From NCBI GenBank assembly GCA_022478985.1, contig JAKSZP010017354.1, forward strand, positions 1-64,000: a DNA stretch of 64,000 nucleotides, read 5' to 3'. The DNA comes from Massospora cicadina (Eukaryota; Entomophthoromycota; Entomophthoromycetes; Entomophthorales; Entomophthoraceae). A program made the translations under genes and the position numbers. The notes beneath the pieces are model-generated. The model was not told where the DNA came from, did no database searches, and saw only the letters and a program-made list of their open reading frames with translations. Below, piece after piece: positions 1 through 64,000 of this stretch (within the stretch, counting starts at the first letter, position 1; each line of letters starts with the position of its first letter).

Positions 1-411
1 TGAAATTCTAAGTCCCGGGGGGGAAACCAGATGAGTTTGGCAGACTAGAGCCTATCTGACTTCTTTTCCCTGCGGGGCCCGAAAATGCTGGGGGTGCCCC
101 CGCTGCCCCACTGGAGCAGCAGGTGGTGGATCTGCTGATATCAAATGGGAAAAGGTCTGGATGGCAGTGGATAAAATTAAACTTATATAAATTTTCTCAA
201 AAGTGAGTTTGAGTGAAAAGAAAAGCTAACCTAGTTTTGATCATTTTTACATAGATTGACCAATAAAATCAAACCTATTCAAGATATATTATTGTAGATG
301 ACAATCAGAAAATTTTTTTATAAACAAATAAAATCAACTAAATTTAAAAATGTATTATTGTAGACTAGCCTTTTCCCATTTCGAATCAATAAAATTAAAG
401 TTTTTAATCTA
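1..411. other. No gene; GC-rich patch then AT-rich sequence
   Basis: The first ~175 bases are clearly richer in G and C than what follows, with runs of G and C and a CAGCAGG-type stretch, then composition drops abruptly to AT-rich. No open reading frame, RNA gene or repeat boundary could be recognised. It may be the end of another repeat that continues to the left of the window. Confidence 0.4.
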
Positions 412-627
412 TTAATTTAGATTCTATATTATGACAAACAAAAACCCACCCAAATCTAATTGCTCAATTGAATAAACCCAAAAAACCCCAACCACTTGGA
501 AACCTAACAAATTATCAAAATAACCAATAATTAATCACCCCTCCAAAACTAAACTATGTCCTATCGATTTAACAAAAGCCATCAGCCACTTGTGAAACAA
601 AAAAACCTATCGAATCAATCAAATAAC
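412..627 (+). repeat. Degenerate interspersed repeat, copy 1
   Basis: This stretch aligns by eye with 1459-1674 in the same orientation. Shared landmarks in order are ATTAATTTAGATT, CTAAATCTAATTGCTCAAT (with small changes), CAACCACTTGG/CAACCACTCAG, AATCACC.CTCCAAA and CCTATCGATT. Similarity looks like roughly three bases in four. The unit is rich in A and C with almost no G. It is non-coding and probably an old non-autonomous element. Class unknown. Confidence 0.6.
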
Positions 628-778
628 ATCAACCTGCTACCCGAAACATCTCTTTATATTTAAAATCATTGAGCATGTGACATATCTTCCAAACTACTAA
701 ATCAACTTCTACTTAACTTGCCAAAGTATTTTATTAATTAAGTGAGCCAAATTAGGCAGGTAAAAATTTTATAAACCT

Positions 779-816
779 AACATCCAGATACCCTTACTTC
801 ACTACAGCATTTAAAA
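779..816 (+). repeat. Possible 5' head of an interspersed element (diverged)
   Basis: The sequence ATACCCTTACTTCACTACAGC resembles, base for base, the better preserved head at 1405-1430 (TTATCCGTGCTTCGCTACGG). The differences are mainly those expected of CpG decay. Heads of the form tatCCGTGCTTCGCTACGG recall the 5' ends of widely dispersed repeat families in many eukaryotes. Assignment to a class is not attempted. Confidence 0.4.
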
Positions 817-1396
817 GCTTATCGATGATAAGCTCACATTGTAACCTATAGCTGTGCCAGCACTACTCTTGAGCCACTCGGACTAACAGCTTCACTGTTG
901 CCCTCGTAGCTGGTGAGCTGATTATCCTAACTACTTAATCTACTTAAACTCTAATACTGATTTTTGTTGAGTTTCAGGTGAGCAATTTGGTGAATTATTC
1001 AATAATATTTGTCAATTCTCACCCACCCGCTTAAATAGATTGAACCCATCAGGCTCGATAATTTCAGATGTCAGTCAGTCAATAAGTCAGTACGTCAGTG
1101 AATGTGTTTTATTAAGTAGATGGTGATCAGTAAATTTAGCATAAATCATTTGATAAAATCAACTAAATGATATTATACATATTGAAATGAATGTATCCTA
1201 TGGCTGGGGGATATTGATATATGTATGTCCTATGGCAGGATGTATGTTCAAAAGCTGGGCTTTGGTATGATATCATAACATGATGAGTTTAAATTACCAT
1301 AAATAATTATTGGTAAGTTTGGTATAGTATTGGGCCAATCAAACAACTAAGTAAATAAGAAGAAGGTTGCAAATGGCCATTGGTAAATTTTATAAA

Positions 1397-1440
1397 TAAC
1401 TAGCAGTTATCCGTGCTTCGCTACGGTGTCTATAGAATTT
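1397..1440 (+). repeat. Probable 5' head of an interspersed element
   Basis: AACTAGCAGTTATCCGTGC followed by TTCGCTACGG can form a short hairpin (CCGTgcttcgctACGG). It leads directly into the AC-rich repeat body at 1459-1674. A tail of the type often paired with such heads (TTTTATATATATAGAT) occurs at 2886-2901 and 3311-3326, so one element may span 1397 to one of those ends. Confidence 0.45.
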
Positions 1441-1458
1441 CAGGTGATTCGAATTGAT

Positions 1459-1674
1459 TAATTTAGATTTTATATATAGTTAAGCAATAACTACTCGCCT
1501 AAATCTAATTGCTCAATCGAAGCAACCAAAACCACCAACCACTCAGCTAAAACTAACTGAACTTATCAAATCAACTAATAACTAATCACCTCCAAAGCTA
1601 AACTGCATCCTATCGATTCGACCAAAAACCATCAACCACTCGGCCAAATAAAATAAACTTATCAAATCAATCAG
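1459..1674 (+). repeat. Degenerate interspersed repeat, copy 2
   Basis: Direct-repeat partner of 412-627, about 1,047 bp downstream in the same orientation. This copy keeps its head (1397-1440), while copy 1 does not. It keeps more CpG (TCGATTCGACC, ACTCGGCC) than copy 1, so it is probably the younger of the two. Confidence 0.6.
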
Positions 1675-1881
1675 ATTCTAAATTATTTTAGCTTTTATAT
1701 TGGTAGATAGCTATCAATAAGTTCAGAAACCATTAAACCTATTAAAAATTCCAACCTCCAACCACTTGGCTAAAATCAATTAAGTCTGCCAAATTAATTA
1801 AACCATCAATCTCTTATCTGGAACTATTGAGCCTATCGAATCAACAAAAAAATAAACCACCACTCAGCAAAAACAATTATT

Positions 1882-1898
1882 TTTTTAGTACTAGATAA
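1882..1898 (-). mobile_element. Micro-retroposon insertion, copy 1 (17 bp)
   Basis: A 17-bp segment, TTTTTAGTACTAGATAA, is flanked by perfect 14-bp direct repeats CAAAAACAATTATT at 1868-1881 and 1899-1912. Read on the minus strand it ends ...CTAGTACT followed by A's, the same 3' end as the other four copies in this window. The long target duplication plus A-tail indicates target-primed reverse transcription of a transcript that was copied for only a few bases (extreme 5' truncation). It is the shortest copy seen. Confidence 0.75.
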
Positions 1899-2000
1899 CA
1901 AAAACAATTATTGAACTTACAAAACAGCCAAAAACTACCAACTAAATATCAAAGCCTATGAAACTATTGAATTAAATGAATATGAAAATACACAGCCAAA

Positions 2001-2027
2001 TTGGGTTGGGACCATCTAGTACTAAAA
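2001..2027 (+). mobile_element. Micro-retroposon insertion, copy 2 (27 bp)
   Basis: The insert reads TTGGGTTGGGACC then ATCTAGTACTAAAA. It is flanked by perfect 16-bp direct repeats AAAATACACAGCCAAA at 1985-2000 and 2028-2043. It is on the plus strand, opposite to copy 1 only 100 bp away. It extends the family consensus further 5' than copy 1 (GGGTTGGGACC upstream of ATCTAGTACT). Confidence 0.85.
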
Positions 2028-2640
2028 AAAATACACAGCCAAAAGCTATATAATTACCATTAGAAATATACGTTCTAGATCTTATATAGAACTGATGTTT
2101 AAATTTATATGATTATATTAAACAATTACATATTAGTATTCCGTTCCCAAACTTTATAGAATATTTGTGCCAAGTTTGGTGATTTTTGGTTATTTGCTCG
2201 AGATAATGCATCTATATAAACAAATTAACATACTGATTCTTTTGTAAATAAAATTTAAGATTAATTCTTTTCGATACCCAGTTTAACACAGATTTGTTTG
2301 TGGGCTTAGTTCATCTGATAATCTCATAATTTTTATATTTGTAGATGGTTATCGATAAAATTAAGTAATCAAATTATACTGAATCAATATAAATTTACCA
2401 ACCATTCAGCCATACCCAATTAAACCTATCGAATCAACTAAACCACTAAACCACTTAGCTAAAACCATTAGGTTAAAAATCAACCAATCACCAACCGCTT
2501 CGTAAACCAAAACTAAATGTATCGAAACAACCAAAATCACAACTGCTTACCAAAACCAATCAACTTTATTAAATCAACCAATCACCAACTTTATTTAAAC
2601 CGTTAAGTTTATTAATCAACACAAACTCACTAACCGCTCG

Positions 2641-2901
2641 ACAAAACCATTTAAACTATCGAATCAACCAAATTTCAAACTTCTCAGCCGTAACAATATA
2701 CCGATTTCCACTAAAAACATATAAAATTTTCACTTGTTACATATAAGCCTTTTTATTTTACTATGAAAATTAAAAATCGGGCTTCAAGGTGCACACGGAC
2801 CTCTCGTCCACCTATAGCCAAATTTTCAGAGCTCTACATGCTCTAGTTTTGGCTGGGCATCGCGCACACACACATACACATTTGCTTTTATATATATAGA
2901 T
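2641..2901 (+). repeat. Interspersed-element 3' segment, copy 1
   Basis: The first 125 bases match 3050-3190 (shared AACAAAACCATTTAAA.TATC, CTCAGC.GTAACAATATA, TTTTCACTTGTTACATATAA, TTTTTATTTTACTAT). After a diverged part it ends with CTTTTATATATATAGAT at 2885-2901, the same terminus as copy 2. A short CA-rich run lies just before that terminus. Confidence 0.5.
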
Positions 2902-2904
2902 TAT

Positions 2905-2980
2905 GCCAAGATTCGAACAACTGACCTTTTAGAGTTGAAGTTTAGAGCCAAAAGCTGAGCCGATTATGCTAGAGGAGGTA
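2905..2980 (-). pseudogene. tRNA-like sequence (degenerate)
   Basis: On the minus strand a box A-like TAGCATAATCGG (2960-2971) is followed at tRNA-like spacing by a box B-like GTTCGAATC (2910-2918). No convincing acceptor stem closes the structure and the anticodon arm is weak, so this is a tRNA relic or a SINE head rather than a working tRNA. It abuts the TATATATATAGAT end of the repeat at 2886-2901. Confidence 0.35.
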
Positions 2981-3049
2981 TTTTTAAAATCAATTGGACT
3001 TTTGATTCAAAGTTTTGATTTAGATAAACTTGTTAAATACCTGAATGAT

Positions 3050-3326
3050 CACTAACCACTTAACAAAACCATTTAAAATATCAAATCAGCTGAATATCAA
3101 ACTGCTCAGCTGTAACAATATAGCGAATACCATCGAAGTATATATAGGATTTTCACTTGTTACATATAAAACTTTTTATTTTACTATATTTTTCCCATGT
3201 TTTAATAGTTATTCTGCTATTCGGGGCAGAGACAAATCCAACAAAGCAAAGATCATAAAAATCGGTCCAGCCGTTCTTGAGTTATAAATGGTGTAACTAA
3301 CATGACTTTGTTTTATATATATAGAT
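3050..3326 (+). repeat. Interspersed-element 3' segment, copy 2, with preserved terminus
   Basis: Repeats 2641-2765 and then carries AAAATCGGTCCAGCCGTTCT (from 3257), TGAGTTATAAATGG and the terminus TTTTATATATATAGAT (3311-3326). AAAATCGGT..AG..GTT..TGAGTTATA followed by TATATATATAGAT is a tail I recognise from dispersed repeats in many animals and other eukaryotes. I do not assign it to a named family. There is no coding sequence; a short reading frame here is incidental. Confidence 0.5.
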
Positions 3327-3755
3327 TGATCTAATTTTAAATCCAATTCAAGTTATATGTTAAAGGGCAAAAACTGATATAAATTGTATGCTCAAATATT
3401 ATATAAGGTTAGTGATTGCTTTATTTTATATAGGTTTTGATGATATATCCTAATCTCCAGTAAAAATATATCTAAGCAGGGGATTATATTATCTCAATTA
3501 TTAGTTACTTAAAAGACAAATACTGAGAAGTCTTTGAGTGGTATGAATAATGTTATCTTGGGTTGAATGATTTATCTAGCACATACTCTTTTAAAGTTGA
3601 GAATATGTTGCCTGATATGATAGGATATCATCCCACAGGGTAATTGCAGCTAAAGAGGTGCCTGGATTTATAATTTTTAGTTTATATGCTTATATGCATA
3701 TATTATAAACTCAGATTGAAATTTATTCTAAAACTAGTGGTGAGAAAAGTAAGAA
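3327..3755. other. No gene recognised
   Basis: AT-rich sequence between the repeat terminus and the 5' LTR of element A. No motif, RNA gene or coding similarity seen. Confidence 0.5.
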
Positions 3756-3974
3756 TGTCATATGAACATGACATAGTAGTGGGGATCAGCCCCAAAGACA
3801 AGGCTGGGTTCCTGGAGGCCCAGAAGGTGAAGTTGCAGGCCCTTCCTGACCTGAAGAGCACCAAGGACCAATGCTGGGTTGGGCAAAATATGCCCAGGTT
3901 GGGACCAGTGGTGCACCAAACGCCCAGCCCCTGACAGCAGCTCAAGCGTTAAAACAAACTATCTACCATATTAA

Positions 3975-4029
3975 GGCGGATGGTTCAGTTTGCTTAGTTT
4001 CAGAACAAGGGTTTGAAACCCATTCCACC
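3975..4029 (+). other. tRNA-like hairpin inside LTR A (5' copy)
   Basis: GGCGGA (3975-3980) and TCCACC (4024-4029) enclose GGGTTTGAAACCC (4009-4021), which looks like the T-arm/box B of a tRNA. In the 3' LTR the outer stem is perfect (GGCGGA/TCCGCC). No anticodon arm is present. It lies in the upstream (U3) part of the LTR, so it might be a remnant of a tRNA-derived promoter or chance structure. Confidence 0.35.
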
Positions 4030-4184
4030 TATAAAATAACATGCTCAGGTCAAATCCAACTTCAGTTGATAACTTGAGTGAAGTTAGTTTCAGCCTATTT
4101 TACTAACTCAGATGGCAGTATCACCCTATTGGTGAGCCACTGCTTGGGCCCATTGTGGCATAACCCTAATTTTCCCATCCAAGC

Positions 4185-4226
4185 TTAAATACATTTTCCC
4201 TGACCAACATTCCTTGTTGGTTGACT
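4185..4226 (+). promoter_or_regulatory. TATA-like box and predicted self-primer at RNA 5' end, LTR A 5' copy
   Basis: TTAAATA at 4185-4191 lies 31 bp upstream of GTTGGTTGACT (4216-4226). That 11-mer is the exact reverse complement of AGTCAACCAAC at 4615-4625, two bases inside the LTR end. In S. pombe Tf1 the first 11 nt of the RNA fold back and prime minus-strand synthesis from such a site; the TATA spacing here would put the RNA start at or near 4216. The start site is inferred, not shown. Confidence 0.75.
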
Positions 4227-4614
4227 TCCTGAATAAACCTATCCCCCATTTTTAATTCATTTTTTGTTTTATGATATTCCATATGCTCCTGTACATGAGC
4301 CTCTTTGAGGAGGTCTCACATTCTGTTACACTTGCTATTGCAAGTACCATTAAGATCTCCCCTCATGCACCATTTGTCTGCCCAGGATCCCTCCAACCTG
4401 GGCCATCTAACCCCATCCAATATGTGCACCGTGTCACCCTTCTATGGGGTTTTATTATAAAATCTGCAATATTATGCCTCAGCAGTTATTGCTCCAGCAC
4501 CCTCTGCTGAGCTCTAATCCCTCTGGCATTAACAACTAGTTCCCTGTCATTGGGCCTGTGCACTGAGCACCACCACTCTGGGAACTGGAGAGTTATAGAT
4601 GCTCTCCTTATATT

Positions 4615-4625
4615 AGTCAACCAAC
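4615..4625 (+). promoter_or_regulatory. Self-priming primer-binding site of element A
   Basis: AGTCAACCAAC begins two bases after the 5' LTR and pairs over all 11 positions with the LTR segments at 4216-4226 and 15786-15796. It does not begin with TGG, as a tRNA-primed site would. Element B has the same arrangement with three base pairs changed on both sides. Confidence 0.8.
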
Positions 4626-4626
4626 C

Positions 4627-5166
4627 ACATTTTCTTATGTGCACAAACTTTTTCCATGTGGAACTTTTCTGAAGTGGAAACAGTGGCTGTCAGCTGTGGG
4701 CTCCAGCTGTCATTAGCTGCACCACTGTATCCTTATTTTCCCAAAGGTTGGAGCAACTTGGCATTATTTTGGTTGCCTCCAACTGGAAAGTATCTACCCT
4801 TCATGTTTGTACCTGGTGGAGTCGGACACTTTGATGTCTGAAAGTTGTGATTCCCTGACTTTCCACCAAAATTACTAAATTTTATTCTAAGAAATAAATT
4901 TTCTATCACCAGCGCATTTAGATGATGTCAGTGAAATTGGTGCAGATGGGCCTGGTGGTGTTGGCCTTGGATAACATTGGGCATTCCATCACAGATTTAG
5001 GGATAGGGTCATTTGCATCTAAAATGCATTTTATAATGAAACCCTGGCCTCTATCTCTGAACCTTTTATTTGTTTATATGGCTTGGATGAGGACCCTATT
5101 CCTGTGTATCAAATTACCCCTGAGAACCCATGGTTGACCTCTACCATGATCCAGCGCACTCAGAAG
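4627..5166 (+). pseudogene. Leader and pre-protease remnant of element A (left of B)
   Basis: This is the part of A's internal region left of the B insertion. It aligns with B's leader (shared GTACCTGGTGG and TTGTGATTCCCTG near 4813-4855 and 6258-6305) and then with B's pre-protease region around 7190-7390 (LALDN, ENP. motifs, TTTTATTTGTTTATATGG-like stretch). About 840 bp present in B between these two blocks are missing, which would include most of any gag. The frame is broken by stops. It continues at 11657 after B. Confidence 0.7.
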
Positions 5167-5395
5167 GTGGATGTCATGGTTGGATGACATAATAGTAGGC
5201 ACTGATGCTAGAGATAAGTCTGGGTGACAGGAGGCCCAGAAGATGAAACTTCAGGCTCTCCCTGACCTAAAGCACACCTTAGATCAACGCTGGGTGCAAG
5301 CCAAGCATGCCCAGGTTGATACTAATGGGGTGCAAAACGCCCAGCCTCTTATCTTGGCCCAGGCATTGAAACAAACAATTTACATTTTAAATGAA

Positions 5396-5450
5396 GATGG
5401 TTCAATTCACTTGGTTGGAGAGCAAGGGTTCGAGTTCCACTCCAGCTATG
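5396..5450 (+). other. tRNA-like segment inside LTR B
   Basis: CACTTGGTTGGAGAGCA followed at once by AGGGTTCGAGTTCCAC looks like a tRNA D-arm joined to a T-arm with the anticodon arm missing. The 3' LTR reads AAGGTTCGAGTCCC at the same place, an even closer box B. It is in the same relative position as the hairpin in LTR A (3975-4029). Confidence 0.35.
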
Positions 5451-5600
5451 AAATTTAGAGTTCAGGTAAAATAAGGCTTCAATTTATTAATCGAGTGAAG
5501 GCACTTTTGGTGTATTTTACCAAACGGATGAAAGCGTCTGTTTATTGGAGTGTCAAGGCTTGGGCGCACTTCCACAGAACCTGAATTTCCCCATCCCATT

Positions 5601-5641
5601 TTAAATATGTTTTTGTGACCAACATTCCTTGTTGGTCAACT
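5601..5641 (+). promoter_or_regulatory. TATA-like box and predicted self-primer, LTR B 5' copy
   Basis: TTAAATA (5601-5607) is 30 bp upstream of GTTGGTCAACT (5631-5641). This pairs with the primer-binding site at 6063-6073 at 10 of 11 positions, the exception being a G that would form a G-U pair in RNA. The 3' LTR has the perfect version. Confidence 0.7.
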
Positions 5642-6062
5642 TTCTTAAATAAAACCCCCATTATCTTACATTTTTCAATGGTTCCTTGGGCAAATTTGGT
5701 GGTGGACCTCTTTGGGGAGGTCTCCAACCATGTGGGCCACTACCTTATCTTGTAATTTACCAAAATTCCAGGGTCACCTGTGGGCTGCCCAGGTCCCCTC
5801 CAGATTGAGGCACCCAAGCCCCTGACGCCAAGCCACACTTGATTATGGATGCCCCTCTGGGGTCCACTCAAGCAGTGATGTTCCTTACTTATCTGGTATT
5901 ATATGTTGCTCTTTACACCCTTGCCTGGGGTACCCTTTGCACTGGCACCGCTCAAGGTACCTTCCTACCCATTCTTCTAATAGCTAGTTCCCTAGCAATG
6001 TGGGTTTGCATCCCACATCACCTTGCTGGGAGTGAGAGAGTTACAGACACTCTCTTGACATT

Positions 6063-6073
6063 AGTTGATCAAC
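6063..6073 (+). promoter_or_regulatory. Self-priming primer-binding site of element B
   Basis: AGTTGATCAAC starts two bases after the 5' LTR. It is the exact reverse complement of GTTGATCAACT at 11560-11570 in the 3' LTR. Compared with A's site, positions 4, 5 and 7 differ, and the three partner positions in the LTR differ in the compensating way. Confidence 0.8.
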
Positions 6074-7140
6074 CATTTTATTATATATGCATAAGAATTA
6101 TCCGTGTGGGACTTTCATTATTAGTAAATTGGGTGCGCTGACCATTTGTCACTGCCACAATGGTGCTCACCACAGTTTTCTTGTTTGGTTTTGTATTGGT
6201 GCATCTCGGCGTTATTCTTGCAACTACCAATTGGGAAGTGCCCACCCTTCCTGCTTGTACCTGGTGGTCTCAGACTTTTCACAATCCTAATATTGTGATT
6301 CCCTGCCTTTCTCCTGAGATCTACTCGGAAATTCATCAGGCCTTAGCTTCCCTGGAACCAAACCCCTCATTAGGAGAAAACAATTCATCTGGTTCTCATC
6401 CGCTTTTTGTGAGGAGTGGATTTATTGTACCAGTTGTCTCCTGAGGCGGGTGACTGGGTTTTTTGCAATACTCCACACACAGCCGCTCTTGTGGCAAGCA
6501 ATAGGGGTTTGGAACAGGTCTTGGAGCAGAATTGACCTGATGAAGCATCCTTCCATTCCTTCTTTGAGTTCTTTTCTGCATCAAGTGGGTTGTCTGATAA
6601 AAGTATACTTGAGTGAGTTCTGCAAAAAAACCCAGGCTTTGCCTTTAATTGACAAAGTTAAAACGTCATTTCTCCATTCAACCTTGGACATCTCAATGTG
6701 AAACTCCCCAATTTGGCAGTCGCCTCCTTCCAAGTTTGATCATCTTGTCAAAACCCTTTGGGGTAGTTTCTCCACCCCAACCCAGAAGGGGCCAGGTAAT
6801 TTGGCCATCATTGGATCAAATCATATAAATATGGAGGCTGAAAAATCACACGCGCCTTTGAAAATGAGGGAATCTTATCCTTTTAATCCTTCTACTTCTT
6901 CCAAATTTGGAAATGTACAGAGGTCTAGACCCAAGAATGAAGTAAAAGTTTCAGATGATTCTGCCATGATGATGTCACCCATGGTCATCCCTATAAATAT
7001 CACGTCCTCAACTAGTGATATTTCCTTGAAATGTGAGATGCTTCCCACTGATTTCCTCCCCATCTTGGCAGAAATCAGCAACATCAAAGGGTCCAAACCT
7101 GAATTTAATAAAAACAATTCCATTATCATTTTTTTCTCCC
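6074..7140 (+). other. Leader and presumed gag region of element B, no intact frame
   Basis: About 1.1 kb between the primer-binding site and the protease-containing frame. Several short reading frames exist, the longest with a Ser/Met/Asn-rich product at 6801-7154. None shows a capsid-like region or a CCHC zinc knuckle. Either gag is deleted or too decayed to see, or this family is a gag-less derivative. The left ~250 bp align with A's leader. Confidence 0.5.
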
Positions 7141-8046
7141 CAACACATTTTTGAGGTGCATGCTGAGGCATCAGCTCAGGGCTTGGGGGTGATGGCCCTG
7201 GATAACAATGTGCACCAAACCCTTAGAACGAGTGAGGGTTCATTCAAACCAAAAAACGCGTTTTATAATGTGAGCAATTTATCCCAAAATGAACCTTTTA
7301 TTTGCTCATATGGTCTGGATGAGGACTCCATTTCAGTCTACCAGATTACTCCTGAGAACCCTCGTTTGACCCCTATCATGATTAGGGGTTCTCAGGAAGT
7401 GGAAAAGGAACTTTATCACAAATTTAAAGATATATATGCACCTGCAGAAGGTGTGGTAGGATATGTGGCCTCAGTAGTAAGAGTGGCCCACTATCCTTCC
7501 CTCTTCTATGATTCCAAAACATACCCTGATGGCTTGTTCAAGCCAGAGGAAGAATTTTGTGGTGAGTTGATGTCATTTTCTGCATTGAATGAATCCCATT
7601 CTGGATACTTCTTGTTGTCTGCTACCCTTACATCCTCTTATGGAAAGTTCAGCACAACTATTTTGGTGGATACTGGTGCCTCAAAAAATTTTATTGACCA
7701 AAATCTTGCTGACTACCTTGAGTTGAGTTACTCACCAGGTGGTATGGTTAGAGGTGGGGCTTCTCAAGGTATCCCTACATCAAACATCATAGAGTCAGTC
7801 GATTTCCAGATAGGTTCTTATCTATTGTCTGATCAGTTTTAAGCTATCAGAAACCTCTTGTTTCCCATCATTTTGGGTGTTGAGTGGTGGCAGAAGTTTG
7901 ACATCAGAACAAATTTAAAAGAAAACACTTTATCCTTGTCTTTAACAAATGGTCACCAGTTGATTGTTCCTCTGTCTGAGGATAATGCCCAGGCAAATTA
8001 CCCCATTGGCCCAATGTTCCCAGTCCATATCTTGCCCCTTTGCTGA
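7141..8046 (+). pseudogene. Protease region of element B
   Basis: A frame without stops runs to 7842 and carries ILVDTGASKNFID, the retroviral-type aspartic protease site (DTG codons at 7669-7677). After a TAA at 7840-7842 the same frame continues with FPIILGVEWWQKFD, matching the C-terminal LG-W strand of the domain; A has a serine codon at the stop. About 170 residues precede DTG and share no recognisable motif, but are conserved between A and B (VGYVASV.RVA.YP). A 1-nt difference from A near 7990 shifts the frame after 8046. Confidence 0.85.
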
Positions 8047-8059
8047 AGCCCACTGTGGG

Positions 8060-9480
8060 ACTTTTCTTACCTTCCTGTTTGGAGGAGTTGGCATCTTCTT
8101 TTGATGCAGCTTCAGCTAGTATGCTACCAGAACATTCTGAGTTTGATTGTGAATTTAAACTTACTGTGGACCTGGTGCATATTTCTTCTCATATATACCC
8201 ATTGACTGTCCGGGAGGAAGAGGTTTTAGATGTATGGGTGAAGGAGCAGTTGGCCAAAGGTGCCATCTTTCAGCGTACCTCCCTGTTTGCTCCCCACTGC
8301 TCTTTGTGGAGAAGGCGGATGGAACTTTACGTCCATGTGTTGATTATAAAAATTTAAACAATGAGACTGTACCTGACCTCCATCCCATCCCTTTAGATTC
8401 CCAGATTGCGCGCTATGTGTAGAAGGCAAAGGTCTTCTCCAAGCTGGATTGCCTCAATGCGTTCAATAAAATCTGGATAAAGAAGGGCCAGGAATGGTTA
8501 ACCGCATTCTGTACCAGAAAAGGAATTTTCCAGTTCTGGGTTATGCCCTTTGGGCTTAAGAATGCCCCTGCCATCTTTCAACGCCACATTGATGCTGCGT
8601 TGGGAGACTTGTTGGGGTATGTGTGGTTGCCTACATGGATGACATTCTAGTGTTTTCCCCCAATCATGAGTCACATGCAGTTCACCTTTGACAAGTAGTG
8701 GAGAGATTGAGGGCTGCTTGCCTTACCCTCAAGTTTAGCAAATGCAAATTCTTCAAGTCCCAGGTTACTTTTCTGGGCAACATCGTTTTTGACCAGGGCC
8801 ATATGTTAACTCCAGACAAGGAAAAGGCTATTTGTGAGTGGCCAACCCCCACCTCTGTCAAGGAATTGAGGAGCTTTTTGGGGACGTTTACATTCCTCAA
8901 GAAGTTCACACCCAGTCTCTCTGAGGTGGCAGCCCCCTTATATAAGGCTAGCAGGGCCAAGGTGCTTTAGTGGTCCCCCATTTTGGAGGATGCTTTCCAA
9001 GCGGTGAAGTGCACCTTGTTATCCACATCCATCCTTCACCATGTTGATCCTGAAAAGGAGTTCATTGTGTCCTCAGATGCTTCCAACTTTGCCATTGCGG
9101 CTGCCCTGTTACAGGTGGGTGAAGATGGGTCTGAGCATCCCATGGGATATTTTTCTAGGAAAATGTCTCTGCATGAGTTAAACTATGCTGTTTATGACAA
9201 GGAGTTATTAGAAGTGGTGGAGGCACTGATTTATTGGCGTCACCACTTACATGGCTCTTCCCAACCATTCTGGGTATGCACTTACCACTGAGCCCTGTTG
9301 TACTACCGTGCTCCAAATGTTTTAACGTCACGTCAGACCCATTGGCATGAGACCCTTGCCCTATTTACATTTTCCTATGAGTTCACCAAGGGCAAGGAGA
9401 ATGGTTTGGCAGATGCTTTGAGCCGCAACCCTGCTTTGGCTCCCAATCCAAAGGAGGTAGAGATTCACAACACTTGGTTG
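8060..9480 (+). pseudogene. Reverse transcriptase-RNase H region of element B
   Basis: Homologous to A 12300-13700. N-terminal RT segment ([14 protein letters not shown]) is in one frame to ~8280, then the palm ([20 protein letters not shown]), VMPFGLKNAPAIFQ and the active site YMDD (8632-8643) are spread over further frames. The thumb/tether PTPTSVKELRSFLG and RNase H (SSDASNFAIAAAL, DKELLEVVEAL) follow. Breaks: one base missing near 8278, TAG at 8420-8422, frameshift near 8615, TAG at 8968-8970, TGA at 9289-9291. Confidence 0.9.
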
Positions 9481-11100
9481 ATGATTCCACCAAGTATGAT
9501 TCTGCCTCAACTTCCTAAGTCCACGGTACATACGCCAGTGCCCATGCCTTTGGAAAATGCAGCAGAATATAGCATGTTTAGGAAGGTAGTCCTTTCTCAG
9601 CCATTATCAGCTGTTTATGCTGTTGTTCTCACTAAGAGTGCCCTAAATCAGGAGGACTTATCCAGGGGTTATCACGTGAAGGATGAGATGGTGTGGTTTC
9701 AGGGACGCCTATGGGTTCCTGCTGGACCACTGCGCCTGGAGATCATCCAGGACCATCATGACGGAATCACTGTTGGTCATTCTGGGAAAGCAAAAACCTT
9801 GGAGTTGATATGACGCACTTACAATTGGAAGGGCTTGCCTGTTCAGGTAGGGCGGTACTGCAAAGAGTGCCTGATCTGCAATCAGATGAAACCCAATTGG
9901 CAACCTTTAGCAGGGTTGCTGGTACCAGTACAAAAGGCTGAAGGGCCCTGGACTTCCCTATCAGTGGATTTCATTTTGGAGTTACCCATTTCAGATGGGT
10001 ATGATGCAATCATGGTGGTGGTAGACCGCTTTACAAAGTTCGCCCACTTTATTCCTTGCAGAACAACTATAACTGCCACTGAAATGGCCAGGCTCTTTGT
10101 CACCCATGTATTTGCGCTTCATGGGGTTCCTCAAGAAATCATTAGTGACTGGGGACCCCAGTTCACCTCCATCTTTTGGGAAGAGTTGTGTAAGACTCTT
10201 CAGATCTGCCCCTGCCATTCAACTGCTTATCACCCTCAATCAGATGGGCAGACTGAGCGAGTGAATCAGTGATTGGAACAATTTCTGCGTTGTTACACCA
10301 CCGCAGACCATTCAGATTGGGTTCTTCACCTTCCCATGGCCCAGTTTAGTTACAACACTTTGCATTCATCAATCAGTTGTTCAACTTTTTATGCTAACCA
10401 CAGCTTTAACCCTGCGTTTAACATGGAGCCCAGCTGTGGTTCCAAAGTGGAAGTGGTGCTGGACTTTGCTAAGACTCTCAAGAAGGTCCATCAAGGGGTG
10501 TCCACAAGTTTGGAGGCGGCTATGCTGGTTTATAAAGGAAAATGCCAATGGAAAGCGCTGAGTGGGTCCAGCATACAAGAGGGGATCTCATGATGCTTGA
10601 TGCTTGCAACATCCCTATCAAGCAGCCATGCAAAAAACTGGGTCCAAAGAGGATTAATCCTTACCGGGTAGTTAGAAAGGTTGGACATGCCTCATACCAG
10701 TTGGATCTTTCCTCCGCGTTTTGGATCTTCTCTGTCTTTCATAAAAGCAAGTTAACCTTGTTGGAGGGCCCTCCTCCTATGACCCCTAAGGCTTATCTTG
10801 TGGATGGGGCACTGAAATGGGAAGTGGCTGAAATAGTAGCCTCCCACTTGGTTAAGCAATGCCTTGAGTACTTGGTATCTTGAAAAGGGTTTGACGCAGC
10901 AGAGAACAGCTGGGTGCCAGCATGGGATTGTGTACATGTCCAAGACCTGATCAAATCATTTCATAATCATTTCCCTGAGGCTGCAGGATCTCAGCTGAAG
11001 CCAGCCATTGCTGCTATGAAGTTGCCGCCAGCACATAAGAGCTTCTCCTTAGCAAATGCCCCTGGAGGGGGGTGGAGCCCAAGAAGGAGGGAGAGGGTAA
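9481..11100 (+). pseudogene. Integrase with chromodomain of element B
   Basis: Zinc-binding part has DHHDGITVGHSG and CKECLICNQMK (HHCC). The catalytic core keeps D (9967-9969), D (10147-10149) and E (10255-10257) with 60 and 36 codon steps, i.e. DD35E. The usual SDRG is ISDWG here and in A. The C-terminal part has KKLGPKRINPYRV and a chromodomain (KWEVAEIVASHL, LEYLVS, SWVPAWDCVHV). Breaks: TGA at 9811-9813 and 10270-10272, frameshift near 10540, TGA at 10881-10883. The frame would read on into the 3' LTR. A purine-rich tract (11082-11100) ends at the LTR. Confidence 0.9.
11082..11100 (+). promoter_or_regulatory. Polypurine tract of element B
   Basis: AGAAGGAGGGAGAGGGTAA lies directly before the 3' LTR (TGTCATGG at 11101). 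Plus-strand DNA priming site by position and composition. The same GAGAGGGTAA precedes LTR A and GAAAGGGTAA precedes the 3' LTR of F. Confidence 0.8.
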
Positions 11101-11651
11101 TGTCATGGTTGAATGACATAATAGTAGGCACTGATTCTAGAGATAAGGCTGGGTGACAGGAGGCCCAAAAGATGAAACTTTAGGCTCTCCCTGACCTAAA
11201 GCACACCTTAGATCAACGCTGGGTGCAAGCCAAGCATGCCCAGGTTGATACTAATGGGGTGCAAAACGCCCAGCCTCCTATCTTGGCCCAGGCATTGAAA
11301 CAAACAGTTTACATTTTAAATGAAGATGGTTCAATTCACTTGGTTGGAGAGCAAGGTTCGAGTCCCACTCCAGCTATGAAATTTAGAGTTCAGGTAAAAT
11401 AAGGCTTCAATTTATTAATCGAGTGAAGGCACTTTTGGTGTATTTTACCAAAACGGATGAAAGCGTCTGTTTATTGGAGTGTCAAGGCTTGGGCGCACTT
11501 CCACAGAACCTGAATTTCCCCATCCCATTTTAAATATGTTTTTGTGACCAACATTCCTTGTTGATCAACTTTCTTAAATAAAACCCCCATTATTTTACAT
11601 TTTTCAATGGTTCCTTGGGCAAACTTGGTGGTAGACCTCTTTCTCTTGACA
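11101..11651 (+). repeat. 3' LTR of element B with internal deletion (551 bp)
   Basis: Matches the 5' LTR from TGTCATGG to GACCTCTTT, then jumps to the terminal CTCTTGACA, losing about 340 bp. CTCTT is present at both sides of the join, suggesting a deletion between short repeats. The target duplication GTGGA follows at once, so the LTR end is intact. Confidence 0.9.
11530..11570 (+). promoter_or_regulatory. TATA-like box and self-primer, LTR B 3' copy
   Basis: TTAAATA at 11530-11536 and GTTGATCAACT at 11560-11570, 30 bp apart as in the 5' copy. This copy is the perfect 11/11 complement of the site at 6063-6073. Confidence 0.75.
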
Positions 11652-11656
11652 GTGGA

Positions 11657-12290
11657 GAAGGAACTTTTTTTCAGATATAATCAAGTACATGAACCTGCAG
11701 AAGGCATGGTGGGGTATGTGGCCTCAGTATTAAGAGTGGCCAAATATCCCACCCTCTTTTTTGATTCCCAAACCAATTCTGTGTGCAGGCTTGAGCTAGA
11801 TGATGAGAACTTTGGTGAAGTGTTGTCATTATCTTCAATAAATAAAGACCATTCAGGGTATTTTCTATTGACTGCCACCCTCTCCTCGCCTTTAGGGAAA
11901 CTCACCACTACTATTTTGGTGGATACTGGCGCTACTGGAAACTATATGGACCAGTACTTAGCCGACTATCTTGGGCTGAGTTACTTGCCAGGTGATGTGG
12001 TTAGAGGAGGGGCGTCCCAAGGTATTCCCACTATGAAGATCATTGGAACAGTGGATTATCAGGTTGACAAGTACCGCTTGTCTGATCACTTCAGTGCAAT
12101 CAAAAACATTCTGTTCCCTATCATTTTGGGTGTGGAATGGTGGCTGAAGTTTGACGTAAGAACCAACTTGAAGGAGAATACCTTGTCTCTCACCATGAAG
12201 AATGGTCGCACATTTGTTGTGCCTTTATCTGAAGAAAACACCCCAGGAAACTTGCCCCATTGGCCCCACCGTATCCCTTGTCACCTTGCC
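11657..12290 (+). pseudogene. Protease region of element A (right of B)
   Basis: Continues A's pol directly after the right GTGGA duplication. The frame carries VGYVASVLRVAKYP, then TTILVDTGATGNYMD with the aspartic-protease DTG at 11922-11930, then FPIILGVEWWLKFDVRTNL. Unlike B there is no stop inside the domain. A 1-nt insertion relative to B near 12242 happens to join this frame to the RT N-terminus. The part upstream of B (4627-5166) would have formed the N-terminal end of the same frame. Confidence 0.88.
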
Positions 12291-13700
12291 TCAATGCAGA
12301 GGCCCTCAGTGGAAATTCCTATCCCTTCTTGCTTGGAGGGTTTGGAATACTCTTTTGATGCAGCATCTGCCAACGCACTCCCTGAGCACTCTGAGTTTGA
12401 TTGTGACTTCAAGCTTACAGTGGATCTAGTGCGTATCTCTTCTCCTATTTACCCTTTAACTGTCTGGGAGGAAGATGCGTTGAATGTATGGGTGAAAGAA
12501 CAGTTATCCAAGGGTGCGATTTTTCAGCGTACCTCTCCTGTATGCTCCCCTTACTCTTTGTGGAGAAGTCTGATGGTACCTTATGCCCATGCGTAGACTA
12601 TGGTAACCTTAACAACGTTACTGTACCAGACCTCCACCCCATCCCTTTGGATTCGCAGATTGCACATTATGTGGAGAAGGCGAAGGTCTTCTCCAAGTTG
12701 GATTGCCTCAACGCGTTCAATCAGATTCAGATTAAAAAGGGACAAGAGTGGTTGACCGCATTCTGTACCAAAAAGGGATCTTCTAGTTTTGGGTCATTCC
12801 CTTTGGGCTTAAGAATTCTCCTGCTATCTTCTAACGCCGCATTGATGTAGCGTTGGGGACCTGTTAGGGGTATGCGCGGTCGCTTACATGGATGATATCC
12901 TGGTGTTTTCCCCTGATCAGGAGTCCTATGCAGTTCACCTTTGGCAAGTGGTGGAGCTGTTAAAGGCAGCCCGCCTTACGTTGAAGATTTCAAAGTGCGA
13001 GTTCTTTAAGTCCCAGGTCACATTTCTGGGCAACGTCATGTTTGACCAAGGACACATGATAACTCCAGACAAGGAGAAGGCAATTTGTGAGTGGCCTACC
13101 CCTACCTCAGTTAAGGAATTAAGGAGCTTTTTGGGGACGTGCACGTTCCTCAAGAAGTTCACTCCCAATCTGTCTGAGGTAGCGGCTCCCCTATACAAGG
13201 CTAGCGGTGCCAAGGTGCTTCAGTGGTCCCCCACTTTGGAGGATGCTTTTGAAGCAGTGAAGTGCACCCTATTATCCACTACTGTTCTTCGCCATGTTGA
13301 CCCTTCCAAGGAGTTCATTGTGTCAACTGATGCCTCCAACTTCAACATAGCGGCCGCCTTGTTACAAGTAGGCGAATATGGGATAGAGCATCTGGTATGA
13401 TATTTTTCTAGGAAGATGTCTTTGCCAGAGTTGAATTATGATGTTTACGACAAGGAGTTACTAGCAGTGGTGGAGGCGTTGACTTATTGGCGTCACCACT
13501 TGCATGGCTCTAACCAACCATTCTGCATACGTACAGACCACCGTGACTTTCTGTACTACCGCGCGCCCCATGTCCTAACCCCACGGCAGACCCATTGGCA
13601 TGAGACCCTTGCCCAATTCGCATTCACATATGAGTTCACCAAGGGCAAGGATAATGGTTTGGCGGATGCTTTGAGCTGCAACCCTGCTTTAGCCCCATAC
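12291..13700 (+). pseudogene. Reverse transcriptase-RNase H region of element A
   Basis: RT N-terminus ([20 protein letters not shown]) stays in the protease frame to ~12545. One base is then missing and the palm (LLFVEKSDGTLCPCVDYGNL, KVFSKLDCLNAFNQIQIKKG) continues in another frame. A second shift near 12785-12850 precedes the intact active site YMDD (12885-12896). Then come KSQVTFLGNVMFDQGHM, PTPTSVKELRSFLG and RNase H (STDASNFNIAAALLQVG, YDKELLAVVEALTYWR). A single TGA at 13398-13400 replaces a glycine. The A and B frameshifts in the palm are at different bases. Confidence 0.9.
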
Positions 13701-15231
13701 CCCAAGGAGGTAAAAGTGCACAACACTCAGGTTATGATCCCTCCAAGTAAAATTATGTCATTGCTTCCCTCTCCCCTGGATAACGGGCCAGCGCTTGCAC
13801 CTCTGGATAACGCGGAGGAATATGGTATGTTCAGAAAGGTCGTCCTCTCTCAGCCTCTGTCAGGCGAATATGCCATGGTCCTTGCAAAAAGCGCTTCAAA
13901 TCAAGAGGATCTATCCAGAGGCTATCACATAAAGGATGAGATGGTGTGGTTTCAGGGGCGCCTTTGGGTACCTGCTGGACTCATGATGGAATCACCATCG
14001 GTCATCTGGGGAAAGCAAAGACCTTGGAGTTGATACGCCGCACCTACAATTGGAAGGGCCTTCCTGCTCAGGTGGGGCGGTATTGTAAGGAGTGTCTGGT
14101 GTGCAGCCAGATGAAACCCAATTGTCAACCTTTATCATGGTTGTTAGTACCAGTTTAAAAGGCTGATGGGTCCTGGACTTCCCTCTCAGTTGATTTCATT
14201 GTGGAGCTACCTGTCTCTGATGGTTATGATGCCATCATGGTGGTGGTGGACCGGTTTACAAAGTTTTCCCACTTCATTACTTGTAGAACCACGATAACCG
14301 CAGTGGAAATGGCTAGGCTTTTCGTCACCCATGTGTTTGCACTTCATGGGGTTCCCCAAGAGATTATCAGTGACTGGGGACCCCAATTCACTTCCATTTT
14401 TTGGGAAGAGCTGTGTAAGACTCTTCAGAGTCGCCCTTGCCATTCAACTGCCTATCATACCCAATCAGATGGGCAGACAGAACGAGTGAAACAATGCTTG
14501 GAACAGTTTCTGCGGTGTTACACCGCTGCAGATCATTCAGATTGGGCTTCTCACCTTCCCATGGCCCAATTTAGTTACAACAATACCTTGCACTCTTTAA
14601 TCAGCTGTTCCCCATTTTTCGCCAGCCATGGCTTTAACCCCGCCTTTAACATGGAGCCCAGCTGTGGGTCAAAGGTTGAAGCAGTGGTGGACTTTGCCAA
14701 GACCATCAAGAAGGTCCATCAGGGGGTTTCCACAAGCTTGGAGGCGGCTATGCAGGTATATAAGGAGAACGCTGATGGGAAGCGCAGAGTGGGTCCCACA
14801 TACAAGGAAGGGGATCTTGTGATGCTTGATGCTCGTAATATCCCAATCAAGCAGCCATGTAAGAAGCTGGGACCAAAGAGGATTGGGCCTTACCGCGTTG
14901 TTAAAAAGGTGGGCCATGCCTCATACCAGCTAAATCTCACCCCCTCATTCCGTATCTTTTCTGTGTTTCATGAGAGTAAACTGACGTTGTTTGGGGCCCC
15001 TCACCAGAGACTCCTGAGGCCTATCTCATGGATGGGGTGCCAGAGTGGGAGGTGGAAGAAATAGTTGCCTCACGCCGCGTCAAAAGAAGACTTGAATACC
15101 TGGTGTCCTGGAAGGGCTTTGACATGGCCAAAAACAGTTGGGTCCCAGCATGCGACTATGTGCATGCCCAAGATATAATTGATTTTTTCACCAGCGGTTT
15201 CCTCAGGCTGCCAGATCCCAACCCCAACTAA
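13701..15231 (+). pseudogene. Integrase with chromodomain of element A
   Basis: A 29-nt deletion near 13981 removes the first zinc-binding histidines that B retains; GRYCKECLVCSQMK follows. TAA at 14156-14158 replaces a CAA codon seen in B. The core keeps D (14192-14194), D (14372-14374) and E (14480-14482), the DD35E spacing, with ISDWG for the usual SDRG. The C-terminal part has KKLGPKRIGPYRVVKKVGHA. After a frameshift near 14995 comes a well-preserved chromodomain, WEVEEIVASRRVKRRLEYLV to DYVHAQDIIDFF, ending at TAA 15229-15231. Chromodomains are thought to steer integration to chromatin marks. Confidence 0.92.
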
Positions 15232-15310
15232 CCGTTGCTGCCATGAAGTTGGCCCCCGCCCATAAGAACTTTTCCTTGGCGCAAGCCCCTGGAGGGGTTG
15301 AGCCCTGTTG

Positions 15311-15324
15311 GGAGGAGAGGGTAA
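15311..15324 (+). promoter_or_regulatory. Polypurine tract of element A
   Basis: GGAGGAGAGGGTAA ends exactly at the 3' LTR start TGTCATG. Same sequence type as in B. Confidence 0.8.
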
Positions 15325-15544
15325 TGTCATGTGAACATGACATAATAGTGAGGATTAACCCTAAAGACAAGGCTGGGCGCCTGGAGGCCCAGAAGGTGAA
15401 GTTGCAGGCCCTTCCTGACCTGAAGAACACCCCAGTCCAACGCTGGGTCTGGGCAAAATATGCCCAGGTTGGGACCAGTGGTGCGCCAAACGCCCAGCCC
15501 CTGACAGCAGCTCAAGCGTTAAAATGAACTACCTACCATATTAA

Positions 15545-15599
15545 GGCGGATGTTTCAGTTTGCTTAGTTTTGGAACAAGGGTTCAAAACCCGTTCCGCC
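15545..15599 (+). other. tRNA-like hairpin inside LTR A (3' copy)
   Basis: GGCGGA (15545-15550) pairs perfectly with TCCGCC (15594-15599) around a T-arm-like GGGTTCAAAACCC (15579-15591). Better preserved than the 5' copy. Confidence 0.4.
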
Positions 15600-15754
15600 T
15601 ATGAAATAACGCGCTTGGGTCAAATTCAACTTCAGTCAATAACTTAAGTGAAGTTGGTTTCAGCCTATTTTACTAACACAGATGGAAGTATCGCCCTATT
15701 GGTGAGCCGCTGCTTGGGCCCACTGCGGCATAACCCCAATTTCCCCATCCAAGC

Positions 15755-15796
15755 TTAAATACATTTTCCAAGACCAACATTCCTTGTTGGTTGACT
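15755..15796 (+). promoter_or_regulatory. TATA-like box and self-primer, LTR A 3' copy
   Basis: TTAAATA (15755-15761) and GTTGGTTGACT (15786-15796), 31 bp apart, identical to the 5' LTR and fully complementary to 4615-4625. Confidence 0.75.
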
Positions 15797-16180
15797 TCCT
15801 GAATAAACCTATCCCCCATTTTAAGTCATTTTTTATTTTATGATATTCTGAACGCTCCTGTGCACGAGTCTCTTTGAGGAGGTCTCACGTTCCATTACAC
15901 TTGCCATTGCAAGTACCATTAAGCTCTCCCCTCATGCACCGTTTGTCTGCCCAGGATCCCTCCAACCTGGGTCACCTAACCTCATTAATATATGCACCGC
16001 GTCGCCCTTCTATGAGGTTTTATTATAAAATTTGCAATATTATGCCTCAGCGGTTATTTCTTCAGCACCCTCTGCTGGGCTCTAATCCCTCTGGCATTAA
16101 CAACTAGTTCCCTGGCATTGGGCCTGTGCACTGAGCACCGCCATTCTGGGAACTGGAGAGTTATAGACGCTCTCCTTACA

Positions 16181-16370
16181 CTAAATAAATATGTGATGTA
16201 AGACTTAAAGCCCATCTTTCATACTAGATTCCAGTCATATAACCAAGGCCAGATGTGGAAAAGGAAGGGCACAGGTTAAGCTGCTTGAGCAAAGGAAGTC
16301 CAGTATCTGACTGGAGAATGGGCAATCCATCACCATTGGGGGTGATATTCTTGAGCACGATTTATGGTAG
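16181..16370. other. No feature recognised
   Basis: Short unique-looking spacer between LTR A and the next direct-repeat pair. No coding or RNA motif seen. Confidence 0.5.
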
Positions 16371-17527
16371 TGTCAATCACCTATAATTAGTGTAATAATC
16401 AGGAAATTGAGTAAGGATTGACAGACACTGTCTTTCAATGGTTGCTGGATGAGGATTACTAAAAAAGATACAGTCAGAGCCCTCAAACAGGACAAACACC
16501 ATATACAAAATTATAATCCTTTGTTTAATCTGGCGTCTTATAAAGTGTACCCATATATAAGAGAGTTATAAAATTGGAAGTAAGCAACTGGGTGTCGTCC
16601 ACAGGGAGCTGTTGCGCGTAAGCAATGTCCTTATAAGTCCTAAGGTTTATCCATGACGTCTCAGGTGACTGATATCTGATTTTTAAATAAAGTTTTTAGC
16701 ACTAAGTGGTCCCACTTTTTAATGAAGTTAATGTTGGGTATATTATAATTTAACTTGGATTTATAATTATTTTACTGGGGATTATAAAAGATAAAGTTAT
16801 GGGGGTGGAAGGCGAGTTGGTAGGGCATACAGCTAACAACCTGAAGGTTGCAGGTTTAATTCCGCCCTTTGCACATCGATTGAGGTGCCAGCTGAAGGAA
16901 GCTATTGGCGGATATTAGGTCTAATAACACTAAAACCTTACCCATGATGGAACAAGAAAGATCAGAATCCTGATCCAGAGGTGGAAAAAATTTCTACAAC
17001 AGAGTTGTCCCTGCTCAGGTTTCATATCAATGTTTACTTTCTTTCTTTCTTTTCAGTAATGTCCATCCACTGGTTGGCTTGCCTCAAATAAATAAATATA
17101 GAAGATAAAGTTACCTTAAGCATATTTGCCAGTTTGTTTAAGAAAGTTTAAACATGGGAAACTTGGGGACTATAAGATAGAGAGTTCCTGCGGAGTCTGC
17201 AGACAACTTGGTTCTTGGTGGGACTAATTCAATAATTTTGGCCTCTAAAATTCTTGTCTAAACCTGTTTTAGAAAGGCCAAAAGGTATCTCAAATGGTAT
17301 GAAACTTTTATATATAATTTCTATATTAACCTTCATTATGTTCTTGGTTTACCAAATCTTGGTCAGGCATTATCATTTCTGACATAATGCTGTTTCCTCA
17401 TTTAAAAATTTTTACTTAAATTTGGTGGAAAATCTTCGAGGGTCTTAGCCCTTTCAGAACACCTGTTTGACTTATTATCCCCCTTAGGGGAAATTAAGGC
17501 CATGTGGCAGTCAGGCATAGCCTTGAC
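16371..17527 (+). repeat. Left LTR-like repeat (interrupted by SINE)
   Basis: About 844 bp after subtracting the SINE and one target-site copy. Aligns with 18105-18902 at an estimated 65-75% identity by eye, so it is old. Confidence 0.55.
16800..17101 (+). mobile_element. tRNA-derived SINE, copy 1
   Basis: About 302 bp flanked by a perfect 12-bp target duplication AAGATAAAGTTA (16788-16799 and 17102-17113). The head is tRNA-like: box A GGCGAGTTGGTAG (16811-16823), an anticodon-arm-like CTAACAA, and box B GGTTTAATTCC (16853-16863), normally the internal RNA polymerase III promoter. The body is unrelated to tRNA, has a CTTT run near 17041-17053 and ends GTTGGCTTGCCTCAAATAAA (17073-17092) plus more AAAT repeats. 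The 3' end matches the SINE at 28824-29148, and both probably borrow it from a partner LINE. Confidence 0.88.
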
Positions 17528-18104
17528 AGTCATATCATCACCTCTTCTTTTATTAATCTCTGGAAGTAGCAGCGGTTGAAGTGATTGTCAGCTTAAGCCC
17601 TGCGGCACTCTCATGAGATACATGAGCAGTCAACGCAAAAGGTCCTTGCTGATGCAGATGAAGGCGCCTTAGAAACCAATCTGATAGTTAGGTTTTTCTT
17701 AACCTGCTGACAGAGCTAGATGACTTCTTGGAATAGGGTCCAAAGCTTCTGGATATAAACATCTAGGAAACCTGGTCTTCTTTCTGGTGATCAAGGTGAG
17801 ACAGGTAACGTTTGGGGCGCAGGTGTAGTGGGTGCAATGAGAGTTATAAGAGTTGTAGTCCTTGCCCTGGGATGGTCACAAAAAGAAGTTTTTGGAGTGG
17901 GCATGTCATTGAGTTTGGTAATGGGCGAGCCTTTACAAACCAACCCTGACTGAAATCAGAGGTATTTTATAGGGTGAACTAATGGACATTGAGCCCCCAC
18001 TTGAAGAGTGGTTGACAACCTATCTGTAACAGGTGCATGAGGATGGCTGTTAGGATCTAGCAACAGTCTCAGATGGGGGCCTATTTTAAATCATGAATCT
18101 AAAT

Positions 18105-18902
18105 TGTTGCCCACAAAAATAGGGTAATTGGGTAAAACCTTCTTTTAATGTGATAGAAACTATCTTCCAATGGTTTCTGGGTAAGGATTTAACATGGTAT
18201 AGTCAGAACACCTAAACAGAATAGATCACTATGTATGAAATTGTGGTTCCAATGGCTAAACTAACGTGATATATGGAGTACCTATATCAAAGAAAGTCCT
18301 AAGCTGAATGTAAGCAGTTGGGTTTTGTCCCTAGAAAGCTGTTACATGTAAGCGACGGCCTTTTAAAGCTCTAAGATGTAATCCATGCCGTCTCAAGCGC
18401 CATATAATGATTTTTAAGTTATAAATTATTTTAGAATCTTTAAAACTATTATCATGTCTTTAAATGTTTTTTGGGAAATATAGATGAAGTTTCCTTAAGC
18501 ATTTTTTACTTTTTAATTAAATACAGTAAACACATGAAACTTGTAGAATATAGTTGGGAGAGTTATCACATAGCCATGGACATCTTGGCCCTTAATGAGA
18601 TTATTTTAAGAATCTTGCCTCTAAAATTTTCATCTAGAGCCATTCTAGAACAGCTGACAAGTATCTAGGCTCTACAAATCTTTAATTAGCTTATTTATAT
18701 TAAACCTCAATTCATTCTTGAATCTATTAATTTTTGGTCACATTTTACCATCTCCAGCATAATATTGTCTCCTCATATTTACATTTAATTTAAATTTGGG
18801 GGCCAATCTCTAAGGGTCTAATCCCTCACAGACCATCTGTTTGTCCTTAGTATTCTCTTAGTGTAAACTAAGGCTATGTGGCGGTCAGGGGTAGTCTTGA
18901 CC
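18105..18902 (+). repeat. Right LTR-like repeat
   Basis: Partner of 16371-17527, without a SINE, ending TTGACC. The absence of the SINE here shows that the SINE entered after the two repeats existed. Confidence 0.55.
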
Positions 18903-21540
18903 ATCACAAGGAAAAATCCTTCTGGAGCTGATTTTGTTACTGACCTGCATTAGACAGGTAGATACTTGCATCAAACAAAGAGAAATATGGATTGGTGAGT
19001 TTGGTCACTAAGAGATGGCAGAATAGATGATGCAAGAATGATTGGAGCTTAACCTTGGAGCTCAAAGTAATATGAGAGGCATGGTTTTTTAGAAAAAGTT
19101 GTCTCTAAACTGTTTTTTAAATATAGAATTCAGTGTTGAGGTTATGGGACTCCTGAACAGCAGCAATGACAATGCGTGCTGACCTGAAGTTATAGAGGCA
19201 GCTCTTTGCTTATAGTTTCAATACTTTATTGTATTAATAAATTTCAGAGCCAGGGTGCTTTCTTGGGGTCTCATAGGTGCTCCCCTCCGCATCATGGGGG
19301 TTACTAGCGCTGAAACCTGAAGCTTTAAGGCGGCTAGTTTTAAGCCTTTTAGCTTGACTTTATGAGATAATCTGAGTGGTGTGCCCAGGGGGTTGGGAGA
19401 CTGTTGGTGGGAGCGAGGATCAGTGATCCAGCTTAGGATTCTGCCCCCGCTTTATCTGAGGAATTTCCTGAGGAGGATCAACAGTCTCCTCTGCAAGGCC
19501 CTCATTTGAAGATTCGGAGTTCATTTTTCCTTTTACAATACTTAAAATGATCCTTGCGTTATGTTCTTTAAAGGTAAGGTGGGGCTCGTTGAGGTGCAAA
19601 TCTATTGTGAAAGCAGGTTTTCAGTCTGCGGTGGTGAGCTAAGACAAAATTAGAGTTGAAGTATATTGTGTAAGAGCTAAAGTAGAGACTAGTTGATGTG
19701 CAGTATGCATTAAGTGAGGGTGGCTAATGTGTGTGTCAAGATGGGTGATGCCTTGTGATAGTCTTGTGATGGTGATGAAGTTAGTGATTGGAAGGTGTCC
19801 TCACATGAAGTGGGGCTTAGAGAGAGGTTGTAAACTTTCTATTGTGTAGCATTTCTAACTGCTTGGAGAAAGGTGTTTGGCGACAGGTACTATACTGGTA
19901 CCCATTGTGTAGGTTGCTGGATTGCCGCCATAGTTGCATTTGTGTTTGGCCTAGTTTATTCCTTGTGAGGTTGTAAGGAGCTTCTTATAAGGAAATAATT
20001 TAACTGTAATGGTTCCCAAGGGCATTACACTATGCAAATTGGGAGGGTGCCTGATTTTGTCACAAAGAAATCTAAGGGAAATTCCCATTAACTTATCAAA
20101 ACCTGAGGTGACAAAGAAAGACTTGGCTTCCAACACAGGTTTTGAAAAGAACACAACATAATCCAGAGTCCACAGTCAATGATGTTTTAAAAGGGTGATA
20201 AAGAGCTGTCAGGGGAAAGATGTGGAAAGTTCTGATCTAGGAACATGATCACTGCACAAAAGGTAAAAATAAGGATGGGTAGCATTGAAATTTATGAGTC
20301 TACTCACTGCGCGTTAGTTTTACTGTTTGTAAAAAAAGTTTTAAAAACTTGTGCTTCAGTTGTACAAGTTGGCTGTTCCTTTGGTTCTAAAGCCTCGTAA
20401 TTTTGAGACTCTTCATATTTTATGCTTGTTTTATGCCCACCGGTACTCTTCAACCCAAATGGAACTTCCAACATCTGATCATCTCCTAAGTAGTATTCAT
20501 CAAAAATCATTAGAGTTATGGTTAGTTAATTATACATCTTTGCTGGTTTTAATGAGAGGTGCTGAGGCTTAAGCATTATGAGGTTCAGTAACAGACCTTT
20601 GAGCTCTTTGCATACTCACACCTGTAGCCACAAGGACAGAAATAGACAGGGGAATCTCTAAAATTAAGACTGTAAATAAAGTTTGCAGCCCCAACTTTGG
20701 TGTATGGGAAATCTCAGGGATGGATTTTTGGCTATTTTTTTATATAAGAATCTTAAAATATGTTTTTAAAAAAGGAAATGACAAATAACCCAACAGCTTA
20801 TAAAATGATTATTGCTGGTTTTAAGCTGAAAATTTAAGAAACAAAAGTTTACAAGGTTCATGCGCCTGGAATTTCGTCCAAGATATTTTTTTTAGTACTA
20901 GATGGTCGTCCAAGATATATTTAAACACTTTGCTTTAAGTGTTATCTAACCAACTTTGGGTTCTGATTATCCACATTAATTTTAATCATCAAAGAGCTTA
21001 GTGATTTTATTGATCCTTACTTATAGCCTTTCCCATTTATACATCTAACATAGGAATTTTTTTAGATATTTTCACCTAATATTACTCTACATATAATATT
21101 TACAATTAAAGGTGCGCTTCTTTGCGCCCTATGTTTGAAGGGTGTTCTTACACTAGCGGTACCCATGAAACTTGTAATATCCTAAATCTAAGTCAAGAAA
21201 TCTATTTATGCACAATATGTTCTGAAGATTGGTAAATAAAGATAAATTTGTGCCTGTATATTGGACTTAAGGTTAAGTGGGACAGACAAAGAAGAGCTGC
21301 CAAGACATATCTCTCATCCAGGGTGCGCCCTAGACCAGTCATCTTTGTAAGCGGCAAAACCTTTTATTTAGTGCCCATATCTGCTCTGAAAGATTCAAGG
21401 CCATATCTGGCTTGATTGGGGGGCCTGGGACCTTGCATTGCTCTTTACTTGAAGAACGAGGTCTAAATCTACTTAAGAAAACTTTGCTAGCGCATAGTTC
21501 TTGTGTGAGGTTTAGAGTTTTATGTCACCAATGTTGGAAG
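18903..21540. other. No gene recognised
   Basis: About 2.6 kb with stops in all frames and no motif I can place, apart from the micro-insertion at 20887-20905. It may include the far (3') end and LTR of element C, but no matching partner LTR was found near 57.5-60 kb. Confidence 0.4.
20887..20905 (-). mobile_element. Micro-retroposon insertion, copy 3 (19 bp)
   Basis: TTTTTTTAGTACTAGATGG is flanked by perfect 13-bp repeats TCGTCCAAGATAT (20874-20886 and 20906-20918). On the minus strand it reads CCATCTAGTACT followed by A's, intermediate in length between copies 1 and 2. Confidence 0.8.
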
Positions 21541-21559
21541 TCTTGGCGTGGGTGACAAT

Positions 21560-22990
21560 GAGACATTAGTTTTTTGTGAAAATTGCAATTAACTTATGAA
21601 AGTTGCACTAGCCTAGGAAGGGACCCAGCTGTTATCATAAGCAGGGTATTCCTTCTAACATCAGGTAGTACACTCCACATGTGACCTTCAAGTGTGTAAA
21701 TCTTTTCCGCTTAAGATCTGGGTGTCCCATGCATCAGGATGGGCTCAACCTCTACTAGTTTATTGCCTATGAACGAGGAAAGTGAGGAATCCTGGAAGGA
21801 GGTATGGATCTTTCAGTGTGGTGCAATTGCTGGTCAAAAGCTCCGTCGTTAAGGACTTAAGTGATGGGAAATTAGACTACTCACTTTCAAGCCAGTTTCC
21901 ATCATGGCGCATTAGATTGTAGGTTCTTGGTGTCTAATATTACTAAGTCACATACTTGGTAGTTAAAAACTTGCTACGCTATTTGTCTATAAAATGCTTG
22001 GCATCATTGGTTGATTTTGTCAATTGGTTCTGGACCAGTGATAAACATTTTAGATATGCGTGATAAAGTCAATCGCTGCTGAAATATTGCTGTAAGTCTG
22101 AGGGCCAATAGTGAACGCAGGGTTTTATCCCAAGTTAGCAAACATAGGCGACATCACGTTGGTAAATGGAAAAAGTTGATATATGATAATTGGATTAGAG
22201 GAAGGCTAACTGTCCGTGTATCTTTAGAGACTATAGCATAACATTGATGATACTGCTTTGATAAGTGCTTAGTATTTCCCATTTGGCCATCTGATTGATA
22301 GTGATAGGCTGATTATCTGCAAGGCTTAGTCCTTAGCATGTAACTAAAGCCTCCTGATATTACGAGGTAAATGAGGTCATCTGTTGCTTTTCACTTCTTA
22401 GGAACACCATACAGGGCAATGATATGCGCCACAAAGAACTGTGCCATGTTTTCATAGCAGTTGTCATCATGTAAGGGATTAATATGGAAGATCTTTTGAA
22501 GCAGCCTACAATCAAAATGTCTCGCATACCCACATGATGTTAGTAAATTCACATCAGAAATCCACTGTGAGTGAAGTTTATGTCCCTGATGTTTGTTTAG
22601 GGGTGGAGGAAGCCATTTCATCCATTATTATTTTTTTTAGTACTAGATGGTCCCAACCCGAGGGGGTTCATCCAATATTATCATATTTGGAATTAGCAAA
22701 GATTAAGCATTGTTCAATCTAGGCTGAAACTTCTTTTGGTAGTCTGTTCAACTAATGGTCTCATTTGATCAAGTAAATGCACTTTTAAAGCTAGGATTAT
22801 TCATGGTGTGTCAAAATTATCCTATAACGCGGGAACACAACTCAAAAAATTATACATTATTCTGGAATTATATTCCCTGTCCTTCTAGGAATACCACCAG
22901 AAGGGACATAATTAGCATCAATCTTGTTCAGAAGGTCACAACATTTAGGGTTGGAAATATGGGATGCTAACACAGCATCCAAAAAAAACT
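21560..22990 (-). pseudogene. Integrase remnant of element C
   Basis: Minus-strand reading gives, in order, SQWISDVNLLTSCGY-like core start, AQFFVAHIIALYGVPKK (to ~22391), AYHYQSDGQ around the third catalytic residue (~22290), a FANLG.NPAFT segment (~22130) and DLVILDTKNLQSNAP (~21900), all standard landmarks of a Ty3/gypsy integrase. Further left there is only weak chromodomain similarity. Frames shift several times. It is split by micro-insertion 4. Its RT-RNase H and protease lie beyond element G at 55.6-57.4 kb. Confidence 0.75.
22631..22666 (-). mobile_element. Micro-retroposon insertion, copy 4 (36 bp)
   Basis: TTTTTTTTAGTACTAGATGG then TCCCAACCCGAGGGGG, flanked by TTCATCCATTATTA (22617-22630) and TTCATCCAATATTA (22667-22680), 13 of 14 identical. 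It interrupts the integrase remnant of C, so it entered a pre-existing transposon. It shows the longest stretch of the main subfamily consensus. Confidence 0.85.
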
Positions 22991-23004
22991 TTGTATACAG
23001 AGGA

Positions 23005-24410
23005 TGTGGAGAATGGTTAAGAAGCAATATCTTAAATCACTTGCTCAGATGAGGTGACAGCAATAATTGTCATAATCTTAGCTGAATGAAGGAAGACTGG
23101 CCATCCAATCTGGGTGTTAATTTCCATTGGAGAGTTCAGAATGCCAGGGGCTCAGAAGTTCTAATGATACTGTAAAGAGAATTTTAGGTGTTGTGTGAGG
23201 AGTAAAACTGTATATATTATATCAAAGGTCTAATAACCCACCAAATTGCTGGTATGGAGCAACCACAGATCTTTTTTGGGAAACTCAGAGATATGAGATG
23301 CATGAAATAATGACCCCTTAGATTAATTGGCTGTCAGTTATTTGATGTAATGGATAATACTAGTGGAAGAATATATATCAAATAGATTGCACCAACTTGG
23401 CGATGGATTAGTGAGGCTAATAAGGTCATAGGCGTGCTTGGCGTGCGCAATGGATTATAAGTAATGGTCAAGGGCGTAAATTTTCACAACCTCATCCACA
23501 GCATGGAAAGCCTTTGAATTGATGGATCAGAATGCCCGCTACATGATTATTTGATAGGGTTGCATGGATGGTGGAATTCTTATCCAAATCCATTAAAAGT
23601 GAAATAAAATAAGGTATAGAAGGCAAATCCTGCAGAAAGTAAAATAAGGGGATATTACGTTAACTGAAAAGAAGTATAGAATATAAAGAATAGCTTAGCA
23701 ATGTACCCTAAGAAAGGTATGCTGTCTTTATGGGAGGGGGAAGAGTTAGAGAAGAGCTTAAAGAACTAATTTAGACCTGTGCCCTTGAGCATATATTGAT
23801 TAGTTCTGGTAAAAAATTCGTTAAGGTTGGGGAAAATTTTTGTAATTTAGATAACATCATAAAGAGTTTGATATCTTATTATAAAGGAATGGCAAATAAT
23901 ATAAGTTGATAGTGCAACTTTTGTAAAGATTATTATAACTAAAAAATCAGCACAGCTAGTTTCGCCTGGATCCATTTCAACTGATCAAGAAATAAAGTTA
24001 CCTTAGGGGTGTATTAGTAAACCAGGGGTTGATCTGCGATCAGTTTTAATATTAAAGACCCAATACAGCTTGTCTAACTCATTTTGGTTCATATGGTGTT
24101 TAAAGAGGGTTTAGGAAATTTATTGCATACTTTGAGTAATCAGGCTATGTGTGGGATAATTCTTAAGTATTTCCAGAGGACCCTGGAATGGACCACCTCC
24201 CTGAAAACCGCTATCATTATAAATAAGGAAGAATTTGAAAAGGGGATATAGGAAATATCCTTGGGTTTAATGCAGTAACCCATCACCCATCTTATACAAG
24301 ATACAGGTTTATTAGCTGGGATAGGAAGCCACAGTAGGCTTGGAGTTCATCCTACGCCTGAAAGGATACTGATCACAGTCTATGAGGAGATGCTGGGCAC
24401 TAGTGCTACA
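23005..24410 (-). repeat. 3' LTR of element G (edges approximate)
   Basis: Aligns with 53969-55404. Shared blocks: GAAGACTGGCC, CCAGGGGCTCA, GGATCAGAA..CCGCT, TTTATGGGAGGGGG/TTTATAGGAGGGGGG, TTTTGATATCTTAT-like, TTGAGTAA.CAGGCTA.GTGTGGGAT and TACGCCTGAAA. The minus-strand start TGTAGCAC follows a purine-rich AAAAAGAAAAAGTAA, as expected of a polypurine tract. The left edge near 23005 is a best guess. Confidence 0.65.
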
Positions 24411-24529
24411 TTACTTTTTCTTTTTAATACAGGAAATATCCCGCCTCCTTAAACATAGACTGGTGCTTAATTCTTGCGGCTATTGTAAATTTAATAATGA
24501 AAATAGATGAGACTTTATGAGGGTGCCAG

Positions 24530-25070
24530 GTAGCCCAGGTGAGATTTGTAGAAAGCCCATCAGTTTCTTACAAGTATTGTAATCCCAAGCGCTCACCCAG
24601 CGGTTTCTTAAGGATTAACCCTTCCATGCGAGTAAGTACTATAATGGGTGACAGAATTACTTGGAAGCCTGGATTGCCTCTACCTCAACCTCCTGAAAAT
24701 CGCTGAACACAACAGTCTCAGGTGAAGTAGGTCTATGTTTATTGAAGAAGATAACTTTGAAAAGTGGAACACAATGTGTTGCTTCTAGTGCGCTTGGATA
24801 TTCTCATATAGAAATCGCCATTGCTCAAGTCATTTTTGATTTAATAGGGATCTCAGAGTTTGCTGGACAGCTTTTTGATGCTGCCTTCATGGTGAGGTTC
24901 CGCTTGTCCAGCATGATGAGGGAACCAACTTTAATGGCAATTCCTGGGTGCCGTTTTAGGTTAGTAAAATTCTTATAATGTCTAATAGCTCTTGACAGAA
25001 GCTCCTGGATATGTTTTTATAAGCATATTTATGGGCTATACGCTCTTTTTGCTGCAGGGGCCACTGAAAA
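24530..25070 (-). pseudogene. Integrase C-terminus and chromodomain of element G
   Basis: Minus-strand frames give an integrase tail (GIAIKVGSLIMLDKRNLTMK near 24920-24860) and then a chromodomain at about 24710-24545 (FQEVEVEAIQASK, YLLAWKG, NRWVSAWDYNTCKKLMGF). One stop lies within the chromodomain and frameshifts precede it. The segment starts immediately left of element D and continues the integrase core found right of D at 31.8-32.2 kb. Confidence 0.75.
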
Positions 25071-25077
25071 TAGGTTT

Positions 25078-25409
25078 TGAAGCTTTGAGTTACATTTCAA
25101 AAGTGCTTGATATTATCTCAAAATTACTTCGGTGGAATCTTCAGGAATAAAGGATTTGAATAGAATATTAATATATATTGGCTCACAAAAAGGCTAACCT
25201 TAATAATGAAAAGAACTAATAATTAAAGGTTTCGTCATGATATTCACTGATCTGATCATTTCAATCTCTAAGAGATTAATTATTATATGATTTTATGATT
25301 GGGTTAAGCCTGATCATTCATAAATGACTTGATGAGATCAGAATTAATAATCCCCATCAGCAACCAGAGTGGGAATTTTCAGAGTAAAAGAATCAGAGCG
25401 TAAGAACTA
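25078..25409 (-). repeat. 3' LTR of element D
   Basis: Starts (plus-strand view) TGAAGCTTTGAGTTACATTTC. Shared with the right copy: GGTTT.GTCATGAT/GGTTTTGTCATGG, CTGATCTGATCATTTCAATC-like, GCCTGATCATTCATA.ATGAC and TTGATGAGAT.AGA. The left end contains an inverted repeat TTTTGAAG...CTTCAAAA, clearer in the right copy. Confidence 0.7.
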
Positions 25410-25689
25410 GGAAAAATAGAAACTTCCACCAAAGATTAGATTGCAGAGGAGGATGATCTTGAAAAACCTAGGATGAACGCAATTCACAACTATATCCATA
25501 TAGTGTGTATGATGGAGTATTCAAGTCCTTTATTCAATGTAACCTTTATAGAGTCCAGACTAATTAGACTCTAATTTTTCCATTAAGCGACCAGGATGAG
25601 AGTGATATTACATAACTTAATCTCTAATCTGATATTCAGTCAAGGCAGGATTATGCTGGTTGCTTTTAAGGATATCCTTTTTAATGGCA

Positions 25690-26500
25690 GATTCAGAAAC
25701 TCTATTTCTTGAGCTTGCAGAAGAATTAGCCCGTCAGCCAGATTTTTCATAACTAAATCAAAGTTTACAGAACACTCCATCAAGAATAGCCTGAACGCTC
25801 AAGGGAACTGAAGGATATCACCCATAAATACATTTAAACGGTGACATATGATAATCCAATGGTAACTGATCCATTAAGCTAACAGAGAACTTGGTAAATA
25901 GAAATTCCATCGTGACAGATCAGTGGAAGCCACTTATATTGAAATGGCTACTAAACTTCCATTAACTCATTTGATGGCTCCATCTTTGGATGGGGGATGA
26001 AGAACCACGAACTTTTGGGCAGTATTAAAAACTGGGATTTTTCCCATAAAGGTTGAGAAGTAAAGTTAGTCCCAGTGTCAGGCATAAGGACTTTTGGGAC
26101 ACCCATGTTGAGCAATGATCTGGCGGTAGAGGAATAAGGCAGTGGCTTTAGCGGAGGGAGTAGCAAATGATATGGCCTTGACCCATTTAGTTAGAAGGTT
26201 AACAGCCATAATAACATATTGATGCCTCTGCAAGCCTCAGGGAAAAGGTCTTACAACATCAATACTTACCACTTCAAAAGCAATTGTAGGTGGTATAACT
26301 TTATGTTAGTAAATAGGGTTGAAAGCGCTATGATTCTTTACTACTGAGGCAAGCACCAACAGCCTCCCTGATGGTAACAACCATGTTATTTCAATAAAAT
26401 TGATTTTTAACCACATATAAGTCTGTTTTAGACATCAGTGACCAATTTGGTTATGCTACTCCATAATGGAGTCAAATTGAGAGTTGGGATGTAGAAAGGG
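25690..26500 (-). pseudogene. Integrase remnant of element D
   Basis: Reading the minus strand gives AVNLLTKWVKA (~26200) and IIAQHGCPK followed, after a 1-nt frame change, by VLMPDTGTNFTSQPLWEKSQ (26080-26020), the core of a Ty3/gypsy integrase with the second catalytic Asp in DTGTNF. HPKMEPSNELMEV (~25960) covers the third catalytic Glu region, where the usual T-E is S-N-E. The D.GTNF form differs from the chromoviral DRGPQF of A, B and G and resembles E. No chromodomain was seen. Confidence 0.75.
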
Positions 26501-28260
26501 TAACCATCTGGAGTCTACCTTCTTATATAAATATCCATCCTGTATCATGGTGTCCTTAATAATGGTCTTGAGAAAGGTTTAATCTTCTTAAGAATCTTTG
26601 TACCATAGTTCAGGCCTCCCATATGAAATCATACAATCTCTCCTCTTTCTTTGGGGTCCAAGATTAAAATTGAGACTGAAATAAATCATTGGCGTTTTAA
26701 TGTTTGGGACCTGACCAATGGATAAAAAAATCATAATTTTGCAGTAGTAAAGCCCAACAAGCTATCATTCCATCAGAACTTTCATTTTTAAACCATCTTA
26801 GAGAAGAATGGTCTGTAATGACAGAAAAATGATTGCCATAAAAAGGGCAAATGTGCTTATTTTCCATAATTACAGCTAAGCATTTGCGTTCTGTTATGCT
26901 GTAATTCGCTTGGCCTTGGACAGGGTTTCAAAGTAAGCCAAAGGATGGTCAACTTGATCCTCATCATTTTGTGACAAAATAGCTCCAATGGCTACATTAC
27001 TGGCATTGGTATGCAACATAAAAGTTCTATCAAATTGAAGGTAAATTAACACAAAAATTTTGGTTAGAACCTTCTAGAGAGAATTAAAGGATTGTTCTTG
27101 AGCTGAGCCCCATTCAGATGGTACATTTTTTATAATAAATGAAAGAAAGGTTCAGCCAGATCTGCGAATTTAGGTATGAACTACTGATAATATCTGACCA
27201 TACTTAAGAAGACTTGAATATCATGAAGAATGGTAGGAGGGGAAATTTGATTGATGGCCTTGATTTTGTTTGAAAGAGGTTGAATTCCTTTGGCAGAGAC
27301 CCTATGACCTAGAAACTCCATCTATTTTTAAAACAAGCATTTGGAAAGGCTTGAGTTTTATAGAGGAGCATCAAATCTGTTTAAAAACATCTCATAAATG
27401 GACCAAATGTTAGGTAAAAGCTTTTTAAACCACCATAATATCATCTAGGTATACCAAGACGCAGGTCAAATTTAAATCTCAGGCATCCCATCCATAGATC
27501 ACTGGAAAATAGTGGGGGAAATGCTTAACCCTTGAGACATATGATTTAGTTCATATAGGCCCTCGCTGGAAATTAAAGCACATTTGGCACGTTCTTCAGG
27601 GGCTAACTCAATATATCAGTACCCACTGACTAAATCCATAGCAGATAAGTACGTAGAACCAGCAAGAAATTGTAGAGAATCATCAATCCTAAATAGAGTG
27701 TAGCTGTCTTGTTGGGCTATGGCATTTAGCCATCAGTAATCCATGACCACCCAATTAGAGCCACTCTACTATTTTATCAGAAGTATGGGAGATGCCCACG
27801 AGCTATTGGAAGGTTTTGACAATCCAGCTTATTTAAACTGGTGTGACTCCTTAGTGACTTACGCTTTCTCAAATTTAGATTTATGGTATGTTTTACGAGT
27901 GGAGAATGTTCCCCAGTTTTGAAAGTATGCATTACCAAACTCTTCTTACTAAAATAATAGGTATGTTTTGCAAAAATATCGAAATATTTCTCAAGTAATT
28001 GATGAACTAGTATTTCTCATTTTTAGTTAAGATGCTTCCTAATCGCAGGCCCACAGTAAGAATCTCATTATTGGGCTCACAATTCAAACTTGTGTAAACT
28101 TCCAAAAGTTCTAACATCATAGACCCAGGATAGAGGTAGCAGCTTAACATAGACTATAGGGTTCTTTTTGATCCACAGTTTGGGGCTTATCTGTAAGATT
28201 CTCCAGTAAGACTAATAACGCTCCAGTATAAGCATAGTCTAAAACCCATAGTACAAGGTA
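26501..28260 (-). pseudogene. Reverse transcriptase-RNase H remnant of element D
   Basis: The RT active site is VYLDDIMVV on the minus strand (YLDD at 27440-27451). Downstream comes FLGHRVSAKGIQPLSNKIKA (~27320-27255), the normal end of the RT domain, and then RNase H-like sequence to about 26650 with many stops. Upstream of the active site the palm is broken by several frameshifts. No part could be translated intact. Confidence 0.75.
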
Positions 28261-28599
28261 AAAATTTCCTTAAGATGGGTTTAGAAATCCTGAATATGCA
28301 ATAGATGTTCATTAGGGGTAGAAAATGTAAAAAAGTGCTAATAATAACTTGTTATTTCTGGAGGAATAACAGCTGAAATCAGGGAAAAATAAGCATACCT
28401 TATTTGATGTCGGATGTCTTAGGTGATATAGTAGTCTGAGATCTTTATACATGGTATTTAATAGAATAAGATCTCTTTGACCCTTCCAACAGACAAACCC
28501 AACGCTTGGTATGTTGAATCTGAGAACGTTCAGATAAAAGTAAGGGAGCTCAATAAACCAAAGGAGGTAAAAAGGAATCATGATAATTGATAATACCAT

Positions 28600-29205
28600 C
28601 AAATTCTGTAAAAATTGGTTCCCCAAAAGTAAATTATAATTTAGATTATCCAAGACAATGGTAGGTACTGTAAAAGTTAACTTCTAGATCTTCAAAGAAA
28701 GAGATGAAAAAACTCCAACTGACTGCATGCTATTGGATCCTGTTGTAACATATTCGTCAAAATGGGATATTTCTGGCATAAGTTTGATTCTCTTTACCAT
28801 TCTAGAGGAGACTACATTCACTGAGGGAGAGGGAATGTGGCATAGTCAGGATGGGCGTCCTATTATCAAACCTCATGACGTGGGTTCCAATCCCATCATG
28901 GAAGAAATTGTTCTTCTGTGCCAAGAGGATATCAATACATGTGGATTTGTTCACCATGCCTTGGTCTGACCAAGCAAATCAGTGGAGTTAGATCATGTAA
29001 TCCTGGCCTATAAGAACATGCGCAGGAAGGTTTTAACCACAGTACTTGGGTTTTGTCCTCCACTACTATATTTTTGCTCCCTACTCCTACCCTTCTATTG
29101 GTTCAGTATATTTGTCCCAAAGTTGGCTACCTCAAATAAAATTAAAATTACATTCACTGGGGAGCCAATATCAATAATAGATTTTAATATTAACTTGACT
29201 TACTA
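28600..29205 (-). pseudogene. Protease of element D, split by a SINE
   Basis: Minus strand: the catalytic motif is IIDIGSPVNV (Asp-Ile-Gly codons at 29172-29164, so DTG has become DIG). The frame is cut by the SINE at 28824-29148 and resumes exactly after one copy of the 11-bp target repeat with VSSRMVKRIKLMPEISHFDE, reaching the C-terminal LDNLNYNLLLGNQF (~28640-28604). One in-frame stop remains near 28686. That removing the SINE plus one repeat restores the frame supports both the protease call and the insertion boundaries. Confidence 0.8.
28824..29148 (+). mobile_element. tRNA-derived SINE, copy 2, in D's protease
   Basis: About 325 bp flanked by perfect 11-bp repeats TACATTCACTG (28813-28823 and 29149-29159). 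tRNA-like head with box A TGGCATAGTCAGG (28838-28850) and box B GGTTCCAATCC (28883-28893). The 3' end GTTGGCTACCTCAAATAAA (29122-29140) matches the tail of the SINE at 16800-17101, although the heads resemble different tRNAs. It carries short reading frames with no meaning. Confidence 0.88.
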
Positions 29206-29279
29206 GAGCTTAATCCAAGTAATTACACTCCCAAACTGAGAAGGTATTGCCAACAAGGAGTCAAGGCATAAGAAGAATG

Positions 29280-31440
29280 TTCACCTTTATTAAATTTGGC
29301 AGGACCTTGGATATCTGATTCATACTCAAATAATTATCAAATTGATAAATTTTCATAGTTTTGCCTTCTTTTTTTTCTTTCATCTGATTTTATCTTAAAA
29401 CAACGATCTTCTGTAAGGAAGCACTGGTGGCAATAATTGCATTGGATAGCCCGAGCATTCTCAGACATTGCATATACCTTAGTACAAGAAGATTTTGTTG
29501 TTTCATAGGTTTGAGCTCATTTAGATAAATTAGGTAGTAATTTCAACAAGGCTTCCTTGATGTCTAGGATACTTTTAAAGATTTTTCTTCACGCTGATAA
29601 GATATACCTGCAGCTTAGTCCTTGACGAAAAAGTGGACATAACATCTGTAATGATATCATCAAGATTTAACTAGCCGCATGTCACCAGAGTCTCAGCCTC
29701 CCAATAAAAACAGTGAGCGAAGTCCTTAATAGTTTTTTAAGAAGCTGTATCCCCATAAAGGCCTGTTTTTAGAAGGATAAACTTTGTTCACTCCAAAATT
29801 CCTTTAGAAAAGCCTTTTTGACTTAGGACCAAGTTTGAACGAGCCATTAGATGAGGAACTATGGTATCCTGTGCTAAATGAGTAATACAATTTTAGTAAA
29901 TAATTCATTTTTAAAGGTCTTTTGCCTTACTAAGGGCCTTCTCATATGAGTAAAGAAAAGAAATGATACTCCCTTCCCCAGAAGAATACTTATCCTTGAC
30001 TACCGGTTTGAAACTCATAGGAGCATTAGCTGATAAGATATGAACCCCAGGCTGCTCCAGTTGGGTGGAAACATAAGAGTTAGAATCAGAGGCTTTGAAG
30101 GAGTATTTTGGGTGCAAGTTGACCTTCTCAGCGTAAATTTCGTTAATCCAATGATTTAGCTCAGAATGCCCCACTTTTGCATCCAATCTTCAGGTTAATT
30201 CAAGAATTTGTTCCAGTTGCATATAATATTTAAATTCCAAGAAATTAATCTTCGTTTGGAGCATATTTCCCTTTGGATTCACACGCCTGTAGCAAGATAT
30301 CAGTGTCCCTTGCCCATTTGTCCAGGCTATTCAACTTATCAGATAAGGACTAAAGCGACAAGAGGGGTTGATAAGTGTCCCATATGAAGTCAAGTTACAC
30401 TCCTTGGCTACTTTATGAATTTGAACTTGCAACTGTTAAGTCATGTCAGAGAGCAAATTAGGATTAGGCTCAGACAGACAATTACAGCCTCCAGTGTTGG
30501 AGTGCTGAGGGGTCCTGGAGGTCCAGGCGGCCCTACTGGACCAGGTGGTCCGGTTAATCTGGAAGGTCCAGTTGGCCCTCTAGGTCCCATAAGCCCATTG
30601 GGCTATAAGGTCCTGGGGATCCACTGGACTGGGAGGACCTTGAACCCCAGGTGGGCCCACAATCTCAGGGTTTTCATCCACTTGGCTGTTTCATTTGAAA
30701 TTTGGAGATTTGTTGCTCCAATTGGAGAAAAAAAATTTTGATTTCCTCTTTCATCAATTGAATTTGACGGTAGAGATGGGAAAGGTTATCTCTCCACTCA
30801 CTTGAGTCTCCCAAACTCGTTCTATCAACTGAGTGTTGATAAAGCTAGATATTCCATGGTCAAATTGAGCGATTTGTTGCTGCATGTTATTAAGAAGATT
30901 ATGGTTACTAATAATTGTGTTGCAATTATCCTGACTAAACTTGGAGGCAGAATTGAAAAACTCAGACGTAATTGTTCAAAGATTGTAGTCCTACTAATAG
31001 GTTAAATGTCCCCCGATGATGTATACCTACTACCTGTAATAAGTAGTACAACGCAGGATGCATAATTTGGCGAAAGTAAGGCCTGCTATTAACCCTGGGT
31101 TGCTGAGAGGTTTGATATAAGTCACACATCATGGAGGACACAGCACTAGCATAGGACCAAGTATAATGAATCTGGGAAAAAGAACCCCATTAAGTAGTTG
31201 CTGGATGGTGTCTCTCAAAGCTTCAGGCTGCATTTGAAAAATTACAATAAATTTAAGTTGGGACCGTTAATCTTTAAACTGACACAGAACACTAATGGGG
31301 ATGCTGCTTTAGGTATTTCAGTCCTAGTGGAATGACCTCAGCATAAAGCACTACCCTTTTCATCGTTCTGAAATTCTTCAGGCGAAAAAGGAGAATCAAT
31401 TTTAGTGATTGACATTTTCACAAGTACATAACTCAGAGTG
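29280..31440 (-). pseudogene. gag region of element D with Gly/Pro-rich tract
   Basis: Between protease and primer site on the minus strand. Pieces of an acidic/lysine-rich reading frame remain (91 codons at 30186-29911). A cysteine cluster CNYCHQCF lies near 29435, where a nucleocapsid zinc knuckle would be, but the CCHC spacing is not met. At about 30665-30495 both strands read as Gly-X-Y-like repeats. In the element's own (minus) direction this gives GPPGVQGPPSPVDPQD and, in another frame, GPPGPVGPPGPPGPL. Low-complexity Gly/Pro tracts occur in gag proteins of some fungal Ty3 elements. Confidence 0.5.
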
Positions 31441-31449
31441 CCCCTATAG

Positions 31450-31458
31450 TGAGCACCA
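31450..31458 (-). promoter_or_regulatory. tRNA-type primer-binding site of element D
   Basis: On the minus strand TGGTGCTCA lies a few bases inside the 5' LTR, followed by CTATAGG. It begins with TGG, complementary to a tRNA CCA end. E has the same nine bases at the same place. The tRNA is not identified. Confidence 0.6.
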
Positions 31459-31463
31459 CTTTT

Positions 31464-31793
31464 TGAAGTTTAACTACACTTCAAAAATGCCAGGTATCTT
31501 CTTGAAGTTAATTCGATGAAAGCTCCAGGAATAAAAAAATCAAATCAAATAACTATATTGGGTCATGACAAGACTTTCTTTAAGAATGAAAAACCTTAAT
31601 ATTTATAGGTTTTGTCATGGTTCTTTTCTGATATGATCTTTTTAATCTCCAAGAGATCAAATCTTCTATAAATTATGATTGAGATAAGCCTGATCATTCA
31701 TAGATGACTTGATGAGATAAGATTCACTAATCCTTCCCTCAGCAACAAGTGGAAATTTTTTTTTGAGTAAAATATTCAGAGTTGATGAACTAT
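31464..31793 (-). repeat. 5' LTR of element D
   Basis: Partner of 25078-25409. Plus-strand start TGAAGTTTAACTACACTTCA contains a hairpin (TTTTGAAG...CTTCAAAA). Similarity fades after GAACTA at ~31792. Confidence 0.7.
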
Positions 31794-31814
31794 GCTAAGT
31801 CTAGACAACAGACG

Positions 31815-32226
31815 AGTAAAAAATTTGAAATAAGAGGTTATAGCCCAGGTTGGTCTCAAGAAGGGAAAATCAGTGGAGAAGTTGGAGGCTTTTTTATATG
31901 AAAAATGAGCTAAGAAGAAGTTCTTAAGCTAGGTATCCTGGTAGGCAGAGGCTTATCAACTAATATACTACTCCAAGGCCTGTATTTAACCTTTCAGTTT
32001 TCCCATCTGAATGAGTGTGGTATACCTTGTAACTTCAGGGTATAAATAATGAGGAACGCAAGAAGAGAGACACAGAATTGGACATTAACTGGGGACCCCA
32101 ATTAATAACAATCTCTTTTTAAGAGGCTGAACACTGAGTTATGTGGGAGATTAACAGTGCTGCAGCTTCAGCTGCGGTATAGTTGTGTGTCATGCAATAA
32201 ACAAGGAGAAAATCAGTGAACCTATC
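31815..32226 (-). pseudogene. Integrase core of element G, segment between D and E
   Basis: Directly left of E, the minus strand reads RFTDFLLVYCMTHNYTAAEA, then INWGPQL at the second catalytic Asp position (Asp is now Asn), YHTHSDGKTERLN with the catalytic Glu (~32000), and a NLGYN motif (~31850). Frame changes occur near 32110 and 32020. It continues left of D at 25.07 kb and right of E at 40.88 kb. Confidence 0.85.
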
Positions 32227-33321
32227 TGTCAAAATCTGAGGATTGCTCGCTTGGAAAATGTTATCCTGCACATCTATTTGGGCTGAAGTTCCAATGGTTG
32301 ATCCTCAATAGTGCCTGTAGTTTACAGGATTTGGACTGTCTAAAAACTCACTAGGCCTATTAAATTCGCCTCAACTCTTCTGGCCAATTTTGGGCGTTAT
32401 TTTTCTTTGTATTTGGGAACTTCTTATGAGGCAGGATTTGATACAAACTGGAGATTCAGTCCTTCCAGTTTGTTGACACTTCTCTAAGGTTAGAATTTGG
32501 GATAAAACCAGGAAAAGGATAAAATAAATACAACTTTTGTTTAAGCTAATTATTAGATAATGTTCATAAGGCCAGGTACCAGTATTTATACCTCTAGGGC
32601 ATCTCCTGGCCACATTTCAGCACAAAGTTTCAACAGCTATTTTACCACTCAGTTCGGCCTACAACTTAAACCTTTTCTTAGATTCATTGGTGGAAAAATA
32701 CTCTCAAAATTGGGAGGATTTTGGGTACTAAATTGCGATAAAAGCATGCAAAATTGTCCTAAGATCTTCTGGATTTCAGTTTCGTCATACTGCTGATGAA
32801 ACACACCTTCTATGAAATTTTGGCCTCAATTGAAGTAAATGATGCACTCCTAATTGGGACATCAGCAGGCCTCTTCCTTGATAGCACTAGGTAACCCCTT
32901 TTGGGTGGTCCACACAAGTGCTATCATGTCAATTACGCGGATTGACATACAAATTTCGCCCTAAGGCAGGAACTTGATTAAGTTTTTCATTTTTCTGAAG
33001 TCCATGGGTTTTTAGACGTTAACTTTGGGTCATCCACCAAATGATTTTGTATACAAATAAGTTGATTGTGTTCCCAATAATTGGGACCAATTGACAAGAT
33101 TTGATTTATAGGAAATTGGACATATTTTTGTGAGTGTATTCAGGCCAAGTGTCTAATAAAATACTTGATCAAATTGTCATTGGTATATTTGACCCAAATT
33201 GTATGATTGTAATAGGCTTTGAGGTGAGAATATATTTGTTAACTCAAGCGTTGAAAGGATAAATGGCCCGATCTTATGGTTGTTGAAGGTTTATTTTCAA
33301 GTCAACCACCAGAATCTGACA
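32227..33321 (-). repeat. 3' LTR of element E
   Basis: 1,095 bp, aligned with 39774-40872 throughout (for example CTAAAAACTCACTAGGCCTA and GGGCATCTCCTGGCCACATT). Next to it on the internal side the minus strand has the polypurine tract AAGAGGGGGAAA (33322-33333). Contains AATAAA-type motifs on both strands. Confidence 0.93.
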
Positions 33322-33639
33322 TTTCCCCCTCTTGACTCAAACATAAGCCCTAAGATTCCCAATTAGCCTATGTTGGTCTTTTCTCATCAGCCTAAACGCC
33401 TGACAAGGATGGAGTTGGTTTTTCTATTTGGTAACTCCGGCCAGACTGACTGATAAGTCTGAAGAATGATGGCACAAATGCCCGTCAAGTCTGAGATTGG
33501 ATCCCCTCCCAAACCTCAAGTGCAAACTAAAATATCAATTATAATAAAACTATAAGTATTTTTGTTTTTTAGTTTTTTAGTTTGTTTTTTGTGTTTTTAT
33601 GTCTTTTCTTCTTCTTCCTTTTAACTTTTTCTTTTCTTA

Positions 33640-34671
33640 ATCGGCCTGCTTATTAAACCTTCTTAGGAATTTTGCATGGACTTGGTTGTATATATGGCCG
33701 GTCCTAATATCCTTGATTGTGTATATGAACTTAGATGTTTTCTCAATCATTTCAATTATCCTGACCCAGATGCGATCTAAATTTTGCATTCAGCCCAATC
33801 CGTGAGTGTTGCAAAATAAAACTTCATCATTGACTTTGAATTCAGCCAGTGGGTAGTGATTCTCTAAGTCTTTTGATGTTGGGCCTTTTTCTTAGTGAAA
33901 CTGTTGTTGAAAGCTTGAGATTATAGTTTGATTAAGGCATCCATAAGCTTCTCAACGTACTTAGGGTAAGTGTTTTTGCCAGGATCCTCTAGGGCCAAAT
34001 ATAGCAGCGTTGGTAGGGCTGGGCGTCTACCGTATAATACTTGAAATGGAGACATCCTGGTTGATGAATGGTAGGAGATATTGTAGACGAAGACTGCTGA
34101 ACTTAGATATGTACTCCATTTTGGATGGTTTGGCCGAGGTTAATTTCTGGATAATGTTCACCAACATCCCATTTGCACTCTCAACTGTCCCATTAGCTTT
34201 GGGGTGATAGGGAGCAGAAGCACACCACTACTCCCATTAGTTGGTTGAGCTTGGCAAGGACATCGGCGGTATTGTTAGTTCCATTATCAGGAAGGATAAA
34301 CTGAGGGCATCCATGTTTGTGGATGATGTTTTCAAGTATGAACTTGGCGGTGGTTGCTGCTCCAGCTTCCCAAATGGCCTTGGCCTTGAACCATTTGGTC
34401 AAGTGGTCAATGGCTACAATTATGTACTTGGCCTTCATATTGCTTGTTGGAAGTGGGCCAACAACGTCATTAGATACAGTGTGCCAGGCAAAGTTGGGCC
34501 AAACAAGCTGGTAAGATGTTCTTTTTTGGAATGGTTTTTTGCCTTGGCACTCTGCACAGCATTATAGCATTTCTTGGATGTAAAAATGCATTGGTTCCAG
34601 TAGTAGAATTGTTTCAGATGCTCTTTTGTCTTCTTAATTCCGCCATGCCCTATGGCCTTGTGCGCTGCCAT
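33640..34671 (-). pseudogene. Integrase of element E
   Basis: Minus strand from 34671: HKAIGHGGIKKTKEHLKQFYYW followed by CYNAVQSAK is the zinc-binding domain; one of the two expected cysteines is lost. The core has [30 protein letters not shown] and LPDNGTN with the second catalytic Asp. After a stop at 34193-34195 the frame continues [11 protein letters not shown] (third catalytic Glu) and, beyond more breaks, AEFKVNDEVLFCN, a typical C-terminal fold. There is no chromodomain before the 3' LTR; the remaining ~300 bp are pyrimidine-rich on the plus strand. Confidence 0.85.
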
Positions 34672-36437
34672 TATTAAGTCTGTTTAGGCTGATGGTCTTA
34701 GGAAAACAACCTTTTTGTCATTGACAAACTTGTAAAACATCCTGTTTTCAATGGTTGTCTTTTTTGTAGATCCAATAGTATTTTTTTGATAGATTTGGGC
34801 TCATCCTGATACTCTCCGCTGATCATTTTATAAACAACTCATCAGCAGCCTGACTAAGTGTTGCAATGGTGGGTAGTCAGTATAGACAGTTGGCGTTTTG
34901 GTGGTTTGTGCCCACTCGATGCTCAATGGTGTAGTTATAGGCTTGTAGCTTTAGTGCCCAGTGGGCTAATCGGCCCTCAGGTTCTCTTCAGTTTTTCAAC
35001 CATCTTAGGAAGCATGATTGGTAACAACTTTAAAATGAGTATTACGAAGGTAGACCCAGAATTGCTTGCAAGCATATATGACAGCTAAGCATTCTCATTC
35101 TGTCATTGTGTAGTTCCTTTCGTGAACGTTTAATGTCTGACTAGCAAAGGCAACTGGATGTTATTCACCATCTTCACCTACTTGGGATAACATGGCCCCC
35201 ACTGCTGTTCAGGATGCATCAGTTTGGATGATAAATTCGTGATCAAAGTCCAGGTATCAAAGAACAGGCGCGCTTAATAGGGCAGATCAGAGTTGGTCAA
35301 ATGTATCCTGGCAAGCTGGAGTCCAGTCAAATGGGACCTATCTTTAAGCAGATAGAAAGGAGGCTCTCCAAGTTTTGTGAAGTTGGCAATAAATCGGTAA
35401 TAGTACCCAATCATGCCTAGGAATACTTGAATATTGCGCTTGGATTCAGGCCATTTTATTTTGGAGATGGCATCCAACTTAGAGGGTTGGGGCCAAAGAC
35501 CCACTTTATCAATCACAAATCTGAGGTATTCCAGTTGGTCTTTGAAAAACTGACATTTTCTGGGATTGATTTTTAAGTTTGCAACAGCTAGCCTTTTGAA
35601 AACCTTCTCTAAGTGTTCCAGGTGGTCATCAAAAGTGCGGCTGAAAACGTTGATATTGTCAAGGTACACTATTACACATGACAATTTTAATTCTCTCAGG
35701 ATTGTGTCCATTGCCCATTGGAATGTGGCTGGGGCGCTGCAGATCCCTTGAGACATTATCGTCAGCTGGAATAGGCCCTCTTGGGTTATGATTGCACATT
35801 TCTCATGCTCCTCTCCGGGAAGATCTATTTGCCAATATCAGCTGATAAGATCCATTGCTGAGAAGAACTTTGCGCCCCCTAGCCTATCTAAGGCGTTGTC
35901 AATATATGGCAGTGGGTACGAGTCCTTCTTTATGATGTTGTTTAACTTCCAATAGTTGATGACTACTCAGTTGCTTCCATCCTTCTTTTTCACTATTAGA
36001 ATTGGTGATGCCCATGGACTTTTTTGAGGGACTAGCATGCCACAATTGAGGAGTTTCTTAATCTCCTTGGATACTGCTTCTTCTGATGATTTTGAGCTTC
36101 TAATTGGGCATAATAGAATAGGTTTATAATCTCCAGTATCAATTTTGTAGGCGAAACCATTATCACATCCCAAGTCGAAATTATCTTGTGCAAATATTTC
36201 CCAATATTTAGAGAATAACTCCTGAGCTTGGCCTTTCTCAGAGTTGGTCAGGTTTCTTAAATTGGCCATAGGGACAACATTATTTATGCTGAATTGGTCC
36301 TTATTGGGGATCCCTAATCTGACAAAAGTTCTGAACTCATGGAATGAGTGAATTTCCGTGGTAGGGAACAGATGCAGAAAAGTGATTATTTGATGTCGCC
36401 TGATGGAAATGGGCCAATTTTGCAGGTTTGTACACAA
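34672..36437 (-). pseudogene. Reverse transcriptase-RNase H of element E
   Basis: Minus strand: the segment from 36437 (FAQDNFDLGCDNGFAYKIDT, WASPILIVKKKDG) is the linker and first RT motifs. Then come DSYPLPYIDNALDRLGGAKF and, at 35756-35274, GICSAPATFQWAMDTILREL and the active site VIVYLDNINVFS, where the last Asp of YLDD has become Asn. FKDQLEYLRFVIDKVGL and WPESKRNIQVFLGMIGYYYR follow. RNase H (35270-34700) is fragmentary. Stops interrupt at ~35965, ~35757 and 35274. The Asp-to-Asn change alone would be expected to abolish RT activity. Confidence 0.88.
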
Positions 36438-37013
36438 GATATGTATTTCTCCATGGCCTAGAATGATAATACCAGGGGCAATGTTTGGTTCAAATTGAGA
36501 TTTAGACCATGGTTTATATATTTCACCTTAGAGTCCTTCCAGGATATTAATTGTTAGTCCCATCGGGATGATTACTTGTTCTCTGAATGGTATAGTGATT
36601 GTCTGATTTGATCGAAGTGGAATGCCAATTGACTCATCAATATGAGTGGGAAGTGGTTTTATCTTTGACCAAGCTTTAAAATACTCAATTGGGACGACCC
36701 CATCTTTGTAGGCCAGATTTATGAATAGGCTGGGTTTCTTTTTTCAACTGCCTTATCATGGTCATAGTAAAGTGGAATAGCCTGGCCCAAAATGGTGAGA
36801 GTATCGTCCTTATGATTGGTAACAGCTCCATATCTTCTTAGGAAATCAGTCCCAATTAGATATCATAGTTTGTATTTGGCAACACTATGGCAGGTGCTGT
36901 TACTACAATGGATCCAAATCTGAGTGGTAAGGTACTGTAGGCGCCCAGTGATTTGGTTGTATGCGCTCCAGAAGTTCCATATTCCTGACAGTGGGCAACA
37001 TCGGGCGCAAGGT

Positions 37014-37274
37014 TCAGTTTTTAACCAACTTTGTGCTGACTTTATTGATAGGAGCACCCCTATCAACAATGGCCTGAACTCGCACCTTGTTTACCGCTAT
37101 ATCCACATAAGTACATTCAGAGTAGTTTTCAGAGGTATTTATTGTGTGAATGCTGTTATTGCTGCCCGATTCCAGGTGTGATTTCAGGCTTGAGAAAATA
37201 TCTGGGAAGTTATATGCTAAGGTCTTTATGGGAATGGCTACTTGAACGTTGTTAAGTTGAGGCATGTCGGTCAA
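37014..37274 (-). pseudogene. Protease of element E
   Basis: Minus-strand frame of 86 codons ending at the motif VQAIVDRGAPINKVSTKLVK. The catalytic DTG of an aspartic protease is DRG here, so it should be inactive. Flap and C-terminal strands lie further left (37013-36440) with stops. It sits between gag and RT. Confidence 0.75.
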
Positions 37275-37599
37275 CCATCTGGGTCAGAGGTCTAAACCCT
37301 GGTCGATAATCTGCTTTGTGTAGGGCTTTGATACTTCAGCTCGGGCTTACTTGGTAATTCTTAAGGGTTTAGTTGATTTTCTGTGGCCCAAGGAGTGACC
37401 ATCATGACATCATTAGCCATGATATAGTGGAGATTATCTTTAGCAACATCTTCGTCCATAAAGAGCTCATCAGGGTCAGGTGGAACAGTTTGAAAATTGG
37501 TGGAGTTGGAGCATTCCGCCTCTACTCCACCTGCTCTTTTCCTATCTCATTGTCACTGTTGATTTCTAAAGCAAAGTTGACCCTATGCTTTTTGTTGGA

Positions 37600-39690
37600 C
37601 CGTCTGAATCATTGTCTAGCAAAATGCCCTTGTTGACCGCAAATGTGGCAAGTATACAGCCCTGTCTGCTGCTTTTGCTCGAATTTTTGGTTCATATTTT
37701 GGAAATTTTTCCCCTGGTCGGACATCATGTTGCTTTTTGGGCCCAAAAATTGAGATTTTTGCTGATCTTTGGCCCAATTAGGAGTATTAAAATTATGGGA
37801 ACAGCTTCTCATGTAATTGGTAAGCTTTTGGATTTCCAAGCTTCCATTGAATTCAGGCAGCATAACATTGTGCAGTTCATGGAAGGGCATAATTGCGTGC
37901 TCCATTGCAATCTTGGCGTCAAACTTATCTATTGCATTGCACCCAAGCAGAACTTGTGCCTCGTGGAAGAATCTATCCACAATGTCCTTAATAGTCTCAT
38001 TCTGTTTGAATTCAATATTAAGAAGCTCTTTTTTCAGGTTTCTAGTTTCTCAGGCCCTCCAAACTGTTTTGTTATTGCAATTTTGGCATCCATATAGGAC
38101 CAATCATCACCCAAATAAGGCATAACGAGGTCACAGCTATGGGCATCAAGTGAGTTAATCAGTGCCAATCCTTTCGCATGGTCTGATGCTCCTCTCATTG
38201 CTTTTCAAATAATTTGAGAAAAATTGAACGTTTCCATCCTTGTTTTACTTTGGTAAAAACAGTGGTTTGAAGTCATCTCGCCCTATTTTGAGCATAGGAG
38301 TTGTACTTCTTCTGGGATGTCTTGGTGTCATCACCCATAATTGGCCCTCTTTCCCATTGGGAAGTATCTGGAGTCAGGATTGATGCTAGGACTCTAGGCA
38401 TAGAACAGATGTTTGAAATATTCATTTCTGCATCAATGTCAATTTCCAATGATTTAATCTCATGGTATTGCTCTGAACTACTAGATTATGACGCCTGAAT
38501 TTGGCCCTTAGTTACTTTCATAGTTTGTTTTTTGGCCGGATAAGTGGAGCTTTTTCCTATTTATTTTTTGTCAAATTTGGGCGAGCACTGGCAGCCTTGC
38601 TTTTTGAGGAATTCAATTTCTTTTTAAGGTTGTCATACTCCTCTTTGAATATAGCTTGGTTGGTTGTTATTCTTTTTATATCTTTGTCCATACTATCTCC
38701 TCATGAATTTGCAGTTGATAGCTGCATTCTGAGTTCCCAATTTTTCTGAGTATTTTCAGTGTTTCTGGCCTGCAATATTGATACTACAGTCCAAGGTTTA
38801 GAAAATTCCTCTTTGATCTGGGAATCCTCTTCATCCCTATTCAGGATGGCTGGCCTTGCTGCAAGGTCCTCAAAGTTTTTGTTGATAGTATCCAGCTTGG
38901 CCTAAACATACTCTTCAAAATCATCGACTTTTACATTTAACTCCAGGTGATTTCTTTGGCCCAAAGTGGCATGTATGGTAAGTCATTCTGCTTGAGACAA
39001 AAGGTAATCTGAATGGCTTTACAGTTTTTGACAAAGGTTAATCATGATTTGTACCCATTCTTGTGATAACCCATGGTGGGTCAGAACTTCTGCGGCTATC
39101 TTTGGGTCTCCTTCGTTCAGAAGTTCCTCAAGGGTGTTTAATCTCCCATGAGCTTCATTGGCAAGTCCCGTATTATCAACAATTGCCTTTTGGACTTCAA
39201 CATAACTGGAATTTAGCTTTTCCAGTAAGGCATGTTGGGAATATTGTTCCTCCTCTTGCACACGGTAGATTTCTGTGATTTCCAGATTTTGTCTAGCAAT
39301 TATTCGCTGGGTATGCTTAATTGAGGGTTGAACAAAGTTAATCAGGAATATGTTAAATGTTTATCTGTCTGTGAGACGTCTGGCAAGATATGCCATGGTT
39401 GCATCATGGTACTTCATATATATCTCCATTTTGAGTGCCTGATCCTTAAGGTAGTAGAACAGGCCAAAGGAGGGATCGATTTGTGAAGTACCAATCCTAA
39501 AACCCTGATATAGGGTTTCCAGCATAGCTTTTACGCTTGAAGATGTAAAATCAATCAGGCTGGTTGCATCTGCATGAGCTCCCCCCACTGTGATAAGATC
39601 CAGGGAGTAGGAGGTACCTGCTTCAGAGCTATGGCAGCTGGTATTAAAATAATCTGATATTTCTTTATCGCTGGTTTCCATCTCATTGTT
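37600..39690 (-). pseudogene. gag of element E, with broken zinc knuckle
   Basis: Likely start is the Met codon at 39681, about 90 bp inside the 5' LTR. Minus-strand pieces: 39681-39361 (METSDKEISDYFN..., 106 codons), 39261-39019 (Gln/Glu-rich, probably helical) and 37980-37609 (123 codons). The last piece carries FHEAQVLLGCNAIDKFDAKI, a capsid C-terminal-like stretch, then a Gln-rich linker and YTCHICGQQGHFARQ. That is a CCHC nucleocapsid zinc knuckle whose final Cys codon is a stop (TGA at 37611-37609). Regions between are frameshifted. Confidence 0.8.
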
Positions 39691-39762
39691 GCTTTCTCAT
39701 CTGGCCGAGTCTGCCAGGAATTGGTCATGGGAATTTATTCGGAGAATGTAACCAATTTTTAT

Positions 39763-39771
39763 TGAGCACCA
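39763..39771 (-). promoter_or_regulatory. tRNA-type primer-binding site of element E
   Basis: Minus strand TGGTGCTCA, two bases inside the 5' LTR (LTR ends TTTGACA, then AC, then TGGTGCTCAATA). The same nine bases are in D. Contrast with the self-priming sites of A and B. Confidence 0.7.
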
Positions 39772-39773
39772 GT

Positions 39774-40872
39774 TGTCAAAATATGAGGATTGCTCACTTG
39801 GAAATTGTTATCCTGCATTTCTATTTGGGCCAAAGTTCTGATGGTTGATCCTCGATAGTGACTGTAGTTTATGGGATTTGGACCACCTAAAAACTCACTA
39901 GGCCTATTAAATTCGCCTCAACTCTTCTGGAAGATTTTGGGTGTAATTTTTCCTTCATATTTTTAAACATCTTCTAAGGCAGAATTTGATACAAACTGGA
40001 GATTCAGTTCTTCCAGTTTGTCAACACTTCTCCAAGATTAGGATTTGGGATAAAAACTAGGAAAAAAATAAAATAAATACAACTTTTATTTAAGCTATTT
40101 ATTAGATAATGTTCATTAGGTCAGGCGACGGTATTTATACCTCTAGGGCATCTCCTGGCCACATTACAGCACAAAATTTCAACAGCTATTTTACCACTCA
40201 GTTTAGCCTACAACTGAAACCTTTTCTTAGGTTCATTGGTGTCAAAATACTCTCAAAATTGGGAGGATTTCAGGTACAAAAATTATGATAAAAGCATGCA
40301 AAATTGTCCTAAGATCTTCTGGATTTTAGTTTCATCATACTGCTGATGAAACACAACTTCTGTGAAATTTTGGCCTCAATTTAAGCAAATGAAGCTCCCA
40401 TAATTGGGACGTCAGCATGCCTCTTCCTCAATAGCACTAAATGACCCCTTTTGGGCGGTCCACGCAAGTGCTATTGTGCCAATTACGCGGATCAAAATAT
40501 GAACTTCACTCTAAGGCAGGAACTTGATTACGTTTTTCATTTTTCTGAAGTCCATGGGATTTTCAGACGTTAACTTTGGGTCATCCACCAAATGATTTTG
40601 TATACAAATAAGTTGATTGTGTTCCCATAATCGGGACCAATTTCTGAGATTTGATTTATAGGAAATTGGCCATAATATGTGAGCATATGTGGACCAAGCG
40701 CTTGATAAAATACTTGATTGAATTTTGTCGTTGAGATATTTGGCCCAAATTGTATGATTGCATTAGGCTTTGAGATGAGAATATAAGTGTTACCTCAAGA
40801 GTTTAAAAAATAATTAGCCTGATCTGATGGCTGTCAAGGGTTTATTTTTGAGTCAATCACCAGAGTCTGACA
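39774..40872 (-). repeat. 5' LTR of element E
   Basis: 1,099 bp, partner of 32227-33321. Minus-strand start is TGTCAGACTCTGG and end is TTTTGACA. The solo LTR at 43546-44697 begins and ends in a related way (TGTTAGATTATG ... TTAACA) and shares the following TTGACTCAAAAA. Confidence 0.93.
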
Positions 40873-42278
40873 CTATCAACGGCCACTATGACTTTATCAA
40901 AACCTTTTTATAGGGGAAGCTTTAAAATATATCTTTTAGAAACTGAAGCATAAGGTCTTGCGTCTGCTGAAAAGGTTTAGGAGTCTTTTTCTTCCATAAT
41001 GGTCTGACTTGGAGAAGCACACGAGACAGTTTACCATCCATGTCATCATATCTTTAGAGGAACTTGACTAATTATGTGTCCTCTCGATGAGTTACGCGCC
41101 TTCTTAGAAACAGGGCGTCCCACTTCTGGAGGAACATGATGCAACTCAATGACCTGGGTGCTCAAATAAGGAGAACTTGAATCCTGTGTCAAAAATAAGA
41201 TTGCCCATACTTCAAAGCATATAGTGAGAAAATGAGGCTTTTAGTTTTTATGCCACCCTGCAGCTCTATTCCTCAAGGTAGCACACTTGGGTGGCCAATA
41301 AGTGAGATAATTTGGGCGAATTTGGAACCATGACAGCAAAGAATGTAGTATAATGTGCCAGGGAGATTGTTTGGTAGAGGGCACAACGGTGGTAAGATCT
41401 GAGTGATCCTCCACACTGGGGTCAATTATGGATTTTGACTCAAAATGTTGTGTAAGCGGTTAGGGACCCTTAGATGAACTCATACTTGAAGTGAAGTTGC
41501 AGAGGCCTTAGTAGTGCAATCTTGGCAATGGGCAAGTTTCTGGGCTTCTGTTATTATAACAAGGACTTGTGATCTGTTAAAGTTGTAATCTTATGTTGCG
41601 CTCTAGGAGTATATATTGCCAATTGGTGAGCAATCATGTACACTGCCACTAGTTAATAATCATATATGGGTTGCACTTACCCGTGAATGCAAACTTGTGA
41701 AAGAAGTTGGCAACAGGGTATTCATCCCTTTCTTTTCTTGCAGCAATAAAATGCCCACAGCGAATGATGAGACATCACAGGCCACTATGAAGGCCCTGGA
41801 TGTATTCATAAGGCATAGCACTGGAGCTGTGATGAATGCATCTAATGGCCATAAAGGCTTGTTGGAACTTGTTGGTTTATTTAGATGGGGCTTTCTTACC
41901 GGCTAAAGGGTGGAGGGATGCTAACTGAGCAAGAGCAGGAAAGAACTTTTTAAGAAAAATCAAAATGCCAAAGAAGCTCTTGAATTGCTTTTGGAAAATT
42001 GTATTGGGCCACAACTGAATAGCTTTCAGTTTATAGAGGGATTAGTACTTCCAGCATTTAAGAACTATAATTCTAATGGGGCCACTCCCTCACAAAGGAA
42101 TTCGCACTTTAGGGCTTTACAAAGAGCCAGTCCTGTGGAGGGGAGCTATCACTACTTTTAGATAATTAGAATGCTGCTCATGATTAGAGGGGTGATTTAA
42201 TATGTCAACAATATAGGCAACAGTGCATGAGAATCGTAGTTCACCAGGGACGTCATCAATGAGACGCTGGAGGGTTGT
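40873..42278 (-). pseudogene. RT C-terminus, RNase H and integrase N-terminus of element G
   Basis: Bounded by E on the left and F on the right. Minus strand from 42278: LQRLIDDVPGELRFSCTVAY then IVDILNHPSN, the RT active-site region (YIDD-like, now YIVD). QKQFKSFFGILIFLKKFFPA (~41970) is the RT/RNase H tether and FIVACDVSSFAVGI (~41790) is the RNase H start. An integrase N-terminal segment (HHVPPEVGRPVSKKA, ~41140) and FDKVIVAVD, cut by E, end the segment. Frames change several times. The match to the part right of F (51287-52400) identifies both as one gene. Confidence 0.85.
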
Positions 42279-44875
42279 TGTATGGATCCCAGATGCACCC
42301 ATAAAATTTGAATCTGTTGCTTCACCCCTTTTAATAAAAAGAGGAACGTTTCCAAGCCCTTTTATTAGGAAAATAGAATCTTTAGGGCACACCCTTGATG
42401 AGCGGTGGGTTCTTGCTGAGGTCTCTCATCTCTATTTTACATTAATTCAAAGAGTGGAAGGGGAGAGTTTCGCTGGGAAGTTTAATACAGCTATAAACCT
42501 ATCTCACATAAATTGCAACAATCTGCGACAAGATCTGAACATGATTGGATGGATTAAGACCAAAGTCCTAACCAGAACGTCAGCTCAAAAATCTATCTGG
42601 CAATAATCCCTCCAAAGGTAAGAAAATTTTGTTAGTAAAATTGTGAGATATGCTGGCATGCTAGAGCCCAAATGTAAGCGAAAATTTTGGCTACAGAACT
42701 GCAAATTAAGGCACCCATAATGTGCAAGCTGAGCCATGACGCAAAAGTCCTGGAGTTTTTAAGAAGATTCGCGCATCCAGTTGTAATAAGTATTCCCTAT
42801 TCCCCGCCCCTTTTTTTCCCTTCAACTATAGAAACCAGTACTCTGATGATGGTAGTGTGCTGGGTTTATTTGTAATATACTTATTAAATCTTTAATTTTG
42901 CCATATTACTTTACCATTTTTGTAAATTTCAACTAGTCTGGCTATCCCCAAGGAATCACCTAACTAATGGAGGGTCTGTACTCATTTGTATCAGTAATGA
43001 TGATGGCCATCACATTGGCTGTTTTAGCTATTGCCTCTCTTGGCATGGAAAACCTTGGGAGTCATACCCTATAAGATTTGTAAGATGTTCCATCTTGGTA
43101 AAACGACTATCAAGAATCTCAAACTGAACAGAATGACCAGACGCTCAACTTAATCCATCCAAATTACAAGGGAAATGGGAATGATGATTTGGCGGTCACA
43201 TCTCAGGGAAACACAGTTGGGATTAAAACCATTGAAGGGATTGCCACCCCTCAGTATCAAAAAGCACTCATAAAGATTGGGAGTATGGCCCAAATTTAAA
43301 CCAAGGAGGGCGGATTAACTCATCACCTAATCAAATTTTCCCCAATCATGTAGGAATCAGGAACGGAGATTTAACAGATGCTACTCAGAGTGAAACAGCT
43401 GGAATTGAACCTGAAGAGACCATTATTGCGCACATTATCAGGTGCATATCCAATTACATTAGGAGTCTAACCCAAATGAAAAATACAAATGGGTGGAACA
43501 ATCCTCTCCCACTGACCCTGGCAGTTTGACCTCTTTTCAGAACGTTGTTAGATTATGATGGTTGACTCAAAAAAACCCCTTTGAGAAAACCATCAATGCT
43601 GATAGATTACTCCCATTGATGGATCCTTTGATCCTTACCAATTTATCTGCATAATCTGATAAATCAGATTTATCTCATAACTGCTCTGATTGCATCTGAA
43701 GTAACCCGATTATTGTAGCTAATAATAGCTATGATATAATCACATTATGGCCGATTATGGGTCCACTTGGGTGCAAAATGGTCACACGGCATCAACTATA
43801 ATTGCACCTCCTAAATTAGTGCACTAATCTTAATGCACTAAGGCGGAACTTTGGGTTTAATTAATGAAATTGATTTATTAAGCACTTAAACATAGACATC
43901 CCAATTAAGGGTGTACTTAGTGCTATTAGGAGGCCTGTTGACGTCCCAATAAGGGGTGCGTCAATTTTATTGTTCATAAATATTATTATCCCCATTTATT
44001 GTTATTCGTTGAGTTATAAAATAGATCTAATTGGGAAGATTTTAGTGTTGAGTTTGCAACCAAAATCGTCCCAAATATGAGAGTAAGATTGTCTTCAATT
44101 GGGATGAAACAATTGTTATTTTTAGTCAAAACATGGCCTAAATTGACTTGGGATATTTCATGATTATTGCCATGACCAGCAGAGGATTGGTATAATATGA
44201 ATGAACTCATCTAATAGATGAGTTCAGCCAGGAGATGCCTGAGAGGTATATAATACCGGTGCTTAGCCTATTTAATAAAATATCATCATTTATCATTTAA
44301 CTATTAAATATTAATAACTATTGTCATTTAGTTTATTGATTATTGTTGTCCATCTGTCATCTGTCTGATATTTGTATCCATTGCCTTTACATCTTTATTA
44401 GATAGTTGTGTGCGTTTATAATTCCCAAAGAAAAGTACTCAGTTACCTGCCAGAGAAGTAGTCCCGATTATAAAGGAATAATTTCTTAATTTTGTAAAAA
44501 GACAGAAGGTCTCATAAATTGTTGTTTTCAGTAAACTTAAGAACGGTGAGCGTACTGGAGTTACTTGGCTATTATTGAGAATTATTGGAAAAACTACTTC
44601 CCAATTATGAGCAGGAGTTTCATTTGAAAAGAGAGTATTTATCCTTGAATTCATTGTTAAGTCATTTTAGCTTGCACCATTGGTTGAAAACTTAACAAAC
44701 GTGGTCAAGGTTACTTCCAGTGATCAGCTTATTGGTTGAGTGTGTTTGATGTTCATAGACCAAAACTTTACGCATTTTTCCCTGTGTAGGTTGTTATTTG
44801 CATATCATCAGAACGGCAATACCTTGTGGAATCAGGATTCTATCATGAGTATTGGAGTACCCCCAATGGAAGCCA
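42279..44875 (+). repeat. 5' LTR of element F, interrupted by a solo LTR
   Basis: Starts TGTATGGATCC (3' copy TGTAAGGATCC). About 1.44 kb without the insert. Aligns with the 3' LTR up to 43540 and again from 44703 (GGTCAAGGTTACTTCCAGTG), which exposes the insertion. The right edge, near GGAAG at ~44872, is approximate. Confidence 0.85.
43546..44697 (+). mobile_element. Solo LTR of an E-like family, nested in F's 5' LTR
   Basis: 1,152 bp running TGTTAGATTATG to CTTAACA, flanked by a perfect AACGT duplication (43541-43545 and 44698-44702). The 3' LTR of F lacks it. Its start, TGTTAGA...GGTTGACTCAAAAA, and the GACGTCCCAAT and GCACTAA motifs match the E LTRs read on their minus strand. No internal genes remain, so LTR-LTR recombination has removed them. 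It is the deepest level of the stack. Confidence 0.9.
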
Positions 44876-46340
44876 AGTTTTTTAACACATCGATCTTCTG
44901 ACATAATAACTCAGCCAATTACCAATGTTGTCATATCATTAGACCAGGATCTTCTAAGCCTAGGCTCTTTAACAGCTAAATTGAGCTTATAAGGACTTAT
45001 GCGCATTATCCTGACCTGCTGGTCGTGGATGGCGTTAATCAAAGCCATCATGAAAGTACTGCTCATTTGAGAAGCGCAACCAAAGTCCCCCCCTCAAGTG
45101 CTCAAGTGTGCAATGTAATGGTGATAGAGCCCACTTAATTCCCTCTGATGAAGTGGCTCGCCAGGTGTTGGGAGTTCTGGCGGAGCTCAATTTGTGAGCA
45201 ACTTTAAATGGAACTACTGAGGCGTCAGAGGACCAACAATCCTTGGCACTATTGGAAGCCTTGAATGGCGAGGCCGAAATTTGGGCCTGAACTCTCTTGT
45301 ACCAAAACTCATACCCGCGGGAGTCACCTCCCTCACTAAAATGATCGTTTTGTCAATGGTAGCCACACCAGCATTGAGGTCACGACTCCTGTATAAATCA
45401 TTCCAACAATGGGGAACGATCACGAATTTGCAGGGCCATTTTAAGGACTTCCATCAACTTTTTGGTGTCCCTCCAACTACCAGAGGACATTGCCATTGCT
45501 GCATTCTGTGCTTCTCTCAACAAAGTAGCGGGATCACACATGGCATGGTAAATTGAACCCCAAACTCTGGAGGGGGCATACAAACTAGCCCAGCAGATTG
45601 AGGCCCGCCTTGGAATATGACCTACCAAAAAATCTGCCAACAAAAAGCTGCACGCCTGTTATATTAAACCAATCCCCTCCCCCAAAAAGTTGGCTACTAA
45701 TGATATTCAACAGGGAGAGAAAAACGGGTAACAGACCAGATTTGGAACAAGGTCCTAAATTGGGCAGTGTACCCAACACCATCTCAGTGGAAACAGATCA
45801 GCAAATTTGTCCTCTCTAATACAATAGACGTATTGGCCCTCACCCTGCACGTCCCCTCAATGTTTCAAGGAGAAGAAGCATATGTCTTCAATATCACACA
45901 GCCTGACCAGCCCTCCTCCCTTTAACGTAGATCATACACCTCACGGCTTAAGGCTCTGGGGAATTTTGGTAATACAAGAAAATCACTCAAACTCATGAAC
46001 TTGGTAAGGGATGTATCAGACAGGACCCCGGGCACCGTATTCAAACCAGTGGATCAAGAGGCCCCTGCACTGTCCCTTTACCAGATGTAAACAATGGAAA
46101 AAGTCGAGGAGGATCACTTGTGTAATCCCATCATTGAGGATCTAGCCATGTAAATCCCTTGATGGATGCGTTGGACCCCATGTCAGCACCACTCTCATAT
46201 GCTCAGGTAATAGCAATACCTTCCCAATTTCACAACAATTACAGGACCAATTCACAATTGCAAACACCACTGTGGGAGTATGCGCTTTAGACAGCTTCAA
46301 TAAATTCAATCATGTTTTTTTCTTGTTCACCGTGGACATT
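44876..46340 (+). other. Leader and presumed gag region of element F
   Basis: 1.5 kb between the 5' LTR and the protease. Short plus-strand frames only (for example 45281-45556 and 45598-45819). No capsid motif or CCHC knuckle is visible. By position it should have held gag. Confidence 0.45.
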
Positions 46341-46640
46341 AAAAAGAGTTTATAAATGAAGTGATTTTGCTTTATTGGACATGGGTGCGTCAGGAAACTT
46401 TATTGACCTCAATATGGCGCAGGCATCAGACTTGGCGGTCAACACGGAGTCACATATCTTGAGGGGCTTCTAAAGTAACAATGGACACCCTATTTTTATG
46501 TGAGCCAGTGCACTTCTTAGCCCATGGGCACCAGTTTCATGCTAACTTCTCAGCGATTTAGGACCTAATCTACCTCATGATCCTGGGGTTAGGATGGTGG
46601 CTCCAACAAATGGTTACAATCAACCACAAAAAATATGCTC
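46341..46640 (+). pseudogene. Protease of element F
   Basis: The frame through 46372 reads LLDMGASGNFIDLNMAQA, an aspartic-protease active site with DTG changed to DMG. The C-terminal strand is LIYLMILGLGWWLQQMV (~46568-46620), matching the ILGVEWW strand of A and B. Two stops lie between. Confidence 0.8.
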
Positions 46641-46859
46641 ACTTTCTCAACATACTACCACTTCAGCAAAAGTCCCTGAACCCACATTGAAGAAAGGCAA
46701 CGCCCTGGCAGCTATGGTGTAATACTTCGCCATAAGATCAGTCACTGACCTCCCCACAGTGACCTCAATAAAGGAACGCACAAAGAAATATTCAAAGTGT
46801 ACAAAGCAAATTGATTGTCACCCCACTCCAAGTTTGACATTAATTTTTGCCTAATGATG

Positions 46860-48170
46860 GATCTCATTAGATTAATTGCCCACTATACCCGTATATGGCT
46901 GTTAAGGATTGGGCATTGAAGATTTTGAATGAAGTTAGTGATGGCAAAATGATGGATAATAAAGAAAACCTCGCCAGTGTCATCCCCATAGTGTTCTCCC
47001 AAAACCCCAATGGAACCTTGCGACCCTGTGTGGATTATGGTCACTTAAATAGTATTATAGTACTGGATCCATATCCCCTCCCATTGAAGGCTGCAATCTC
47101 CCAATCAATTACCAAGTCCAAAGTATTTTAAACATGAATATAGTCAACGCCTTCCACCAGGTCCGAGTAAAGGAGGGACAAGAGTGGCTGATGGCAATAC
47201 GCACTCGCCACAGCATATACCAGTTTAGGGTCATGCTGTTTAAGTAGAAAAATGCTCCTACACTTTTCCAGAGGGTTATCAACCACACGTTGGGCAACCT
47301 CTCTTTACATGCGCAGTGGCATATATCATTGACATTCTGGTCCATTCCCCTACCTAGGAGAAACATGAGAAGGATTTGGTGGTGGTGGCTGCCTTGTAAT
47401 GTGTGGTATTTCACAAGAAGCCATCAAAATGCTAATTTTTCAAAGATGAGGTGCGGTTTCTGAGGAACGCGGTTCTTGAAGATGGGCACAGTATTGCTCC
47501 CTACAAACTGGAAGCAATATAGACTTGGGCAACGTCCACTACCCAGAAGCAGCTCCGCAGCTTCTATATCCTCTCAATTTCCTGAAGAAATAATCACTGG
47601 CATATTTGAAACTTGGCGCCCCCTCCACCCACTGATGGGAAAACATGGCATTCATATGGACGGTGGAATGCCAACGGGCCTTTGAAGCTGGTAACAAAGT
47701 ATTTACCTCAGCGCCAGTTCTAGGAAATGCTAACAAAGACAAACCATTTATTGTAGTTTGAATGCCTCCAGCATGGTCATGGGGCAGTATTGCTACGTGA
47801 GCATGATGATTGTAAACACCAGGTGTCATACTTCTCTAGTAAATTTATGAGCGCTGAAAGGTTGTGGGTAATTTATGATTATGAGCTGGCTGCTTTAGCA
47901 TGGGCGTTGATGCACTGCTGATATTTGCTACAGGGAGCAAAGCACACAATGATGGTGCACACAAATCATAGACTTCATATCTACTATTGCAAGCTGTAGA
48001 ATCTGGCACACAGACAAAGAAGAAACCACTAAGATCTACTCAACTACAACTTTAGATATGCGTTTGTAAAAGGGCTACACACATTTAACAGATATACTAA
48101 GTACAAGATTGGCATTTGAGGCTGACCCAGTGGAAGGCTGAATTAGTTACATTAAATTCCCTAAAACAAG
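46860..48170 (+). pseudogene. Reverse transcriptase-RNase H of element F
   Basis: RT palm at 46895-47131: [40 protein letters not shown]. After a TAA and a frame change come VNAFHQVRVKEGQEWLMAIR and QFRVMLFK. The active site at ~47320 reads AYIIDILVHSP, i.e. YIDD with the first Asp lost. RNase H (47700-48130) has HQVSYFSSKFMSAERLWVIY, DYELAALAWALMHC and NFRYAFVKGLHTF, with a TGA and two TAG/TAA stops. Closest within the window to G's RT (SQAITKSKVFF). Confidence 0.85.
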
Positions 48171-48439
48171 TGCTGTCTGAGTCATCATCATCACCAGAAA
48201 ACATTGCTGCCATCATGCTACCCGCAACACCTTAATCTCACCCTCAACAACCACACTTAAGCCCTCTGACAACGTGATGGGGCCTTCGTGACAGGACACT
48301 CCTGAGCTAAGCTCACCAATCAGCGCTGATGGGTCCCTCCAGGGCGCAGTACTGGATGAGCAAACAGAAACTATTAAAAGACAAGCAATTGGGGAGCAAA
48401 TATAGTCGCGGAAAAACCCCCCAAGTTGGTACTAAAAAA

Positions 48440-49740
48440 AGGATATGGTGATTTATTTTTGGGATTGCATATGGGTGCCCATAAGTTTATGGCCCCAAGT
48501 CATAAAGGAACATCATGACCCGCCGATAATGGGACACCCTGGAGGAAAGAAGACCACCATCCTGATAAAGAGAACATATGATTGAAAGTATTGATAAAAG
48601 ATGTGCCAGCTTGGATAGAATGCTGCCTAACCTGCGCACAATCCAAATTTAACAGAACTGGACAAAAAGGGCTCCTACATCCACTACAACAAGCAGTGGG
48701 ACCATAGACTTCAGTATCAGTCAACTTTATAGTAAGTTTACCCAATTTAAAAGGGTTTGAAGAAAACATGGTGGTCATGGCAGATTCATAAAATATGGCT
48801 TGTTCAACCCATGCTTAACTACAACCACGGCGGAAGACATGGATTACTTATTTGTGATACATGACTTTACCACGCTTAAAGTAGCAAAATATATAATTAA
48901 TGATAGGGGACTAAAGTTTACATTATGTTTGGTATGCCTTGTGCGATGCTTTTCACATAAATCCTATTCTTATTGTAAGCTTATCACCCCAGTTCAATGG
49001 ACCAAACCGAGCAATTTAATAAGTCCCTAAAGCAATATCTCCAGTGCTACGCCTCCACTGCTCAGGATACCTGGGCTGGAGACCTGGCCTTAGCCCAATT
49101 CTTGCACAATAGTTACCTGCACGCCTCTATTGGAATGTTGCTGCTGTATGCCAACTTAGGCTACACCCCATAAATTGCATATGGGCCAAAATTATATAAA
49201 TGTTCCCACGGTGGATAACTTTGCAACACACATCCAGAAAATACACCATCAGGTGCATATGCAACCAACGAAAGCCACCAAGGATGCTAAGCGATTTGAT
49301 GACTGAAAATGGAGAGCAGCGCCCAAATATCAGTTGTGCGACCTACTGATGGTGGACACAAAAAATATCAACCTCAAGGTACCCTGCCACAAACTGGCCT
49401 ATAAAAGGGCAATAATGTTCCCTATCAGCAAAGTCTTAACCAATGGGTCTTTTTATTTGAATTTGTCCCTGCACTGCAAATTCCGTAAGTCTTTTCATGC
49501 ATCAGCAATGTCACCGTTAAAAACTTGCAGAGATTAAACTCTTGTTGGTAGAAAGAATGCTAGAATTCGAGTTGGAGGAAATCTTGGGTTCAAGAAAAAT
49601 TAAATAGATAATTCAATACTTGGTGGCGTGAAAAAGTACACCGCCTACAACAACAGTTGGACTATGGCCTGGGATTGTAGTAATTGTCAGGGTTTTATCA
49701 CTGAGTTTCATGCACAAAACATTGCAACAGACCTGCTGCT
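48440..49740 (+). pseudogene. Integrase with chromodomain of element F
   Basis: Zinc-binding part: EHHDPPIMGHPGGKKTTILI and ECCLTCAQSKF. Core: SVNFIVSLPNLKGF, where the first catalytic Asp is Asn; DRGLKFT keeps the second Asp; QTEQFNKSLKQYLQ keeps the third Glu. LLMVDTKNINLKVPCHKLAY and FPISKVL make up the C-terminal fold. A decayed chromodomain (FELEEILGSRKIK, IQYLVA, NNSWTMAWDC) lies at ~49565-49690. Stops and frameshifts throughout. Confidence 0.83.
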
Positions 49741-49849
49741 ATAAAACACCAAACCCTCACAGTTATTAATATTTCTTAACCTCACAAAAACTATGCTCTA
49801 GTAGGGCTCTGGAGGGAGGAGTAGACCCTGCCCTTTTAGGAAAGGGTAA

Positions 49850-51286
49850 TGTAAGGATCCTGGCTGCACCCATAAAATTGAATTGGTTGATTAACTCTTT
49901 CTAAACGAAAAAGAGGGACTGTTCTCAAGATCTTCTGTTATAAAAGTAGCAGATTTAGGGCATAGACTTGCCGAGCTGTGGGTTTCTACTGAGGCCCTTC
50001 ATTTCAATTTACAATAAGACAAAGAGCAAAAGGGGATGATTTCTCTGGGAAGTTCATTTGGCTGAAACCTATATCATGAAAATTGCAACAATCTGCAATG
50101 AAATCTAAGCATGATTGGGTATATTGAGACTGAAGTCCTGACTGGAACATCATCTCAGAAATCAATCTGGCAACGGACCTTTAAAGGGAAAGAAAATTTT
50201 GTTAAGAAAATTGAAAGATATGCTGACATGCTGGAACCCTGATGGAAGTGAAAATTTCAGCAACAGGAACTGCAATTTGGGGCACCCAGAATGTGCAAGC
50301 TAGGCCATAATGCAAAAGTCCTGGCGTTTTTTAAAAAATTTGTGCGTCCAGTTGTAAGAAATGTTCCCCAGTCCCCGCCCCTCACTTCCCTTCAACTATA
50401 AAGAGCCAGTACTTTGCTGATGATAGAGTGCTAGGTTATTTTGTATTATCCTTAATAACTTTTTAATTTTTTAAACTACTTTAACATTTTTGTAAGTTTC
50501 AACTAGTATGGCTAACCCAAGGAACCACTCAACCAATGGAGGTTCTGCACTCATTTGTATCAGCAAGAATGATGGCCATCACATTGGCCGTTTCAGCTAT
50601 TGCCTCTCTTGGCACATAAAACCTTGGGAGTCATACCCTACAAGATTCGCAAGATGTTCCATCTTGACAAAACGACTATCAAGAATCTCAAACTGAACAG
50701 AATGACCAGATGTTAGACTTAATCCATCCAAATAATAAGGAAAATGGGAATATTATTTGGCGGTCACATCCCAGGAAGACACAGTTGGGAAATAACTCAT
50801 TGAAGCAACTGCCACCCATCAGTATCAAGTATGCACTCAAAAAGATTGGAATTTCAGCCCAAATTTAAACCAAGGAGGGTGGATTGATTCATCACTTAAC
50901 TAATTCGCTCCAAACATTGAGGAAATGTGAACTGAGATTGAGAATTTTGCTACTCAAAGCGAAACACTGGATCAAATCAATAAGACCAACATTGCTGCAC
51001 GTTATCAGGTGCATATCCAATTGAAATAGGAGCCTTACTCAAATGAAAACACAAAATGTGCGGAACAGTCCCCTCCTTTTAACCCTGCCAGTTCAACCCC
51101 CATATTTATAATATGGTCAAGGTTACTTCCAGTGATCAGCTTATTGGTTGAGTGTGGATGATGTTCATAAACCAATAATTTCAGCACTTGTTCTCATGCG
51201 GGTTATTATTCACATATTATCAGAATGGCAATGCTTTGCAGACTTTTTATTTTATCATGGGTATTGGAGCATTCCTGATGGAAGAT
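49850..51286 (+). repeat. 3' LTR of element F
   Basis: 1,437 bp, uninterrupted. Contains ACTATAAAGAG near 50395 as a probable TATA box (ACTATAGAAAC in the 5' copy). The right end is set by where G's RT resumes at GTTGA (51287). Confidence 0.85.
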
Positions 51287-52400
51287 GTTGAAAGCATGGT
51301 TTTTGTGTATGCTTGCAGGTACTGATTAGCCCCTGATTTCAACAATAAGGCAGGAGAGATTTTGTTTTAAATGCCAAAATTAAGGAAGGGGGTTTTTTGA
51401 CCACTAATTAAAATTTGAACTTAAAACTTATATTAGAGGTTGGTTTTATAAAGTTTTATTAGTAGTGTGAGCAGGTTAAGAAGCGACCCTCTTACATTTG
51501 CAATGCTTAGTATTTAATTGAACTCGAGACTTTAAGTGAGATAGTCTAATAATCCATTAAAGCTTTGACCCTATTTAGGAAATATGAGGGTTCAACCTAT
51601 TGGATCTCTTGAAACTTGCCTCAATTTATCATAACAGCCGATGGAGGGTTGAGAGTTGGTAGGAAAAATCTGTGAGGTAACATTTTAATGTATTAAAGCC
51701 AATCACCATGGTGGAATATAATTTCACCTGGTGTGACCCCCTCAAGGCCTATAAAAGGGCCTGGTCTCCGCACTGGAGTTTGAAGTAAATTCGCTGTGGG
51801 ACGCGGGGGACCTCCAAATGGCTCCCCTGATTTTTCTGTCATTTGGCATAACATTAGATTATTTACAGGCCTGTTTGGCCAATGAGTGGGAGTAATCACC
51901 TTACTCAGAGAGACCAGATTCCACTAAGAATTGGATAGGCCTTTTGTAAATTTAAATTCCGAAGCTATTGTCATCCAAACTTTTCTTATTACTAATCAAA
52001 CAACCATTTGTCTGAAAGAAGCCAAGTCTTTCTATGGCACGTTGATTGTCTGCTTTTGCCAGTGCGTTTCAACCTAAAAGGCATCACCCTGAACTATAAA
52101 TCCTTGCTTAGTACAGATGGATGTGAGAAACTCCTTCCTTTTTCATGCATCTTTTGAGTAAAAGCTTTGACCAGGTCAATATTAGAAAAAAACCTTAGAC
52201 TTTGTAATAGCTTGAGAAAAGGACTGTACTGAGGGAAGGGGATAAGGGTCTTGGACCTTTATGTCATTTGGATGCCCATAGCTAATGCAGGAGTGCAGGG
52301 AAGCATCTGCTTTCTTTGCAAAGACGACATGGGAGTCAATGGGGGAGGGTTTCTTGATGATTCAGCCAACTTTGAACATCACATCCAGCCATGTACCCAG
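51287..52400 (-). pseudogene. RT N-terminal half of element G, interrupted
   Basis: Minus strand from ~52380: IDSHVVFAKKADASLHSCIS, QDPYPLPSVQSFSQAITKSK, NIDLVKAFTQKMHEKG and FRVMPFRLKR (to ~52060) are the successive RT motifs up to the NAP motif. The next motif (AMLST-LQRLIDD) is found only at 51300-51287 and across F. The 51.30-52.06 kb stretch between them is not RT and must be an insertion (separate entry). Confidence 0.82.
51300..52060. mobile_element. Unidentified ~0.76-kb insertion in G's RT, LTR-like
   Basis: Separates two adjacent RT motifs of G. It contains GGCCTATAAAAGGGCCTGG (51748-51766), a strong TATA box on the plus strand, and no coding motif. Length, TATA and lack of genes suggest a solo LTR, but the ends and target duplication could not be fixed. 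Confidence 0.4.
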
Positions 52401-53629
52401 GGCTTTATCTACTCCTCAGTGTTAGGATATAGGGGGAATTTTATCTTACCAGGCCCACCATAAATTGGACCTTCCTAATCATGATCTGAATGGGATACAC
52501 GTCTGGTAGCAAGTCACATGTCAAAAATATCCTTATAAAGAGTAAGGAAGGAAAGTCTGATGGTAAGTCCAAGGGGGAGGTTAAGCAGCTGAGATGAAAA
52601 CAAGAGACCCTTTGTGAAATGATATTAATTAGGGAATTCTTACTAAAGTGTTTTGGAAAAAGAGAGGGATTTGAATCTAAAATATATCCCATGATGGTGA
52701 CGCCACTAGCCCATACAAATAATTACTTGGTTAGTGTAAACTTCTAAGTAGTTTACTGCACAGGTTGATTGTAAAGTAATAAAGACACTAGTTGTATAGC
52801 GACAACTAGTAGGGTGAGTTTTCACTGTAAGTGGCTCTAAGTTCACTCTGGTATTTTAGTATTTAGGAAAGAACTATAGCCTTAATTCCCATCAATCTCC
52901 AAATTAAAATAAAATTATAATAAATAAACATCAATTAAATTCTGTTTCCATTAGAAAATGCTAGGGGTTTTTATGGCAAAAGGCGGATAAAATTTCAAAT
53001 GATTCTCTGAAAATCAACTTATTGGCTCCCAAAGCTTTTGACCCTTATAATTAACTTCTGAATAATGGAAATTTCCTTCGCCTTAGTTGTTCCTTAGTAG
53101 TGTAACTTTTCACAGATTGGCATCCATCCCTTCATGTCAGGAACCTTACACATATGGTCTAAGGCCTTGTTGACTGTAATTACTATTAACTACCACCAAA
53201 AAAGCATTAAAACGCTTTAGTAGCTTTATAAAAATAACCCTAATTGTTCATCGCCTCTGCTTTAATAATCCACCATGTCATCTGACTATTGGCTATCAAG
53301 CCCTCATCGAAATACTCAAATAACGTTGTTGGGGTTGACCCTAATGAGACATAATCAAGAACATTCATTATAATATATCCTTTTATTAATCATGACTAAA
53401 AAATTTAGTTGGCAATCATTTTGAATAATAGATTGCTTGTTACAATATTAAAAATGCTTTTTCACAAGTGATTTGGATAATGTGGTCAAACAAAGTTCCA
53501 ACAGTATGTAAGCCCAGCTATTAAGGAAAGTGGTCACAGAAAAATTTTATAGGTAAAGGACATCCTTTGAAGCTGTACGGTGTGGCATTTCATAGTCTCA
53601 GAGGATACGCCCACTACTGGAGATGACAC

Positions 53630-53735
53630 TTCTATTCCAGATTTAAGGACTATTCAACTCTAAGGTCCATTATGTTGCTGGCTGACCCTGTGTCCAGGAG
53701 AGCCTGTACAGTAGCATTGTGTGACCCAGTGCATA
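53630..53735 (-). pseudogene. Protease remnant of element G
   Basis: Minus strand TVQALLDTGSASNIMDLRVE at about 53712-53650, an aspartic-protease site with DTG intact. The rest of the domain, towards 52.7 kb, has stops and indels. It lies only ~240 bp from the putative LTR edge, leaving no room for a gag gene. Confidence 0.75.
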
Positions 53736-53968
53736 GTAATGAGAAAATAAAAAGCCTGATCTTTATTAATGGGTGCTAAAAGCAAAAGAGCAGCGGGTGC
53801 AGGATCAGAGACTAGGATAAGAAGTGGACTTCTAGTAGCTAGTGGGCTGTGCTGCTTGCACTCCAAAAAAATAACTTTAATTCATCATTGTCAAAAAACA
53901 AAGTAAAGTTCTGGATTAAAATCAGCTCCTCTCTAAAAAAGGAGAAAAAGCCTGGATTCAAATATGAG

Positions 53969-55404
53969 TGTGAGTTCATAGTAACCAAGGAGGTAATTAC
54001 TTAGACCATTACAGAGAGGATAAAGGATATCACCAAAAATTAGTGGATGATTTATCAAAGATGTTAGCAGATGATTTAAAGAAGACTGGCCTTCTATCTT
54101 GGTTTGTTATTATCTAAGACGAGACCATAATTCCAGGGGCTCAACATACCTAGCGACTCTGAAAAGGGACGTTCTAGGGCTATGTAAGAAGTAAAAATGT
54201 TCAAACATAAACCAAAAGCACCATAAACCAGCAAATTGGCTGAAATGGGGTCAACCGTGGGTCTTGTGGGGGCAACCCACAGGGACAGGAGAGGCAGGGA
54301 TGATGGAGACTCCTCTGAGTATACAATTGTTGGTTATTACATGTAATATACTAAAATGGTGGAAGGGTACTTACTAGATGTATTGCAGCATTTTCAATTG
54401 ATTGGTGGGGCATATTAAGGTTTCATACGTGCTAGGCACACACAATAACTTTTGAGGATGGTTGAGGGCATAAGCTCTTAAGCTCAGACAGAGAGCGGCG
54501 AGTTGCTAAACTATTGGATCAGAACATCCGCTTAAAATTAATTTTTCTACATTGTGCAGATGGCGGCATGATTTTTCAAATACAATTAAGAGAAAATTTA
54601 ATTATGGTGTAGTAGGCGGATTTTAAGGAAATAATAAGGGGATAATAAATTTATTGGAAAAGGGGTTCATAATATAAGGAATAAATAGGAAACATACCCT
54701 AAGGAGGGGCTGTTGCCTTTATAGGAGGGGGGAGAGCTATAGTTCCTAAAGCACTAGTCTGGGACTGGGCCTCTGAGGCATATAATGATATAACGAGTTA
54801 AGAAATAGCTTAAGGGTTGGGAGAAGATTAACATAGATTTTAGATAACATCTTAAAGATTTTTGATATCTTATATTATGGGTTGGTGAATAATTTGGATT
54901 ATAAGTGCAAGTTTTGTACAGATTCTGTTCTGATTGGTAAATTAGCATAGATAATTCTGCCTGAAGTCGTTTCAACTGAGAAAACAATTAAAAAACCTTT
55001 AAGGTGGATTGAGTAATCCAGGGGGTTGGTATGAGATTCATGAACTAATTAAGACTCATTACATATTGTTAGATTTGTTTGGGCTCATATGGTATTTGGG
55101 GCTTTTTGGGTTTTTTTGCATATTTTGAGTAACCAGGCTAAGTGTGGGATGATCCCTAGGGTAACGCCAGAGGCCCTTTGAATGGTAAATCTCCATGAAG
55201 ACATTTTCTGTTATTTTTTAATAAGGATGAAGAGAAAAAAGGGAGATGGAAGCCATTAGGGGCAAAGAAAGTAACCCAAAATTTATCTACTACATGATCA
55301 AGGTTTCTCAAATGGGATAAGGAACTACGAGAGCTGGGGTCTCTCTTACGCCTGAAAAGGTACTTATCAAAATCCAAGTGGAAAAGCCAGCATCAAGACT
55401 TACA
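53969..55404 (-). repeat. 5' LTR of element G (edges approximate)
   Basis: Partner of 23005-24410. Minus-strand TATA box CTCCTATAAAGGCA at ~54729-54716 (CCCATAAAGACA in the other copy). Its minus-strand start, TGTAAGTC at 55404, is preceded by C's coding remnant. Confidence 0.65.
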
Positions 55405-55599
55405 TTACAGAGCTTTGGGGCGCGGAATTTTTGACTAGGCTTTAATTTGGGGGAAGCGACTGTGTTGATAGCTGGAGGTAGAGACAGAATGAGCTGTTTA
55501 GGTGGATTACCATGACTAAGTCAGAGTTTGTATTTATGGTGGTACCCATTAGGGGATTTTAGATTATGATGTCAAGAGATATTGGGTAGAACTTTTTAC

Positions 55600-56440
55600 A
55601 AAGGCATATTGGAAGTTGATCTTATAAGATTACAGTGAGTCCTGGTCTGCCTATGCACCAACTTTTGGGGTTGCAATAGTAAGTGATTAACTTCTGTTTG
55701 AACAACCACAGTATGTTAAGCACTTTTGAAGGTACCGTCAGAGTATCAATAATCATGAATTAGCAGCCAAATCTTTATTGTAGATGGCTCATGCGCTTTA
55801 TGACACTAGCTTCCTAGAAAAGTAAGCCATAGGATGTTTCCACCCATTATGTTATTACTAAAAAGATGGCACCAACAGCAGTGCCAGAGACGCCACAAGA
55901 CACATTAAAGAGCTTATATTCATTGGTATACTAATAACAGAAGCATTAGTTAATAACTATTCTATTGCCTCTAAAAGCATGTTAGCACTTTGGGGTCTTA
56001 AATAAAAAGACTCGTTCTTGCCTGTTAGAGTTTAAAGGAGTAAAGTAAATTTGAAAAGATGGTGAGAACTTTTCAAAAAGAAGTGACTATTCCTTGGAAG
56101 CTGCACAGTTGCTTCAGCTTCATCCAAGTTGGAAAAGAGAGGATGGCATCTAAACTGAGTGGCGCGATGGAATGACCATCTTTAAGTAGTAAATAACACA
56201 GGAATTGAACTTCAAAGTTATAGAACTCCAATTGTATGTTTAGAAACTAGAACATCTTTGTGGACTGCTGCAGTTGTTGCACCCATATCAATATTAGTGT
56301 AGATCAATGGCGAGCAAAAAGATCAAAATGTTTATGTTTGTTATTGCACAAGGGAGCCTGAGATTACCCAGAACGTCATCAATGTGATGCTTATAGACTG
56401 CTGGAGCGTTTTCAAACCAGATAACGTAACCTTATAGTAG
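55600..56440 (-). pseudogene. RT-RNase H remnant of element C
   Basis: Minus strand: WFENAPAVYKHHIDDVLGNL (~56405) then RLPCAITNINILIF, the RT active site with YIDD degraded to TNIN. RNase H pieces follow: NVSCGVSGTAVGAIF (~55905) and VVVQTEVNHLLLQPQKLVHR (~55700), corresponding to the DAS, TDH and Y...L..RQ landmarks. Several stops. The next part of pol, integrase, is on the far side of G at ~22.9-21.6 kb. Confidence 0.7.
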
Positions 56441-57025
56441 TATTCAATACCAGGTGTTAATTGCTATCAATCACCCTTGGCCAGAATTGCCCCGTACTTG
56501 ATGGAAAGAGTTCACCAGGTGGAGTTTAAAGAAAAGTTTTAATTTGTATTTGCTTTATTGATTGAGACCTTACAATTTTAAGATATGAATTAGAGACTAT
56601 AACAATATTCAGAAGTCCATAATACATGCAAGGTCTCAGAGTGCCATTGTGTTTTGCGCAAAACTATTAGAGATGACACTGGAGATGATTTATTAATCAC
56701 TTGCCCCTTTTTTAGCATATTTTTTAATCCAGGTCTTTAACGCCTTGTCTTTCTTTGCGGTATAGGAATATAGGGGTCAATTTTTTTATAATAAGGTAAA
56801 ACGTAGATTGGAAACTCATACTCAGTTAAGAGTAATTTAACAGCTGATTAGCGTTTTAACAGATAAAAACAGATTCAAAAGGTACAAGAATAAGAGGTAA
56901 AGTAGATAATTCTAGAACAACATTAATATAGGAGTCGTACTGTTGCATCACTGCATCTCCTGTTGTCATAGTGGGGAGAATTATATCATTATATGAGAAT
57001 AGGAGGTTAAGGATAGCATGTTCCT

Positions 57026-57076
57026 CTTTTTTAGCACTAGTGGTGCCCAACCCAAAAAGGGGGAGACGCTACACAT
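57026..57076 (-). mobile_element. Micro-retroposon insertion, copy 5 (51 bp, second subfamily)
   Basis: The insert begins CTTTTTTAGCACTAGTGGTG and continues CCCAACCCAAAAAGGGGGAG then ACGCTACACAT. It is flanked by perfect 16-bp repeats AGGATAGCATGTTCCT (57010-57025 and 57077-57092). On the minus strand it reads ...GGGTTGGGCACCACTAGTGC followed by TAAAAAA. This is the same layout as the other copies but with CACCACTAGTGC in place of ACCATCTAGTAC. Longest copy and therefore most informative on the parent sequence. Confidence 0.85.
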
Positions 57077-57238
57077 AGGATAGCATGTTCCTATCCAAGT
57101 CAATGCTTACTGACTGGCAGCGCCACCATTATAACGTTAAAATCACCAGGTACAATAACTCTGTTATTGCCAAGAAATTTTACAAGAACTCATAATCATG
57201 GGCAATAAAACGCAATGGCTTGCGCAAAAATTGTGTCA

Positions 57239-57466
57239 TCATAGGATAAGTGACGTCCTATGACAGGCTAACCTGGGGTACTTCAATATCAAAACCTGCA
57301 CAACCAGCAGGTCAATATAGTTCCATGTACCTCCAGTGTCCACTGTGGCATTTACAGTTACCTTGCACAGTCTTACTGTAGTATATATGAGAAACAAGAA
57401 GTAAGAACAGTAAAATTTATTTACTAGTTGAGGGAACAGATGGTTAGACTTAATTTCCTGCCTCAT
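57239..57466 (-). pseudogene. Protease remnant of element C
   Basis: Frame of 75 codons with KVTVNATVDTGGTWNYIDLL at ~57366-57305. DTG is intact and W-NYID corresponds to the usual NFID. Nothing of gag is recognisable upstream. Confidence 0.75.
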
Positions 57467-57469
57467 GAA

Positions 57470-58223
57470 ACTTCCTGTTATTATATCTAATTATGGAGTA
57501 AGAGTGAATAGATTCTGCCCAAGCGTATTGTCAGACTTTGCTTTAATTTAGAGGAAGCCATGACTTTAGGTTTATAGTATATTCATTCCTTTAACTGATG
57601 TTAAATTTCCTGTTATTACCATTGACATCAATTTATAGTTACTATAGATATTTAATCATGGTCAAAGACTGATATTATTATTGTAGTTTATCTACCAATG
57701 TTTTATTGAACCTAACGCCTAAAATCACTAATACTCTTATATCACAAGCACTGAGCAATTCCCAGAATAAAGCCGAGCTTACAACCTAACAAACTTTAAA
57801 GAAATCGCCCTATTAATGCTCCACTGGCCAATGAGATAGAGAAGAATGCTTGATCCAAGTTACTATTCATCTTGATGTTAGGCTTAAGGACGTGTTAAGC
57901 GTTAGTACTTATACTCACATCCACTAACCTCCTTACGCCGCATAATATGCCTTATCATATATTGACTGCCTAATAACAGATCATGGAAACCACTTAACTG
58001 TGTCACTATTAATTGATCTCAGTCCATCCTTCAACAAAAATCTTGATCTACTCCAACTCTGAACCCGGAATGTGCCATTGCTTCCTGCATTCATAAATCT
58101 ACTTTCACACTCACACGTGGTATCCGCCTATAACTCATCACAACCTGATTTTCCCTTGGTACTTTAGATAGGAATTACCTTTTTTTAATAAAGTTTTTTT
58201 ACATTACTGTATTTATTTAAAGT
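57470..58223. other. No gene recognised
   Basis: AT-rich, stops in all frames. By position it could include C's gag, but no motif is visible. Confidence 0.4.
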
Positions 58224-58457
58224 TTAGAGTCCATTTATATAGGACTGATTGATCTCCAGCCTACCAAGAATTGCTAAAAACTCTGAACCTCTAGAGAGGA
58301 TTATGTTCCAACCCAAGTTGTCCTGCCTGACACCTCTGAGTAGACAATAATTTACCCTCACTCTTGTTTCCAAGAGAGCGCAAAGCTGAGACACATGACA
58401 GAGGAATGGACTAGGGTCTACAGAAGTCTGGTAAGGGTATAAATTTATAAGATTCAT
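58224..58457 (-). pseudogene. Possible second protease-like remnant
   Basis: 77-codon frame with QLCALLETRVRVNYCLLRG. The pattern ALL(D/E)T.....NY resembles an aspartic-protease site (ALLDTGASVNY) but lacks D-T-G, so the call is weak. If real, it belongs to an element other than C, whose protease is at 57.3 kb. Confidence 0.25.
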
Positions 58458-60125
58458 GAACTGGGTTTAAATGGTGCTGGTATTCAACTTGGTTGACCAG
58501 AAATATCTGATAAGGTGAGATTGCTGGACCTTGGGCTCTACAGGGATTGCAATTATTCCTAAAAGGTTTATCTGCGATATTGGTGTAAAAGGCTTAATTT
58601 TCATAATGAGAAAGTTCCATATTAACCAATACAATCTCCAGAACTACTAGGAGGTAGAGAAGACATCTTAGAAGCAAAAATTCGTTTAGTGGAGTGACTG
58701 ACCCTATAATTATGTACTGTCTCTTAGTCTTTATTATTATGAGGCGGAAGCAAAATGGGCAACAATGTAATGTTCATTTTATCATTAGATGAATTTACTA
58801 TCTTACCAGGTCATACTTTTTTCTTTTATATTATAACTCATGACCAAGTTCTGTCATGATAGGTGTTGGGATTTCAGCCCAATCTGAGTATTAATCACCT
58901 CTAATGGCGGAAACATAAAGAATCCAAAGAAACGATCACTTCTGTTGTCATGGTTTGAACCAATACAAAGGATTGATAACAACTGCTTCAGGGTTCAAAC
59001 CAATTTTAATGATTAATTACCTCTAGTTTAAAGAGATTGTAGGATGCCGCCAAAATCAAGGAGAATTATTTAGATAATGGACTGACTTGAAAGTTCCTTG
59101 AAATTTTTCTTGAAGAATTAGAAGTTCATCCCCCATAGTAAACCCTTACTTGTTATAGATAATTCCTACTTAAACACAAATTTTCTGGTCAACAAAATTA
59201 AATAGCATATTATAAAGGGTATTTGACAAATAAAAAGCTATTACTTTTATTTTATTTTTTTTGTAAGTAAAGAAAGTCTTAAGCCAGGATATTTGGGTGC
59301 TCTAAACTTTTCTAAATGGTTGAATTTTATTCCCCTCATCCCAACATGTTACTGGTTCTCCAGCCAGGTCATCCCAATCTATGAAAAATCAACAACTACA
59401 GTGAAAAATAGTTACTTGGCTTTAGATACCTCTTCCTACTGCAAAACTTCCCACCTTAGTGAGTGAGCGGGTAATTTGCATGTAGACAACCCGTTGCATT
59501 ACATACCTTCTGTTGCCAGCATCTATGGATGTTGACCTCACCACTTTTTCTCTTGATTGCTACAAATACAAGTCTTGGAATTCTATATTCCTTTAACCTT
59601 CTCGTTATATGCTTTTTACAACTACACAAATGAATCAAAAAAGAACTCTTGCTGTTAATCCAATGCTGGGTCTATGTTTTGCTACAACTATCAATGACAA
59701 ACAATATGTAGTGGTTGCACTGAACACTACTTACACCAATTTACTCACCTAACTTCATACCATTTATTTCAAGTAACAAGATCTCACCAAGACCTACTCA
59801 AAGATCTTTCCTTATATGAAACCTTGCATACCTTGTTGACTTTAAACCCCCTCTTCTACTTTCCATTTAGATACATGGAGCATAATCTCTCATTATTAAC
59901 AACTCTTGAATGACATACAAACACAATTAAACCGCCTTAGTAAAGGATAAAATAAGAGATTTCCATTATGAACTCTTCACCCAAATTAATAATTTAAGTT
60001 TTTTCTCAAAATTAAATTGGAATAAATGCCATGTAAAGCAATCTCAAATTAACACTCTGATAACATTTGTGGAGGACAGCTTCATTTATCTTAGGAGTTA
60101 ACTTATCAAAACTGGGAAACCCTGG
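58458..60125. other. No gene recognised
   Basis: 1.7 kb of AT-rich sequence. No domain, LTR pair, SINE head or micro-insertion was recognised. Confidence 0.45.
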
Positions 60126-60656
60126 ATCATACTCATTATCTGGTCCACTGGGGATGCCAGGTGATCCTGGGCCTCCAAGAAGCCCTGGAACTGTTTGGAA
60201 GCCTGGACCCTAGAAGTCCTGGGGCACCTAAACACCCTGGTATGCTGGGCCCACCAGGCCCCTTAGCCCCCTTAGACTCCTGGGCCTCCAGGGCCCAGTA
60301 GCAGTTTGTTGATTCTGGAAGTAAGGATCAATTCTTTTTTTCAGAAAGTAAAACTGTTAAACACCCAGTTAGGACGCGCTGTTGAGGAAAGTGAACTCAC
60401 CTAATATGGGGCACCTTTAAATGCAAAAGTCTCTCTATCCACACATCTTGGGAAAATTGTAGCCTTGGAAGCTTTATCTACCTCTGTACAAGGGTTGAAC
60501 CAGTAAATCCTCCTTTTTAAACAGCATCAGTTCAAGCTTAAGGAGACAATGTCTAGTATAAAAAATGAATTTGGGCAGTTGGCCAAGCTTTTGGCTTCTA
60601 AAACTGCCCGCCATTCCGCTCACAAACTTGACCTTGTTATTGATTTAATAAATTAA
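60126..60656 (+). pseudogene. gag remnant of element I, with Gly/Pro-rich tract
   Basis: From 60151 the plus strand reads GMPGDPGPPRSPG and, further on in another frame, PGMLGPPGPLAPL: a collagen-like Gly-X-Y tract like the one in D's gag. Downstream a Met codon at 60549 opens a 35-codon frame MSSIKNEFGQLAKLLASKTA. Gag identity is inferred from the tract and from lying on the same strand upstream of the protease at 62.9 kb. Confidence 0.4.
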
Positions 60657-62887
60657 ATTGCGTAGTCAAACAGATGCCATTCACCCACATGAATACTTAG
60701 ATGGTACCAAAATTTCCCAGGCTGAATAAGTGCCTCATGCGTTTATCCATGTAGTCAATCCATCATCCATCCAGCAATGTCCTTTAGCAATTTTACTATG
60801 CCTTGTATGAAAGAGATGTATTTCCTTCTTATTTTGTTATAAGGGCGCTATGGAGATGGTCATCAATTACTAACTTTAAGCATCTATCCAACTGCATCAT
60901 CTAAGTTGCCCAATAAATTATGGTCCCCGCTTAAAGATTTGTCACGCTTGGTACAATGCTAAGACCACTCTGCTCTGAGAGTTTAGGAGTAGTATAACCT
61001 TGAAAAACTAAATTGGCTTTCATGAAGTTTAGCCTCAATTGAGGAGAATCTATAGATGAATTCTTTCAAATGTTAGTATATCAATGCCTAGGCTTTAGTT
61101 GCAGAAAATTTAATCACCTTATTTGATGTCATAACAGCTGCTTTATCTGAGTGCCAAGTCATGCCAAATATACATCTATACTTTTGAGGCGACGAAGCAC
61201 AACCTTACCTTGCTGCTGCATAAGATAAATGCTCCTATATAGATTCCTCCCAATCTATAAAACTTCTGGGCCAATTGTTCTACCCCTGTTGGGATTTTAT
61301 AAAGCCCATATCATCCTACTAAATTGATTATATTGTTATCTGCTTTATCTGCTGAGGGCGATTTTTTATAAGGAAAACCCCATAGAAAATAGGATATTTT
61401 CATTTAATATGGTATCTCTTATTTTAGTTTATTTCCTTTATAGAATGTTACCTAATTTGGTAGTATTCATTTTGTCAGATACTAATGTTCCATTATGAGA
61501 GTTCTTGATAATTCTTTCAAGTAATATAATAATTAGTTTAACAAACATTAATCAAAATATTTTTTATATATTAATCAGAGTTTTGTTGCCAGTCAATAAG
61601 GGTTTATTGCAATTGCTGAATGGTAACGCTTTTAATAGCATCAGCTTGCGGGTTAATCTAAAAGCAATGCAACCTGCTATCAATGGGTAAAAGGTTTCAT
61701 TATCTAGGCAGGTTGCTAGTTAATAATTATAATGCACTGGTATTGGATGAAAGCGTTGAGACACACTCTTCAGAGAATCATTCCAGGAGGGATTGTGATC
61801 TAGTTGGCGGCAGAATCTGACTAGTCAAATGAGTAATCATTATTTTGTACAACTTCTAAGGGCTACATGCATCGGCAACAGATGCTGTTCCTATTGGGGT
61901 GCCAACAGAAAAACTGGGCGCTGAATTCCTTATATAAATCCCTTGAATTTTATTTGGTTGGAAGATTTGATAAGCGTAATAAATTTCTAAACTGTCTTAT
62001 ATATTTTTGTATTATGTCTTAAACTAGAGTTGGAATGATAGTTTCCTTTGTCTATATATTGCCTTTTTATCTCATGATCTCTTGTGTCAATAGTGGAAGG
62101 GAGAAGTTCCTTTTTGTCCAGAAGTTGCCAACTTCAGAGGAAGAGTTGAAGGTATAGGTTTTCCCTTGTCTGGAATATTCTTAAGTACCGTAAAGTATCA
62201 GAAAAAAGAGCGTTAACACCAGTCTAGCGATGAAGATATACTAAATTAGTTGTGAAGAGCTCAACTAGGTAATAGTTTATAAAATTATTAACCCATCTCA
62301 CATTATACTAACCAACAATCTATTCAACGCACACTTAGACTTGTGCAATAAACATACAGAATTTTGCAGTCCCTAAATCTCATACCCATGTTCTAGTTGT
62401 TATACCTCCAAAAATATCTACCCTGATCCAGTATTGTATTTATTGCAAGCGTACCAGTCACACTGTGGATAGCATTTCTGTCACCCTCTTAGTAATGCAG
62501 CAAAACATCAGTCACCTTATGGCAAGAGCCTCTCTATAAATACAGTTTCTGAGAACATTAAATTACCAATTCCATGGCTAAGACTTCAGCTATTTGTATA
62601 AAGGCAGCTCAGTTTAAGTCAATTTACCAACTATTATTCAAGGCAATAAAAACATAAAATTTTCATATCTCTATATTGGATAATTAGAAAAACAAATTTT
62701 TACGGTCAGATCCATTAGTAACAGCCAGGTTTTAACTAAATCTTAGACAAGCTAAAAAACTTCTAAGTTTTCATTAGTAAAACCTCATCTAGATTCGCTG
62801 AAAATATGTATTAATTGCTATTTATCAAAGAACTCTCAGTTTAGATCTTTAGTTTATGAGTAGAGGTTGTAATACATGAAGTTAAAG
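60657..62887. other. No gene recognised; presumed rest of element I gag
   Basis: Stops in all frames and no clear capsid or zinc-knuckle motif. Position between gag-like tract and protease suggests decayed gag. Confidence 0.35.
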
Positions 62888-63059
62888 TTTTGATATAGTT
62901 GACACTGGATCCCTAGTTAACATTATATCCCTTCAACTAATTCAAACTAAAATGGCTCCTGACTTAATCCACCAGGCTGAATATGGAACAGCGGGAGCTC
63001 AGACCACTAAAGCAATTGTAGCATACTCTGCCTTACTTTTAGATTTAAGAAGCCTCTGA
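62888..63059 (+). pseudogene. Protease remnant of element I
   Basis: 57-codon open stretch FDIVDTGSLVNIISLQLIQT continuing to a TGA at 63057-63059. DTG codons at 62901-62909 and V-NIIS after it fit a Ty3/gypsy aspartic protease. It is on the plus strand, in the order gag (60.1-60.7), protease, RT (63.9) of a single element. Confidence 0.8.
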
Positions 63060-63839
63060 TTACTTCTCCAGCCATAGTCTTAAATACAGTAATTACAAAT
63101 TACACGTTGGAGTATAACTAATGATAGAATTTAATTGTATCATTAACTGAATGTAAAAATATCTAACTTCTGGAATATTGGGTATCAATGCTAATTGATC
63201 TCCTATATAAAAATAAGAGGCCTTAAGAAGCGTTCTTGCCATATTGAGTATACTACCTCTATTTGTCAGATTTAATACCAAGCTCTAAGGCTTAAATTTA
63301 ACTAGCCCCTACACTATGGATGCCAAAGGATGAAATCCCTCTATAAGCCACGCATTCCTATAATTATTTATACGTTCTCAAGTGTAGTGAACTCCCGAGT
63401 CAAATTTCTCATAATAATGTTCCAGAGATATATAAATAAACTAAACTCTATTAAGGAAGCTTATTATACCCTGGGATTCTAGACCATGCCTATGTAAAGT
63501 ATATCTTTGTACTTCTTGTTATTTATCAATTAGGCTCTCAGAATCCCGTGACATTCTGTCATTGCCTATGAATATCTTATCCTATTGAGCATATCATAGA
63601 CGCAAACTGTTTTAGTACTCTAAAAGATTTAAGAATTGACCCGTCTGCTACAATTTTTTAGTCATAAGTAGTAGTTGGGTACACCCTTATTCCTCCCCAA
63701 CATTAATATGTAGACGCCATATTAGAAGGTTATAAAAGATATATTTCTAAGGAACCTGGAGATTATAGAAAAAATGCTTTGCTTTTTCAATAAGTGGAAG
63801 CAGAAAAGCATCCACGTTTTTAAAGCTTAAGCTTATTGA

Positions 63840-64000
63840 AAGTCCAAAGTAGAGGAGGCCAAGTGGCTCTTGAGTTAAAACACCTATCAGAGGCTATACT
63901 ACTTGTAACATTTAAAAGCTCTTGGGCTTTCTCTCTGCTAATAATATGCAAAAAGAATGAAGGTTATTGGGTAGTAGTGGACTGTTAACGCTTAAATTCA
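63840..64000 (+). pseudogene. Start of RT of element I (runs off the window)
   Basis: The last ~70 bases read LLIICKKNEGYWVVVDC then a stop and RLNS, the first conserved RT block (P.L..KK..G..R.CVDYR.LN). Upstream, EEAKWLLS-like sequence fits the preceding helix. The rest of the element lies beyond the right edge. Confidence 0.7.

Follow-up and report, generated by a model that had tools for sequence, protein, structure and literature searches.

What process leaves inserts of only a few tens of base pairs in a genome, with a common 3' end and between two copies of their target? The question is raised by a contig of Massospora cicadina, of which we analysed a stretch of 64,000 nucleotides, here called the window. 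An earlier note, made from this sequence alone, had described five such inserts and attributed them to LINE-type target-primed reverse transcription with near-total 5' truncation. The five inserts are real: all are present where that note had placed them, each with its duplication. They are listed below together with an older copy, insert F; duplications carry no strand.

1882..1898, minus strand: micro-retroposon A, 17 bp
1868..1881 and 1899..1912: target duplication of A, 14 bp, perfect
2001..2027, plus strand: micro-retroposon B, 27 bp
1985..2000 and 2028..2043: target duplication of B, 16 bp, perfect
20887..20905, minus strand: micro-retroposon C, 19 bp
20874..20886 and 20906..20918: target duplication of C, 13 bp, perfect
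22632..22666, minus strand: micro-retroposon D, 35 bp, or 36 with one extra tail base
22617..22631 and 22667..22681: target duplication of D, 15 bp, one mismatch
57026..57076, minus strand: micro-retroposon E, 51 bp, CTAGTGCT variant
57010..57025 and 57077..57092: target duplication of E, 16 bp, perfect
16693..16714, minus strand: micro-retroposon F, 22 bp, older copy, variant CTTAGTGCT
16715..16729: decayed target duplication of F; compared by eye with the stretch directly before 16693 it has one substitution and one indel

The duplications of A-E had been given as 13-16 bp, four perfect and one with a single mismatch, and this is what we find. The insert lengths, described as 17, 19, 27, 36 and 51 bp, also hold, except that for the insert at 22.6 kb the choice of A-run boundary gives either 35 or 36 bp. 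CTAGTACTAAAA occurs in the window four times exactly and once with one mismatch, and these five occurrences are inserts A-E. Insert F has a duplication score of 6 in the ungapped test and ranks 12th among 1,045 A-runs in the gapped test; a ~70% paralogue at 18.4 kb is without the insert and without some of the sequence adjoining it. In the window alone none of the six copies exceeds 51 nt, giving an upper bound of 39% on longer ones, a figure superseded by the genome sample described below.

The window also holds LTR elements with integrase and reverse transcriptase, for which mostly unnamed or distant relatives were found; a query with their protease region gave no relative. The CpG observed/expected ratio of the window is 0.32. 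A Pfam search of 111 of the 240 window ORF pieces of at least 52 aa, taken outside the two LTR coding regions, gave no LINE domain; the same pieces gave LTR-type RNase H in three cases, a weak Tf2-1-like SH3 and weak single matches.

Chance is very unlikely as the origin of the window duplications. A screen blind to the family returned 56 direct-repeat pairs, eight of which adjoin an A or T run of at least 5, and five of these eight are inserts A-E. The window has four perfect repeats that are 13 bp or longer and separated by 10-60 bp; 200 first-order Markov shuffles average 0.145 such repeats, and no shuffle has more than 2. Further, among 1,040 A-runs of at least 4, nine reach a duplication score of at least 11: inserts A-E account for five, A-rich repeats at 1623-1649 for two and AT-rich DNA at 345 for one, and the ninth, at 1899, is the site of insert A itself in the complementary reading.

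The family is not confined to the window. In the 1.47-Gb genome to which the window belongs we find 32,266 exact copies of CCATCTAGTACTAAAA and none of the reversed control, in line with the many thousands of copies foreseen earlier. Exact words located about 12, 21, 42 and 66 nt from the 3' end occur 32,266, 10,471, 3,764 and 2,564 times, with 0 to 1 for the controls. Scans of other sequence sets, which may exclude the window's own genome, gave 0, 0, 0 and 2 matches to the family patterns in viral_contigs and 0 matches to the family pattern in genome_contigs. Both viral_contigs matches are taken as chance, because by eye their surroundings are repetitive and coding-like and only four As follow the match. 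In a scan of viral contigs with the same possible exclusion, a reverse transcriptase profile matched 105 stretches and no relative was confirmed.

Two non-random samples of copies were read. The first comprises 92 of the 100 places listed for CCATCTAGTACTAAAA, on the largest contigs (C1-C7, minus eight places on C7), and its search pattern required AAAA. The second consists of copies that reach 21 nt or more, found on contigs C8-C27 with a pattern without this requirement; of 100 listed, 60 were read.

Flanking duplications are mostly present at these hits elsewhere in the genome. A target duplication within 150 bp is scored at 77 of the 92 places in the first sample, compared with 24 of 995 control A-runs, and at least three of these 24 (L137, L146 and L049) sit on family tails with a base change. 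Six of the 92 places are short and have no scored duplication; in the second sample this is the case for two of 60. Of the 77 duplications 58 are perfect, and these are 11-19 bp long, with a median of 16. Left duplications start with AA(A/G)A, where A makes up 0.94 of the first position and 0.86 of the second; the A-tail renders this edge partly circular. Since the tail blurs the start of the duplication, the nick preference is soft evidence.

At the 5' junction the inserts share more bases with their targets than expected: the mean microhomology is 0.88, while for shuffled targets it is 0.39, with a maximum of 0.70 in 500. Twenty of the 77 scored inserts have no exact match to a LINE reference at this junction; several of them carry extra junction bases, and in some there is a mere substitution.

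In both samples the copies show a fixed 3' end with an A-tail and a variable 5' end. The near-total truncation claimed before is seen in the first sample, where 83 of the 92 places hold micro-copies no longer than 60 nt; eight copies are at least 0.5 kb long, and one (L064), which matches the LINE to 92 nt or more, is counted neither as micro nor as long. The 5' ends of the 77 scored micro-copies lie 9-28 nt from the tail in 58 cases and 36-43 nt in 19. In the second sample the ends fall at 20-33 nt (18 copies), 39-44 nt (26), 136 nt (1) and 1,000 nt or more (13). Taken together, the 5' ends of scored micro-copies fall into two clusters, 9-33 and 36-44 nt before the tail. The farther one sits just downstream of AATAAA, a motif that ends 40 nt before the tail.

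Copy lengths therefore look bimodal: with few exceptions they are either at most ~44 nt or between 0.5 kb and full length. The gap between short and long copies is not empty, since one scored copy ends at 136 nt. That the truncation, with these few exceptions, is not graded is a point absent from the earlier note.

The long copies identify the parent. They carry the same 3' end and A-run on a ~6.44-kb LINE, and continue into the end of its ORF2 and its 3' UTR. The micro-copies thus share an identical 3' end with an autonomous-type LINE of the same genome. Its domains are PF03372 (Exo_endo_phos; 3.1e-10), which we take to cover APE-type LINE endonucleases, PF00078 (RVT_1; 8.8e-34) and PF13966 (zf-RVT; 9.6e-6 and 2.4e-6), the last of which passes its cut-off in L032 and narrowly misses it in L031. 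In a sequence search of solved structures the reverse transcriptase scores 131 bits to human LINE-1 ORF2. Judged by these matches, the parent is probably an L1-type LINE with an APE-like endonuclease, a reverse transcriptase and a C-terminal zinc knuckle. We met 21 long copies and traced five to their 5' end: all five have perfect duplications of 15-17 bp, and three share one common 5' end at ~6.44 kb. Examined at full length, the element is a LINE and shows no DNA-transposon or other non-retroposon structure.

As for RNA structure, the last 84 nt of the LINE 3' end followed by 12 A form two predicted stem-loops (z = -2.1), and seven of 200 shuffles fold as well. Inserts E and D folded alone give no structure better than shuffles. 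Across the window no Rfam family reaches its gathering score, and around the insert at 57 kb the only two Rfam matches are weak and lie in the flank.

Most probably, then, the inserts are the 3' ends of the ~6.44-kb LINE, produced by target-primed reverse transcription that in most cases aborts within ~44 nt and otherwise usually runs long. The mechanism named in the earlier note is supported by a LINE parent that has the same 3' end, an A-run and duplications of similar length. The common 3' end, the A-tail, the duplications, the LINE parent, the 5'-end positions and the excess junction microhomology are read directly from the copies; for the order of events we infer the following. The endonuclease of the LINE (Exo_endo_phos, APE-like) would nick the target, and the T-rich end of the nicked strand would prime on the A-tail of the LINE RNA, where the reverse transcriptase begins to copy. 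Copying would end within ~44 nt of the tail, before AAUAAA, in roughly nine tenths of the copies read. The short cDNA end would then be joined to the target, often across a few matching bases, and repair would leave a stub between duplications of 11-19 bp. Events that pass the early stop would usually run from 0.5 kb to full length. The early stop would be abortive reverse transcription and not the copying of pre-cut RNA, and possibly it occurs at the terminal stem-loop and the AAUAAA region.

A broader reading, to which we give about even chances, divides target-primed reverse transcription by this LINE into two phases, comparable to abortive and productive transcription by RNA polymerase. 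In the first, an unstable one whose bounds are the terminal stem-loop and AAUAAA, ~90% of events would stop within ~44 nt of the tail; the second would be processive and usually extend over kilobases. Early stops would not vanish: the genome would keep them as sealed-in stubs of 10-45 bp, by estimate tens of thousands.

The cause of the early stop might also lie in the host. If a defence cleaved or removed the cDNA as it was made, or stopped the enzyme shortly after priming, the stubs would be scars of restricted insertions and not of a weak enzyme. The long copies show an enzyme able to copy ~6.44 kb, and therefore low intrinsic processivity alone leaves the length gap unexplained. However, the present data do not tell restriction from a property of the enzyme in its early phase, and we regard host defence as a possible but rather unlikely source of the stubs.

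Somewhat less plausible still is that the stubs are complete copies of tiny RNAs. The template would be a short 3' fragment of the LINE RNA, of ~40 nt that starts directly behind AAUAAA and runs to the A-tail, together with shorter pieces, derived from decay or processing and mobilised in trans by the LINE proteins. Of the second sample's 45 short copies with a scored duplication, 26 end at 39-44 nt, beside AATAAA, and only the 136-nt copy extends beyond; a discrete RNA with its 5' end here could produce so sharp a limit. However, the 58 first-sample micro-copies ending at 9-28 nt have no single 5' end, and the junction microhomology suits the joining of a cDNA end.

Truncation of LINEs at the 5' end is general, and a passage from the literature has them "often severely 5' truncated", so the window could have sampled the short tail of a broad and graded length distribution. 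Against this, beside its many copies of 60 nt or less the first sample has a single scored copy in the range of 61-600 nt (501 nt) and L064, and the second has one of 60 copies at 45-999 nt vs 13 of 60 at 1,000 nt or more. Ordinary graded truncation is thus very improbable.

The very high copy number and short length would also fit a SINE, or another small non-autonomous element that has a source gene and a promoter of its own. However, copies matching at least 500 nt run into the LINE ORF2 end and 3' UTR, and in this set, outside which the 136-nt copy and L064 fall, we see no separate body and no tRNA-, 7SL- or 5S-like head, which makes an independent element more improbable yet. DNA-transposon footprints or chance direct repeats, which have in their favour short inserts between repeats and nothing further, can practically be dismissed: the duplications vary from 11 to 19 bp instead of being fixed in length, the inserts keep one constant end with an A-tail, a LINE is their parent, and the window screens and the control A-runs make chance repeats very unlikely.

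Why so many LINE insertions are 5'-truncated is, to our knowledge, an old open question. With abortive target-primed reverse transcription as the preferred reading, an estimated tens of thousands of stops less than 50 nt from the start, beside long copies, make stop sites, their causes and the joining of the cDNA testable. If the two-phase reading is true, the genome would hold a nucleotide-resolution record of reverse-transcription abort sites. Ordinary repeat masking is expected to miss stubs of so small a size, yet every one of them brings in an A-run and a second copy of 11-19 bp of target. Unexplained small indels in other large genomes may therefore share this origin.

SINEs are short, very numerous and made by the LINE machinery. 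The micro-copies differ from them in matching the LINE itself, with no body or promoter region of their own seen. In maize, SINE detection used the last 30 bases of LINE consensuses as anchors, and severely truncated LINEs needed to be told from SINEs (PMC2774510); in the excerpt available they are only set apart, without a length distribution or mechanism. A poly(T) insertion in a human NF1 exon may represent an Alu or L1 with severe truncation (PMC3219598). As far as the excerpt goes, it resembles the stubs in a near-total truncation that leaves almost the tail alone, but it is one case with an unsure parent, whereas here there are many thousands with a known one. Tailless retropseudogenes of therian mammals are truncated pieces of retroposed RNA with target duplications, many of them found by dedicated screens (PMC5322556). 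According to the part of that text available, they lack the oligo(A) tail and derive from many host RNAs, whereas here the 3' end of one LINE and its A-tail are kept and the 5' side is lost.

Among the literature matches listed, judged by title or start of abstract, none is a paper on a two-state LINE length distribution or on such a stub family, and the excerpts of PMC12210899 and PMC9237045 hold nothing on either. Closest are the 5'-truncated copies of L1-type LINEs, which are alike in endonuclease, reverse transcriptase, A-tail, duplications and a fixed 3' but variable 5' end. In human L1 the truncations spread over kilobases. Here, in contrast, ~90% of the copies read are at most 60 nt, few fall between 45 nt and 0.5 kb, and of the five long copies traced, three have the full length. 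That LINEs are truncated at the 5' end is known; what is new is a near two-state outcome on such a scale.

The earlier note had claimed five short inserts between direct repeats, and all five, with their flanking duplications, are present in the window (A-E: 1882-1898, 2001-2027, 20887-20905, 22632-22666 and 57026-57076). When the window was screened without reference to the family, 56 direct-repeat pairs emerged, of which eight adjoin an A/T run; five of the eight are the inserts. There are four perfect repeats 13 bp or longer with a gap of 10-60 bp, where shuffled sequence averages 0.145. Further, a strong duplication is seen at 9 of 1,040 A-runs in the window, five of them being the tails of the family inserts. 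Inserts A and B lie in a low-GC, A/C-rich region of diverged repeats (410-2680). The window also contains:

16693-16714, minus strand: a sixth micro-retroposon (F), an older copy
16800-17101, plus strand: a SINE-like insert of ~300 bp with a tRNA-like head and an (AAAT)n-type tail
3754-16183, 32227-40563 and 42495-51284: several LTR elements of Ty3/gypsy type in a decayed state, whose paired repeats are separated by 4-12 kb

The duplication of the sixth copy is decayed (ungapped score 6; gapped rank 12 of 1,045 A-runs). At 18.4 kb there is a ~70% paralogue without this copy and without some adjoining sequence; the SINE-like insert is absent from it too. That insert lies between the two copies of a 12-bp duplication, AAGATAAAGTTA, which are at 16788 and 17102; A/B-box-like motifs are visible by eye in its head, on which ARAGORN and Rfam made no call. 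It looks like a SINE with a tail unlike that of the micro-retroposons. For the LTR elements the best integrase relative is 52% identical, and 28 reverse transcriptase relatives are among the matches listed.

The observed/expected CpG ratio of the whole window is 0.32. GCG and ACG are better kept than TCG and CCG, while CTG and CAG show no depletion, a pattern that may reflect context-dependent loss of methylated CpG.

In the whole assembly (1,469,884,898 bases in 16,968 contigs) exact CCATCTAGTACTAAAA is found 32,266 times, about one per 46 kb, and its reversed control 0 times. This is a lower bound for the family, because mutated tails, tails cut to less than 12 nt and CTAGTGCT relatives, which include inserts E and F, are uncounted. 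By distance from the A-tail, exact words number 32,266 (12 nt), 10,471 (21 nt), 3,764 (~42 nt) and 2,564 (~66 nt); these are not pure survival rates, since both word length and the degree of family variation change from one position to the next.

We fetched 92 of 100 listed CCATCTAGTACTAAAA places and scored them for duplications. Micro-copies (60 nt or less) account for 83 of the 92: at 77 a duplication within 150 bp encloses 9-43 templated nt, and six are short without a scored duplication. Six other copies match the LINE over at least 600 nt, one is 501 nt long with a 17-bp duplication containing one mismatch, one long copy (L016) is internally deleted, and one (L064) has a LINE match of 92 nt or more. 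Duplications are perfect in 58 of the 77 scored inserts (11-19 bp, median 16). As a control, a test of the same kind was run at 995 A-runs (5 or more) elsewhere in the fetched loci; 24 passed, at least three of which are family tails with a base change.

The long copies have the same tail with LINE genes upstream, and are 97-99% identical to one another in the main alignments. Five were traced to their 5' ends, and each has a perfect duplication of 15-17 bp; in three the 5' ends coincide within about 10 nt, at ~6.44 kb, and the other two are ~6.1 and ~5.8 kb long. The LINE encodes an endonuclease (PF03372, 3.1e-10) and a reverse transcriptase (PF00078, 8.8e-34), whose region matches the solved structures of human LINE-1 ORF2 at ~130 bits and R2 at ~99 bits. 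The C-terminal zinc knuckle PF13966 scores above the cut-off in one copy (L032, 2.4e-6) and below it in another (L031, 9.6e-6). In L031 each of the three parts has its own open frame; the frames overlap, and the parts were searched apart and unmended. ORF1 has a CCHC-like motif by eye, and its Pfam search gave no match. A ~376-nt unit is directly duplicated in the ORF1 region (L031 2993-3745); this is common to all five long copies compared, partially so in L152. The L016 copy (also L033, ~6.1 kb) has an intact tail, a perfect duplication and an internal deletion of ~117 nt near its 3' end, and may have arisen by splicing or a template jump.

The 5' ends are unevenly distributed. Of the scored inserts in the first sample, 58 measure 9-28 nt and 19 measure 36-43 nt; the ranges 29-35 nt and 44-150 nt are empty. 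A second sample comprised 60 copies, each 21 nt or longer. Their ends fall at 20-33 nt (18), 39-44 nt (26), 136 nt (1) and 1,000 nt or more (13); the two remaining copies are short and have no scored duplication. In the reference form, 40 nt separate the end of the AATAAA signal from the tail, which places the second length cluster just downstream of the signal or inside its last As. Two stem-loops are predicted in the last 84 nt plus A-tail, one at ~8 to ~36 nt from the tail (z = -2.1, modest).

Of the 77 scored inserts, 57 fit a LINE reference; their microhomology between target and LINE at the 5' junction averages 0.88 bases, versus 0.39 with shuffled targets (maximum 0.70 in 500). Among the 20 without an exact fit, several carry extra bases and some one substitution. 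On the 3' side the duplicated target begins AA(A/G)A, with an edge partly ambiguous owing to the A-tail; a T-rich nick priming there would be expected to produce such a start.

There is good support for the micro-copies being target-primed copies of one LINE. Most copies read stop within ~44 nt, inside the terminal stem-loop or just upstream. The enzyme can be processive, because the same element yields ~6.44-kb copies. Host interference soon after priming and small 3' RNA fragments serving as template are less likely explanations of the short copies. We infer an unstable early phase of copying followed by a committed one, which would account for both the short stubs and the ~6.44-kb copies.

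Truncated retroposed pieces of another kind than these LINE stubs have turned up in large numbers in dedicated screens (PMC5322556). The literature search gave, among the matches listed, no LINE combining the two size classes seen here. Severe 5' truncation of LINEs is already known, from passages of PMC2774510, PMC12458276 and PMC3219598; judging by those matches, the new feature is a predominance of insertions below 45 nt beside near-full-length long copies.
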